This document shows, one piece after another, positions 1-64,000 of a DNA stretch of 64,000 nucleotides. The notes under the pieces were generated by a model, which saw nothing but the letters and a program-made list of their open reading frames with translations, searched no databases and had not been told where the DNA came from. A program made the translations under genes and the position numbers. The stretch is from Bryoerythrophyllum caledonicum (lineage: Eukaryota; Streptophyta; Bryopsida; Pottiales; Pottiaceae). The stretch covers positions 32,150,734 to 32,214,733 of the forward strand of contig OZ020517.1 of NCBI GenBank assembly GCA_963971425.1, in the 5' to 3' direction. Within the stretch, counting starts at the first letter, position 1. Each line of letters opens with the position of its first letter.

Positions 1-129
1 ATTAGAAAAGGCACTTTAAAATGGTAATTTGAAATGCTAATTTGAATTGGAAATACACATGGTAATTTGAAGTGATTTCACATGTGTCAGTAACACAGTA
101 ATTCAATTAATTGTGACCCCTAAAATGGT

Positions 130-420
130 AAAAAAGCACACACAAATTGTGCACGCACAAGCGATATATTACCCTGCACCTCAAGATTCTCAAGACCACC
201 ATCCTTCAAAACAGCCACGAGCTTCTCCTCCACACCCACCATAATGAGCGCAGCGGCAGCTGCTCTGATTGGACCAAGTTTTTCGTCTTCCATAATAACT
301 TCACCCTCGGCTCTCAAAGACTCCAAAAACGGATTTGTCTTTATTGACTTGCCTAATTGCATGCCACCCTTCGAAGGAGCAGCGGTGCCACGAGCTGAAA
401 ACAGAAGTATAGAAATAAGT
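130..420 (-). pseudogene. delta-COP (coatomer delta subunit) fragment, linker and start of C-terminal domain
   Basis: Reading leftwards from about 420, the minus strand encodes a continuous stretch containing MQLGKSIKTNPFLESLRAEG, followed by an Ala-rich spacer and a segment EEKLVAVLKDGGLENLEVQG. This matches the linker (MKLGKS...FLESLKAEGE) and first strands of the mu-homology domain of plant delta-COP, a subunit of the COPI coat acting on Golgi vesicles. Only this exon is present here. The promoter, start codon and first coding exon of the same gene lie about 5 kb away at 5268-5700, also on the minus strand, with pieces of SEC31, limit dextrinase and tomosyn between them. The reading frame of this exon is open. 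The rest of the C-terminal domain would lie left of the window. Identification rests on remembered family sequence. Confidence 0.75.
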
Positions 421-479
421 CTTCCTCCATAAACAAGTTACCAGGAAAAAAGGAGGAAGATGTAGCTGAGTAAGCTAGC

Positions 480-1692
480 CAGGTGGTTTAAAGGCAATCC
501 AAAGCCAAAGCTAGAATCCATATCCAAAGCATCCATATCCAAAGCCATAGAGTCACTGACCAGAGCATGCAAAAGAGTCACTGATGATCTTGCACGACAC
601 CTCTTGCGCTTCAGTGCTGAGTTTGAACACATACACCTGTAAAAAGCACCAAGGTTTTATTCAAGTCCCATGATATAAAAACGATCCTGCTATACGTCAC
701 ATGCTAAGAAGTGAATACCTTCCCCTCTTGGTCACCGTATGCCAAAAGACCAGATTGATCATTCAGGACCACACTTGAGACGGGAGCTGGATCCTTATTG
801 GTCTGCAAAGAACAAACCCCCATATCAATAAACAATCATGTGTGCAGCATCGAGAAGAAAGAAAAACTCCGTAGATTATGTTGCAGTCAAGATCAAAGAA
901 CCATAATCTACCAGCTATTTCACGGTAGGTGTATCGGACATTCACCTGAGCCTTCACAGTGCACAACAACTCAATCGATGGTGAAGAAATATCCCAAACT
1001 TGTATCCCACCACATTTGCGCCCTGTTACAAGAAAGAGCCTCCCCTTGGTACTGTCATTGGAGGTAAATTGAGCTCCTCCAGAAACAGGCCATTTTGTTC
1101 CAGCAGCTAACGTAGGTAAGGGATCCTTGATTCCTTGGCTCGACTGTCACCAACAATCACTTGAGTCAGACCAGAACTAATCAAAGGAGCTCGTTAGTTT
1201 CTATCGAGTCTAAGAAAATCAATCAAACACTTAAACATAGAAAATATTTCACCAAATACCAGCTTGTTTCAGAGAAGACACACCGCATACTTGCTGCTTG
1301 CTGTTTGCCACTTAGAGAAGATTAAAATAAAAGCATAGTGCGTGTTAAATCATCACCTGAAGTAAGACTCTGGCTGTTAATGAATCAGGCGACACCAGAA
1401 ATAGCCGTGAAAAGGCAGCATCTTTTAGGGGCGCTTGCCACGGAAGTGGTTGCAAATATGCTTGCTTCACGGAATCTTCAGCTGAAGGAGTAAAGAAGTG
1501 GGAGATCATGCCAACACCATCATACATGTGAAGCAACCCAGGTGAAGACAGCACTAGGATTGCAGCCGCAGGCGTGCTCAAGGTGCCCCCCGGTTTGGAT
1601 ATTGTCACCGCATCTGCAAATGGCCCCTGAAGTGGCAGCTCAAGCTGCTTCTCGCTTGCATCTCCATCTAATGACAAAGCATCCATATCCAA
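480..1692 (-). pseudogene. Tomosyn/LLGL-like WD40 protein, internal fragment of several exons
   Basis: Minus-strand exon pieces match the middle of plant tomosyn-like proteins (WD40 and syntaxin-binding family, SNARE regulation at the plasma membrane). At about 1692-1345 the frame includes AILVLSSPGLLHMYDG, matching the family's LLTNPGQLHxYD region. At about 1130-915 it includes LAAGTKWPVSGG and then CGGIQVWDISSPSIELLC, the hallmark LAAGTxWPLTGG plus a WD strand. At about 795-715 it reads SSVVLNDQSGLLAYGDQEGK, and near 640-560 VYVFKLSTEAQEVSCK. Frames are open in each piece and introns are retained, so the copy came from genomic DNA. The N-terminal propellers and the C-terminal SNARE-like part are absent. 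It lies on the same strand as the flanking fragments and is best read as a captured fragment, not a gene. Confidence 0.75.
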
Positions 1693-2371
1693 ATTACAGG
1701 CGGTTCACAATCACACTCAAACTAGGAGGAAATCACTGACTGCAAACGAAATCAAGAAAGCCTCGTTAGAAACTAGAAACCTCGCCACCCAGACACCACA
1801 CCTATCAAAAAGAGCAAACAAGCGCCTGTAAATTTCACCATCCGCTAAATACAATACAAGCGCCAAATCAACCTCACAGCAGGTCTCCTTACAAGAAACC
1901 TCGGCACCAAAACATCATAATTATCAAAAAGAGCAAACAAGCACATAAATTTTTAACAGAAAAATCAGGCGCCATTTCAACGTCAATGATAAAGATGGAC
2001 GTAGACGTGAGAAACTTACCGCAAGCTTTAGAAAGGTGACTACGAGGAATTGCAGCAACAATAGTCTGTCAAAACAATGCATTCATGATGTACAAAATAC
2101 CCGCAGTTGAAGGCATCAAAGTCCAAAATGGGTGCAATAGCCGCTTGTTGCTCCTCTCAATCAGGTGCACATTTCGACAGCTTCTCCTCATCTACAACAA
2201 TCACAAATGACTCAATTAAAAACGAAATGGAGGACATGGTTTTACAGCGATGGAAACTGTCCTGTGAGACAAACAGGCATGGGTAGAAAGCTGGTTAAAA
2301 ACAAGTTAGAAGATGAAAAAATGTCAGTGATTGAGATCAAAACGTATGAGTCTGCTTGCTTACCCACTGTT

Positions 2372-3470
2372 TTCCAATTTTCTTCCTCGGTCGACGCTTG
2401 AGAGGTCATATCAGGGGAGCAGGTGAAGGTGGGAGACCCTGCTTCAGCCAGTTGCTTTAAGTGAGCCACTCCAGCCAAATTCTGCGAAAGGAATTTCACA
2501 GGAAGGAATGATGAGCATGGCCCATTAGATAATGCATTTCTACAACCCGTTCTAGAATCATGTGTACCTTTTGTGTGAAAGCTAAGTAGCCTCCTGCCGC
2601 TGTTGGATCAACGGTCTTGTCTGAAATGTTGCATCCATCCAAAGTCAATACAAAAGAAGATTAAGGGATGGTTGAATTCTCGACCTGTGATTCATCTATT
2701 TATCATACCTGAAGTCTCGGATGTGCACCTCATAAATGGCAATGTCAGTACACGAATCAAGCTTGGGCTTCTCCTGTCCCAGACTCGTCCATCCTTCCGG
2801 TGCAAGACGCGCATCTTTCATGTCTAGAATGAGAGTCCACCCCCCATTGGCAGAAAGCCTGCAAAACCACATCATTCAGGAAGAACACAAAACAATGAGC
2901 TGTAAAGATGAGTTTTGACTGAAGCTGCATGACTTCTCGAAGGCGGCTAACAAATAGAATTCAAAGACCACCAAGCTCTTTCAATGACTGAATTCACCGA
3001 GAGTGGGATCTTACCCACGACAGTAAGGATCCATGGCCAGAGAGACCTCCATCAGTTCGATGACAGGGTGGTAAACTGTGACTTCGTAGAGGTAGTACTT
3101 CCCATTCCAGAACCCGGGTCCACTTGTACACCACACCCCGGAGTCGCTCTCCTTCAGCTGTAATATCTTCTCAGGCTCTCCTCCCGTTGCTCCGAAATAC
3201 AGGCAGAAACGCACATTCTGTCGATAGAAAATAATCAAGGTTCAGTAAGTGCTGCATCTACACAATAATAGTGTCACCGACCAAAAATTTGTCATAATGT
3301 ACCTGTGATGTGGGTGCCCATAAGTTGAATGTGATGCCCTCTGCTGTTACATGTGCACCGAGAGGACCATTGAACGTGAAGAGATCATCCAGCACACCAG
3401 CCACTTGGATCCCAATTTCTAAGTCCGAGTGAATCCCACATTCAAAGAGCTCCTCAAAGAGCACCTCAAT
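2372..3470 (-). pseudogene. Pullulanase-type starch debranching enzyme (limit dextrinase), N-terminal exons, decayed
   Basis: Five minus-strand exons match the N-terminal half of plant limit dextrinase, the plastid enzyme that cuts alpha-1,6 links in starch. About 3470-3305 encodes FTFNGPLGAHVTAEGITFNL. About 3218-3015 encodes GPGFWNGKYYLYEVTVYHP and ends AMDPYCRG. About 2860-2715 encodes LAPEGWTSLGQEKPKLDS and AIYEVHIRDF. About 2640-2570 encodes SDKTVDPTAAGGYLAFTQK. About 2480-2372 encodes GVAHLKQLAEAG. In the last exon the expected HLHLLP and YDLSSVD segments fall in another frame with a TGA between them, and the frame returns at EEENWK. That implies one base lost, one stop and one base gained. 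The catalytic GH13 barrel is absent. This is a truncated, mutated captured fragment. Confidence 0.85.
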
Positions 3471-3782
3471 TTCGTTGCTTCAGTTCGTTCAAGTCCGAAG
3501 TTCCAAAGTCCGCTCAAACCTTTCTGTTCGAGTTGAGATTCTGCTGCATGAGATGCATTTGGCGCTGGTAAATCCTTTACAAGGAGCGCTGGATAATCCG
3601 TGTACGAGATATAAATTAACTAATGACAGTACTTAATTCTCTAACAATCCTATAATCGCTACAATCCTATTCTAAGGTTTTCTTTCGCATCAATAACTCA
3701 AAGCCATAACGTCACCTCCGCTATCAATAAGTAACTCAAGTGTTACACAATGAAACCTATTATCTTATCGTTTGGCGCAGTT

Positions 3783-5090
3783 TGATCACTCGCTTCAGAG
3801 CAGCTACCCAAAAGCCACGCTCATCCCAACCCCTTGTCGTCAGGGCCACCTGATGAACCATTGTAAATTTTATTAGTCCCTAAAACCTGCAGATTTGCAC
3901 CTCAGAGACAAACAAAGACATCTCACACCTCGGATAATAAGGGACACGCTCAACTTACGAGCCATCCAAGAACCGAATCACTACACATTTCTACAACACA
4001 AATTATCGGCAGATCTACCTATTTTTGCATTGCAGAAGCATAGTCACCAGCATCGATTGCCTGGCACAGCTGACCAAGCTTCGTAGAAGCATTGGCTGAC
4101 AAGTCAGCAGAGTTCAAACAAAATGAGCACCCAGCTTCCTTGCGTTGTCCTCAATCTCCCTCTAATTCTTTGCAGGCGGTGCTCAGGCTCCTCTGAGGAC
4201 GGCCAAAGTATCATCGGACACCCTCATCAGCATCGACACAACGGCTTTCATCTCATCTGAAAACCAAAACCACAAGATGGACATTCCGTCAGGATACTGG
4301 CCTATAAAATTGTTTATTAGATAAGGTGAAGCCAAGAATACACAAAACATCAAGCGACGACTTTTGTTACCTGCAACATCTGCGGTATCTGCAGAATGTA
4401 CTATGGGAGGAGGTGCGAATGACGAAGCGGATGCATTGCCAGCAGCATGGGGACTAGCTAAGAGGCTCTGGCTGCTGGGACGAGGTAGACACGGGCATTA
4501 AACCTGGAGCTGACGAATGCTTGAAAGCGCTGGGCTTGGCATCATGACATACACCAGGGTGCAACATCGTGGTTGAAGATGGCACCGCAGCAGGCTGCTG
4601 AAGAGCATGGTTGTACTGCTAGTCGGACACAGGAGCTGACCCAGGTAGCTCCTGCTCGGTTCGGTATGATTTTTCTGCACAAGAAGGTACATTCGCTTTG
4701 ACCACAGCCGCTGCACAAGAAAGAAACAATCAGCATACCCAAGGACCCCTCTCGTATCAGAACTCCTCAAGCAAGAACACAGTATGTGAAGCTGAACATA
4801 ACTCCAAAAACTGTGACAATCAAGAGTAAGTCACGACAAAATTATCAACCAGTATTTGAGCGTCAACAGGTTCCAGCTCCGCTCCATTTTGAAGATTCAC
4901 CATTCAGCTACACAAACTACTTTCAGCTCTTTATCCACCTCTACATAAATGCATTCAACTATACATACCTCGATGGCTATAAGAAATGCGCTCCCATAAA
5001 TTAGCTGACAGCCCTTGGGAAGAGTCATTGGATAAAATCAGTCTGATGTATTCAAGAGCAGTGGATAGAAGCCTTTGACTAACCAGGAGC
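3783..5090 (-). pseudogene. SEC31 (COPII outer coat) C-terminal fragment
   Basis: Four minus-strand blocks match the C-terminal half of plant SEC31, the COPII coat protein of ER exit sites. About 5080-4965 encodes LVSQRLLSTALEYIRLILSN (alpha-solenoid). About 4740-4510 is a Pro/Gln/Ser-rich piece. About 4259-4030 encodes DEMKAVVSMLMRVSDDTLAV, then REIEDNARKLGAHFV, then in another frame KLGQLCQAIDAGDYASAMQ. About 3860-3783 encodes GWDERGFWVAALKRVIKLRQ, the conserved SRA1/SEC31 C-terminus. Stop codons and frame changes interrupt the third block, so it cannot encode the normal protein. The exon order follows the gene and introns are kept. It lies between the first delta-COP exons and the limit dextrinase fragment. 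Confidence 0.8.
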
Positions 5091-5267
5091 TTTCAGATTC
5101 TTATAGCAAATGAAGGAAGAAATGTACAAGGCTCTGAAAGGGAGAGAGAGTTTGTGATATCACAAATAAATCAACATCTCCCATTCTCACGCTCCCCCTA
5201 CACCATAAAACATCAAACAAACCACTTGCAACCAAAATACCACCAGATCCTTCACACGAAAATTTAC

Positions 5268-5700
5268 CTTTCCCCGACTTGCTGATGATAGAAGCCGCCA
5301 GCACCACCTGCCATCACGAGATCCAACTCATCAGCACAAACCCTAACCCTCAAAAACTCCAAAATCCGCATCCCATCAATTCAACCACTCGCTTGGTCAG
5401 CATTCCTGAAGAACGTACCATTGTCACCGGCGATAGATAAAGCCACCTCCGGTGTCGCCCAATGCTACTCCTCTCCTCTCGTGAGGTCTGAGCTGGACTC
5501 CGATTGATAGAGGCGATGAGAAGTCACAGCCGTGGCAGCATTTGGACGCGGGAAGGGCGAGGGGGAGGGGACCTTGGACGCGTAGTAGATCTGGTGGCAC
5601 TGGAGAAACAGACAGTGGCGATGGAGAAACGGACAGAAGCAAACAGGAAGTGGAGAGAATGGAAGAGGAAAATGAGAGAAGCTCGAGAGAGGAGGAGCAA
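5268..5700 (-). pseudogene. delta-COP 5' end: CT-rich leader, ATG exon and first coding exon
   Basis: On the minus strand a pyrimidine-rich leader at about 5700-5500 runs into an exon ending exactly in ATG at 5421-5419, followed by a GTACGT donor. After an intron, the exon at about 5307-5268 encodes VVLAASIISKSGK and ends at a GTAAAT donor. Joined, these give the invariant N-terminus of delta-COP. The next exons of the gene do not follow. SEC31 pieces begin instead at about 5090, and a later delta-COP exon appears only at 420-130. The fragment therefore brings a likely promoter and a start codon to the mosaic and could drive chimeric transcripts leftwards. Confidence 0.7.
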
Positions 5701-5730
5701 AATTATATCCAAACAACCGACTGATCTCAC

Positions 5731-6440
5731 CTCGACAGCTTTCTCAGACGCCTTGTGAAGAGACTCTGAGATAGTGGTGGTGTGAACACCCTTCCCCAGA
5801 AGGTTCAAACATTCCATCAACAACGCACCTGCCAACACAACAACTGCAGAAACAAAACATAAAAAATCAATCAGCAACAGGACATGTTCAAGTACAGACT
5901 CCGATCAACTAACAAACACCATTCCAAGACCCCTCTCCCGAAGGTATCACAACTTGCTAAAACTTCCAAAGACCAATACCGAAGTTACTTGCTTCGACCA
6001 ATGCAAGAACCTATTTGTACAAATCAGTGCAAAACTATTTACTAATCAATGTGAACCTATTGAAGGGATCAATGGCCAAAGAGGGCACTACCGGTAGTGG
6101 TGCCATCTCCAGCGACGATGTCCTGCGACTTCGAGAGCTCAACGAGCATCTTCGCAGCGGGCTGCACGACTTCCATCTACAGCGAAACCACAAAACCCCA
6201 GATCAACGACCCGAACCGCAAAACCCAAAAACACCAAAACCCTAACAGATCGCGTCCTGCAAACCTTGTCGAGAATGGTGGCGCCGTCGTTGGTGATGAT
6301 GGCGTCGCCGTTGGCAGTGTAGAGCATCTTGTCCATGCCTCGCGGGCCCAGGCTGGTGCGCACGGCGTCCGCGACGGCCTTGGCTGCCACCATGTTGGCA
6401 TGGCGGATGTCGTCCTTCCGCTTCGAGCCAAACCATCAAA
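5731..6440 (-). pseudogene. CCT4 (TCP-1 delta chaperonin) N-terminal exons
   Basis: Three minus-strand exons match the N-terminal equatorial domain of the CCT delta subunit of the cytosolic TRiC/CCT chaperonin. About 6440-6260 encodes [20 protein letters not shown], then [11 protein letters not shown] and [11 protein letters not shown], which are nucleotide-binding loop signatures. About 6173-6095 encodes [17 protein letters not shown] followed by the catalytic GDGTTT. About 5841-5731 encodes VVVLAGALLMECLNLLGKG and SLHKASEKAVEV, ending at a GTGAGA donor. The first exon and everything after about residue 150 are missing. Frames are open. Same-strand, intron-bearing fragment between the MATH and delta-COP pieces. 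Confidence 0.85.
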
Positions 6441-6477
6441 GCCCAGGTAAACGCGAAATAGCGAAATAGCACCACAC

Positions 6478-7830
6478 CTGATGACCTGTACTTGAGCCTT
6501 TATAACCAGAGTATCCGCGACCGTGAACCCGTCCAGCACTTTCGACAGCTCCATGAACTTCTTCCACCCCCAATCGTGCTCTTTCTTGCAAAACCGGTGT
6601 AACGTGTCTGGAATACTCCACATCACACACAGAGAAATGCGACTCAGCAACAAACCATCACAAAGGCACCACCTAACTCTCCCGCGCTCCCAGACCACTT
6701 CTCGAGAGACCTGAAACTACTGTACCAAACGCCACATCCACCGTCTGAAAAGGCCTCTCACAGCTACAAACATGTCTCGAATATCTCAACCCCAAACACC
6801 GCATCTAAGGAATTCGTACCCAACAACTAAATACCATCACGGTCATCTGTTTCCCAAGACAGAGCAAAAGCAACAAATGAAAATTACCGGAGTACTTCGA
6901 TTTCTTTGGGTCCTTGTTCACCACAGCGATTGTGAATTGCGCAAAGTGGCTCCAGCCTGCATTTCCATTCCAACTTTAGAGCGACACTACAACACGGTAA
7001 TCTACGGGGCCCTATAATCTCCACAACAAACATGTGGAATCGTCACGTCCAAGAAGCAGTGCTCAAATGAGATCGCTGCTACCTGATAGGTACCAAAATC
7101 GTGAGTCGGGATCAATGGCCATACCAGGGAGGAGCTTGTCCTAGGTCTGCAACGCACAGAAAGAGAGACAGATGGTTGCATACATCGCATCCCTGAGGAT
7201 ACACCAGAATGTACCTGTCACAATATGCAAACCCCAGCATCTTCGTCAAAATGGCTCCGGTTACCATAACTGTCATTTAACTATTTTGCTTAAAGAGATT
7301 GACAGCCAGCAGATCAGTTCTCATCTGATGAAATTCAAGAGAACATAATAATTCCCAGAGTTAAGTCCAACAAAATATCTAAGAAGCGGCAATTTCGGTT
7401 CAACCATTCTAGGCAACTCAAGACAACCTCTCTCGCCAGCCTTGTACTCACCAGTAAAGACGCCTTAACCTATCGCCATGGAAGCTGCCGGCTATAATAC
7501 TAAGGATGGTAAACAAAGCAGATACGGAACGCCCAACTGTCGATCCCATGCACCACAAAGGACCACCGAAATAGCAAACGCTAACATGGATAAAAAGATG
7601 CAAAAGTCTCCTATACCCCAATCGTTGCGATGATTGAGTGAATCCTTCCCCCGTCACATCGAGCCAAAAGGACAGGGACCTCACCACTTATAGCCACCGA
7701 CTTCGAAGACATTGCTGCGCAGCTCTCGCTTGCTGATCTCTGAAAAATTCTCAATCTTCCATGTAAACTTGCCATACAAATCCGTCGGTTTTGGCCCTGA
7801 ATTTACACACGACGTTCAAGTCAGAACAAC
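6478..7830 (-). pseudogene. MATH-domain protein (MUSE13/14-like), MATH exons
   Basis: Minus-strand exons encode most of a MATH/TRAF-C domain of the plant MUSE13/14 type, adaptors in immune-receptor turnover. About 7830-7690: DLYGKFTWKIENFSEISKRE then LRSNVFEVGGYKW. About 7200-7130: CDVCNHLSLFLCVAD. About 6965-6890: GWSHFAQFTIAVVNKDPKKS. About 6610-6480: DTLHRFCKKEHDWGWKKFME and ADTLVIKAQVQVIR. After CVAD the expected DKLLPG lies in another frame, so this copy carries a frameshift. The segment between EVGGYKW and CDVC is not clear. The gene's first exon is at about 9930-10106 and is separated from these by CPBP protease exons. Confidence 0.8.
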
Positions 7831-8234
7831 ATCCTTCACAAACCACTGTCACACAAGAAGCACTAGCAATCAGAAACCACGCTCAACTGGTTACATGCGA
7901 TCCCGGAAACAGTTCGTTCCCCGACCTCCGAGCCAGAACTTCAATATAAACTAAAGGACAGCAAACGAAACACATGGTAGCTCAGTCCATCTCAACAGAA
8001 ACCACAAAACTGCCATGCGATAGGAAAGATCAATATCCGTTTCCGACACGGTCTCCATGGACGTCAGTGGAAGAAAATCATAATTTCAATCTACTCGGCA
8101 ACAGACGAGCTATTCATCCGAAACCCCAACGCCAAACGGTATGAAAAAAATATGAAAAAAGCAAAGTGTATAATGGATACAGACACAACATTACCAACAG
8201 ATGTACCAGGCTAAAATAATTTGATGTAGGAAAC

Positions 8235-9290
8235 TCACCTCTCGAGGTGGCGGCCCACCTGCAAGATTCACAACTAACGTGCTGGCTGCCACAACAGAGG
8301 CGGTAGCTCCGAGGACGCCCAAGCCTCCGTACAGAATCCAACCTCGGCGCAAATCGAACGGTGCGCTAAAATCTGTCGCCAAACGACATGATAAAACTCA
8401 AATAAAAAAACATACAATAGATGATGAAAAACTTGTCAGAGAAGACACGCCGAATCATCAGGTCACGAGCGAACCGTATGCAAACAGCTGCGGCGGGAGA
8501 GGCTTGTATCGACCGAGCACCAAGGACAGAGATCCGAGCCCCGCAATTGTCTGAGCTCTGCCACATAAAACGAACTCACCACAATCACATCACACACACA
8601 CAACAAGTGCAGGGAAGCAACGAAGGCATCCAACTAATTGCCGGAGAGTCCGAAGTCACGGCGCAAACCTACAGCTGGTGAACGTCGCCTGCTCATCCAG
8701 GTCTAACCCTTGCCGCGGGCCAATACCGAGTTGCGCAGCGGCCACGGACACAACCAATCCTGTCAACACAAAGCTGCACATCCCGCAAATTCAATTGCAA
8801 TCCAACCTAATCACCACCACTTCAAACCCTAATCCACAGCTTGGCACAATTCACACAATTCCACTACCTGAAGAGCCAGGACAGCATCCCCACGGCGGTG
8901 GTCGTAGCGTCCCAGGGCACTTCCCAGGGCTCCAAATTCGGCCACCCCGGCTCCGTTTCGGGCTCCTGCACAATGGCGAATAGTGAAAAACTCCGGGTAA
9001 GGGAGGCACCACGAGAGAGAGGGGGGAGGGGGAAGAGTTCTTACAGGAACAGGGGGCTCAGTGGCGGACACGGGAGCTTGCGGCTTCGACGAGGAGCGGC
9101 ACAGCAGAAGCGAAACGCCAGGCCAGGCGTGGAGGTGGATGGGAAGCTGTGGAAGAGAGAATTGGTCGAGACGGAGAGGAGGAGGAGGTGTGCGGAGCAC
9201 GGGTGCGCAGCCTGGGAGGGTGGCGTGACGAAAGGTGCCGGGCAGCAGGTGCGCCATGGGCGTCGCCATCGCCATCGCCATTGCCATCGT
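8235..9290 (-). pseudogene. Plastid CPBP-family intramembrane protease, N-terminal half
   Basis: Five minus-strand exons match a plant chloroplast CPBP (CAAX protease-like) membrane protein. Exon 1 (about 9290-9050) is a Ser/Pro/Arg-rich transit-peptide-like N-terminus starting in an ATG-rich GCCATC repeat. Exon 2 (about 8955-8870): PGWPNLEPWEVPWDATTTAV. Exon 3 (about 8775-8685): GLVVSVAAAQLGIGPRQGLD. Exon 4 (about 8550-8470): LGSLSLVLGRYKPLPPQLFA. Exon 5 (about 8375-8235): FDLRRGWILYGGLGVLGATA and GGPPPREV. These match the WPxLxxWDVPWE, PLPxDxLRYD and LRxGWxxWGGxGLVGA segments. The later exons with the EExxxR and HxxxN/H catalytic motifs are absent, so it cannot be a protease. All frames seen are open. 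It lies wholly inside the intron space of the MATH fragment. Confidence 0.8.
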
Positions 9291-9330
9291 CCTCGTGCTG
9301 CTGCTGCTGCTGCTACTCCTGCTGCGTGAG
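9240..9330. repeat. GCCATC hexamer and CTG trinucleotide microsatellites at the CPBP start
   Basis: On the plus strand GCCATC-type hexamers at about 9254-9290 run into CTG triplets at about 9296-9325. On the minus strand the hexamer encodes alternating Met-Ala at the start of the CPBP fragment, so several ATGs are possible starts and the exact N-terminus cannot be chosen. Confidence 0.85.
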
Positions 9331-9899
9331 AGAGTGTGTGTCTGTTTGTGGATTGCTCGAGTGTATGTGAATTGCCAGGTCGAGGAAACGCAGACTCTAA
9401 TAACAGCCAGCAAGACCCTGAGAACCCCAGTGACTGGCTACACAAGCAAAAACCGACTGCAATTGCAATGACCATAGTAAGTAACCCTGAATATCAAAAC
9501 AGCCCCCTGTCCATCAATCACGAACACGACCAAAATAAACCACGCACTATATCCATCATGCAAAACAGCCTCGAGCGCTTCCTGCTTCTGGTGTCGGAAC
9601 CAAATGCTTTACTCCTTGGACCCCGAATACTATCAAGAAGTGCTAAGAAATTTACAGATAAAAGGTCAGGAGACAATGATCATCGCAACCTCACTTGCAA
9701 GATAATTCCATTAGTGTTCGACCGGCCGCAAAAAGACACTCTCTGCGCAGGACTATCCCAAGAATCGTCACAGCAACTTAGGTTAGAGGCTCAAACACTG
9801 CGATGCTCCGCGCTAGAGTTGATTACCCTAGACTTAACAAAAAATGCCCCGTCTCAACCTCCATCGCTGCGCCCGAACCAACAATACTCAGTCATGGCT

Positions 9900-10106
9900 G
9901 CGAGAGATACCAGCCACGCACGACGAATTGGAATCGTCGTCCTCATCGGTGTCCCAATACGCCGGCGACGTTGACGGCGGCGACGGCTCCAGCTGCTCCC
10001 CTCGGGAGCGCCACTCCGGCCCGACCAGATCCGACATTGGGTACAGCAGCTTTGACGACACCGCGGCCTCCGACTGCAAGCCCTCGCCTCTCGAATGCCC
10101 CGCCAT
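9900..10106 (-). pseudogene. MATH-domain protein (MUSE13/14-like), first exon
   Basis: The minus-strand frame from an ATG at 10106 encodes MAGHSRGEGLQSEAAV, then EWRSRGEQLEPSPPSTSPAY and WDTDEDDD. This matches the N-terminus of MUSE13/14-type proteins (EWRSSEQ...TPSTSPPYWDTDDDDD), which precedes the MATH domain. The MATH exons follow only at 7830-6480, after the CPBP exons. GC-rich sequence and a GCGATA/GCGATG hexamer array to the right (10340-10420) probably come with its promoter. Confidence 0.75.
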
Positions 10107-10339
10107 CGCTCTTTCTCTCTCACTCTGTCACTCGCTCGCGCGCGCACGCACCGCCTCCCCTCGCTCGCCCTAATTCCCTGCTCTCACACCCAAGTCTACT
10201 GCACTCGGCCCTGCTTCTTCCCCGCCATTGTGCGCCTCGATTGTCCGCCCCGCACCTCCTGTTCCTCCGCAAACCCTACCCGCGCACCGCACGGCCCCCG
10301 CAGCGACCCGGCGTTGCACTGACTGACCCTGCAGTTCCA

Positions 10340-10620
10340 GCGCACTTGCAATAGGGGCTGTCGATTGGCGATGGCGATAGCGATAGCGATGGCGATAGCG
10401 ATGGCGACGGCGCAGGCGAGCGAGGGCAGGGCAGCGAGCGACGAAGAACGGCCATGCCATAGCTCCCTACATTGGGCCGCAGCACCAGCACCAGAACCAC
10501 CGGCAGGACGACGACGGACGACGGACGACGATCGCCACCAACGAACGAATACTTGCACTGCCCGGCCCGGCCCTGGACCCGGATCCGGATCCGGACGTGG
10601 CCCGGGTTTACGCTTTTTTC
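10340..10620. repeat. GCGATA/GCGATG hexamer array and GC-rich upstream sequence
   Basis: Hexamers of GCGATA and GCGATG repeat through about 10366-10410, upstream of the MATH first exon on the minus strand. They are followed by GC-rich sequence with several GGATCC and CCCGGG-like palindromes near 10560-10605. Composition drops sharply to AT-rich after about 10620, which marks the right limit of the GC-rich gene mosaic. Confidence 0.7.
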
Positions 10621-10639
10621 ATATACAAGTTCAATAAAA

Positions 10640-13020
10640 TTGGTTTGACAAGGGCTGCGAAGAAGCAGCCACAAGAGAAGCGCCCGTTCGTAGGTTGTGC
10701 CAGAACCCAGTCCAGCATTATATTAGTTGGATAAGTGTGTTACAATCGATGTTAATGTGCCCATACGCTGGTACTACAAACGTTTTCGAACAAATGTTTT
10801 CACTGTGACTATTTGGTGACTAATAGTAGTCAGACGTGCGACTTCAATGACTACCACACCTTCGTTGACCATAAGCACTTAGTGATCTACAGTGGGAATG
10901 ACTCATTTTACATTGCTTTTGGATGTAATGTAGCAGCTTGGACTGAAAATAGTGGTTATTCTGTGTAGATGGACTGAAGAATTGCTAATGGATCCGACAT
11001 CCGGAGAGGATCTTCTGCATTTGCAACTATGGGAAATCGAAGAGGAAGAAGCAGACAAACGAGGTCTAATAAGTTACCCTTGCCCATGTAAGAAATGCAT
11101 GGGTGCAAGAATAGTATCAAGGAAAACCATCCGCAAACATCTACGGAAGTTCAAGCGAGATCTTGAATTCAAGACATCCATACTAGTATGTTATCTTACA
11201 ATTTTAGTTTGATATGTTGTGTATGACATGTGTGGGGATCCAATAAGCCTGTCTTACTTTGTTGCAATGATACATGTAGGAAACACAGAGGCCTTTTCTA
11301 CTGGCCGCAGCAGCTGCTGCATTAAAGTTTGTAATTTTAGCCCCTCTACCGCTTCATTGGAGTGGAGAAAGTAGTTTATATCCCAACTAGAAGTGGTGGT
11401 GTTGTATTGTACACAACCAGCAAGCAAACAAGAGGGGAGCTCGGGCTACAATGAAATGTGACGAATATGGATTCGCATTGTTCAGATTTGATCGATTGAT
11501 TCCATATTCACCGGACTCCTTTGCATTTCCCCTTCACATACAACAAGTATTTTTTGTAGACGACGAGGAGAACAATGGATGGAAGATCGTTTTACGACGA
11601 CACCCGCGCGGTGCAAGAGTCGAGTCAAGTGATGGCGGAAGACATGAACTGCAGAGTGTGCGGTTAGGTAGAGACGAGGAGTATGCAGGCCTACACTATT
11701 ATTGAAAGGGAAATGGACACTCTTGATTTGAGATCTGGTAGGAGACTAACCACAGAAGGTCTAAACCAAGCTTTGGCTCTTGCAGAGGAAGATGTAGAAT
11801 AGGGACATGATGTGCTATCACAATAGAAAATGAGGTAGCATGCATGGCATAACCCATCATATTAGTAGACCAAGTAGGAAACATACTATGATATGCAGTA
11901 GCATTGGTCTCAATAATCCCATTGACTATACTCAGTCAGTGATTCTACATGCACGACTAATACAAGTCACTCGTACGACATTACTATCCATAGTGTCTAA
12001 GAGTAGTTTTTGAAGTGCAACAACAGGCTCAATCCACGTTGCTAATTTTCCATTGCCAACTTATACAATTGGAGTTGCCTTATAATTATCTTCAACGTCT
12101 CTGATTGATTAAAGAACATGCATGTGCACTACCTCAAATTAAATTCAAGATTAGTCATCAAAGCAAATCTAAAACAATTATTGAGAAAAAATTCCGCATG
12201 GACGTGAAATGGGCACAAATTGAAAAAAAAAAAAAAAACTGGTAAAAAATAGGGAGGTAGAGTAAACGAAAGTGCAAAGAATACATGAGGGGAAGAAGCG
12301 TTGTAGTCAAAATAAAATTATCATTTTAAAAAAGAAAAAAACAAAACATCACCGCAAAGTATATAAATGACAAGTACTTGAACAAGGTGCAAAGAGAACT
12401 GCAGTGATTGTAGACGGTGAAAAGGGTAATTGGAAAAAATATCCACGACATCTGAATTGATAAAATGATATGAAAACGTAGGAAGAAAAATAATTATGGA
12501 ATGAATAAATATTAAAAAAAGGCACATGCTAGTTTGTTTTTGAATAGAAGTTAAAAAAATACAATATAGAAAAGATTAAAACCTTAAAGGAACGAAATAA
12601 ATTCCAAAAAAGAGTGTTAACTGAAGAAAGAAAAGTCTAATTGAAAGAATAGATCAAACATAAACAAAAGTATATAAATTTTAATTAAAATCGTAAAGGC
12701 CCCACTCTTAAACCCTCTCACAATTGGCTGCCCAAAAGCATAGTCAAATAACGACTATATATAGTCATATCGCTGCCCAAAACCGTAGTCACATAACGAC
12801 TAAATCTAGTCCTATGGCTGCCCACGCGAAAAATAAGAGGAAAAACACGTTCCCTACGGAGTTCCTATTGAGGTTCTTGAGAAAATATGACTAGAATCAT
12901 AGTCATGTGCTGACTACAGCCATTTTAGTCATCAAAGTGGTTACTGATGACTGCATTCCAACCAAAAGGAGCTTGTAGTCATATGGCTGTAGTCATATTT
13001 CCACTCTTTTCCTAGTAGTG
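10640..13020. mobile_element. CACTA transposon remnant, right end at 13020
   Basis: The right edge ends in CTAGTAGTG, the complement of a CACTACTAG terminus. Inside it are many copies of a TGACTA/TAGTCA subterminal motif (12740-13010). Further copies at 10800-10905 look like the opposite subterminal region. A matching left CACTA terminus was not found, so the left limit is approximate. The element ends directly against LINE RNase H sequence at 13021. Between the arrays lies AT-rich sequence with one short transposase-like ORF at about 10952-11212. Poly-A runs and no other recognisable genes occupy 11.7-12.7 kb. Confidence 0.55.
10952..11212 (+). pseudogene. Transposase-associated Cys-rich domain, short fragment
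   Basis: The frame encodes an acidic stretch, then LISYPCPCKKCMGARIVSRK followed by TIRKHLRKF. A CxCxxC cluster followed by a basic segment with His recalls the N-terminal transposase-associated domain of plant CACTA TNP2-type transposases, a zinc-binding module. It is only about 86 residues and ends at a stop, so it would be a first exon or a relic. The assignment is by pattern only. Confidence 0.35.
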
Positions 13021-13021
13021 A

Positions 13022-13860
13022 AAAGACTCCATGGACTTCAAAACATCCTAAGAGCTGAGATGATGGCCCTCCAAAAAATCCTAAACATTATCTCCACAAA
13101 ATATGCTAATGAACCCGCACACATCTTCACGGACTACATAAACGTCATGTACCTATTGAACACACAAAATGACACACCCTACCCTCCAAAATAGTCACCC
13201 TGACCAAGCCATAGTAACATCTATGGTCCAATTACTACAAAATTGCACACATATTACAACCCTCCACAAAGTTAGGGCACATGCCGATATAGAAGGAAAC
13301 GAACATGCGGATAAACTAGCTAAGGAAGGATTATATAAATCACATAGAAATGCCAAACACTTGCACAAACATGCCCACGCTAGTCTACACTACTTCCAGA
13401 GAGAAAGTTGGTCTTCTATGGAAGACACCCCAAACAAAGGCCCCATTAGATTTCTAGGTAAACATCTCAAAAACCGTGGGCTAATCAACAACCTAGACTT
13501 AATCTTGGACCCTAAACCCTAACATAGACAAATAGACCGGCGACAACAACATTGATGATGAACTCTCTACAAATTTTTGGAAAAATCCGACAATTACAAA
13601 CTCGCAAAAATCATGCCTCATTGAATTTTGTACAGGACAATACATGGGAAATGCTCGCAAGCAACTCTCCCTTGGGACAGAGGGATTCCCATCCATAACA
13701 TGCCCAATATGTACCTCCATGGACCTAGACACATGGCTACACGTTCTTCTCAAATGCCAAAACCATCACACACACTCCCTAATTGTAGAAGGGCACAACA
13801 AAGCGGCATGGGAAATCCGAAAACTAATCATATCCTATAACAAATAACGATGCCTTATAC
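13022..13860 (+). pseudogene. LINE-type retrotransposon, RNase H and zinc-knuckle region, frameshifted
   Basis: The first frame from 13022 contains LRAEMMALQKILNIISTKY and HIFTDYINVMYLL, the E and D strands of an RNase H fold. A second frame (13169-13522) carries KVRAHADIEGNEHADKLAKE, with the conserved H and the final D of RNase H. A third frame (about 13560-13850) has CPICTSMDLDTWLHVLLKCQ followed by H, a CxxC...C...H zinc motif typical of the region after RNase H in LINE ORF2. The frame changes make it non-functional. The reverse transcriptase part is missing because the CACTA end at 13020 cuts the element. Confidence 0.7.
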
Positions 13861-13931
13861 TTGTGAACACTAGAACTTTCAACACCAACCCACAAGAAAA
13901 CAAGGGCCCCCCATGGCTACGCCCATGGCAT

Positions 13932-14173
13932 ATTGATCCCCTCATTGGGACTTACTCGAGGGGGCTAGGAGGTGGTGGGGCCAATTCCGGCCCCTATTTT
14001 GTTTTAGAATGGGGCCCTATTTATAGCAAGATAAGATCCTACTGGATAAACAAATTTGTCCAAAATTTTTCCAAGAAAAGCCTTTGGACCCCCCAAAATA
14101 AGAGGGCCAGAAAAATGACCCCATGCTATTAAGACGGGGCCCACCTCGGGTAAGTCCCAATGAGGGGGTCAAT
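13932..14173. mobile_element. MITE of about 240 bp inside the LINE
   Basis: The ends form an inverted repeat of about 28 bp: ATTGATCCCCTCATTGGGAC at the left and its near-complement at 14146-14173. It interrupts the LINE between the PPWLRPW and CHCNARFKPD segments. Imperfect copies of the target (about 18 bp around CATGGCTAC...CCATG) lie on both sides, longer than usual for TIR elements. No coding capacity; internal sequence is GGGGCC-rich. Confidence 0.6.
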
Positions 14174-14540
14174 TCGCCCTGGGCCATGGCTACTGCCATG
14201 CACATGTGAAAACCAAAGATGTCATTGTAATGCTAGATTCAAACCAGATATATTATGTGTTAAAGGACTACCATATAAAGACCCTCCACCAGATCGCATA
14301 AATAGGAACCTTATTGTCCAATTCATTGAATTCAAATATTGTAACGATAGATTTTCCTTAGAAGCAATCGAAAAGAAAATTAATAAATACCAACCACTTA
14401 TTAACGACGTCGATGCTCTTGGTTGGAAAGCTGAACCCCTTGTGGTCATCACTGCAGGAGCTAGGGCTACTACCTTTATTTCCTCTATGAAAAGTCTTGA
14501 AAAAACGTCTACAATCCCAATTGAATCAATTAACCCCTAA
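14174..14540 (+). pseudogene. LINE C-terminal endonuclease-like domain
   Basis: The frame continues the LINE after the MITE. It reads NARFKPDILCVKGLP, then IVQFIEFKYCNDRFS and a Lys-rich helix, then GWKAEPLVVITAGARATT. Spaced acidic and Lys residues (KPD, EFKYC) resemble a restriction-endonuclease-like fold at the end of some LINE proteins. It ends at a stop at 14538-14540. Assignment of the fold is inference. Confidence 0.45.
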
Positions 14541-14589
14541 GGTACCGTGACAGTTTTACACCAAAAACACTTCAAACTAAATGGATTCT

Positions 14590-14676
14590 AGTGCAACGAA
14601 TATAGAAGGTAACAAAAACTTTGATTTTTAGTTGCAACGAATAAAGAAGGTAACAAAAACTTTGATTTTTAGTTCT
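14590..14676. repeat. Tandem duplication of about 43 bp
   Basis: Two adjacent copies of GTTGCAACGAATA-type sequence, each ending in AACAAAAACTTTGATTTTTA. Just downstream (14720-14800) a segment with CACGGATTAAAAGATTATAG resembles 39095-39165, left of the prefoldin exon, so both belong to a dispersed repeat family. Confidence 0.6.
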
Positions 14677-14799
14677 GACCGTAGGATCTCAATAAAGGCT
14701 TATTAAGTAATACATGTACAAAATTTCATAAACTTTGACTGCACGGATTAAAAGATTATAGTGTTTGAAGCCAAGCAAATGGTTCATTTTCTTCCCTGC

Positions 14800-17700
14800 G
14801 TCTAGTGGATCAGCGGACTTTGACTTCAGTTGGTGTAAAAAATTATCACTACAAAAGGTCTAAATATACTACCATCTTGTTAAGCATGATGTTAGCTCCT
14901 TACACACCAATATTTAGAGGTAGAGACCGGGTGTAGCATATTCAAAACAAGTGTGCAAGGAGTGGAGGCTCAAAATTTGGTAATTCACACTTTATTTTTT
15001 TTTCAACTTAATACGTTTTTGATTGATAATCCAAATGTTTGATATGACGGTTTACACTACATATTGATGTGGGAAAAATAAAAGTGAAAAATATGAAGAT
15101 CTCTAGGTTTTATGTGGAAAAGAAGAAGTTTTTTTGGTACCTTGCCCGACTATGAATGACAATGTGTGAAAATGTTTGACTTTGGTTGGTATGCTATTTT
15201 TCACTAAAGACAAGAACTTTTTTTTGACAATATGAAGGGAAATAATATTACTTGCAAGTACTGAAAAATCTCACTTTCAATAGAGTGTCCTATCAAAAGT
15301 TTTTGGAGGTGCCCGAGGTGCCCGCCCTCCCCATTTAAAATTAAAAACCCTATAACTTTTTCATCAAATGTCCAATTTAGGAAAAAATTGTTTTCCCACT
15401 AAGGTCTTGGTAATGTCTTTTTACAGTAAAAATTTCAAAGAAGAATGTCGGAAATTGACACCATAAGAACCTGACCGATTTTTCAGAAAACCCTTTTTGG
15501 ACACTTAGTACCTTAGGGGTTAAAAAGACAAGTTTCAACAATTTTAGTACCATCGCTATTCAACATGCAATGTCCATACCTCTACACAAACGTAAACTTG
15601 AAAACAACCAACCTCTCCTAGACTTACCTAATACCTCTTCATATATATATACAAATAAACAAATATTTAAATAACATAAATAAAATGATAAAATAATAAA
15701 ATACTTCAAAAACACACATCCAACCTATACAAATCATCCTATCGGGTTAAAGCCCTATGACACCTACGGTTATCCCCTCCTAATCATTGGTTCCTGATCA
15801 TCGGTTATTGGATACTAGTTGCTGGCCACTGGTTACATAGTGTCTATCATTGGGAGGGGGGAGTAGTTCCACACTACTAAATCTTTGTCCTGTGGACATT
15901 GGTTTAATGGTGGAATAAACACACTTTGCTCACTTTGGCCCCCACTCAAGGACTGCAGTTCTTCTTCTTCTTCTTCTTCACCAAATGATATGCCATGTTT
16001 TGTTCGAGCCGGGTCTTCTTTTCCTGGACTGGACCAGAGATCAAGAGCCCCCATTGTGCGAGTAAAACAATGTTATCGACATCCATGAACTGAACCAACC
16101 ATACTGACCTAAATCTGTCGGCTGGGGGCCTTCCACACCTAGGGTCTCTAGCCTTGGTAGTACAAGGTGAATCTAGACCTAAGAGTATTGTTTGAGCCAA
16201 TTCAAGAAGGATGGACGAGGAGAACTTTACCCCGGCCCACTTGTAGACCTCGGGAGATTGCAAAGGGCGGGGTAAAGTCACTAGACCCATTCCAACCAAC
16301 GTGGGTCCCACCCGCTGTATGCCTAAACTGAGGACTCTCTTCTATTTGTCCAAGGGCCAAATTGCTCCCTGTGCATGACGATGCAATTGCTTGAGTCGTC
16401 TCTGCAGTGGGTAGGAGTGTGTCCCAGAGAGCCCGCCGACGGGTGGCATGGACTAGGTTTTTGCCATGCTATGCTTTGAAATGTTTGGGAAACACCTGGA
16501 GAGTCCTACTGTAGAAGCCCCGTGTTCGACGAGATTCGTGATCCTCCATCATCCAGGCGACATCGGTTCGGTGGGTATTAATTGAGGATACTCGTTGGAG
16601 TGCGCGCGAGCAGCATTTGGGCTCCATCCCTGCAAATGAGAATACAAATTATCATTCAGGATTTATAGTGGGCGTTGGGATGATCCATGTAGTTCATTCA
16701 TTCATGGGGACTGACCCGGGTGGGGTCAATTGGTCCCGTCCATGACTGGTGGTCCCGATGCTTGCTGATGGTGGCGATGCATTGCGGTGATGAGGCAGTA
16801 TGATGACAAAGTTGATGCAGGGAATGACGATGGCAGATCTAATGCAGTTTGGTGCAAGAATGATGCTCGTTTGACGGGGCTGCAGTTTGGTGCTGAATTG
16901 AAAGTATATGTGGCTGCGGAATTGATGGTATGCATGGTTTGACCATTGACTGATGCTGATCGGAACGATGTTGCTGGAATCACCCCTGGATGGTCGATTT
17001 GGATGGTATGCATCCCCAACAAGGGAAGCATAACCCCCCTCCGCCAAGAGGTTGAGAAGTGCGCCGAAGAATGTACAGCCGAATAGCTTGCAAAGAAATG
17101 TTTCCAGTGGAAAGAGAAACGCAAACCTCCTTGAAAACAACCGCAGTAACCCTGGAGCTCCTGTAAACACAAACCACAGAATTCCGAAAATTGTATCCTC
17201 ACCGAAAAAGAAAGCTACAACTCACATGCTCGAACAACCCACCAGGAAAGAAAGCTACGGAGAGCCAATGCAAGAGTAGAATGCAAGAATGTAAGAGTGG
17301 GGTAGAGATATGAACGAGGATGGGAAATCAATGGGGTGAGTAAAGGCTTGGCGGCCAGGTAAGCGGCTTACTGGGGGTTGGTTGGGGAAGTTAGGGCCAG
17401 TTTATACTTGGGGCCGGCCGGAACTCTCCAAGTTTCAACTAATAGGATCTCTCAATCTCTCGAAGTCCAACCCAAGAGCTTTATACTCGGGGCTTGCCAG
17501 AACTACATTTCATCCTACGTGTCGCCTTAGGTGGCATGGTTTTGGCGCCTAAACCTTCAAGCCCCGAGGGAGCAATCGGGACGAGGTTTGAGGTGGCCCA
17601 AACTCCCATCTAGGGCCGGATTCGGTTCCTCCGTTGGGTCCTTCAAATTGCTACCATCAATTAATAAAATTTTAATTTTTTTTTTAAATTTGAAAGATAG

Positions 17701-18590
17701 CTTTTTATTTTGGAAAAAAAAGAAAAAATGTTTTTTTAAATTTTTAAAAAAAAAGAAGTAATGATACTCCTTCCTTTTGGATATGCACCCAAAAAAAAGG
17801 GATTTGGTTGAATAAAGTAAATAGAACTCTTTATTCCAATAGTCAAAATAGGAAGAGGAATTAGAAGTTGCACATGTATGAAAAAAAAACTCTCTTTTAT
17901 GTTAGACATATCAAAAATAAGAGAAAAGGGAAAAAAATTATGAAAATAGAAAAAATACTCTTATTTAATGGTCTATTTTAATTGTAGCAAGGAAAGAAGA
18001 CATATAAAGTAAATATATGGAACCTATTTTTCTATAAACTAGGAAAGAAACAATGACAAAAGCTTGACACATGTGCTTCTATAATTTTCAGTTGAGCCTT
18101 ATGAAAATCTGAGACACTTTAAAATTGGAAGTTTAGCCCTCGAACGCGGCCCCAACACTTTTCATTGACTAGGGCCACAATGATGAATTTGAAATCTGGC
18201 CCTAGAATCCGGCCTCAATGCTTTACATTATTGGGGGCCGGATGGAAGAATTGAGGCCAAATCGAAGGCCAGATTGAAGGCAAATCCGGTCAGCCTTCCA
18301 TCCGACCCCATGCCTAATTTAAATTGGCCTTTAGATGGTTGATTTGGGGTTACATTAATGATACTGCTTTGGGGGGGGGCTAGGTGGTTGATTGGGGGTT
18401 CCATTGGTCCATTGGTGGCTTGCACTATTTGGCAACTTGTTAACGGGTGGTGTACTAGTATGGTAAGTACACTATTCGTACCACTACACTAAACATGTAT
18501 TTTGGTGTAGTGTTTGAATTGACATTTGATGTTGATACATCAGTAGGGTAATTGACATTTAGCAATTGAGTTTGCAGATAGGGTTGCAAA
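14800..18590. other. AT-rich intergenic sequence, no recognised gene
   Basis: No ORF with recognisable domains. It contains a CTT/TTC trinucleotide run at about 15960-15980, which makes a Glu/Lys-rich shadow ORF on the opposite strand, long A and T homopolymers at 17670-17760, and a somewhat GC-richer block at 15.8-17.6 kb with short ORFs that match nothing I know. Confidence 0.6.
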
Positions 18591-18599
18591 CACTGATTA

Positions 18600-18790
18600 A
18601 CATTATTAGTGCACTGAATTTGTGGAGGGGTGATGCTTATATGCACCCTAGGATGAGTCCTCGCCGTGGGAGACACGATAGTGCAGGGCATTTGTGAAGT
18701 TAGGGTGGCATGGTGCCAATTGTAGCAAGGCAGAGGCACCTGGGTCCAATCACCTAAGCCGGTTGGGGACTCGAATGACATTGCATGTCA
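18600..18790 (-). repeat. Dispersed repeat shared with 61020-61100
   Basis: The segment around CAATCACCTAAGCC...GGGGACTCGAATGACAT matches the complement of the sequence at 61020-61100 next to the third copy of the motif-bearing module. A small foldback at 18470-18520 (ACACTATTCGTACCA...GGTGTAGTG) resembles the foldback at 52728-52842. Confidence 0.55.
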
Positions 18791-19194
18791 GAAACATTCA
18801 TGTGGAGAGATGTGGAATCAGGATTGAAACTCAACAAATATTTTTTCGAACCTAACCACAGATACTTGGGATTGACATGGAATTTAGAGCCCACGAACTG
18901 TCGGGGCCCATGACCAAAGTGTGGAGTGGGTGAGATTTGCTGCCCTCCTTTGCCCCAATGCCAACAAGCGAGAGCGAGTAGAGAGAGAGAAGACATGCCA
19001 TGGATAACCAACTCATGGAGGGTTGTACCCTCAACCGATCAATGTGTTTGGACTTTCGAGGCAATGCCACCAATGAGAGCCACGATAGGGGTGGTGCAAC
19101 CCAGAATTGCACACTCCATGGCCCAATGCCAATAACAACAAGTTTTTCCGGATTTTGAGTTATTGGTATTGGGTCGCCTCGTGCACCATTTTGT

Positions 19195-19285
19195 GCATTT
19201 GCCATTTTCGTGCACCATGCCATGCATACCACTCTACCAGTCGGAATTGGGTGGCCGATCGGAATTGGGTGCTCCTACCTTAGCT
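19195..19285. repeat. Left arm of an inverted repeat pair (partner 21460-21545)
   Basis: The complement of this segment (GGTAGGAGCACCCAATTCCG ... GGTATGCATGGCATGGTGCAC) matches 21460-21545 over about 80 bp. Similar CCCAATTCCGAGCGGCCACC wording recurs at 60240 and 60925. The interval between the arms (2.2 kb) is AT-rich without a recognised gene. Confidence 0.6.
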
Positions 19286-19429
19286 GTTGCTCCAATTGTG
19301 GAGAGCTTGGAGACTGGAGCAAATAAGAAGTCCTTTGTGTAAATAGTATGTATATTGAATCAAAATAAAGTAGAGTTTCTAGCACTTCCTTATTGGGACA
19401 TATGCACAAGGATCGTTTGCCTTTCAACT

Positions 19430-19545
19430 CGGTAGAGCATGCACCCCCCATTTTAGACAATGCCCCCAACCCAAACCTGGGGGCATTCCACTGGGTAGAG
19501 CATACACTCCCCCTTGTTGGACAACGCCCCCAACCCTAAACCGAA
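19430..19545. repeat. Tandem repeat of about 66 bp, two copies
   Basis: GGTAGAGCAT..CACTCCCC and ACAATGCCCCCAACCC occur twice in succession with a few substitutions. No coding meaning seen. Confidence 0.6.
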
Positions 19546-21459
19546 ACGGCTGCCTTTGACTTTTCTGTGTTCCAAATGATTTACCAGGAATGCAAAAACG
19601 GGGACTTCTTTCCGCAATGGGGCGTTCCTTTTTATTAGTCTCCTAAAGGTAGTCAGAAATGGCGATACAAAATATCATAGTTGAGCCACATGTTTCAATA
19701 GTCATTCATATTATCTTGGATAGAGAATACACTCCCTTCCATATTTATTTTTAGACTACTTTTGTCCAGGGCTGGTGATATCATCCAATATTTCGTGGGA
19801 AATTGGAAGTAATCTAGCAAAAATATTTTAACAGTGCTGGGCCATACTAGTTTCAATTGGCACAATATGGCACATTAGGTTGTTAGGGGGGAGAGAAACC
19901 TCCTATATGTATAACTTGCAAGCAGGTTGTCTAGCTAGGCAAATTACTCTTCAATTCTCGTTTGACTCTAATAGATGTCCAGTTCGACCCAAGTAGTTGA
20001 CTAGGAGGGAGTGTCTACCTCTGTAAGATGCTAATTTATTCAAATCTTACCCAAATCAGGCACATGAAGTATTCATTGACATCTACTGAAAACGTAGGCG
20101 GATTTCAATATCCAAGGGATGATATTAACTCTCATGGGTGACATAAATCATTACATATTATTTTTTAGTTTTACAGGAAGGATTTTTATGAAACTTGTAT
20201 AGTTTCAAGTTCCAGGAAGGTGGATTTAGGAACGTGTGGGGATGTTCAATGAGAGTGGCGTAGTCATGAATCATGATTGGGCTAAATAAGGGCGGTAACG
20301 AATAACATGCCCAACAATTGAACAAGAAGCCAGAGCCACGTATAAAATCAAATTGGTACTCTAAGATCAAGCCTTGTACTTTATGGGATTCAAATAAATA
20401 CATACCAATAGTTCATACTTTGATTCATTTCCCTCCTAATACTTTTTTTAATTCTCTTGTCATCCTAGAAATATTAGTTCCAATGCTAATAATGAATCCA
20501 AATTGCGTATTTGGATGGGTGTGAACTTGGCTACTTTAATGAAAGGTCACCTCCATGCTCACCATTCATGAAGATGCATTCTTGTAAGGTGGCACAAGTG
20601 AAGTAGCATTTACGTACAAATATTGCCTCTATGACTAATTATTGAATATCCATCGAATATACCAAGAAGTCTATGGCCTCTTTATCCTATCCACCACATT
20701 TCAAAGATTGTAGGTATTTGTGATGTATACCAACAGCAATAGTCGAAAAAAAAAATTAAAAACAAAACATTCCAGTGATAACAATTGTTTGAAAGGGCAT
20801 TCAAAAGAATGGAGTGATCTATACTTTTGGTAAATGCTGGAGCCATATTCACGACATGTAAGCTACCCTTTTCACTTCTGGCGAAATTTTGCCACATTTC
20901 TTTTAAGGGAAGATTGTACTATAGTCCAAATTTGGAGAAAGGGATAGACTATGTTCGTTTAGGCATTAATGTGAGCATTAAAAACAGAAAGGCTAGTATG
21001 AACAAATTCAAAAATCACCAGCTTCTATGAGGATATACTAATAACCACTAGAAAAGAATGGTTTGATATATGTGTGAAATACTCCAAGAAAAATAAATCT
21101 TATTAAACAAGAACTATCTTCAATCATATAGTTTCTTTATGACTTTAAATTGGAGGGCCATATGTAGAAAAATGTTCAACAAACTTGAAATTTGAATAAA
21201 TTCAACTGTTGTTGCCAAAATTTAACCAAAATTAATTACTAACGCCATAGTGTTCAATTTGACGTATGCATGTAGTATTCCTAGAGTGGGACTTGTGGTA
21301 TATTGAATAGGGTATTAACCTGCATGGATCTTAATAATACCCAGGGCTGTCCGAAATTTGAGTAGGTACTAGGTGATGAAGATTTTAACAATCTTAAAAT
21401 TTAAGGCCAACAATAGTGGAAATATAGTACTGGGATGTGTAGGCTGTAGGAAGAGAAAG

Positions 21460-21545
21460 GAATAAGGTAGGGGCACCCAGTTCCAATTGGCCACCCAAAT
21501 CCAACCGGTGGAGTGGTATGCATGGCATGGTGCACAGAAGTCCAT
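21460..21545. repeat. Right arm of inverted repeat pair (partner 19195-19285)
   Basis: Near-complement of 19195-19285, sharing the core GGTATGCATGGCATGGTGCA. The pair could be long terminal inverted repeats of a 2.35-kb non-autonomous element; target duplications were not resolved. Confidence 0.55.
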
Positions 21546-22029
21546 GACACCAGGCAAAACTTTGATACAAGGCAAAGTCGAGGGAAGAAAACATACAATT
21601 TTCTTGACTTCGAACACTGTGATCCAGTGTCAATCCATCATCCATGTGGTGGATTGTAGCCCACAAAATATGGTGAGTTTCTATTGAAGTCTGTTTTGAG
21701 ATTGTAGATTGGTTACAAATCAAAAACTTTACTTCAAAATTAGGTCTTCTTCCCACATTTTGGCAGTGGCAGTTTCAGAGTGTTTTTTGAGAGAAAATGC
21801 CTCGAGCTCTTAGGTTTTTATTGTACACAATAATATAGTATATACACAACCTTCTTCACCCGCAATACCGCACAATAATATAATATATACGACATATATA
21901 CGATAGATATGTAATGTAATGTAATGTAATAAATATATGGATACACTACATCTTAATATTCGTGTGATGTGCTGGTGATCTTCTTACAATACCTGGGTGA
22001 TACCTGGACAATGGTACCACAGAGGTACT

Positions 22030-22225
22030 TGGATAATGCAACAGTGTTACAGGGCGACGCCAACCAGAGTTGTGTTACATGTTTAGAGACTTCGTGTTAC
22101 ATGTTTAGAGGCCCTGTGTTACATGTTTAGAGGTGTGTTTACATGGTATAATTCCTCCAGAACCAGAGACATTTAGAACCCAATGTTGAGAGTTGTGTTA
22201 CATGTTATAACTTTGGATGTTATGT
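22030..22225 (+). repeat. GTGTTACA motif cluster A
   Basis: At least six copies of GTGTTACA in about 190 bp, three of them in a 25-30 bp unit GTGTTACATGTTTAGAG. This is the complement of the TGTAACAC core in other clusters. It lies upstream of the coiled-coil fragment at 22344. Confidence 0.8.
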
Positions 22226-22343
22226 GTTACAGCAGTTTATTCTTTAGATCCATCACATAATATGTATACATTATTACTGATGGATTAGGACGAGCACACA
22301 ATTATTGCGACGCACTGCCAAGTTGAGGGCTTGTACGCAATAA

Positions 22344-22857
22344 TTGCACAATTATCTGGCAGTTCGACTGAGGCAAGCAGCAGTGCTGGCCCATTCAAGG
22401 TCTTCTCGCTGCCGAGGAGGAAGAACGCATCTGCCTTGTTGGAGTGGAAGCTTCTGCGGCCTTGCTTCAAGAGGGACAACTGAAGCTGAACGCCTCCCTC
22501 GACAAGATGAACGCCGAAGGTATGGATGTGGAGGACGCGCTGAATGATGCATACACTGCAGCATTAAGAGAGACAAAACGCCTTCTCCGTGAAGGCGCTA
22601 TAGCGGCAGAATACAGAGTAAAGGCCGTGGAGACAGATCGGTTGTTGGCGCAACTCACCTTGGTACAGGAGGCAGACGCTGCATTTCGAACGGAGGTTTG
22701 TCAAATGGAGTTGGACGTGGCGTCGCAGCGTGCAGCGCACGATGTGACTGCTGCGGCATTGACATGGGACAAGGGTTCTTTCAATGGGCTGCGTTCTGAA
22801 TGTTTGAAATACTACTTTGTGCCGTGTTTTGGTCCAGGAACAAGGGGTTACAGCTAA
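22344..22857 (+). pseudogene. Truncated coiled-coil ORF at the end of a partial motif-bearing element
   Basis: An open frame running through 22390-22790 encodes a charged, Ala/Glu/Leu-rich helical segment (EASAALLQEGQLKLNASLDK, RLLREGAIAAEYRVKAVETD). It then passes into the FVPCFGPGT sequence that is non-coding repeat at 30575-30605. I do not recognise a domain. Heptad spacing suggests a coiled coil, as in the 855-residue ORF at 61408-63975, which is likewise followed by the same 3' module. This may be the 3' coding remnant of a related element. The true start is not identifiable. Confidence 0.4.
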
Positions 22858-23125
22858 GGATTTGAAGGTACCCCATGGCTGAAAGTTCACGGTTCGTGTC
22901 ATGTAACATTGGTCGTAGTCGTGTAGGACTGGCCTGCATCGCCCTGTAACACTGCTCAAAGTCGTGTATCACTGGTTGTAGTGTTCGAACATGGTGCACT
23001 CTGTTCAGATTCAAATACGTGAAAAACAAATTTCCGATAGTCAAGGCGGGGCTTCTGATATCACTGGCCTACGTCGCCTTGCAGCATTGGCCTATGTTTC
23101 CCTGTAACACTGGTCAACCCTTAAA
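22795..23125 (+). repeat. 3' module copy 1 with TGTAACAC motifs
   Basis: TTTGTGCCGTGTTTTGGTCC, then GGCTGAAAGTTCACGG, then several TGTAACATTGG/TGTAACACTG motifs spaced by GTCGTGTA. The same order occurs at 30575-30700 (copy 2) and inverted at 60470-60600 (copy 3). Confidence 0.75.
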
Positions 23126-23149
23126 TGCCGAAGCAACCAGAAATTGGCT

Positions 23150-24780
23150 TCTCCGATGACATTGTTGGATGATAATCAATGTGAACAATTTTTTTTCATC
23201 CATTTCTTTCTAGTGGAGTTCCTCGTATGTACAAGCATTAGATGATGATGAAACTGGCATCATTGAGGTAATCATGTTTTATCCGAGAAAGAAAATGCTT
23301 TTGACAAGGATCTCAACATAGTGAAATTGAGAAACTTCTAGCTTTAGCTGTAGATCTGAATTCAAGCCATCAAAATGATATTTTTTGAATTTGAGTCCAG
23401 CTGTCCATCTAATGAAATGAAGCCAAGGATGTCTAGTTTCCATACCATCTTGAAAATTAAAAAAACACGTAAAATTGAATAAGTTATTGCAATTTGAACT
23501 TGGACCTAAAACCGTGGTTCTAATTTTAGCCGAAAACGGAACTTTCATTTACACCACGAATTTTGGCACTGTAATGTCCACATTTGGTGAAATTTTCAGA
23601 ATCTTTCAGCATAATCTGTATTTAATATGAATTTTCTTCACTTTTTCTTCAGAAAATCACAATAAATTCAAATTTTCACAAAAAAATCTATGATTCTTGT
23701 AACATAATCGGGACATGTGATATCATCTCTGAATTTTTTTCTCCTTCCATTTCTTGTCTCTTCTTAATCTCTTTATTTTACACCAGTGCCTTCCACCTTC
23801 CCCTCGGATAAGTGAATTTTTTGATAACACTAATTATGCAACACCTGCCTCATTTGGGTTATACTTTTGATATCATGTTATACAATAGCTTGTAGTTCTT
23901 TTCTCTATACTTTATTATTCTTCCTTTTATTTTATAGCATCTTGTGTATCCAGATTTGTTGCGCCCGTGAATGTAATTTATTTTAATTATGTATCAATAT
24001 CTTGTCATGTTTCTTGCTTTACTCTGTATATTTTCCTATTCATATTTAAAAAAAAATGTTATTCACTCACGCACCCACATTTCTATTTTCCAAGGCCTTG
24101 GTTTGGGACTTCTGAACACATCATTGCCCTCTTGTTCTCATATGACTGTTTGATTTCTTAATAGTCGATTGATTATGCAAAAGATTTAGATGGTCGATTT
24201 TTGAATAGTCGGTTGCCATGCAAAGGATCTAGATTTTCTACACTGACACTTTTATTTCTCTTCCAATATGATGAGATGTCCACAATTTTTTTTTAAAAGT
24301 TTGGATTTTTTAATTTTTTAATTTTATTTTTGACACAAGTAAAGAGAACCTTTATTGCAAAGGGCTGAGAACCTTTACTGCAAAGGGAATATTCTGGATT
24401 TTGGAACACTTGGGGAGGTCAGTCTCTTAAAAAACAAAATGCAAATAAAGAAGTTTTTAACGCCCTCCGCTTGCCAACCTATTCTAAAAATGGTATTCAC
24501 TCTTACGTCGCGAGGAATTTGGCAAAGTAATAGGTTATACGCCTTAGTTGTGTACAGTATAAACCATTGGATTGCATTCCCGATGCTATGATCAAGGAAA
24601 ATACTCTCTACAAGGACTCGGTATGAAAGACGTGTTAGCTTCCCCTAAAGTGGAAGAGGTGGGGGATTAAGTTGGGAGTGCATGATGGCGCGCGAATTAT
24701 TGGTGGGTGTAGATGGGAGGAGAGGGCAATTTTGCGAAATTTTGGTGTTCCACAGCGCAGTAGGAAATTAGGGTTTCTCG
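23150..24780. other. AT-rich sequence upstream of the FCP1/Ulp1 unit
   Basis: No recognised coding sequence. T-rich tracts and short ORFs only. The promoter of the gene starting at 24895 probably lies near 24650-24890, where composition becomes GC-richer, but no unambiguous TATA box was chosen. Confidence 0.5.
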
Positions 24781-24894
24781 GGCGTTGTGGGTTGGCTACT
24801 GCTTGGAAGAGAGCGCATGTATGGATTGTGTAGTGCTCTATGGGTTGGAGACGATCAATGTTGTATAGACTGTGGGTGGCAGGGTTTGGGAGCA

Positions 24895-27800
24895 ATGCCG
24901 CCGAGGAAGGAGCCGTACGTCGTGCAGGACTTCACAATCGATGCTGCGAGATTCACAATCACCTATCCCAGCAAGGAGAAGTTCGAGGAGCTCGCTTTGG
25001 AGTTGGCAAAGGACGCGCGGGCACCGCTTGCTCCAGGACAAGCGCGGCGCAAGTTTATTTGCGTGCATTGTGGGGATGCAACCTTCTCCAGCAAAAATCA
25101 GTTGAACAACCATAGGTTTGTCACGGGGTGTGAGAGGGCATTGTTGGAGGATGGGCGTCGGGCCAGAATTCTCCCATATCCTCAATTTCGGAGCGGGAAG
25201 GGAAAAGCCACGGAGTTGTTGGCGAAGGACAGGAATGTGGACATTGCCGCCGTGGCAAAGCAGGGTCAGGTTGGGCAGGTAGGAGAGGACATCGGAGGGG
25301 ACGACGAGGATGAGCAAGCTCTGCGAGCGAGAAGGGCTGCTGTTCCGCTCGGTGAAGCGGGGCTTCGTCCGGTTCCCCCGGACATTATCGTGGGTCCGTT
25401 GCCGCCACGAATTGAGAAGGGCGGTCCATCGAGCCAGGGACGGGCGAGAAAGGGAGTGCATCCCGAGGCAGGGCAGGGTTTGCGCGGGAGGGAGGAGAGT
25501 TCAAGGCTTGCAATTGATGCTGTGAAGGGCGAGACTGACGAGGAGGGTCCTAGTGTTCCAGCGCGGTTCACCAACGAATCTCCGATGACCGTGACGAGGC
25601 TTGGTGGAGACGACAGCGCTAGTGGATTTTGGATTCAGGTGAGGGATTCCATGGTTGGGCAGCACCTCGACGTAGGTGATGTGACACTGGGGCGTGGACG
25701 TGACTCGTCTGGCGCCAAACGTTCGAGCACCCATTACATTCGAGAAGGGAAGAGAAGGGTACGCGGAGTGATCAGCGAGGAACATCTCCGCAGTAAAACT
25801 GTAAGTATGCTCGTAGGGTTTAGGGTGTTCTATCGTTGATGTCGTATTATCAGGGAGAAATTTTGGCAGTGTTAATCTGAGCCTCGACGCTGGTGTTACT
25901 GCAGTCAACAACGACAGTGTCGCAGATGTACCAGGAGAATCTGTGCCAAAGATACGATGGGTATGAACCGGGCGAACCCGTGGAGACGTGTAACACTGGG
26001 GATGTTGACAACGCGCCCGGACGTAGCACTGACGACCCCTACGACCTTTCGGCGCGGTGTAACACTGCAGAACGGTGTGACGTTGTGCAAGAGATGGAGG
26101 GTTTAGAGACAAACTATGACTGCAGCGAGCACGTGGGTTCGGACGTGGTTGTGCACGGTGTTGTTTTGCACATCTCTCACACAGACGACACGGCCATGGA
26201 GGAGGGAACGCCTACGGCAGGAATACATGGGCATGTTCCAGGGGATTCCTCCGGTCTTGCACCGAATACCAGTGGCGCACATACTTCGGGTGAGCTGGCA
26301 CTTGAACAGGATGAGGGGCTGCATCGGTATTGGGCTACCGGAGTTGGAATGTGCAGTGATGCACACTACAACGCCATGAAGGTAGGGGGGGTATCCGAGC
26401 GCATGGAGAAGTTGTTGGCTGGGCGGGATGCATATGCGGAGGACGTCCGAGACCGGGAGCTTGCAAAGTCACGTGCGATTACGCTGCTGCCACGCCCGGT
26501 GGAGCCAATGACGGTGCCTGGTTTGTACCATCTGAGGAGCGTCTCACCGGAGGTCCCGACACCGTGGAAGTGGGAGCACCTTAGCGGAGATGAATTCGTT
26601 CGGGAGTGGGACGCAGTATTTCTCACCGACAATTTCAAGGGTGTCTTCTATTCGCTCTATGGGTGGTGGAATTCAACAAAGAAGGTAACGGAGTTCCCAG
26701 TTCGGTCCCCGTGTGAACCGAGCATGGCTGCGCTGCCGGTGTTGCATTCGTCGTGAACTAACGTCGCATGCGGCCTGTTGATTATGCAGCACGATTCAGC
26801 AGTGGATCCGGCCGTGAGAGCCGAGGTGTCGAATTCCCTCGAAGGCCTTGCTTGCAGCGTACGGGAAGGACGGCCCTTCGAGGCGGCCCGTGCGCTGGGC
26901 GATTACATTCAATGGGGACACGATGAGCGGCGGTGGGAAGTGCAGAAGTCGCAGTACGAAGGGCTGCTCAAACAAGCCATCGCTCATGCAGAGATGGCAG
27001 TCGCGATAGCGTCGGCTAATTACATGCGAGAGCATGCAAACGAAGAAGAGGCGGCTCAGTGGGATTGGTGTCCGATATGGCACGCAATCACTGGGTTGGA
27101 AGAGATTAGAACGAGACTCCCACCCCTTCCCTTCCAGCATAACAGTGAGTGGAGTTCTGACCCTTTCACATGATTCCATGGCAGTGTTACGCACCTTCGG
27201 TGTTATGTCATCTTGTTGGATTGTATCCTCTCATTGTTCTCCAGAAATGTTCCATGCGGGCAGTGTTACAGGAGTTTCAATGTCACACACTGTTGGTATT
27301 ACACATTTGCGATGTTACAAATCGCAAGCGTCATGTATCCGCAGTATCATGAGGGTCCAATCTAATGTTTGTGCGACCGTGTGGCAGCGACCGAGGCGGA
27401 GGCCGTGCGGTCGCTCCTGCTGTCAGGGAGGGTGGGGCCGGCCGATCCAATGCCCTTTGTACGTGTCCTGAGAATGGTGTTCGATGATCGCTACGGACAA
27501 TTTCGTACCCTTTCCTGCCCCACATTTGGGTTGTACAGGGAGCTCGTTGTGCGTCTGTGTACTTCTCCACAGTTTAGCCGTGCCATATCGATGTTTGTGG
27601 CTAGAGGGCATGCCTATTTTGTGGGGATCCTACAAGGGCATGGGGAGGAGTTGGAACGAGAACTCCTCGCGCAGGTGGCGGCAGTGAGATCAGGCGAGGG
27701 AGGTGATCTTGTCAAAAGTGTTATGCTGTGGGCGCGTACAGTGAGGCTCAGGGCGTTGCAGGACATAGCGTTGCACCGCCCCGCGATGTTTCAGAGGATG

Positions 27801-28454
27801 TGGATGGCACGGACCAGCGAAGTGTGGGATGAGGTCTCACAGGACTGGCGCACTGCCCTGTCGACGCGCGAAGATCGTGACCTCGGGCATTTGCCAAGTT
27901 TTTGGACGCGTCCTCTAGGGGATGCTCTTGCAAAGAAGAAAGCGTCGATCCTGAAGATGGTGGAGGAAATGGTGGATGCGATGGCTCAGGAGGACGAAGG
28001 TAGGTGGCCTAGAGGAGACGCGCACCGCACCGTCCGTGTTCCGATGAGGGTCGCGGGCCCAATGGAGGTAGACCAACGTGAGCAACGAGATGACAGTGTT
28101 GCACCCCTGGCCCTGGCAATTTTGGATGCGGAGGAAGGTGGGAGGGGGGAAGACAGTGTCACAGTTTTGGACACTAAGATTCTGCCCAGAAGAGAAGGTA
28201 CGAGGGGGGGGTCCAGTATTGCACCTTCGGCCTTGGTGATTGACAATATAGACGAAGTTGTGGGGCGCCAAGATGGTGACACGGTGATCCCTGATACACA
28301 CGAACTCGCGAGGGGAGCATCCAATGTTGCACCAGCCGGCCCGAGGCGAGCAAAGGCACGCGGGACGACCGCTGCTCGGTCCCAGGCAAAGAAGAGGACA
28401 CTCTCGACTCGGAACATGGTGGAGGGTGATGCCAATGGACGCGGCGTTAAGTAG
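24895..28454 (+). CDS. Zinc finger N-terminal part of the FCP1/Ulp1 element protein (four exons, ends at TAG)
   Basis: Exons read as 24895-25800, 25905-26684, 26790-27144 and 27388-28454. All have GT-AG borders (GTAAGT, GTAACG, GTGAGT donors; CAG acceptors) and phases that agree. The start is the ATG of MPPRKEPYVVQDF. Residues about 58-82 hold a C2HC-type finger (FICVHCGDATF...NNH...TGC). The remainder is acidic/basic and disordered-looking, then helical (ALGDYIQWGHDERRWEVQKS), and ends in 20-residue repeats rich in DSVAP-type starts. No known enzyme domain is visible in this part. The final TAG (28452-28454) is in frame with the next ORF, which has the FCP1 and Ulp1 domains, so the natural product may be one protein of about 1,560 residues. 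Its role is unknown; a DNA-binding, element-specific function is inference from the finger and motif arrays. Confidence 0.6.
28085..28340 (+). repeat. 60-bp periodic coding repeat built on the AGTGTTGCAC motif
   Basis: Copies begin near 28091, 28152, 28212, 28271 and 28320 with GACAGTGTTGCAC, GACAGTGTCACAG, TCCAGTATTGCAC, GTGACACGGTG and CAATGTTGCAC. The encoded protein repeats every 20 residues (DSVAPLALAILDAEEGG, DSVTVLDTKILPRREG, SSIAPSALVIDNIDE). The motif is the same one arrayed outside the gene. Confidence 0.7.
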
Positions 28455-30290
28455 GGTGTGGTGGCGCCCAAAAAGAAGCTGTTGATCTTGGATCTGAACG
28501 GTCTGCTGTTGGAAGCAATTTACAGGTCCGCCTCCGTAGTCGGACCTGCCGCTCACAAGGTTGTGGGTAACTTCAACGTCTACATTCGCCCGGGGTGCCA
28601 GGAGTTCGTGAAGTTCTGCCTCAAGCACTTTCAAGTTGCGGTGTGGAGCTCGGGGATGAAGGAGAAGGTTTCTGGGCTCGTTGACGTGGCATTTGGCGAG
28701 CACAAGAAGGAGCTCCTATTTGTATGGGCTCAAGACAAATGCAAGGTTACGACACTGAGGGACCCCAAGAACGATAGGAAGGCTGCGATGTTGAAGGAGC
28801 TCTCGGTGGTGTGGGCAGACGAGAAGGGGAGGGGGTTCAATCAGTCCAACACGCTGCTCGTCGACGACACGCCGTACAAGGCGTTGAGGAACCCGTGGAA
28901 CACTGCCATTCATCCCGAACCATGGACAGCGCGTGAGACCAAGGACACCTCGTTGCAGTTGATGCAGTCGTGGCTTCTAGGATTGTCCACGGCGGAGAGC
29001 GTCCAGCAATACGTGCTGAAAAACTCGTTTGGATCGCCTCCGCTGAGCCCGTCCAGTGAACACTGGTCTTACTTCACAGGCCTCCACCCTTGGGCACCCG
29101 GGCTCAGTTCTGCTAGTGTTGGCGTGGGCCCGATAGCAGACAAAGCAGGGAGCTCACGGTTTGCCGCTCCTGATCAGGTTTGCATCGCTTGTAACACCAC
29201 GTCCGGTCCACCAGCACCTGAGAAGATGCCGCAAAGAAAGGGGTCAACGGACCCCAGTGTTACATGTGAGGTGCATCCTAGAGGCTTGCAGAAGCAGGAG
29301 TTCAACGATGAGTGTGTCCGAGAGGCGTGTTTTAATCTCCGGTTATTGTCCAGTGTTACAGGTCCATCTACGTGATTCCGGTCGAGTACAACAAAATCAG
29401 TGTACAGGACGTGTTCGATGGTCTCCGAATTGAGACCATGATAGAGGGGCTGTCCGGTGCACGGGGGTCCAAGGCTGTCTCGCAAGGCGTTACATTCTAC
29501 CCCAACCACAAGAAGGAGGTCACCATCGCCGTGAAGGAAGTGCGCGCGCTGTTGAGCGGTCAGGAGTGGCTGGGCAACAATATCCTGGACTTCATGCTGG
29601 CAACCTATTGGTTTGCGTGTTCCGAGGAGCAGCGCCTAGGCCTCCACATCGCCTCTACATGGTTCTACAGCGCGGTGGACATGTATGGAAAGGGGAAGAA
29701 GGACGCCTCACAACTAGGCCGCAGCTACTTGAACATCTCGAACGCGGTCGAGGGAGCCGCGCTTGTTGACATTGTGGTTCCTTACTGGAAGGACCGGCAC
29801 TGGTCTCTCTACATCTTTGATCGAGAGGCGACTTACCACCTGGACTCCCTCGGATCTTCCGGACATATTCCCGACGAAGCCAACGTCCTGTTCGCGAATT
29901 TGGTTCATAGGGCATGGCAGAGTTTGCGAGGACCGACGCAACACAACGTGCCCAGATACGTCGAAGTCCCAGTTGCGCAGCAACACGGGACATTCGAGTG
30001 TGGGTATAGCGTCATCCAAAATGTCCGCACGTTTTTTGAGGTACGTTGTCTCTGCCTACATTGGTTTCCAATGCAACATGGGTTGTAACACTGCCCACTT
30101 CAACGTGCAGAATCGCCTGAGACCAGAAAAGTTCGCGAACCCGACCATGACGAGGGCGTTGATGAGCGACTTGGATACAAACGCGATCCTGAAAGAGATG
30201 TTCCATTTGGTTGCTGTGGAGCTTCAGCCCAACACGACTCGCAACGGGTACGACCCACCCGTAGGCAGTGCCGGCATATCATCCGGTTAG
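28455..30290 (+). CDS. FCP1-like HAD domain fused to a Ulp1/C48-type cysteine protease
   Basis: Exons 28455-29177, 29354-30040 and 30111-30290 join in phase 0. The first encodes an FCP1-homology HAD fold: KKLLILDLNGLLLEA (motif I), VYIRPGCQEFVKF, VAVWSSGMKEKV (motif II) and NTLLVDDTPYKALRNPWNTA (motif III). Motif I reads DLNG where active phosphatases have DLDxT, so the second Asp is Asn; phosphatase activity is uncertain. The second exon encodes a Ulp1-type (SUMO/NEDD protease, clan CE) domain with RHWSLYIFD (His), YHLDSLGSS (Asp) and PVAQQHGTFECGYSV (Gln and Cys), so the triad is complete. The last exon adds RLRPEKFANPTMTRALMSDL and stops at 30288-30290. There is no ATG before the FCP1 core: the frame continues upstream into the preceding exon through one TAG. 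Combined HAD plus deubiquitinase-like modules in a mobile unit are unusual. Where it acts in the cell is not known. Confidence 0.7.
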
Positions 30291-30356
30291 ACGACCTCTT
30301 GTAGAATAGGGGATGTAAATCAAAGATCATAGATGACGAAGACGATAGGGAACATA

Positions 30357-30660
30357 GGCAGCGTACGCGGCAGTGTAACCGTGGACACCAAAAGTCCCAC
30401 TTAACTGACACTTTCAATTTTGGGTTCTCCAACGGTTATGGACTCAGCAAAAAAGTCACAGCCTGCCATTTACCTTGATATTCTGGTTGAAAACATCGTT
30501 ATACCATGGCAATACTGCCTACAACACTACCTCTCATCTCATACTAGTGGCAGTCATGCCCTCGCTGCCCCCAAAACACTATTTTGTGCCATGTTTTGGT
30601 CCAGGAACCAATGTCCACGGTGGACGATTTAAGGGCACCTCGCGACTGAAAGTTCACGGC
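30357..30660 (+). repeat. 3' module copy 2
   Basis: Non-coding sequence after the Ulp1 stop: GCGGCAGTGTAACCGTGGAC, AAGTCCCACTTAA, TTTTGGGTTCTCCAACGG and TTGTGCCATGTTTTGGTCCA, up to CTGAAAGTTCACGG. It occurs inverted at 60480-60800 and in part at 22795-22890, so it defines a family-specific 3' flank. Confidence 0.8.
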
Positions 30661-30905
30661 CAGGGTCGTGTAACACTGGTCGCAGTCGCGTAACACTGGT
30701 CGCGGTCATGCAACAGTGGTCGCGGTCGCGTAACACTAGTCGCAGTCGTGCAACACTGGTCGCAGTCGCGTAACAGTGGTTGCAGTCGTGTAACACTGGT
30801 TGCAGTCGTGTAACACTGGTTGCAGTCGTGTAACACTGGTTGCAGTATTAATCGCAGTCGTGTAACACTAGTTGCAGTATTAATCGCAGTTGTGTAACAC
30901 TGGTC
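30661..30905 (+). repeat. 20-bp minisatellite of the TGTAACACTG motif, about 11 units
   Basis: Units of GTCGTGTAACACTGGTCGCA with variants (GTCGCG, CAACAG, ACTAGT, GGTTGCA) run head to tail, interrupted twice by GTATTAATCGCA. Unit length is 20 bp. This is the densest motif array in the window and directly follows the 3' module. Confidence 0.9.
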
Positions 30906-31082
30906 GTCGCTCCCAAGATGTAGCAACCGTCTCAAGCAATGTTCCAAGACAGTCCTCTCATCTAGTAGACACAACACGCCCCGGACCACAGTGCTTAGCA
31001 TGTGTGCCGCCACGGAAACTAAGCTCGCACTCAACTATGGCAGGCATTTCACGGAGCAAATCTTGGACCTCCTGGGGGACTG
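30906..31082 (+). other. Exon-like sequence cut by a CACTA end
   Basis: One frame at about 30990-31082 is open and protein-like (ATETKLALNYGRHFTEQILD). It stops abruptly where the CACTA terminus begins at 31083. I do not recognise the protein. Confidence 0.3.
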
Positions 31083-31430
31083 TCACTACTACAAATGGGG
31101 CTGTTTTTGACACTCTTTTCGACACTTTTGTGTTAGAAAAAGTGTCGAATACAAGAAAGTAAGAGTGTCGAATTTAGGGTGTCTTAAAATGTGTCGAAGA
31201 TAGTGTCAAAAATAATGCCGAAGAAGGTGTCGAAGATAGTGTCGAAAATTATGTCAAAGAATGTGTGGAACAAAGTGTTGAAAATTAGGTCGAAGAAATC
31301 GTTCAAGAAGATGTCGAAGAATGTGTCAAAGAAAATGTCAAAGACCATATCGAAGAAATTGTCGAAGAATAAGTCGAAGAAAGTGTCAAAAAATATGTAG
31401 AAGAATGTAAAAAAATTGCATTTTAAAAGC
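31083..31430. mobile_element. CACTA element end with TGTCGAAGA subterminal repeats
   Basis: CACTACTACAAATGGGGCTG is a typical plant CACTA terminus. It is followed by more than fifteen diverged copies of a TGTCGAAGA/GTGTCGAA unit spaced about 15 bp apart (31105-31400), which also give an artificial (VSKIM)n-like ORF. The opposite end was not found in the window, so the element's extent is unknown. The oxygenase gene at 31609-33450 may or may not lie inside it. Confidence 0.6.
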
Positions 31431-31608
31431 TACTTCTTTTATATGTGGACGTGCATATATGCAGCTTATTTAAAAGTAAGGGCTTAAGGAATTTTTATAA
31501 CAAGTTGATGGATACATGATAAGAAGTGGTTAGAAGAGTGTATTTTTTACTTTTACAGAGTAGAAGTTCTCACTATCTCACCACTATGTACAAAATCTTC
31601 CACGACAA

Positions 31609-33450
31609 TCAAATCTTGTTGGAGTTGCTTTGACTACATAATCGTTTTTGTGTCTTAGCAAGCCCCTCTTGTTCCAAGTTTATAGCATCAATCTTCTTGA
31701 CCATGTCCATCGCAGCTTCCAGTGGCCAGAAGCATTCCACTTGCATACCAAATTTGATACTACATGTAAATCATATGTCAGAATTCATGTACTACATGAC
31801 TAGTAACATTATGTAAATCATATGTCAGAATTTGCAAGCCCATTGACAGTGCTCTACAACATATTACTATTCGTATGAAAAAATTTCAATAGCTTCAAAC
31901 GGCTCCAAAGATAGCGTAAAAAAAGTCTTCTCTTTATATCTGCAAACAACATATATGAAATTAAATTACATTCTTCTAGTTGAAATAAAAGTAATAAAGT
32001 ATAATAAACTTGTAATGAAATAATTATTTTAAAATATGAGTATGAAATAAATATAAATTGAGAAATTTACCATAAACTGGGAAATGGTCAAAGTTGAATC
32101 TCGAACTTGTTGCTCATATATTGCTTTCTTCTTCAAAAATCCTTCGCGGGTTTCAACAATTTTCATCTTGCCATCTGCAGACTCATATTGAATGATGCCA
32201 GGGCCTCCAGGATGAATTAGTCGGGCAAGTTGTCGATAGAGGGAGCATTTTTGGAAAAATGCAATTCCTAAGATGTTTGTCTTCTGTAACCGCCTTGTAC
32301 AGTGTATATATTGGCCAGGACGGAAACAAAGAACATCTCCATGCTTTGGAACAAATGACACTCCAGCTTCTGGAAATGCAAATAAAACCGGTTCTATCCC
32401 ATTTGGAACAACATCTGCAAATTAGAAATCAGCTAATCAATTATTCAAATTTAAGTGTACTCAATACAAGATACAAATAAAAATCACAACAAAAACACAT
32501 ATAGAAAAACAAAGGTGAAGAACTTTAGAAGTACCTTCTCTGAGCCAAAAGATAAAACCGTAGCCATAATCATCATCATCCGTGTGAGGCCTGCAATTAA
32601 AATCTCTAGACACGCTGAACGATGAAAAAGGCCCTCCACCAATCATGGCGTCATCACCATGAAATCCTTCAGCTTTTAAAATATCATCTAAATGCTCAAA
32701 GATGCTCCCGTAAGACCTTCTTAAAATTTGACAAACATATCTAGCAAAGTCTTCAGAAAGACTGTAGCAATTGTGGTCATCTTGCGCAAACCACCATGTG
32801 TTGCCATAGGCAGACCGCATACCCCATAAGCACATTCGAGTGCTGCCCTTCGCCACTGACCGAGTAACACTCCTCCCGTGCTGCTCTAGATATGAAGCAA
32901 CTTTCGTAATCACATTCAACTCAGTAGGTGTGAAAACATCATCTCTCAAATCAAAAACTTGAAGAGGAGAAGGTCCACACTCAACTACAGTAACTGGACT
33001 TGTCACTTTACAAAGTTGAACCAACTGAGCATTTAATGCATCATTGGTGCTCTCAAAATCCACCAACTTGAGGGTCCTCTTCACAAACACCTCCTTGCCA
33101 GTTTTTGGTAACAAGATAGGTTGGACCCTCACCTGGTTTACATGGCGATGTGCATACTTTTCAAGGTGGTGTTGTAAGTCATCCACATTATTTGGAAGAC
33201 TCATTGAACAAACCTCGCAATAATATGTAGAGCGGGCAGGGAAATAATTTAAACCATGCTTAGCAAAAAAAGATCCCAAAAGCAATAGTTTTTCTTTCCT
33301 CTTATGTTTTGACTCTGAATTAAAATGCTCTGCAAGGGCTAATGGAGTCTTGCGAATCTCACATTCACACGCCTCGCACCATTCCATGTCATACTCCGTC
33401 TTCTTGCTAGAGCCCTCATCCGCTCCCCTCGGCCTCCTAGTCTTGCCCAT
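31609..33450 (-). CDS. Zinc finger plus TET/JBP-like 2OG-Fe(II) dioxygenase, gene 1
   Basis: Four minus-strand exons: about 33450-32535, 32414-32071, one at about 31930-31885, and 31762-31609. Start MGKTRRPRG. Two U1-type C2H2 fingers at residues about 25-55 (CEACECEIRKTPLALAEHF then H) and 75-105 (YYCEVCSMSLPNNVDDLQHH then H). The oxygenase core has PHTDDDDYGYGFIFWLREG (HxD), continuing after the first intron as VSFVPKHGDVLCFRPGQYIH with CTRR (distal His and the 2OG-binding Arg), then NILGIAFFQKC. This order and the IFWL and HCTR signatures match the 2OGFeDO TET/JBP superfamily, which oxidises methylated pyrimidines in DNA in other organisms. Frames are open throughout exons 1 and 2. The acceptor of exon 3 is uncertain. 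Activity on DNA is inference. The upstream 640 bp is duplicated. Confidence 0.65.
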
Positions 33451-33451
33451 C

Positions 33452-34730
33452 GGGAATTTAAAACATTGAATTCACCTTCTGGTAAAAACACAACAGTTAA
33501 AATTTATAAAATAATTTATTGGAAATAATAGTTTGTTAACAATTTATAACAATTTATATCAAGGCTTTACCTACCGATGAGTTCAATGGGCCGTTCCTAT
33601 GAACCATGGTTCATAAGACCTTTCCACGTCTACTCATCCATAATTCCTCAATTTAATAGTACTTCGTTCTTGTAAACCATGGTTTACAAGACCTTTTCCT
33701 ATCTCTGTTGAGTAATCGAGCACCTTGAATAAAAATTTATATTTAAATAGATAAATAAGGTTTATTTTATGTATTAATATTCATTATTTAATGATTTCAA
33801 ATATACAAATGCAAATAATCAAACAAAGTGTACAAAGTTTAGTGCAATGATTTGAAAATACATTATTGATTCAGTAAGTTTAGGGTTTAACAAATACATG
33901 TTCGCAACACGCTTCATAAACTCAAACATACACCCAAACATGGATGACATGGTTTTCTAACCTGACCCACAATACGCACAAAATCCGGCAGGACACAGAC
34001 ACCCGTCCCACCAAGATCAGCCTCGCTGCAGCCAACCCCCCACCTGCTGGTGAACTCGACGTGAAGTTCGTTCTCCTAGTCTTTCCCTGTCTTTCCCATC
34101 GGGAATTTAAAATATTGAATTCACCTTCTGGTAAAAACACAACAGTTAAAATTTATAAAATAATTTATTGGAAATAATAGTTTGTTAACAATTTATAACA
34201 ATTTATATCAAGGCTTTACCTACCGATGAGTTCAATGGGCCGTTCCTATGAACCATGGTTCATAAGACCTTTCCACGTCTACTCATCCATAATTCCTCAA
34301 TTTAATAGTACTTCGTTCTTGTAAACCATGGTTTACAAGACCTTTTCCTATCTCTGTTGAGTAATCGAGCACCTTGAATAAAAATTTATATTTAAATAGA
34401 TAAATAAGGTTTATTTTATGTATTAATATTCATTATTTAATGATTTCAAATATACAAATGCAAATAACCAAACAAAGTGTACAAAGTTTAGTGCAATGAT
34501 TTGAAAATACATTATTGATTCAGTAAGTTTAGGGTTTAACAAATACATGTTCGCAACACGCTTCATAAACTCAAACATAAACCCGAACATGGATGACATG
34601 GTTTTCTCTAACCTGACCCACAATACGCACAAAATCCGGCAGAACATAGACACCCGTCCCACCAGGATCGGCCTCGCTGCAGCCAACCCTCCACCTGCTG
34701 CTGAACTCGACGTGAAGCTCGTTCTCTCCC
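33452..34730. repeat. Direct duplication of about 640 bp upstream of oxygenase gene 1 (period 649)
   Basis: CGGGAATTTAAAAYATTGAA through CTGCTGGTGAACTCGACGTG occurs twice (from 33450 and from 34100), with a small number of differences. The first copy abuts the start codon of the gene. The second ends with further short direct repeats of CACCTGCTGGTGAACTCGACG (34730-34760). Confidence 0.85.
33598..33690. promoter_or_regulatory. Paired perfect palindromes with core AACCATGGTT
   Basis: TATGAACCATGGTTCATA at 33598-33615 (18 bp) and CTTGTAAACCATGGTTTACA with AG at 33669-33690 (22 bp) are perfect palindromes about 70 bp apart, each followed by AGACC. They lie 150-240 bp upstream of the oxygenase start on its coding strand and are kept in the duplicate (34247-34264 and 34318-34339). 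A regulatory role is inference. Confidence 0.5.
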
Positions 34731-34759
34731 CACCTGCTGGTGAACTCGACGTGAAGCTC

Positions 34760-36300
34760 GAGCTCTCTCCACGCAGCGCTGAACTACGCTCGCACTTCAC
34801 CAACCGTCTTTGCTTCGTCGCAGCGCCTCACAGGCTCAACCTCCCGCGCAGCTCTGCACAACACCGGAAGCTCACGCCGCCATCCCGCACTGGATCCCGA
34901 CCACCTGCTCCTCGCACACTTCCGTCCGAACTCTTCCACCAGCCGCCAAAGACCTCCGTGCATCCCCTGCGACGGCTCCCAGCGCCTCCTTCTCCAAATG
35001 CTCGAAGTGCATGGGGAGCTTAAATTACTGCCAGAACGCCATTGATCAAGTTCTAGCGGTGCGTGACCACTAACCACCTCCTGCTTTGGAACTGATTCCT
35101 TGGAAAAGAGATATCTAAGTGTATTGGTGCTGCACTCTGTGAAGGCCGGTAGTGTGCCAATTGTGTTGAAACTCGCCAAGACCATTCACCCAGCCACCAT
35201 GGTGTCCTGTGGCCGCTTCATCTGCCTCGCTGGGTTCAAAGAGAAAGGGAGAAAACAAGCAGTGTTGTTTGGAGCCGTGGCAGTTTTCGTCCCCTACATA
35301 GACCACGTCGACCCAAGAATCATGGCATACGGCACAGCAGCATTGCTAAGGTTGAAAATCATGCTCTTCCTTGCAATGAATGCAGTTTACGAACCTGATT
35401 CCTGGTTGCACATGTAATCCACAGCCTAACTCTGGAGATAAACCGCCTTGTCGTCTGCAAGCGCATGTCGTCTGCAAGCGCAACACATGGGAACTTGTGG
35501 GTTGCACATGTAATCCACAGCCTAACATGGAACCGGTGCTCTACCTACTCACACACACAAGTTCCCATGTGTGAGTAGGTAGAGCACCGGTTCCATCAAA
35601 CCCAGAAGAGAATCGACACAAATCTCGCCTAATTTTGGCCACAGAGGAAACCAAGAATGGAAGCTGCTTCCATAATCGTGACAAAATCCAGGGCACAACT
35701 CTTCACATCGACACAAAAATTCTACTCTACCATCGGCACACTTCAACATCAACGAATCCACAAGCAAAAGTAGCGACGAAGGGGAAGCGCTCCTCACCGA
35801 ATCCTAAAGAAACAACGTCCAAACACTCTGCCGACTTCAATGGAAACGCAAAGTGCAATAGCAAGCGCACGCTTGAGTCCTCTACGCAGTGCTCACTGCT
35901 CACGATCGCACTGAAAGTACTCCTCAGGGAAACGCAAACCTCGAGCTCCTCTCAACTGGCAAGAGGCGACCCGCTCTCAAAGGCTCCAGAAATCCCGGAC
36001 TGTAGATGGAAACGCTTCCCCGGGAAAGAACCTCGCCGCTTGAGCAAGGCAGCGAGGCGCCATTGCCGCCCCCAAATCAAGCCGATCTCAACTGATATCG
36101 TTGCAGAACTCTCACTCCAAACCGTGCACCAATAAGCCTCTTTCCCTTGCTCTTCGGGGAGTACACACTGCAATAAACTCCTCCCTAAACCTCCATGATT
36201 CACCTCACCGATGGCGAGCTCAGTTTCCTCGCCATGAATGTACGCTTCGGCATCCTCCTCTCTACTCCGTTTCCATGTGCCAAGTTAAGCTCCGTTGGTC
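34760..36300. other. Unassigned sequence with exon-like pieces and short repeats
   Basis: Open frames at about 35100-35420 (VLHSVKAGSVPIVLKLAKTI, YIDHVDPRIMAYGTAALLRL) look protein-like but I do not recognise them. GGTTGCACATGTAATCCACAGCC occurs twice (35404 and 35498). No complete gene can be supported. Confidence 0.4.
35528..35596. repeat. Near-perfect hairpin with arms of about 28 bp
   Basis: ATGGAACCGGTGCTCTACCT...CTCACAC pairs with GTGTGAGTAGGTAGAGCACC...TCCAT across a loop of about 13 bases. Both strands therefore begin similar short ORFs (MEPVLYLLTH). Confidence 0.85.
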
Positions 36301-36308
36301 TTGTTGCA

Positions 36309-36560
36309 GCTGATCACCAACGTGACGGAGGATCCAGCAATGAGGAAGAATGTGCAGCATGACGGAGGATCCAGCAATGAGGAAGAATGTGCAGCACTGG
36401 GTCGAAATATGCCGCAAACTGATTCTGGAGACTTTTAACGGCACGCTCAAGAAATGCGCTCGTCAGACCATCCAAGAACTCCAGTTCACGTCTCGTGCAT
36501 ACCAAAGACACGCGCTCTCAGTAGCCCAGACAACAGAGCTCCGCCAACGTCGACCCAACT
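36309..36560 (+). pseudogene. Exon fragment with a 37-bp internal tandem duplication
   Basis: After a TTGTTGCAG acceptor the frame reads LITNVTEDPAMRKNVQH, and later WVEICRKLILETFNGTLKK. The 37-bp piece starting GACGGAGGATCCAGC is duplicated (36324-36360 and 36361-36397). As 37 is not a multiple of three, this shifts the frame. HEAT-repeat proteins such as SWEETIE/HEATR5 are a possible but weak match. Confidence 0.4.
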
Positions 36561-36578
36561 CCCGTCACCACTGCAGCC

Positions 36579-37790
36579 GTGCTCCCAACGCTGACCCCAG
36601 CGCCTCCTCCGTTCCTTCACCACCGCCTTCTCTCTCACTGCTCAACACCCACACCAACCGGGACACACACCCCCACGTATTCCTCGCACCCACTTCACCA
36701 GAGCACAGTCCCCGCTCACAACACCAAAAAAAAACAACACATTCCTCTACACACTCCTCTCCACTTCCACACACAGACACACCTGCTATTAGCCCCGAAC
36801 ATCCACGATCACCCGAACACACACTCTCACGGACCTGCCAGCCCACACTCCTTCCCCGGAATCCAGACTCACCCACCTCCGAAGACTCACACTCAGGATG
36901 CGTCCGACTTCCGCCTCTCCACAACCGCTGCGGAGCCCAACCGCGTACAGCTGCACACAACCCCAAAGATCGCTCCTCCTGTCGGCACCACTTGGTCGCA
37001 GCAACCAACTCTGTCTTCTCCGAACTCGCCAGAGCGCACACACAATCGCGCCGCACTCACACCAAAACACAACCTAACTCCAACACCGACCTCCCCGCTC
37101 GCAGCGCTCACGCGCCACTCACCGCAGCTCCGCTGCCTACTCACAGATACTTCCGCTCAAACACACACACCGACTCGACACACACGCTCACACCGCACCC
37201 CACTACTCTCCTACTGCAGCTCACAATACCAGCTCCTCTCTGCTCTCGTCCGACCCCCAGCCACACACCACGCCCACCAACCTTGCATGCACTCTCTGCT
37301 CGCCCGAACAATGCCGCCGAGCCTCACACCACGCCCGCCAACCTCGCATGCACTCTCTGCTCGCCCGAACAATGCCGCCGAGCCTCTAGCTCCGGACCGC
37401 TCTCATCACGCCGGACCGCTCTCATCACCGTTCCTCCTGTCGGCACCACTCGGTCGCAGCAGCCACTCTGTCTTCTCCAAACTCGCCAGACCCGCGCACA
37501 CACAATCGCGCCGCACTCACACCAAAATACAACCTTACTCCAACACCGACCTCCCCGCTCGCAGCGCTCTCGCACCACTCACCGCAGCTCCGCTGCCTAC
37601 TCACAGATACTTCCGCTCAAACACACACACCGACTCGACACACACGCTCACACCGCACCCCACTACTCTCCTACTGCAGCTCACAATACCAGCTCCTCTC
37701 TGCTCTCTTCCGACCCCCAGCCACACACCACGCCCACCAACCTCGCACGCACTCTTTGCTCGCCCAAACAATGAACAAATTTTAGTATAG
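36579..37790 (+). repeat. Pro/Thr/His-rich open frames over duplicated C-rich sequence
   Basis: C- and A-rich sequence with few stops gives long open frames in two plus frames (403 and 474 codons) of low-complexity Pro/Thr/Ser/His. A segment of about 290 bp is duplicated with a period of 460 bp (36980-37270 and 37440-37745). A 61-bp unit containing CTCTGCTCGCCCGAACAATG is tandem at 37271-37392. The frames reflect composition and I would not call a gene. Confidence 0.55.
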
Positions 37791-37799
37791 TGGTGCTTA

Positions 37800-39175
37800 C
37801 TAATTTTGGTGCTTCTTTTTATAAAACATGGATGGTAATGTGGGGTGTGTGAAATGGGGTACTGTTTGTATCGAAGTTGATAAACCATGCCTCTTCATTA
37901 TGAAGGGCCGGTACTGTTCTTGCCGACTCCTTTCATTACCTGCCAATAGGTCCTTGTTCGCTGGGAGAAAGTTTCAGGAGAGCTTTTTGAGTGTAGCTAG
38001 CTTTTTCCCCCGAGGTTTGACCACTTCAGGTGGAGTCAGATGAGCCATGGCTTTTGTAGTAACTATCACAATGTGGGCTATTTATGTGGGTGGCATTAAA
38101 TACCATGGACAGTGGGGAGTTCTTTCCCCAGTAAATCAAGACAAAAAATCGACAGCAAACATTCAACTTAAACGTTCATCATCAAGTGCTCATGACAAAC
38201 ATTGAAGAAAAGTACGTGGGAAAGGAGCAAAGTGTGGTTTAGTTCCAACGAGGAATTTCCAATGCCTAAATCACCCACTGAAGACCTTAAAATACACTAA
38301 TATTCAGTTGGTGAGAATATTTCAGATGCACAATCCGCAATCACCTCAAAAAACATCAAACACGACAGGAATTTTATTGTGAGGTTAGACGTCTTTAAGT
38401 ACTAGTGGAGTTCGAGTTAGAAATTAGAAATCTGTAAGTACTAGTGGACTTGGAGTTGGAATCAAGTGTTCTAGAATCGGTGTGAGCACTGACAGTATTG
38501 TAGATTGCGGAACTTACGTGAGCTGCAGTGGCAGTAGTTGTCGTGCATGCGTGACGTAGTGATCGACGACGTTGGAGAGCTATAGCTGGATTACACACTC
38601 TGATCTACGCCGATCATGTGGACCGACTAGTGATACAAAAAAAATTGTAACGGAGCACAGGTGCATAAAATTCCGGAATGTTAAAAATTCCGGAACTTAT
38701 GCAGATAAGAACGTTCGGACGATCAGCCGTGCATGACGAGGTCCTCATGAGCGTTTGAAAACTGCAACTTTGACGACTCCAGTCGAGCTTGCAGGGAGTC
38801 CACTGCAGATTACGATTCTGGGGTGATACCCTGGTGATATTTGTCTTATACCACTTGATAACCGGTGATAACCTGGTGATTCCGTCTGATACCACTCGGA
38901 TATCCGGGTGATATTGAGGCGGTCGTGGAGAAAGGGACTATCTCGATTTTGCATGTGATCAACGTTGCAGGACTGTAGCTCGATTTTACGTTGAAGGGAC
39001 GAGACGAAAATTTTTACCTTCGACTGGTAAGTTCAAAGAACCGTAGAATCTTTCTTACATATAGATAGCATGCTCATGAATTTTCGTAAACTTTGAAGTT
39101 TGTCCACACGGATTGAAAGATTATAGGGTTCGATCTAAAGAAAAATGTTCATTTTATTCTTCCTCGAATAAAGAA
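37800..39175. other. Intergenic sequence left of the CACTA-split prefoldin exon
   Basis: No recognised gene. About eight copies of a GGTGATAYC/TGATACC motif lie at 38820-38910. The segment 39080-39170 resembles 14720-14800 and belongs to a dispersed repeat that directly borders the prefoldin exon. Confidence 0.5.
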
Positions 39176-39179
39176 GGTC

Positions 39180-39215
39180 ATGAAGATGGACTTCGAGGTC
39201 GCGGAGGGGATCTAC
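39180..39215 (+). pseudogene. Prefoldin subunit 3 exon, part left of the CACTA insertion
   Basis: Reads MKMDFEVAEGIY, matching the TDFEVSEGIY segment of prefoldin subunit 3 (VBP1), part of the cytosolic co-chaperone that hands actin and tubulin to CCT. It is cut by the CACTA element after GGGATCTAC. The continuation is at 48750-48840. Sequence to the left is repeat-like, so this exon may itself be a captured or relic fragment. Confidence 0.75.
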
Positions 39216-39984
39216 CACAGGAAACTTAGGAGGCATTAGCCAGGGCTAGTGTTTTGAGGGTTAGCCCCCCTTTTAGCCCCCTCTTACAAAGCATGTGGGA
39301 AATCTTGAGTGTCCTTTGCTAAATGGACTTTAGCCCCCAAAAATGTTTCCCTTGCCCGGGCTAAAGTTGAAGGGCTAAAGCTTCATGTATTACATGGGCT
39401 ATTCTGCCTTGTATTAGCCCCGGGTAATCTTTCTTTTGTTAGCCGGGGCTAAAGCATCTTGCACTTCCTCTATTAGCCGGGGCTAATGTCTTTGTCTTTG
39501 AAATGGCTTATGTGGCGATTTCTAATGCTGTCAAGTGTTGCAATTACATTGAGCCAAATGGACCAATACTCAAAAAACCTAGAAAATCAATAATAGTGGC
39601 AAAAGTTTCAATTTTTATAGAATTCATAATAAATACAAAAAACATATGTCACTAGTCCTGTACCACAAGTTCTCCTCAACTACGTATCGCCTGTATCTCA
39701 ACTGTAAACCAGGCTATCATGCTAATCGCCCTGCCACAATGTCCACCTGCCATAAATCACCAATTCAATAAGAAAAGCGAACTATATCTAACAGGTAATA
39801 GCATTGATGTTTTCAAGATACAGAAAGACCTTAAACGGAGACAACCTGCACTCGAGCCCATTCTAGCGCAATTGACACAGCTCTTTGGACTCATTTGAAC
39901 CGATAGAGAGAGGAATCAACTGATTTGATACAGATTCAATCTGCAATCGTCTGTGAATGTGTGCAATAAGCATTTGAGAGAAAT

Positions 39985-41480
39985 ATACCAGCTATTGCAG
40001 CACATTCTTCTGGTGTATTCACACGCAATGGAGCCTGCACCACACGCAAGAAATAGTTTTCAAATCTCTTCTTGAGAAGTGTGCAACTAATGAGAAGCTT
40101 GTTATGCTAGGGTATTACCTTGCAGCCACTTCTTGGGGTAAAGAACGCCGGAAACTCATCAGTTCCGTAACCAATCACTGTCAATCCTTGAGTTTCCTGC
40201 ACCGTAAGAACACCTGCCTCAGGAAAAGATCACTAATGTGAAATTACTCTCTGAAGGTACACTTCAGCAGAAAGAGGTTCATAGCGCATACTAGATACTC
40301 AAGCGTCCTCGGAATATCCAGGATGGATTTGACACCAGCGCACACAACAGTAACAGCTGTTCGACCAAATATCCAGGATGGATTTGACACCAGCGCACAC
40401 AACAGTAACAGCTGTTCGACCAAGTTCAGTCAAATCTGACGACACGTCCATGGCTGCAAAATTATACACACAAAGCACATCATCGGCGAATGAGCCACAC
40501 GAAACCAGGCCTCACAAGTGAAAAACAAGTTAGAAAGTAAACGAAGTGAACAAAGTCCACAAGTAAAATATTACGATATCTCATGAGGAACATGCTTTGT
40601 CTAATACAAAAATTCCAAATGCATACAAATGAGCATATGATAGGAAAATTTTACCAATGCCACCAGTTACAAAAACATTGATGCCCACCTGTGAGCCCAG
40701 AGAAGACATGATTCAACGAGACCTCGAGATGCTGGTCCAGATTCATAGCAGAAAAAGATGAGTTGACAGGAAAAGAATTCTAACTTTGGCGGCAAAGAAC
40801 ATGGTGGCAGAAACTGTGGTCGCTCCAGTCTTTTTATTGGCAATCTCAATACGACCTGAAGTCGTGAGACCAGAGAAAAAAGTCTGAACACCCAAAAAAA
40901 ATGGCTCCATCTCATCTGAAAGCAAAAATCAGCAACTTACAACATGAGCAATATCTCTACGAGACGTCTTTACTGTTCTGTTCCCAAGCTGCGCAAGCTT
41001 TTGCAGTTCACCGTCTTCTAGACCTGTCGTCAAACAACAAATAAGTAAAAACCTGATGATACATACCAGTAGAGAAAACTCCAAGCGAATGGTGTAATCA
41101 GGTTCCAGTTGTACCAACGCAAGGGACGCCGTCAAGGATGGCAATGGCAGCTGGCACAGCACCAGTCTCTCGCACAATAGCTTCCACTTCTTTTACGGTT
41201 TCAAAGTTTTGTGGATATGGCATGCCTGCATAATGAAGCACAATCCTCTCCAACTTTTTCATAGTGTTCTCACATGCCCAAATATAGTGAACAAACACTC
41301 TGATACTTGAATGTTTAATAGCATCTAGCTACTCCAATTAGGCCAAAGTGCTTTGACAAGGTACCATGTGATATGATTGTTGATTCTAGAGCAACCACAG
41401 GGAGACCTCTCTCAAGCGCATCTCTCACATCTGCTTTGATTTGTATTCCTCCATAATCATTCACCTGGTCGCTCACCTGC
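39985..41480 (-). pseudogene. PUMY: Pseudouridine-5'-phosphate glycosidase (PUMY) captured inside the CACTA element
   Basis: Minus-strand exons in gene order. About 41478-41363: VNDYGGIQIKADVRDALERG and ALESTIISHG. 41228-41116: [38 protein letters not shown]. 41027-40943: GELQKLAQLGNRTVKTSRRD. 40868-40787: TGATTVSATMFFAAK. 40690-40653: VGINVFVTGGIG. 40451-40296: MDVSSDLTELGRTAVTVVCA, GVKSILDI. About 40205-40118: GYGTDEFPAFFTPRSGCK. 40033-39990: APLRVNTPEECAAIA. These are signatures of the indigoidine synthase A/PUMY family, which splits pseudouridine monophosphate to uracil and ribose 5-phosphate, in peroxisomes in plants. A 55-bp tandem duplication in the GVKSILDI exon (40313-40367 and 40368-40422) breaks the frame. 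Introns are retained, so capture was from genomic DNA. Confidence 0.85.
40313..40422. repeat. 55-bp tandem duplication in a PUMY exon
   Basis: AATATCCAGGATGGATTTGA...GCTGTTCGACCA occurs twice in succession without a visible mismatch. As 55 is not divisible by three, it shifts the frame within the exon. The lack of divergence suggests it is recent. Confidence 0.9.
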
Positions 41481-41599
41481 TGCGAGAGGAATTAGGGTTA
41501 GAGCAAAGATTGCGTCTACTGTAGGATAAAGTAATGTTCTCCGTCATTCTTAGGGTTTTTCAGTACCTCCAGCACGGGTGATGATCACAGGACTCCAAC

Positions 41600-42110
41600 A
41601 TGGAAAACACTCAATCCAGGATCATACCTGACTCAAAGGACGTTTGTGAAGCTTGAAGATGAGGCGAGACCAACGCTCCAAACCAACGCAGCGCCACTGT
41701 CTGCTCGTTCGCCTGAACAAACGATCACGTCCTGGTCAGGATCTGAGTCACTATCACATAGAAGGATGAATTAGATTGTCTATTCAAGATGAGCAGACCT
41801 GAGTTTCAACTCCTCCTTCAGAGTCGGAGCCAAAATCACCTTCACCAGCCATCAATCGTCTGTAAGCTACGTCGTCGTCGTGTGACCAATCTATAAAACA
41901 TCCGAAAAAACCAACAAATAAGAAAAAGAAAAACATAACCTAGCAACAATATGTGATATCAAAACTGCAGAAAAAAGAGTGTGTGCATACCAGGAGGAGC
42001 GGCTCCCGGACGCGATCCGGACTTAGATGACTGGGAATTCGTAATCCCAGCAGCATCCAGTCTCACCAACGTCATAAGCGACGGAGACGCAGGATCATCA
42101 TCTGCAAGTA
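41600..42110 (-). pseudogene. Unidentified captured exons right of PUMY
   Basis: Three exon-like minus-strand pieces: about 42105-41995 (DDPASPSLMTLVRLDAAG, SKSGSRPGAAPPG), about 41890-41800 (DDDVAYRRLMAGEGDFGSDS) and about 41760-41640 (SDPDQDVIVCSGERADSG). They look like an acidic, Ser-rich protein and are not part of PUMY as I know it. They may be a fragment of another gene captured on the same strand. Confidence 0.45.
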
Positions 42111-42596
42111 ACCAAGGGCTTCACGGTATGAATAGGGTTTGGGTCGAACTTTAGGGTTTAGGTGTGGAGGAGGACCTGGGAGATGGAGAGCGAGGCGCGC
42201 GGAGGCGAGGAGTTTGTTGTGCAAACCAATCCATCTAAGGTAATCCCCCCTAAAACCGACAAGTTAAGGAATGTGCATATATGGAGAGAGGAGATAATTT
42301 CACTACTATTTTTCAGTGATAGCCTATAGAATTTCAATTCCAACCCAAGTGATTTCATATTTTTCCGATGAAAATTGAATTAGTTATGAATTTCCAAATG
42401 TGCAACCATGTTTAGTGGTTGGCCATCAGTAGGTACCCCCCAGAACCAACGACCAAAAGTAAGGGTCTTGACTAATAGCTAATCTCCATTTGGAGCTGAG
42501 TTGGTGGTAATGGGATGGAAGAGGGTTGGAAATACCCCAATTTTATAGGCGTTGGCTATGGGTTTTTGTTGGTTATGGGGAGGCTTACCTTAGTTA

Positions 42597-43188
42597 TTAC
42601 ATGAATATCTTCTAAGTGTTTCAACACGTTGTTGCTTTTCTACAAAATTTTGATCTATTTGGACTAGTTGGCGCCACCAAGGTAAAGGACGTCTGCCACT
42701 AGCAATATGTACAACTAAGTACTTTAATTTCATTTTATTTCCAAAGTCATAGTATAAAAAGGGTTCTAAGTTTGTTGTGCAAAGTCTTTCTTCAATTGAA
42801 TTTCTTGAATATTCATCATTTACATTTGATAGTCCTTCAAATATTTCGTGGAGTGTCCAATCTTGTAATTCTATTGGCACACCTTTAGTGTCCCACTCTG
42901 CTTGCATCTTGATAATGAGGTTCTTCATTTTCATTTGTAAATATGGACCCCGATCTTCCATTACAGTAGTATGCAACAATGTTGGTGATTGATGAAGGTC
43001 TTCATCTTGTTCAGTTGGTTGTGGAAAATGGGCATCATCTTGAAAATTTTGCATGGGTGGAGAAGTTCTGTGATATTGTAATTCAATGTCCATTCTATGA
43101 TGACGTTGTTGAGTCCTATAATTCACAAACTTGAATCCAGCTTCTTCACTGCTCAATCTACATTTAGTACATCTACACTTCACTTGTA
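42597..43188 (-). pseudogene. Transposase-like N-terminal fragment, cut by the Tc1 insertion
   Basis: The frame encodes VQVKCRCTKCRLSSEEAGFK, FVNYRTQQRHHRMD, an acidic Gln-rich linker, then MKNLIIKMQAEWDTKGVPIE and GRRPLPWWRQLVQ, and stops at 42597. A CxCxxC cluster followed by an HHRMD basic stretch is typical of the start of CACTA and KDZ-type transposase genes. The Tc1 element inserts (TA) just before CRCTKC. The catalytic DDE region was not found inside this CACTA element. Confidence 0.4.
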
Positions 43189-45967
43189 CAATAGGGTGAC
43201 ATTCAAATTGGCCGTTTAGTAGTTCCAGGGATAGTGTCCTACACTGCTGCCAACTTTGACACCCTCCCCAAAGCTGAGAAATTGTTATTTTACCATGAAA
43301 ATTTGGGGACAGCATCATCTTTATGTTGAAAACATGCATACCAAATTTCAAGTCCAGGAGACTTATACAAAAAAACTTGTGCAAGATCTACCAACATGGG
43401 ATAGCTGTGAGAAAAGTGTCACAACTGCCAACTTTGACACCCTCCCAAGAATTGAGGAATTTTTTTTGCCCATGAAATTTTTGGAGCAAAAACATTTTTA
43501 TGTTGTTTGCATGTGTGGAAAATTCCAAGTCCAACAGACCCATACAAAAAATAATATTCCAAATCTACCAACATGTGTAGTTTTGAGAAACAAAGGGGAA
43601 AACCATTTTACTACTTCCAACTTTGACGCCCTCCTTAGGATTGAATTTTTGTTGATTCATAGTGAAATTTTTGGCACAAGATCATCTCTACGCTGGTAAC
43701 ATGTGAGATAAATTTCAAAGCCAAAAGATGTACACAAAAAAGTTATTTCATATCTACCAACGTGTATGTCCTCCAATAGCGTCAATCACTGCTAGTAACC
43801 TAGAGGGCATAGAATGACATAGTTGAAGGAGCTTTGTACCATTGACTAACTTCCACTCTCTTTCAAGAACTACCTTCAACACATCTAAGCTTCTAGGGCA
43901 TTGTTTGCCATGTTGCACAACATCTTTTAACATCCTCCAAACGTTCTCGATTGGATTGAGATCGGGAGAGTTTGGAGGCCAGTTGAGCTTTTCGAGAAGG
44001 TGGCTTTGTCTCCATTCTTCACTTATTTTGCTCCTATGGACGGGTGCCCCATCTTCCATAAGCACTCCTTGTGGAATTTGACCCATGAAATGAACCAATT
44101 TGGCATCGTAAACCACTTCTATAAAATCCTTAGCAGAACGTTGACCTTTAGGCATAAAGACAAGTTCTGACTTTTGTCCTCCGGCAAATGCGCCCCAAAT
44201 CATTAAAGAAGTCCTTCCACTTTTAAAAGTAGGAGTTTAGACAACTTGATGAATAACGCTCGTATGCACTTCTCCAAACATGAATTTGCCGAGAATTTTT
44301 TCCAATTTCAAAAGTAGATTCATCTGTCCAAACAACACGCTTCCACTCTTTTGCACTCCATCCACGGTACTTCTGAGCAAAAGTTAATCGTTGAGACATG
44401 TGACGAGGTGTCATTAAAGGTTTTTTGACTGCAATTCGACTAAAAATGCCATTTTTATGTAAGAACCTTTGAATAGTACGTCTACACACTTGAGTAGGAC
44501 ATGCATTGGTAATCTCTGAGAGTGAAGAGCAACGACGAATTTTTGGGTAATGCACAATACTATGAACATCTCTATCAGTAAGCTTTTTAGCGTGACTTCC
44601 ACCGCAAGGTTTGCGCTTGTAGGTTCCATCTTCTCTAAATGTTTTTACTAACCTTGTAACTGTTCTAATAGGAACTCCAATAGTAACTGTAATTTGAACT
44701 CCTGTAAATCCTCCTTCACTCAAACCTATGATGCGAGCACGAATTTCATCTGAAATTGCCATCATAAACTTATAGAGTGCGTGATGCTAGCTACAGCAGT
44801 AGAGTAGGGGTTAGAGCAGAGCAAGGAGGAGAGAAGGGGGCCAAGGGGCTAGAGCAGAGCAAAGGGGGTTGCAGGATTGACACGTGACAATTGGCACAGG
44901 AAGGAGAACAGGCTTGGAGCATAGCAAGGGGGAGAGAAGGGAGCCAAGGCGCTGGAGCAGAGAGGAGAGAGAAGGGTCGCCAAAACACAAGACCATATGC
45001 ATACATGAAAAATCGTTTTGCTCTTAATCACTCATCATGTATGCCCAATGTGAATCAACACTCATGCATCCCACAATACAACACTCTCTGTTTTGAGGAT
45101 TGTCTCAACATTCAGTCTATCACAAATCACACACACCATTCCCTTTACGTAGTGTTGAATAGATATTTAGAAGAAAAAATTTGTCATGTGTCTAATGCAC
45201 ACTTTATGGCCAAGTGGATTCTTCTGCATGGAACACCTCTTCACTTCTTCATTTAGATGTTATTGATCTTTTTGAGAAGCATTTATGTTTGGTGGCTTAC
45301 TCACATGATTGAGTTCAATGAAAAAGCGTGAGGTGTCAAAGATATTTTGACATTTTCAATATGACCTTCAAATTGTTTATCATAGTTACACATGTCGATA
45401 GATATGGAATAACTTTTCTTATGTATGTCTTTTGGCTTTGAAATTTATCCCACATGTTACCAGCGTAGAGATGATCTTGTGCCAAAAATTTCGTTATGTA
45501 TCAACAAAAACTCAATCCTAAGGAGGGCGTCAAAGTTGGAAGTAGTAAAATGGTTTTCCCCTTTGTTTCTCAAAACTACACATGTTGGTAGATTTGGAAT
45601 ATTATTTTTTGTATGGGTCTTTTGGACTTGAAATTTTCCACACATGCAAACAACATAAAAATGTTTTTGCTCCAAAAATTTCATGGGCAAAAAAAATTCC
45701 TCAATTCTTGGGAGGGTGTCAAAGTTGGCAGCTGTGACACTTTTCTCACAGCTATCCCATGTTGGTAGATCTTGCATAAGTTTTTTTGTATAAGTCTCCT
45801 GGACTTGAAATCTGGTATGCATGTTTTCAACATAAAGATGATGTTGTCCCCAAATTTTCATGATAAAATAACAATTTCTCAGCTTTGGGGAGGGTGTCAA
45901 AGTTGGCAGCAGTGTAGGACACTATCCTTGGAACTACTAAACGGCCAATTTGAATGTCACCCTATTG
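43189..45967 (-). mobile_element. Tc1/mariner-type transposon, 2,779 bp, TA target duplication, very long TIRs
   Basis: Begins CAATAGGGTGACATTCAAAT and ends with its complement ATTTGAATGTCACCCTATTG. TA lies on both sides (43187-43188 and 45968-45969). The TIRs are about 575 bp each (43189-43765 and about 45391-45967) and close to identical. Each arm holds three diverged tandem units of about 185 bp starting CAACTTTGACRCCCTCC. Between the arms lies a transposase pseudogene. The element is nested in the CACTA element. Confidence 0.9.
43754..44765 (-). pseudogene. Tc1-type transposase (DD34E), one frameshift
   Basis: The minus-strand ORF from 44765 encodes two HTH regions (ARIIGLSEGGFTGVQITVTI; RRTIQRFLHKNGIFSRIAVK) and VVWTDESTF with the first catalytic Asp. 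The frame stops at 44223. A second frame to 43754 continues with LMIWGAFAGG, LMEDGAPVH (second Asp) and PPNSPDLNPIENVW (Glu). There are 34 residues between the second Asp and the Glu, so DD34E. One extra or missing base near 44236 (at LNSYF) separates the frames. Otherwise domain order and length are normal for the family, so the copy may have been active recently. Confidence 0.85.
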
Positions 45968-45969
45968 TA

Positions 45970-48475
45970 CATAGAACACAAATAATTGATTAACTACATG
46001 GTATTTCCTTGGTCACTTGCAACTATGAATTGGATGTAATTGTACAAAAAACAATAATGAAGCTCTGCAATGTATGATGGATAAATAGTAGGTCATCCTC
46101 TAATGAAAGCATGCAATATCAAAATTAATGTTAGTGTAGATGATTGTCGTGAACAAGGAATTTGAGCCAAACGAGCCTTGGGATGTGAACATCGTAAGCT
46201 TTTACTTTGAAATCTAGAAAGAATACATGAAGTAGAAAGAATAGCAAAATTATAGCCATGAATTGATAATGGTGTGAATTTTAAAGTAATTGATTTGTAT
46301 TGATAGAAATATCCTCCTCGAAACACATAAAAGAATTTTACATATATAAAATAAAAATTCCTAATAGAAGGTTTGAGGTCTACCTCGAGTTTATGTCAAA
46401 TATGATGAAGTAGATGTGGGGTCTACCTCAATTCCGCCATAAAAATAGTAAGATAGATTTGAGGTCTATCTCAGGTTTACCTCAAGTGTAATTTTCGAAA
46501 GAAACAAAAGATTATGAGCATTTTGGGAAAGTAATATTTCACAACATTATGGGATGTCAAAATAATTTTTTTTGGATGATGTGTTTGTCTTTATGCAAAG
46601 GTTAGAGGTGAAGAAGAAGAACGCAGGTCCTTGGATAAGGCCAACCTGAAGAAAGTGTCTGTTTATTCCGCCACTTAGACCTTGCCCACCAGACAAAGAA
46701 TTAGTACTATGGAACTAACTCCCCCTCCAGGTTAGAGTAATATATATGGACTTGTGATGATGAAGTAATTTTCTAATTTTCAAATGTAGATTGATGGAAG
46801 CATCTTTTTTAATAAAGGAACTCATTGGACTTATTTTTCAAGGTACTTCATTTACAATTTTGGTAAATTATTTTTATTTTTAATATTGAAGAGGTGAAGA
46901 TTTGTTTGCTACTTTTGCCTCACCATTAGTAGTAATCATTGAAGTTCTTTTATGCTTCACTGTACTAGCATATAAAGCAGAGCAAAATCATTTCATGTCG
47001 TATTTTTTAATGAAATCCAATTATAAAATCTTTTAGCAAATTCAGTAGTATACATCCTTCATAAATTTAGAAACCAAAAACGTTATCAATTGCAGAATTA
47101 TGGTGCTTTCAATTTGAAAAGATCTCAATAGAATATTTAATCAGTAGTAGCTAATAAAGATTTTACTTTACAACCCATGGTGCATTGTGCTTGAAATTGG
47201 AGACATGAAATGACAAATTTGAAATTTATAGAGGCTTTTTGATTACATGGATTGTCGTCTGATTCATGTTTGTTTTAATATTAAAAATCATGTCGATCAT
47301 TTTGATAATAGCATGGAGAATCAAATTTATGGAGCTAAGATGGTATAATACCCTTTGTTGTAGAAGTGCAAAGAAATTCCACATGAAGAAAAGCAACAAA
47401 GGTAATTTAAGAACCTCCACTTCTCTAATGTCACTTTACCAATATCTTGAACATTATGTCATTTTTGCAAAGAAGTCTTTTTGGTAGTGTCATAGCGGTT
47501 GGATATGTGATATTGTAAGGGTGATAATGACTTTAGTAGTGTGAATGCGAGAATAAAATTCTTTTGACTCCAAATTCACTTTTATTTTAGAACTTGTTAT
47601 CTTTTGCAATTTTTGCAGATTTTGGAGTTTTCTTGTTCTCCTAATCAGAGAATTTTCCTAGGGTTTTCCTTCCAAGAGTATCTTCATCTAGAAAATGTAT
47701 ACATTATTTACAGTGTTCAAGGTTTTTACTAAGTATTATTATAATTAAAAAGCACTCTAGAAAAAATCAACTACACTCCTAAATAGGCAACAAATAGTTC
47801 AGGTGTTTCTTGCAATTGCCACATTATACATTATACTTGTGACTTACTAAGTGGGCACGCTTCAAAGTTTTCAAGGAATTCAAAATCAAATACTAACTTG
47901 TTTGAATTGATGAAGTTCCTTTTATGAGTTAAGCTCAAATGCTATAGAAATTGTTTTAAGATTAAATTATAATACACACAAAAACAAGTGAAAAATAATT
48001 TCTTTGCTATGTGGCGACTTTTTCTAACTACTTTTTTTGTCATAGGGATCGCATGTGAAATCTAAAAATATATTATACAATCAAAATTCAACTTACAAGG
48101 AAGTTGTAAACAATGAACATCCATTGGGAAAAAAAACATGGGAATTGTTATTCCATGTACAAAAAAAATTATTACTACAAATCAATAGAAGCATTTGTAC
48201 AGTCTTAGTCCACAGTTAGAAGTAAGCTTAGATTGAAGTCTTGAAAACAATATTATTATTGTAGCATAGAAGAGTGCATAACACTTACAAAAACCCTCTT
48301 AGCTACGCAATACAATGTGATCCTACATGGATCAACCATATTGAACAACAATAAGCACAAGCATACAAAAATGAGTGCTATAAGTTGTAGTTATTGAAAT
48401 AATAATTTCTACAATATCCAAAATCATTCACAACAAGAAAGGTTGTACAAAATGGTAGTGTTTTTTTCCAGAAAT
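45970..48475. other. AT-rich interior of the CACTA element
   Basis: No recognised gene. Only short AT-rich frames are present. It may hold introns or upstream exons of the interrupted transposase-like gene, but none could be supported. Confidence 0.5.
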
Positions 48476-48749
48476 CAGTTTGCACCAGAGTTTAGACCCG
48501 GCTAAACTTTGGAGAATGACATTAGAGTTTAGCCCCTGCTAAACGTTGGGGTCTAAAGTGGGGCACTTTAGACTCCTTGCCCCATTTTAGCTTTTGGGAC
48601 CAACACTTGTAAGCTTTGAGTTAGACTTTGGGCAATAAAATTACATTGAGTTTTAGCCCCGGCTAAATTTTGGGGTCTAAAGTGGGGCGGTTTAGACCCT
48701 GTGCTCACTTTAGCCCCGGGGGCTAACGCGTCCTAAGTTTCCTGTGTAC

Positions 48750-48840
48750 GCGCAGGCGGAGTTCCGCGACACCGAGACCGTGTGCCTGTGGCTCGGCGCA
48801 AACGTCATGCTGGAGTATGGCTGCGAGGAAGCGTCAGAAA
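48750..48840 (+). pseudogene. Prefoldin subunit 3 exon, part right of the CACTA insertion
   Basis: Encodes [20 protein letters not shown] then [11 protein letters not shown] and ends at a GTAATA donor. The [12 protein letters not shown] signature is diagnostic for prefoldin subunit 3. It joins in frame to 39180-39215 when the transposon and one TAC are removed. The next exon (LLxxNLxNAxxSLEVL) was not found in the following kilobase. Confidence 0.85.
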
Positions 48841-49359
48841 CGGTAATAATCAGGCACCGAAAGGGATATACGAACGAAGAACGCCCCTCGCTTCACCTGA
48901 ACTTTAACCCAAATTCAGCTGCTCATGATAACCCTACTGAAAATGCATACAAATGACTAGTGTAAAGTCATTCGTATCCATCATCTTTGGTGACAAAGGG
49001 CACAAAATCATCATACAATGTCGAAACCTAAACCACAGAAACTGAGAAACGGACACAACAAAAGAATTCTTGATCTACTACGACCTCACAATCAGAAAGG
49101 TGTCCTCTCGAATATCAAGGCCAGCGAGTTGTGTAAGCTCCAACACCTTGTGCTGCTTTGTAAATGCAATCACATCTCACCCATCAACAATATGGTAACC
49201 TGAAATCCCCAAAAACTCAACCCCAAACCTCCAACTAGAGCATCGACCCCCTCAAACCCTAATCTCAAACCTTGGAGATCAGTAATTCCTAACCTGGGTC
49301 AGGTTGGAAAAAACGAATATTGCCAGATGAGCATGACAAGAAAAACCACCAAAAAAAAA

Positions 49360-49440
49360 GGACGGGGCAGAGATGGGGACAGGGACGGGGACGGGGACGG
49401 AGGACGGGGGACGGGGGGACGATGGATCGGAGGGAAAGGG
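49360..49440. repeat. GGGACA/GGGGACG minisatellite
   Basis: Short G-rich units (GGGACAGGGACGGGGACGGG and variants) run for about 70 bp. It makes artificial Gly/Asp/Arg-rich frames. Possible quadruplex-forming DNA. The rest of 48.85-50.0 kb holds no recognised gene. Confidence 0.7.
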
Positions 49441-50039
49441 CTAGGGAACGGGGAGGTGGGGACTCAACACAAAAAAATGGTGTGTCCGGAGGACACGGGC
49501 ACCCCAGTAGTTATGAAAGAATATTTTTTATATTGTTAGTATAAGTCATGATTAATCCATCTACTGTACCATTTTTATTTTAGATCCAATGATTGTATCT
49601 CTATGATTAAAATGAAATAGCTTTCCTAAATAAAGGCCACTTTTTACACCCCTATCCGTAGCATGAAGGCTTCTACCTTTGTATATTCCAACGCCAAACT
49701 TGTCAATGTAGAAACGTAAAAGAAAAGTATCAAAGGTAAAAGGAACTCCAAAGTAAAACAAAGGTAAAAGGAACTCCTAAGTAAAAGTAAAGGAAAATGT
49801 AAAAAAACTATAAAGGTCCTAGAAGCTATGTCCGTAACATTAGTATTTTTGGTACAATATATTTGGTACAATATATTTGCCCTTCAAGTTGCCTTGTTGG
49901 GGACGACAAGGGTTCTACGTATTATCTTTGATCATATATGAGACTGCAATTGTAAAGCTTATAATCTTTGATATTTGGTAAATTATATACTCATATGTTG
50001 TGCAATTCAAAAGGTAGTAGCAATTTCAATATTTTTTTT

Positions 50040-52290
50040 TGTAAATTTTAGGCATTAAAAATGGACGAACGCACTTGTGATATTTGTGGACCTAGGTAAT
50101 AACGAGCGTGTATATTCCACCCCGGATACTGGCGTGTGGTGGGAACAAATGCAGGTATGTTATTGACTATGTTACATGTAACTGTAAAAGTATGTGCACA
50201 AAAATACGGAATGTACCTGGATAAGGAATCATTTAATATAGTTTTATATTTGTAGGTTATTAAACTTATCATTTATATAATTAATTGTTGGCTTTTGTAG
50301 AAGGACATCGAGAATAACCCAAATGCAGTGATCGCGCCATTGATTTTGTATAGTGATGAGACATCTCTATCCAAAAACTCCAAAGTAGTGGGACATCCTA
50401 TTGTGATGAGTATTGCAAATATTGCATGCGAGAACCGATATTTGAACGAGGGACACTGTTTGTTCGCAATACTGCGAGTACTACCAACGCGTTCATCATC
50501 ATCAATTGAGCGGGTTCAATTACTTCAAGATTGTTTGGAATGTGTACTGGAGCCTTTAAAACAAGCTAGTTTTGGGTACGCCAATTCTGTTTCATATTAT
50601 TGCATTTTGTTATATTAATTATTTGGTAGAAGATATTGAATATGATAAAGATTTTATTTTCATTTCAGAGTTCATTTTGGTATAACGAACAGAATACTAA
50701 ATTACCAATGATTTTTGTTGTAGAGGCATTGTCATATGTGATCCATTTGGAATTGAAAGACTTGTGTATCCAAGATTATATGCCTACGTTTGCGATTATC
50801 CAGAAGGGAGCAAGGTGAGAAATTGAAGATGTCAATTTGAACTATATGAATGAAATAAGAATATATTGTTGATAAAAACCATATGTTTGCTTAAATCAAA
50901 TGTATCATTTGAAAACATGTCTGGTTATTTATTCATGGAAGGGTATTATGTAGGTAACATGTACATTTGGTTCTCAAAGGAGTAACTATCCTTGTAGCAT
51001 GTGTACGTGCCCAAAAGATGCATTGAGAGATGTTAATATTGATTAAGGAGCTCGAACTGAAGAATCTATGAAGGATATTCTACGCATGATACAAAATGCC
51101 AATACTTTAGCAGCAGCTCAAATATCAAAGGAATATTCAATGCATCAAGTTCTTGTAAGTGAAGTCATTGTTTGAATTAAATTTCATTCGAATTACAAAT
51201 TGATGGTAAATCTTTTATATAAATATATTACAGGTGTTTATTACGATAAAGGAATTTTACACTGGCTTAGAGCACATTAAATTATTTTAGTTCATGCGAC
51301 TGATTTTTGAATTATAGAAGAATTATGTAAGTATTACAATAAGTAAGTCACTATTCGATTAACGTATGTCATGTTTGTGTTTGTGACATTTTATGTAGTG
51401 TGCACTTTGGGGATTCGCTAAAGGAGACACAAAATATGGAAATCCATATCTGGCGGTCAATGTTGACATGCTTCATCAAGCCGATCTTGGATTATTCAAA
51501 ACAATTATTGGCATATTGAGATCATGTGCTAAAGAACAATCACCAGCAATATTACCAGAAATGGATAGGAGGCTTTTACGGATCAAAGAATCATCAAGAT
51601 TTTATAAATTTAGAGTGCCTGGAACCCAAACAGGTGGTTATTTTGTGTCAAATGCAAATTTTGCAGCATTCGAACACAGATCTGTGTTGCAGGTACATAT
51701 TATAGTATTTATTTTACAAATTAGGTTCAAAAATTTACAAATTAGAGTATTTGAATTTATATGCTATTGTTTGTAGAACTCACTTGTATAGGAAAGAAGG
51801 ATGTGACCGTTTTATGTTTGTTGGAAATGTGCAGGTTTTGGTTTTTTGCATGATTGGTTTATATACGGACAACATCATTGGAGCTATTGTGAAATTTGTG
51901 AAGTGGTATGAAATAGCATGCCGTACAAAGGAATACACAGAATCCATGTTAGATGATATGAATCGTTTGATGCAAAGGTGCTCCTCAAACCAGTTGTTAT
52001 CTTTTGATATTTTAGAAGTTTTAAATTTTCATGTAATTGATTTGAGATGGTGATGCAAAGTACTTCATTAAACATTCAACTAGGATGATTGCAGGGTGGT
52101 TATTGCTTTCATACAAGAATTCTCTCAGTGGCAAAAATCAGGGTTTCAAATCGTGAAAATTCATGCCATGTCGCACTATTCTATGGCTATACGGAGATCC
52201 GGGTCTCCATTTGAATATAGCTCTAAGATGTATGAGCATTTACATTTGAATATAGCTCTAACATGTATGAGCATTTACACTTGAATATAG
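50040..52290 (+). pseudogene. Plavaka/KDZ-type transposase, decayed
   Basis: Plus-strand exon pieces in order. About 50301-50575: NAVIAPLILYSDETSLSKNS, GHPIVMSIANIACENRYLNE. About 50745-50814: LVYPRLYAYVCDYPEGSK. About 50953-51155: CTFGSQRSNYPCSMCTCPKD. About 51400-51691: KYGNPYLAVNVDMLHQADLG, then TGGYFVSNANFAAFEHRSVL. About 52096-52250: KIHAMSHYSMAIRRSGSPFE. This is the order of conserved blocks in Plavaka-type transposases of the Kyakuja-Dileera-Zisupton group (SDxTxLS, GNI, DYPE, MLHQxDLG, HxxxHY). An in-frame stop after RDVNID and breaks after 51780 show decay. It lies between the two TET/JBP-like genes, about 17 kb and 6 kb away. Confidence 0.65.
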
Positions 52291-52330
52291 CTCTAACATG
52301 TATGAGCATTAACATGTATGAGCATTTACA
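52217..52330 (+). repeat. Tandem units of TATAGCTCTAACATGTATGAG
   Basis: Units of about 36 bp ending ATGTATGAGCATT repeat three to four times just after the transposase HYSMAIRR exon. Confidence 0.75.
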
Positions 52331-52727
52331 AATATACATTAAACATACAAATGTACTTTAAATAGTCTCTATATAATCTTTAAATATTCATTAGATATTC
52401 ATTAAACATGTAAACATACATTGATTATTTGTTAGACATTGATCGAAAGTTTCAAGGGATTCGAGAGATGTGAATGGGAATAGTTGGGAATGGGAGGATG
52501 AGGAGACGAGGTTGAGGATGAGATGGGGAGAATAAATGCACAACATCGAGTGGGCGGTTGATTGAGGCTACCATTGTTCATCAACATGTTAACAAATTTT
52601 TGTGCCAGGGTAGGTGGTCGATTGGGGGCAAATATTGAGGGTACTAGTGTGGATGGACGATTGAGGAATGCTTTTCATGACAATGGCGGCTGACACTAAT
52701 TGCCAACTTGTTGACAAATGTTGTCCT

Positions 52728-52842
52728 AGGGTAACCACACTATTTGTGCCATTGCACTGAAAGCCATCTCCAGTGTAGGCACATGGATATACTACACCAA
52801 AGATTGAGTTTAGTGCAGTGATACAAATAGTGTAATCACCCT
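52728..52842. mobile_element. Short foldback element, about 115 bp
   Basis: AGGGTAACCACACTATTTGT...TTGCACTGAA pairs with TTAGTGCAGTGATACAAATA...ATCACCCT. Related sequence occurs at 18470-18520. It carries no coding sequence. Confidence 0.55.
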
Positions 52843-52849
52843 TGGACAC

Positions 52850-54230
52850 TATTTCTAAACAAGTGGAGGTGGACCGAGTAGGCGGTTGATTGAGCACGCA
52901 ACCAATTGAGAATGATGTATGTAGGCGGTTGATTCAGTAGGGAACCGTTAATGAGATCGGCGGCCACATGCTATTTGTGTATAGTGCGGCACTCAGCCCA
53001 ACCATATGGGATAACTGAGCGCCACGCAACCTTGTCGGGCCACCGGTAAGCGTTTTGGGATGAATGCATTTCATCCTCGCGTAAGGACTCTAGTAGGAAC
53101 CGTAAACGAAAAATCAATTTCTCCATTGCAAAGATGGTTCCCTAAACGAGCGCCACCACCTCCACGAGCGACAATCCAACGCCATGCCACCAACGGGCTC
53201 TACAGCAAGTCTCCACGATCCAGACACGCCAGCGGGTTGTTGCTTGTATGGTTGAAAGACCGAACACTACGAGGCCAACGAGGACTGTATGCCCGGACAA
53301 TCCGTGCATTTCCAGGGCATTTTCGGGGCCAACACAACACGAACGTAGTCCGGGCACTGAGGTGGTGGGCGCTCAAAGACACAATTTTTTCCCCGTCTAA
53401 CCTATTATCCAATTTTTCCCGGCGTGCCGTGATGATTACTGCGGCAAAGTAGTACTACTCTTTGCTTTTTTTTTATTTATGACATGGCTGTTGCGAGGAA
53501 GGAAGTTGAGATGGCAGGAGTAAGTTCGTCATGAGTCGCGCCTGAACCTGAAACTTGTCCGGCTGCGAAAAGAGCAAAGGACAAGAAACTTGCACTTCTA
53601 GTTTGCGAAGAGAGCAGTAGTTTGTTTCGATGGCTTGAGAGATGATCGAGTAGTGGAGGGACAGTTTGGAGTTGAAGCGCTTTGGAGAGCAGCTGCCATT
53701 GATTGATTGTGCTTCTTGTCTGCCAAAGAGCAGACTCGACAAGTTTCCATTCCTTTTCAGCTTTGTGGAGAGAGCTGTACAGCGAGTGGAAGGAACTGAA
53801 GAGGATCCTGTGTCACTCCATGGCAATCCAGGAATTTTTCTTCGCTGCATTGTTTTGTTCATTAGGCTCGTAGTGCAATTTGTATGGTAATGCCTATGGC
53901 GACAGCGCTGCCAGATTGGTCCGTAGAGCAGCGACTATTTTGCCGTGTTTTAACCTGATCCTATCTATTTTACGCCTGCAAGTCTGATGATGAGGAGGCT
54001 CTTTTGTCAGTGTTTCTATGTTGTTTTTTGTTGGGCGGGCATCTGAGATTTTCTATCCCATCACACCTGTTCGAGGTTTGGGTTCCCTCTTGTTTTGCAA
54101 CTTCAGTAATTAAGAATCTTCAGAGCGTGTGATTACTTCAACGGCCTAGAATGTGGCTCATGGTTGTGTCTCATGGTTATATTGCATAGTAAATCAGGGC
54201 ATGCGTCAGGGCCTGTCGCTGAAGTGGTGA
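52850..54230. other. No recognised gene
   Basis: Several open frames up to 130 codons (for example 53060-53452, and 53862-53473 on the minus strand) have no recognisable motif or splice support. Confidence 0.5.
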
Positions 54231-54235
54231 CATTT

Positions 54236-54300
54236 TAGGGTTTAGGGTTTAGGGTTTAGGATTTAGGGTTTAGAGCTTAGAGCTTAGGGTTAAGGGCTTC
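54236..54300 (+). repeat. Interstitial plant telomeric repeat tract
   Basis: TTTAGGGTTTAGGGTTTAGG and degenerate units (TTTAGGA, TTTAGAGC, TTAGAGC) follow in tandem, about five clear TTTAGGG-type copies and then variants. This is the standard plant telomere unit in an internal location. Confidence 0.85.
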
Positions 54301-55740
54301 GAGTTAAGTCCAGCCATATTGAACATTTCCGAAGCGTATCTGAGGCAGTAACCATGTTGGTAAGCGCCTCTTCGCGGTTTCGTGGATGTGTGAATACTTG
54401 AATTTATCATAGACTTTGCACTGTTGTGGTAACATTTTTCCAGCATGAATGAGTCGTCAATGCTATAGGATTGACAGAGTCTGGAGAGGTTGGGTGGATG
54501 TTTCTAAGTTCCAGCGATGGTAGATAGTTTTCAAAGCGTACGTCGATCAGCAAGCATGTCGGTATGTACCTCTTCGCGGATTCATGAACGTGTGAGTATT
54601 TAAGAAATGTGAGCAAAGTTTCGAATGTCATGAATGGTATGGACAAATGGAGGTTTAGGGAGTGCTTACTGTGGATTGAGTGAATAACGCGGCCATGCTC
54701 TCGCGCATCGGCCACACCACCCCCGAGAGCTTCATATGGTTGAATATTGATTGGCAGGTAGGAAGGGAATGAACACTAGAGAGTTCCGAGATTCCAGCGA
54801 CACTTTGGCTTCGTCGTGGTCATGTGCCAAACACTTTTATGACGGTCACACAGATGATCAAATTGATGCCACGTTGGAATAAACCTGCCCACCATGGAAA
54901 AATTCTTGAAGAGAAGCAGTTGGTAGAGAAGTCACCATTACTGAGAGGTGTGGAGGATGCCAAGCTTGGCAAGTCAGTGCTTTAGATCTCTTTCATCTTT
55001 CAGGTTCGCCTCAAGCGTCGTCAAACCGCATTTGCATGTAATGTTGGGTCTTGTGTATATTGTTTGGATATTAGTGTGACTTACGATTGATTGTGAATGC
55101 AATGTAGGTTTAGGTTGTGCTTCGTTGGAGCCCATATGTGGACTTTGTGATGCTTTGCCTCGACTCCGTCCGTGACCAACATGTTGCTCTAGTAGCTGTA
55201 AACGACGGCGCACTACAACGTTTGGGTTGCTCGGATTTTGCCAACCTGTGCTCATAGCAAGAAGCACGCGCTGAAGTTCTCGGTTCGTTAACACAGGTAC
55301 GGAGCTTGAATGAGGTAATGTAACGCATTTTAGATATGTTGTCGCCACTCATGCAACTTCACAATTCATACCACCAATATAAAGCGATTCAAACTTTTCT
55401 TGTACGTATCATGATCGTCGGCCCATCAAGAGCTCATGTACGACGGGCAGGGGGCAGTGTGCGTAGGGATGGAGGCGGCGCTAAACGACAAGGACAACAT
55501 CGTCATGTGTAGCACTTCTTGCGTGTTGCACTGGTTTTGAAACAACCATTTTCTCACTGTTGTGCAGGTTGGTGGCGTGTGGTGGTACGAATGGCAATGT
55601 CTTCCAATATCAAGTTAGTGAATGCCTCCTATTTCCCAACTTGGTGTGGAATTCTCTTCGCCAAGACATGTGGGTTCAAGTCAGGTTGCCTTGTTGTAAG
55701 TCGTAACATGAAGCAAGAAGCGTAATCCTTATCATTGGTG
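54300..55740. other. No recognised gene
   Basis: Short frames only. GCGTA...CTCTTCGCGG-type sequence recurs at about 54330-54380 and 54535-54585 as a diverged repeat. No motif supports a gene. Confidence 0.45.
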
Positions 55741-55749
55741 TCCAACTGC

Positions 55750-57690
55750 ACATCCTACATGATATGTTTTCTAATCCATCCAAATAAATTCTGCAGCAGT
55801 CATGGGTCATTAGAGAACACTGTGGATGCACATCCTGAATCCTTATTGTTCTCTGAGGATTCCCTCCCATGTCAATAAATATGTCCATAATTTCTATGGT
55901 TATAATTATTGGGCGGGAGGGTCCATGGTGAGACACGAATTTTAAAAGATGGATATGGGGAACTATCTCAAGGATTTTCAGGCTCTAGGCTATCCCAGTT
56001 GTAGAGCACTCGCCTACATCTCCCTATAACATTGTCCGAAGTCGTATATTACTGGTCTTAGTCGTTTAGCTCCAGCCTACGTATCCTTGTAGCACTGTCT
56101 AAAGTCTTGTACCACTAGTCTTAGTTGTTCAGCACCAGCCAACGTGTCTCTGCAGCACTATCCAAAGTCGTGTAACACAGGTCTTAGTCGTTTAGCACCA
56201 GCCTACGTATCCTTGTAGCACTATCTAAAGTTGTGTAACACTCGTCTTAGTTGTTTAGCACCAGCCTAAGTGTCCGTGTAACACTGTCTAAAGTCGTGTA
56301 ACACTGGTCTTAGTTGTTTAGCACAAGCCTTCGTTGCCGTATGACACATCCTGCACGACATGTTTTCTAATCCATCTAAATAAATTCTGCGGTAGTCGTG
56401 GGTCTTTGGAGAACAGTGTGGATGCACATTGTGGAACATTATTGTTCATCGAGGATTCCCTCCCACGTCAATAAATATGTCCATGGTTTCTATGGTTATA
56501 TTTATTGGGCGGGAGGGTCCACGGTGAGATAGATATTTGGAAAGATGGATTTTGAGAAGTTTCTGAAGGAATTTCAGACTCTGGCCTTTCGTAGTCATAG
56601 AGCGCTAGCCTACGTGTCCTTGTAACTCTGTCCAAAGTCGTGTAACACTCGTCTTAGTTGTTTAGCACCAGCCTAAGTGTCCGTGTAGCACTGTCCAAAG
56701 TTGTGTAACACTGATCTTAGTCGTTTAGCACCAGCCTTCGTTGTCGTATAACACATCCTGCACGACATGTTTTTTAATCCATCTAAATAAATTCTGCGGT
56801 AGTCGTGGGTCTTTGGAGAACAGTGTGGATGCACATCGTGGAACCTTACTGTTCATCGAGGATTCCCTCCCACATCAATAAATATGTCCATGGTTTCTAT
56901 GGTTATATTCAGGGTTGTTCTGGCGTCCGTCCGTCCGGCTGTCTGTCCGATAGAGGCTGTTGTCCGTCCGGTAGAGAATATTCTAGAATATTTGGATATG
57001 TTTGGGTATATTCGAGTATATTCCTATAGATTTGAGGTATATTCTTTGGAATATTCTAGGCATCTGTCCGGTAAGGGTGCTGTCCGTCCTGTCTGACTGT
57101 CCGACTGTCCGTCCGTCCGTTGTCTTTAAGCCCCTGTCCGTCTATGTAGACAACCCTGGTTATATTTATAGGGCGGGAGGGTCCACGGTGAGACAAGTAT
57201 TTGGAAAGATGGATTTTGGGAATTATCTGAAGGAATTTGAGACTCTGGCCTTTTGTAGTCATAGAGCGCTAGCCTACGTGTCCCTGTAATAGTGTCCAAA
57301 GTCGTATAACACTGGTCCTAGTTGTTTAGCACCAACCCACCTGTTCGTGTAGCATTGTCCAAAGTCGTGTAACACCAGTCTTAATCATTTAGCACCAACG
57401 TACTTGTCCCTGAAGCATTGTTGAAAACAATGTAACACTGGTATCTGTTGTTAAGCACTAGTCTACGAGTTCCCGTAACACTGTCAAAAGTCGTGTAACA
57501 CTAGTTTAATCATTTAGCACTAGCCTACGTGGCCCTAGAGCAATGTCTAGAGTCATGTAACACTGGTCTTAGACGTTTAGCACCAGCCTGTGTGTGCCTG
57601 TAGCACTGTCTAAAGTCATGTAATACTGTCTAAAGTCATGTAATACTGTCTAAAGTCATGTAATACTGTCTAAAGTCATGTAGAAGTGGT
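55750..57690 (+). repeat. Tandem TGTAACACTGG satellite with three interspersed 220-bp copies
   Basis: Units of about 65 bp (AAAGTCGTGTAACACTGGTC, then TTAGTCGTTTAGCACCAGCC and a TGTCCTTGTAGCACTGTCT spacer) run at 55990-56340, 56600-56750 and 57260-57690, many degraded. Between them a 220-bp sequence (CATGTTTTCTAATCCATC... to GGGCGGGAGGGTCCA) occurs three times (55750-55970, 56340-56560, 56750-57220). The third copy is split by a hAT MITE. A 20-bp unit TAATACTGTCTAAAGTCATG repeats near 57600-57680. Confidence 0.8.
56910..57158. mobile_element. hAT-type MITE, 249 bp, 8-bp target duplication
   Basis: Ends are CAGGGTTGTTCT and AGACAACCCTG, a short TIR of the hAT CAGGG type, flanked by GTTATATT at 56902-56909 and 57159-57166. 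Comparison with the uninterrupted copy at about 56480-56520 confirms the insertion. The subterminal parts are rich in TGTCCGTCCG units on both sides. Confidence 0.85.
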
Positions 57691-57889
57691 CTATTTTTAA
57701 AAATATTACTGTAGTGTATTGTACAAGAAGTGAGAAAGAGAAAATAGCGGTGGTTGTTGTGAGCACAATGTGAGGGAATTATTTGTAAATCTTTTGTTTG
57801 CAAGATTATGATACAAAAATTGTTGAATGGATCATGGAGAGTAGGAGTTTGATATTCTTCATGAAAATCTTATGTTTTTTCCCATATTA

Positions 57890-59700
57890 CATTGTAGATT
57901 TCCAAATACGGTACAATTATGGTGTGGAATTTGCGACATTCCATGTCCAACAGCCTCCAAGTTAGATGAGCACACTAATAGTAAGGGGCACATAGCTAAA
58001 TTACGAAGGTATAATGTTTTCCCAGAGAAGGAAGCAGAAGAATTTGCCATTTATTATGTATCACAACCAAAGTCCAGTGTGGTACATGAAGGTATGATTC
58101 TAAACTATTTAATGTGTGTCAATTCTTATTATTTTAAATTGGAGTAGATTTTCATAATTTTTTCTACTACGTACAATGTGAAGTTGAAGTTGAGATTGAG
58201 TCTAATTTCTATGTTGCTATGTGTATTACAGATCAAGGGCAGTGTAGGCCAGATACAAGGTTTTGGTGCAAAGTGTGTTGCTCACCATCAAATGATATTA
58301 AGAGCTTCCATGACCACAATTGTGGTGTTAAGCACAAGAACAACCTTTTGGGATTGTACCTGCCAGAGGATCATGGTGTTTTTGAGTTTTGTGAGGAATA
58401 TATTATGACTCCATTCTACTTTTCAGAATACAAGGGTATGTTTTTATCAGTGTTATTACACTTTAAGACATGGTATGAGAAATGTTTACAACCCAGCATG
58501 ATTTATAAGGTATAATATATACTCATATTATTATTTATTTCTCTTGCAGCTCCAAGACCAGTCCAATATGAGGTACCCCTAGTTGGGTTTGATATCCTAG
58601 CTTCATTCAAGGCTTCAGGAATTTCAATTCCTTCTAGTGTGCGGAAGGTCTTGAAGGTTAAGAAGTTTTGCGTTTTGACTAAAGAGGAGCGGTCAACCTA
58701 TGATAAGGACAAAGCTTTGGAGGATTTGGGTGAAATTCACCACTCCGTGGTGTTAGTCGATAATAACATTGTTGCTGGCATGCTAGTGTTTGATGAAATC
58801 CCTTCTATTGAATGTGCACACATTGAAGAAATTAGCAGAGGCATTTATGCTAGTGGTGGAGCAGTAAAGCGTGGTAATACGAAGGGGTCTGACAGGATTG
58901 TGATGTGCGGTTGGAGGCAAAATATGGGGAAAAGAGTTGACAATATCGATGCATTTGGAAGGTTAGTTACAACCCCGTGTTCTTTTATAAAGATTTGTAA
59001 ATGTTTGTAAATTTGTAGATTTTTAAATTTTTAAAATATTGGATCTGCAAATGCAATGTATTTAATTTGAATTTGCATTTTCATTTTTGATAGGTACTCA
59101 CATGGGATGAGAAGGAATTCCAAGAAGGAGAGAGTAAGAGGGGAGGAGATTGAAGTCTTGGGAAATTACCTAATCAGTGATTTGTTGGCACCACATTTGG
59201 AGCGACTTTTTCCCAACTTTATGAAGCATTTGAATTTGTTACTGACTGAGGATGCATCCTCCATGTTATTGGGGACAATTGGGGGCCAAAGTTTGACGAC
59301 ATTGGCCATCACATCAAATTACTTTGCCCTGCCACATCTTGATCTTCAGGATTTAGGCTTTGCTTTTCTTTCATGGTTCATAAAAGGTATAGTACACGTG
59401 ATATTATTTTCATGAATGCCGATTATTTTTAAAGTGTTCATCTTGATGCTAGTTGGAATGTGTTTTACTTGTAGATGGGCACATCGCTAGATATGTCAAG
59501 TGTGGAGGAGAGTTTATCCTACCTGAGTACAAACTTTTTGTGACACCAAAGGATGGTCTAATATTCGCATTCTCCACAAGCACTGTTCTTCATTGTACAA
59601 GGGTTGCTATTGGATATGATGTTATTGGTATGTCATGCTCTGCAAAAAAAATGTGATTGACAAAGCTTCTGCGAGAACCCAAGAGATAAAACAATATTTT
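57890..59700 (+). CDS. Zinc finger plus TET/JBP-like 2OG-Fe(II) dioxygenase, gene 2
   Basis: Plus-strand exons with GT-AG borders: about 57894-58091, 58232-58435, 58550-58961, 59094-59396 and 59475-about 59700. Two U1-type fingers: LWCGICDIPCPTASKLDEHT then H, and FWCKVCCSPSNDIKSFHDHN then H. Middle region VPLVGFDILASFKASGISIP. Oxygenase core: YFALPHLDLQDLGFAFLSWF (HxD), then GGEFILPEYKLFVTPKDGLI and VLHCTRVAIGYDVIG (distal His and Arg). This repeats the architecture of gene 1 at 31609-33450. The GGEFxLPEY and HCTR signatures fit the TET/JBP superfamily. Near the end a run of eight A bases shifts the frame before VIDKASARTQEIKQYFDD, either a true lesion or a homopolymer error. The first exon and ATG were not identified. 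Confidence 0.6.
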
Positions 59701-60140
59701 GATGACCGTAAGTATTCTTCTTGCCAATCTAGTTTTGAAAGAAATGTTTTTACCATCTCTTGATTATTTGGTTCTATTATTCCACGAATTTCATGAACCC
59801 ATTTGGGTGAGAGATTTCTTTTTAACACCGGTTTCTGTTGTTTTTTATTTTGAGAATTGGACAACAGAGGAGGTATTAAGGCAGCAACTTCAGGATGGAG
59901 CGACGGAGGTGGAAAGATCATCGTCATCTACTCCGGAGGCTATCAAGACTTATGTTAGGAGGTCGAAGGGGGCTATCCAGACTTACATCGGGACGTCAGG
60001 GGGTGATGTATAGAATCCATTTGTTTTGAGGATTATCCTACTTTTGTTGCTGCCAATGGGATTTTTTCTCTTTCGGAGTGTAGGAAAAATGACATTGTGT
60101 TCGATTTCTAACCATATTACAAGAGTAGACATTTTTTCCC

Positions 60141-61320
60141 TCGATAGTATAGGTGGATTTAGACACAGGGAAAGACTCAATTATGGAACCTTCTTGTTTT
60201 GGTCACCATCAACTGTCAACTGATCTTGGAATAAATGTCAAGAGTCTCCCAATTCCGAGCAGCCACCCAATTGCAAATCTCTGTGATTAAATTCGAAACA
60301 ATATTTGTTGAGTTTCATTCGTGATTCCGCATCTTTCTGCGTGAATGATTCTTAGGTAATTGACCTCGGCTGCCTCTACCTTGGATCACAACTTCCTTCG
60401 GGGGCAACAACCAGTGTTACACGACCGCGCCCAGTGTTACACGACCACAACAACTATTACACTACAACCAGTGTTACATGGCTGCGACCAATGTTATGTG
60501 ACCCTGGCCATGAACTTTCAGTCATGAGGTGTCCTTAAATCTTCAACCTTGAACCTTCGTTCCTACACCAAAACACGGCACAACGTAGTGTTCTGTAGGC
60601 AGTGAGGGTAGGACTGCCACCGATAGAAGATGAGAGGCAGTGTTGTAAGGAGTATTGCCACGGTGTAACGGTGTTTTCAACTACAATATCAGTGTAAATG
60701 GCAGGCTGGGACCTTTTGGCTGAGTCCGTAACCGTTGGAGAGCCCAAAATTGGAAGTGTCAATTAAGTGGGACTTTCTGTGTCCATGGTTACACTGCCGC
60801 GTATACTTTTTGTGTGCCACCTTTTCCGTCGATAGTATAGGCGGATCTGAACATAGGGAAAGACCCAATCATGGAACCTTCTCATTTTGGTCACCATCAA
60901 TTGTTCGAGGGAAAAATGTTAGAGGCTCCCAATTCCGAGCGGCCACCCGATTCCGAATCTATGTGATCAAATTTGAAACAATATTTGTTGAGTTTCATTC
61001 ATGATTCCGCGTCTTTCAACGCAAATGATTCTAACATGCGATGTCATTCGAGTCCCCGAGCGGCTTAGGTGATTGACCTCGGGTGCCTCTACCTTGGATC
61101 CCAACTTCCTTCGGTTTAGGACCAGTGTTACACGACCGCGCCCAGTGTTACGCAACCACGAACAGTGTTACACGACCACAACCACTATTACACTAAAATC
61201 GGTGTTACACGGCTGCGACCAGTGTTACACGACCACAACCACTGTTACACTAAAACCAATGTTACACGACTGCGACCAATGTTACATGGCTGCGACTTGT
61301 GTTACCCTTACTATCATCAA
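60141..61320 (-). repeat. Inverted 3' module copy 3, partly in a 688-bp direct duplication
   Basis: TCGATAGTATAGG to CAGTGTTACACGACCGCGCC occurs twice with a period of 688 (from 60141 and from 60829). Between them, 60480-60800 is the inverted counterpart of 30357-30660 (for example GCCCAAAATTGGAAGTGTCA against its complement). Clusters of GTGTTACACGACC at 60405-60500 and 61115-61310 are the motif in reverse orientation. On the minus strand this follows the ORF at 61408-63975, as a 3' flank would. Confidence 0.8.
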
Positions 61321-61407
61321 CTTGACTCCAAATGGATTACAAAGCTGAAGAATTTGAGATTGAGGGATACACGATTCAAAATCCCAAGTTGGCCATGTAG
61401 CTCAGTT

Positions 61408-63975
61408 CTAAATCCGTCGCCTCTTTTGATTGCGCAAGTTGTCATGGTCCAGCTGCTCTCTTTTCAATTCGATTGCCAACATCCGACTAACCTCCTTCTT
61501 TACCTGGTCATCTTCCCTGTAGAGCACTGTATGCCCTGCTTCTTGCCGCTTCAGCCACCGATCAAGGGCAACCTTCGTGGTGGTGAACTCATTCACGAAA
61601 CAACCATTGGCCCCGTATAAAAAATGGGTCATGGCCATCACCTCGATCATCCTCTTCCATCGAGTGAGATGGTACCTCAGCTTGACATCGAGGTGGAACT
61701 CGGGATTCCATGGGTCGAACTGATTGACGTTGATCAGGACCTTGAACTCATCGCACATCTTCACGAGGAAGTTGCAGAAAATGGCGGCTCTAAAACAAAC
61801 TGGGTCGGTGTGGGACATGTGCTGCTCATAGAAGGCCCTGTATGCCTTTGCACAATTTGGTGGCGTGTCAAACTGACCTGGAATGATCGGCCAGTTATAT
61901 TCCACCGAGTCAATCGTTGCATCGGGCGCCCACTTGAATCTACGTGGACATGCACAGAAGTGTATGTCCATGGAGACCGCGGGAGGTGGAGTTGCTGTCC
62001 ATGTTGAGTCCACCACACTTCTATAAACATTGGCCCAGGAGAACTGCTCCACTCGAGATAGACCATAATCCTCTACAATCCAGTTGATGGCTCTCCAGGA
62101 TGGCAAGGGGTTGTCACCACGATTGTCAAAGAGCTTATCAAACTGACCCAAATACTTCTGGGTCCAATAAGAGCCAGTCACCAATGTCTTCACCTTCAAT
62201 GAATATGGGGGATGGAAGGAGATGGGGGGTAATGTCAATTGGAGAGCGGTGTCAAGATGGTTGGGAAATGGAAGTGACCTATCCACTTGATCCAGCATCC
62301 ACTTGATCTTCTCTTCACCACGAACCAGACCAAAGATATAGTGGTTGTTTGTCAGCTCTCCGCGTTGTCCCACCTGCTCTCGTCCATGTGTTGCCTCCAT
62401 TGCAAATAACAACATCTCGCGATCTTTGAGTTGTGTGCGTAGCTCATCCAACGATTGCTGGAAGAGTTTGCACTCCATCTCATCAAAGGCGGCCATGGTC
62501 TCATTCCAGTGAATACCATCTATTGGGTAAGATGCAATCCTTGGCTCCTTCGAAGGCTGGTCTAGTGTTCGTCTTTCGCAGAGCTCCTTCTCCAACTCCA
62601 GGTAGTAGAGCAAAGCTCGAACACCTATGTGACCGATAGGGTTTACGATCTTCTGCAGCGCCATCAACTTGAGATCTCCTCGCAAGATCATCTCACAGAC
62701 TAAGTTCTGTCTATGGAACCCAGCAGCAAAATGCCATGTCTTGTCAAATGCACGAGCATCCAGCTGATGTCCCAGCTCGTAGCCAAGGAGAGTTAACATC
62801 AGGTTCCGTTGGAGTTCATAAGCACGGAACAAGGAGAAGGTGGGACCCGAGTGTAAATCTTGCTGCCACAGCAAATGTTGTAACTTCTCCACTTGACAAT
62901 GGGCACCCTCCACTCGATGTCGCAGTTTATCATTGCTCTGCATCAACGACTTCTTCTCCGCGCTCGAATTGGCGTGCTCTACTTGGGTGCATATGCCTCT
63001 CGACAATGCAATCGTCTGCGCTGTCCGCAGGCCATTCAACTCCAAATCAAACTGAACTTTCATTCGATCAATCTCCACAGCCTTTTCCATTAGCGCCACT
63101 GTATGCTTGTTCTTCTCCGAAACCAACTGAATGTGAATTCTGAGACGCTCTGCCTTCTCCCCTTCATACAACGCATCCACTCCTTTCTTTGAATCCTCAA
63201 GGTGTCGCAGACGATTAGTCGTCGTATACACTTCCGCCTGAGCCTCCTTCAACTGATGCTGCAATTGCTGAAACTCCTCCAATGGCCGATTCTGCGACAT
63301 GCATGCTTCATAAAGTCTTTGGAGGTTACCCAGGCTCAGCTTCAATTCCACGATTTCTTTTGCTTGCCTCGTCTCCACCGTCTGTAGTTCCTGACCAGCT
63401 TGATCATCTCCGGGTGGTATCGCCACCTCCATCCATGGCAAGCTGTCCTCATCAAGTACACCCTTCCCTCGTCCTGGTGGTATTGAGTGGATTGCGATGG
63501 ATGCGGTCATAGAAGGTCTTGTCTTCTTCCTCTTGCGGCTAGATGGACCCGCTTCTGCCTGGTTTCTTGCTATCATAGGCACCTGGGTCATCCTTGTCAT
63601 GGCTGCAGTCAAAATGGTCGGTGGATGTACTCTACTTGGAGGCTTGACCAAATTCGATAAGTATATTGCTGAATACAACTTTTGCGGCTGGCCAGATATC
63701 GGTTTCCTCATCTCCAGCTTGACTTGAGAATGCACAATGTTGGCCCAACTCAATTGCATTCCCCTCCACGCCATAGCCGCAGCAGCCAGTCCCTCTCCCG
63801 TCATCAAATGGATACCTTTCTCATTGATAAGGATCCTCTCATTGAAAAATGAGAGCCATTCCTTCCAAAAGCCTCTGGCCTTCGTCAAGTCGAACCCAGC
63901 TGCACTGCTAGCCCCATCTTCGAACACCTCGGACTCCAATTCTCCTGTGACATCTCCTGCATGTGTCAGTGTCAT
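61408..63975 (-). CDS. 855-residue coiled-coil protein of unknown function
   Basis: A single uninterrupted minus-strand frame starts at the ATG at 63975 (MTLTHAGDVTGELESEVFED) and ends at 61408 after a basic tail NQKRRRI that could be a nuclear signal. N-terminal part: GLAAAAMAWRGMQLSWANIV, then a Lys/Arg-rich patch (SSRKRKKTRPS) at about residue 150. A long coiled coil lies at about residues 205-380 (ETRQAKEIVELKLSLGNLQR). A globular C-terminal half holds VEDYGLSRVEQFSWANVYRS and FCACPRRFKWAPDATIDSVE. I do not recognise the family. The length without a stop argues for selection until recently. It may continue beyond the right edge of the window if the ATG is internal. Its 3' flank is the same motif-bearing module that follows the Ulp1 gene, so it probably belongs to a related mobile family. 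Confidence 0.6.
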   Translation of the reverse strand: MTLTHAGDVTGELESEVFEDGASSAAGFDLTKARGFWKEWLSFFNERILINEKGIHLMTGEGLAAAAMAWRGMQLSWANIVHSQVKLEMRKPISGQPQKLYSAIYLSNLVKPPSRVHPPTILTAAMTRMTQVPMIARNQAEAGPSSRKRKKTRPSMTASIAIHSIPPGRGKGVLDEDSLPWMEVAIPPGDDQAGQELQTVETRQAKEIVELKLSLGNLQRLYEACMSQNRPLEEFQQLQHQLKEAQAEVYTTTNRLRHLEDSKKGVDALYEGEKAERLRIHIQLVSEKNKHTVALMEKAVEIDRMKVQFDLELNGLRTAQTIALSRGICTQVEHANSSAEKKSLMQSNDKLRHRVEGAHCQVEKLQHLLWQQDLHSGPTFSLFRAYELQRNLMLTLLGYELGHQLDARAFDKTWHFAAGFHRQNLVCEMILRGDLKLMALQKIVNPIGHIGVRALLYYLELEKELCERRTLDQPSKEPRIASYPIDGIHWNETMAAFDEMECKLFQQSLDELRTQLKDREMLLFAMEATHGREQVGQRGELTNNHYIFGLVRGEEKIKWMLDQVDRSLPFPNHLDTALQLTLPPISFHPPYSLKVKTLVTGSYWTQKYLGQFDKLFDNRGDNPLPSWRAINWIVEDYGLSRVEQFSWANVYRSVVDSTWTATPPPAVSMDIHFCACPRRFKWAPDATIDSVEYNWPIIPGQFDTPPNCAKAYRAFYEQHMSHTDPVCFRAAIFCNFLVKMCDEFKVLINVNQFDPWNPEFHLDVKLRYHLTRWKRMIEVMAMTHFLYGANGCFVNEFTTTKVALDRWLKRQEAGHTVLYREDDQVKKEVSRMLAIELKREQLDHDNLRNQKRRRI

Positions 63976-64000
63976 CGCGCCTGTAGGAAGCTTTAACAGG

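Follow-up and report, generated by a model that had tools for sequence, protein, structure and literature searches.

The core motif TGTAACACTG marks a complex of genes lying mostly near contig ends, and not one transposon. In the window, by which we mean the entire 64-kb stretch analysed, the core has 25 exact matches and 57 with at most one mismatch, against a mean of 4.89 and a maximum of 10 sites at ≤1 mismatch in 100 dinucleotide shuffles, none of which reached 57. The enrichment is therefore real. Of the 57 sites, 54 begin in 22.0–30.9 or 56.1–61.3 kb (the outliers are at 3738, 14551 and 52816), in agreement with the clusters listed in the initial annotation of this DNA. The arrays (Table 1) have an identical core set in repeat units of differing length and flanks; the information content of the core from the array alignment is inflated, because sites were picked by their match. 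The cluster between gene2 and gene3 falls inside an inverted duplicate of the gene1 3′ module (30364–30760; 82.6%). The AGTATTAA variants described earlier in the 20-bp array are present near 30.84 and 30.88 kb. A nearer match to the VANC21 consensus YAGTATTAY is CAGTATTAC (TGTAATACTG on the plus strand), found at 57619, 57639 and 57659 in three tandem copies of a single 20-bp unit.

Table 1. Features of the motif-marked complex in the window
Feature	Position	Strand	Basis
Motif array, 22-bp units, 5′ of gene1	22030..22225	-	22-bp periodicity at 22.07–22.14 kb
Motif cluster, 5′ of gene1	22900..23125	+	Site scan
gene1 N-terminal part: one C2H2/C2HC-like zinc finger exon and exons without assigned function	24895..28454	+	Pfam below cut-off for finger
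Motif sites in gene1 intron	27182..27330	-	Site scan
gene1 FCP1/NIF domain	28455..29372	+	PF03031, 2e-20
gene1 Ulp1/C48 SUMO-protease-like domain	29336..30287	+	PF02902, 2.5e-5
Motif array, 20- and 32-bp units, 3′ of gene1	30661..30905	+	Periodicity at 30.66–30.90 kb
TET-a: two putative C2H2 zinc fingers and TET-like dioxygenase, two exons	32100..33450	-	Fingers by eye, weak Pfam; exon joint by eye
Motif arrays, 63-bp (56.0–57.6 kb) and 20-bp units, 5′ of gene2	55990..57690	+	Periodicity
gene2: two putative C2H2 zinc fingers and TET/CMD1-like dioxygenase	57899..59653	+	Pfam, phmmer
gene2 exons	~57899–58090, 58231–58434, 58550–58962, 59095–59385, 59475–59653	+	Joints by eye
Motif cluster, between gene2 and gene3	60405..60500	-	Site scan
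Motif array, 20- and 57-bp units, 3′ of gene3	61115..61310	-	Periodicity at 61.1–61.3 kb
gene3, 862 aa in window, continues past window end	61412..63999	-	ORF

The linkage of the motif to particular ORFs, which the initial annotation had made the test of its reading, holds across the genome. A 30-base array pattern (≤3 mismatches) matched 52 times genome-wide and a 35-base pattern from the 63-bp unit 82 times, against 0 for either reversed pattern. An exact-pair pattern with a gap of 8–12 bases gave just 8 matches against 4 reversed, a weak signal that we attribute to degeneracy of the arrays. The motif marks three ORF families: (i) zinc finger–FCP1–Ulp1 (gene1), (ii) zinc finger plus TET/CMD1-like (gene2) and (iii) a large ORF (gene3). 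Array clusters of the 63-bp type adjoin ORFs of family (ii) or (iii) in 12 of 13 cases in the genome, while for the 20-bp type ORFs or fragments of the gene1, gene2 or gene3 families lie beside 11 of 12 loci; the loci lacking such ORFs, both types together, are C7:31400265 and C6:6.03 Mb. Arrays are present at every copy found of gene1 (6/6, 3′ of the gene, with just two sites at one mismatch in copy E) and of gene2 (5/5, directly upstream).

The idea that these sequences constitute one mobile family is unsupported, since there are three ORF families, recent copies are related by long segmental duplications, and no TIR, TSD or transposase was found for them. A single transposon with ends was likewise rejected, copy comparison showing nested insertions and segmental duplications and no termini in common. 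The Tc1/mariner ORFs at 43.8–44.8 kb are a separate element. A 5.2-kb insertion at locus H starts with TG and ends with CA and shows, as judged by eye, a 5-bp duplication; it is thus LTR-like and not a family unit.

The span 24895–28454 of gene1 had been taken as one product, but it ends at a stop (TAG, 28452–28454) absent from the other five copies, where the same frame is open for 652–669 aa. The zinc-finger exon has one stop in copy A. The catalytic motif of FCP1 phosphatases is usually DxDx; in gene1 it is DLNG, and the domain is therefore possibly inactive as a phosphatase. The PF02902 match scores 24.6 bits (cut-off 20.7). Its His and Asp align to SENP2 (7.7e-4) and a Gln and Cys (Q..C) can be read from the sequence, completing the C48 His-Asp-Gln-Cys set of an Ulp1/SENP protease. 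Host-like FCP1 genes (L033/L034, 45–46% identity) were rejected as family members, having neither an Ulp1 match nor the motif. The motif was correctly described as scattered through gene1, and it exceeds chance there: the coding exons hold 4 exact and 8 ≤1-mismatch core sites, against synonymous-shuffle means of 0.15 and 1.23, and 0 of 500 shuffles reached the observed counts. Sites in the exons and intron are single and on both strands. The coding sites show no greater conservation than 10-mers drawn at random from coding sequence (P 0.08–0.70, 5 copies) and could thus be relics of exonised arrays. The coding stretches tested of gene2, gene3 and TET-a contain no core sites at one mismatch.

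Genes of the TET/CMD1-like type at 57.9–59.7 and 33.5–32.1 kb were missed by the initial annotation. Gene2 matches the Pfam Tet-like family PF20515 (29.4 bits, cut-off 27; 9.6e-7), its sole phmmer match in the PDB at E≤10 is CMD1 of Chlamydomonas, and a four-protein profile matches CMD1 at 7.7e-11. In the alignment, mapped by eye, the CMD1 Fe ligands H345, D347 and H397, as well as W358 and T399, are retained in all four proteins. The residue at D350, a base contact according to the accessible text on CMD1 (PMC7854593), is D in three proteins and N in L029; that at R418 is K in all four, and T337 is replaced in three. On this profile match, a TET/JBP DSBH domain with HxD...H iron ligands is predicted. 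The first gene2 finger matches Pfam below cut-off and the second was seen by eye; the weak matches are of jaz (dsRNA-binding) and zf-met types, so the fingers could bind RNA. A 5′ end of gene2 was not found in the sequence. TET-a is a diverged ZnF-TET copy, with a PF12851 match (2.3e-4) below cut-off, as are those of E_TET and L029; it is the window's example of a second ZnF-TET gene, convergent with gene1 at two loci (W and E). L029 and L030 belong to a dispersed TET-like family whose finger is degenerate; no arrays accompany it, with 2 sites in 16 kb. The zinc finger protein at 24895, proposed earlier as reader of the motif, is still a candidate, but the best anti-silencing candidates now also include the ZnF-TET/CMD1-like genes.

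Gene3 matches no Pfam family over cut-off. It is kin to a 1156-aa ORF adjoining a Ty3-type pol at C1:25.48 Mb, and has one stop in copy F and two in copy G. Seven arrays adjoin gene3 paralogues with no nearby TET match, the TET search being a lower bound. In all 13 comparisons of complex genes dN/dS is 0.12–0.68, which points to purifying selection. The excess of CpG over non-CpG transitions is 2.0-fold in gene1, 3.7–4.0 in gene2 and 3.7–4.8 in gene3 (2.4 and 2.5 in two unrelated repeat pairs), and CHG transitions are likewise raised; these loci have therefore carried methylation, gene2 and gene3 at least as much as other repeats. CpG is scarce in the gene2 body (o/e 0.43), and a reading of hypomethylation from CpG depletion was dropped because the results were mixed and not supportive.

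Beyond the steps visible in the DNA itself (arrays, ORF linkage, retained catalytic residues, purifying selection), we infer binding, the identity of the reader, enzymatic activity and loss of silencing. The core would be the binding site of a sequence-specific protein encoded by the complex, its zinc-finger proteins being the likeliest readers (ZnF-TET from gene2 or TET-a, or ZnF-FCP1-Ulp1 from gene1). Arrays with a spacing of ~20 bp (two helical turns) at the 5′ and 3′ ends of the genes would concentrate the reader, the TET/CMD1-like domain would oxidise or otherwise modify 5-methylcytosine, and the Ulp1 domain would remove SUMO, so that genes within silenced subtelomeric chromatin could remain expressible. 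That the core is recognised by zinc-finger proteins of the complex, which would thereby direct 5mC oxidation and deSUMOylation to the locus, is a good possibility, if short of an even chance. The fuller proposal, an independently evolved subtelomeric counter-silencing system in which ZnF-TET/CMD1-like and ZnF-Ulp1 proteins find their own genes through a 10-bp word placed in arrays, introns and exons, as a catalytic analogue of VANC, is offered tentatively and is rather unlikely to hold in every part. The methylation traces, the ordinary conservation of coding core sites, the array-free L029/L030, the seven TET-less gene3 arrays, the stops in some copies and the possibly RNA-binding fingers all count against the model of a core read by the complex's own proteins.

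The main rival, which we regard as plausible though not probable, is a passive subtelomeric satellite: tandem repeats (20, 63 and ~494 bp) spread by segmental duplication and gene conversion, flanking the genes merely because both are subtelomeric. Long higher-order arrays at C4:32.10 Mb (493-bp spacing) and C9:49–63 kb (496 bp) fit such a satellite, as do locus pairs 98.7–99.2% identical across the compared stretches in common and the location of four of six gene1 and four of five gene2 copies within ~0.2 Mb of a contig end (the remainder are at C1:1.3–4.4 Mb). A satellite does not readily account for the same 10-bp core in units of differing length and flanks, or for lone sites on both strands of gene1 exons and intron beyond the synonymous-shuffle expectation. 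Alternatively, the core could be a host transcription factor site and the arrays promoters or enhancers with no counter-silencing role. Their position directly 5′ of gene2 suits this reading, but arrays also lie 3′ of gene1 and gene3 and core sites occur inside gene1 exons, making it improbable. Another alternative takes the arrays for subterminal repeats to which a transposase binds. CACTA and hAT elements have degenerate repeated motifs near their edges, much as these genes do, but this reading is very improbable: no transposase ORF was seen travelling with the arrays, none of 138 MULE (PF10551) matches (150 of 384 candidates scored) comes closer than 30 kb to any array locus (the nearest is ~32 kb from locus I), relatives of the Plavaka-type fragment at 50.3–52.0 kb, tried as a partner, are elsewhere and unlinked to gene2, and copy comparison found neither TSD nor common termini around gene1 copies.

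Were counter-silencing by the complex true, a land-plant-like genome would have, in TET-family enzymes and their targeting arrays, a second demethylation route, addressed by DNA sequence; the available text of PMC11065753 describes plant demethylation as glycosylase-based (ROS1/DME). How selfish subtelomeric DNA stays expressed would become testable, and the complex would be a natural locus-specific 5mC editor. Judging from the sequence, arrays beside TET-like genes may let repeats shield themselves from plant silencing. A search by title and abstract opening, with most subscription journals outside it, found among the papers listed none on a TET/JBP and array system in land plants, mosses and Selaginella included.

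Fungal DNA transposons carrying TET/JBP dioxygenases are proposed to counter silencing (PMC12730594, in its accessible part). These resemble the present case, as far as that account goes, in being repeated or mobile DNA bearing a TET-family gene; the differences here are a plant-like genome, motif arrays and no linked transposase found. CMD1, the C. reinhardtii TET homologue that writes 5gmC, is the closest solved relative of gene2, with the Fe ligands and most compared base-contact residues in common on the available description; unlike CMD1, the proteins here have N-terminal C2H2 fingers and their genes are multi-copy and array-flanked.

The VANDAL/VANC kinship suggested earlier is not borne out: Pfam scans of the given window ORFs found neither DUF1985 nor DUF287 (DUF1985 had 0 matches genome-wide, and 0 in control genomes too), and, as described above, no MULE transposase lies nearby and no TIR or TSD was found. 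VANDAL21, in the accessible text of PMC5735166, carries its motif in the non-coding DNA beside element genes, as tandem arrays that share one orientation, with evolution by tandem repeats. The complex shares with it dense same-orientation arrays of a short motif in non-coding DNA next to its genes, and CAGTGTTAC is one base apart from the VANC21 consensus. It differs in having the motif also in exons and in carrying TET-like and Ulp1/FCP1 domains; VANC is not known to have a catalytic domain. The complex is not a VANDAL element, yet its organisation, as read from sequence, is VANC-like with the addition of a candidate demethylating enzyme.

The 10-bp core and its clusters lie where the initial annotation placed them, with 25 exact sites and 57 at one mismatch or fewer (4.89 expected; none of 100 shuffles reaches 57), and the core is common to arrays whose unit lengths and flanks differ. 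Across the 437-Mb assembly, arrays are found 3′ of the ZnF-FCP1-Ulp1 gene (gene1) in all six near-complete copies and upstream of the ZnF-TET-like gene (gene2) in all five, the fifth of which, fetched later as a test, has 22 sites at ≤1 mismatch within the 2 kb before the gene. The 63-bp-unit pattern gives 82 matches in 13 clusters, grouped by eye: five are upstream of gene2, seven lie within 0.8–1.3 kb of a match to a paralogue of gene3, the large ORF at the window end (assigned from family-search matches, with three fetched and read directly), and one, at C7:31400265, has neither. The 20-bp pattern falls in 12 loci. In 11 of them there are whole or fragmentary ORFs of gene1, gene2 or gene3; the remaining one, at C6:6.03 Mb, has non-coding homology only. 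The proposed genome-wide clustering near related ORFs is thus borne out for 12 of 13 and 11 of 12 loci, respectively; six control loci (L029–L034, 53 kb) contain two motif sites. Self-targeted counter-silencing by the gene complex is the preferred, still tentative, reading.

The arrays could instead be a passive satellite, an alternative rated only slightly less likely. Gene1 coding exons contain 4 exact sites, 8 at ≤1 and 17 at ≤2 mismatches, against means of 0.15, 1.23 and 6.23 in 500 synonymous-codon shuffles, none of which reaches the observed counts. This excess may partly represent exonised tandem repeats, as at 28094, 28154 and 28214, which are spaced by 60 bp. In none of five copies does the conservation of the gene1 sites exceed that of random coding 10-mers (P = 0.35, 0.37, 0.48, 0.70 and 0.08), and the tested coding stretches of gene2, gene3 and TET-a, the diverged ZnF-TET gene, have no site at one mismatch.

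Coordinates of the features discussed (window positions unless a locus is named)
Feature	Position	Details
gene1	24.9–30.3 kb (+)	
TET-a	33.5–32.1 kb (−)	
gene2	57.9–59.7 kb (+)	
gene3	61412–63999 (−)	runs off window end
Repeats	31087–31405	CACTACTACAAA-type end, then degenerate GTGTCGAA repeats
Tc1/mariner-like transposase pieces	43757–44786	DDE_3 2e-15; HTH_Tnp_Tc3_2 1e-13
Inverted repeats around these pieces	43185–43765, 45390–45971	96%
Plavaka-type transposase fragment	50301–52050	PF18759 8.8e-10 at 50301–50615
Loci with FCP1 ORF (6e-15)	L031 1–6311 (C9:1.10 Mb); L032 25–6335 (C8:8.14 Mb)	6.3 kb in common at 99.4%
Dispersed TET-like family	L029 2681–7999; L030 2634–7365	94% identical over 4.2 kb
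1156-aa gene3 relative	L040 1–6722 (C1:25.48 Mb)	

The window (C4:32150734–32214733) occupies the stretch 140–204 kb inside the terminus of C4 (32,354,469 bp) and, like similar sites, is called subtelomeric here for its closeness to a contig end. The plastid psbB protein scores higher against CP47 of Arabidopsis and other seed plants (about 1054–1070 bits) than against green-algal CP47 (about 1006–1014), so the genome is land-plant-like. A spacing of about 27–34 kb separates gene1 from gene2 in four instances (C4 end, C1:1.3 Mb, C2 start and C10 end), and locus pairs are 98.7–99.2% identical over the fetched stretches in common, so they have spread by segmental duplication. The idea of one mobile family is not upheld, no TIR, TSD or transposase having been found for it. 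Separately, the window holds Tc1/mariner-like and Plavaka-type transposase sequences (see table); near the Plavaka-type fragment, the ORF at 51399 is matched at 99% identity by a relative at C11:14.54 Mb. The end and repeats at 31087–31405, within a stretch missing from loci A–D, resemble a CACTA transposon end.

Gene1 combines a weak single zinc finger with FCP1/NIF (2e-20) and Ulp1 (2.5e-5) domains. Its FCP1 signature reads DLNG, making phosphatase activity doubtful; in the Ulp1 domain, His and Asp align with SENP2. The product first drawn at 24895–28454 does end at a stop, but that stop is missing from the other five copies, whose frames stay open for 652–669 aa through FCP1. The six copies (FCP1 part 89–100%) are accompanied by decayed ones. 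The genome contains very many ORFs with an FCP1 domain: a first look gave 2258 candidates, of which 150 were scored. Besides its FCP1 ORF, L032 carries a weak Mutator-transposase-like one (0.046).

The gene3-family search (93 of 583 first-look candidates scored) gave at least 94 matches. Among three paralogues read, L037 and L039 have frames split by one in-frame stop each and L038 is in shorter pieces. The 1156-aa relative has no clear Pfam family; in the single dispersed copy retrieved, it follows a same-strand Ty3-type pol at a distance of 1.4 kb. The gene3 flanks retrieved for loci F, G and H yielded no pol of this kind.

The TET-like enzyme raises the interest of the locus. Gene2 combines a pair of C2H2 fingers with a TET-like domain that scores above cut-off (PF20515, 9.6e-7). 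Its sole PDB relative by phmmer is CMD1 (another match, at E 1.1, is noise), and a four-protein profile matches CMD1 at 7.7e-11. H351, D353, H407, T409, R410 and W364 are invariant across the four proteins and map by eye to CMD1 H345, D347, H397, T399, R400 and W358; the equivalent of D350, a base contact in CMD1, is retained in three, also by eye. TET-a (20% identity to gene2) is convergent with gene1, as is a third ZnF-TET gene at C1:19 kb. A one-query genome search gave at least 36 matches at about 30 or more loci, five being gene2 copies, a lower bound because TET-a is absent from the matches. The dispersed family, whose zinc finger is short of one cysteine in L029, has no motif array in L029/L030.

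CpG transitions between copies exceed non-CpG ones 2.0-fold in gene1, 3.7–4.0-fold in gene2 and 3.7–4.8-fold in gene3, and CHG transitions are likewise elevated; these loci have therefore been methylated. Comparison pairs give 2.4 (L029–L030), 2.5 (L031–L032) and 1.7–4.0 (flanks of the window locus and locus A). CpG o/e is 0.74–0.95 at 22–32 kb, against 0.34–0.65 at 12–22 and 42–48 kb, and is equally high (0.86–0.95) at 6–12 and 34–38 kb, away from motif clusters; arrays give 1.28 (30.66 kb), 1.22 (61.1 kb), 0.41 and 0.57, and gene2 0.43. Past methylation fits an arms race and also plain silencing.

On the ORFs scanned and the MULE transposase matches scored, the locus does not qualify as a VANDAL element, and kinship to that family is not supported. 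CAGTGTTAC is indeed one base from the VANC21 site YAGTATTAY, but by a rough hand estimate about 1 in 700 random 10-mers come as near, and the likeness is suggestive only. No array-linked TET gene in plants is described in the literature examined. Fungal DNA transposons are described as carrying TET/JBP genes (PMC12730594), and 5gmC made by CMD1 in Chlamydomonas is linked to demethylation (PMC12458080). The likeness to VANC lies in the organisation, with arrays of a short word adjoining an element's own genes (PMC5735166, PMC10398659).
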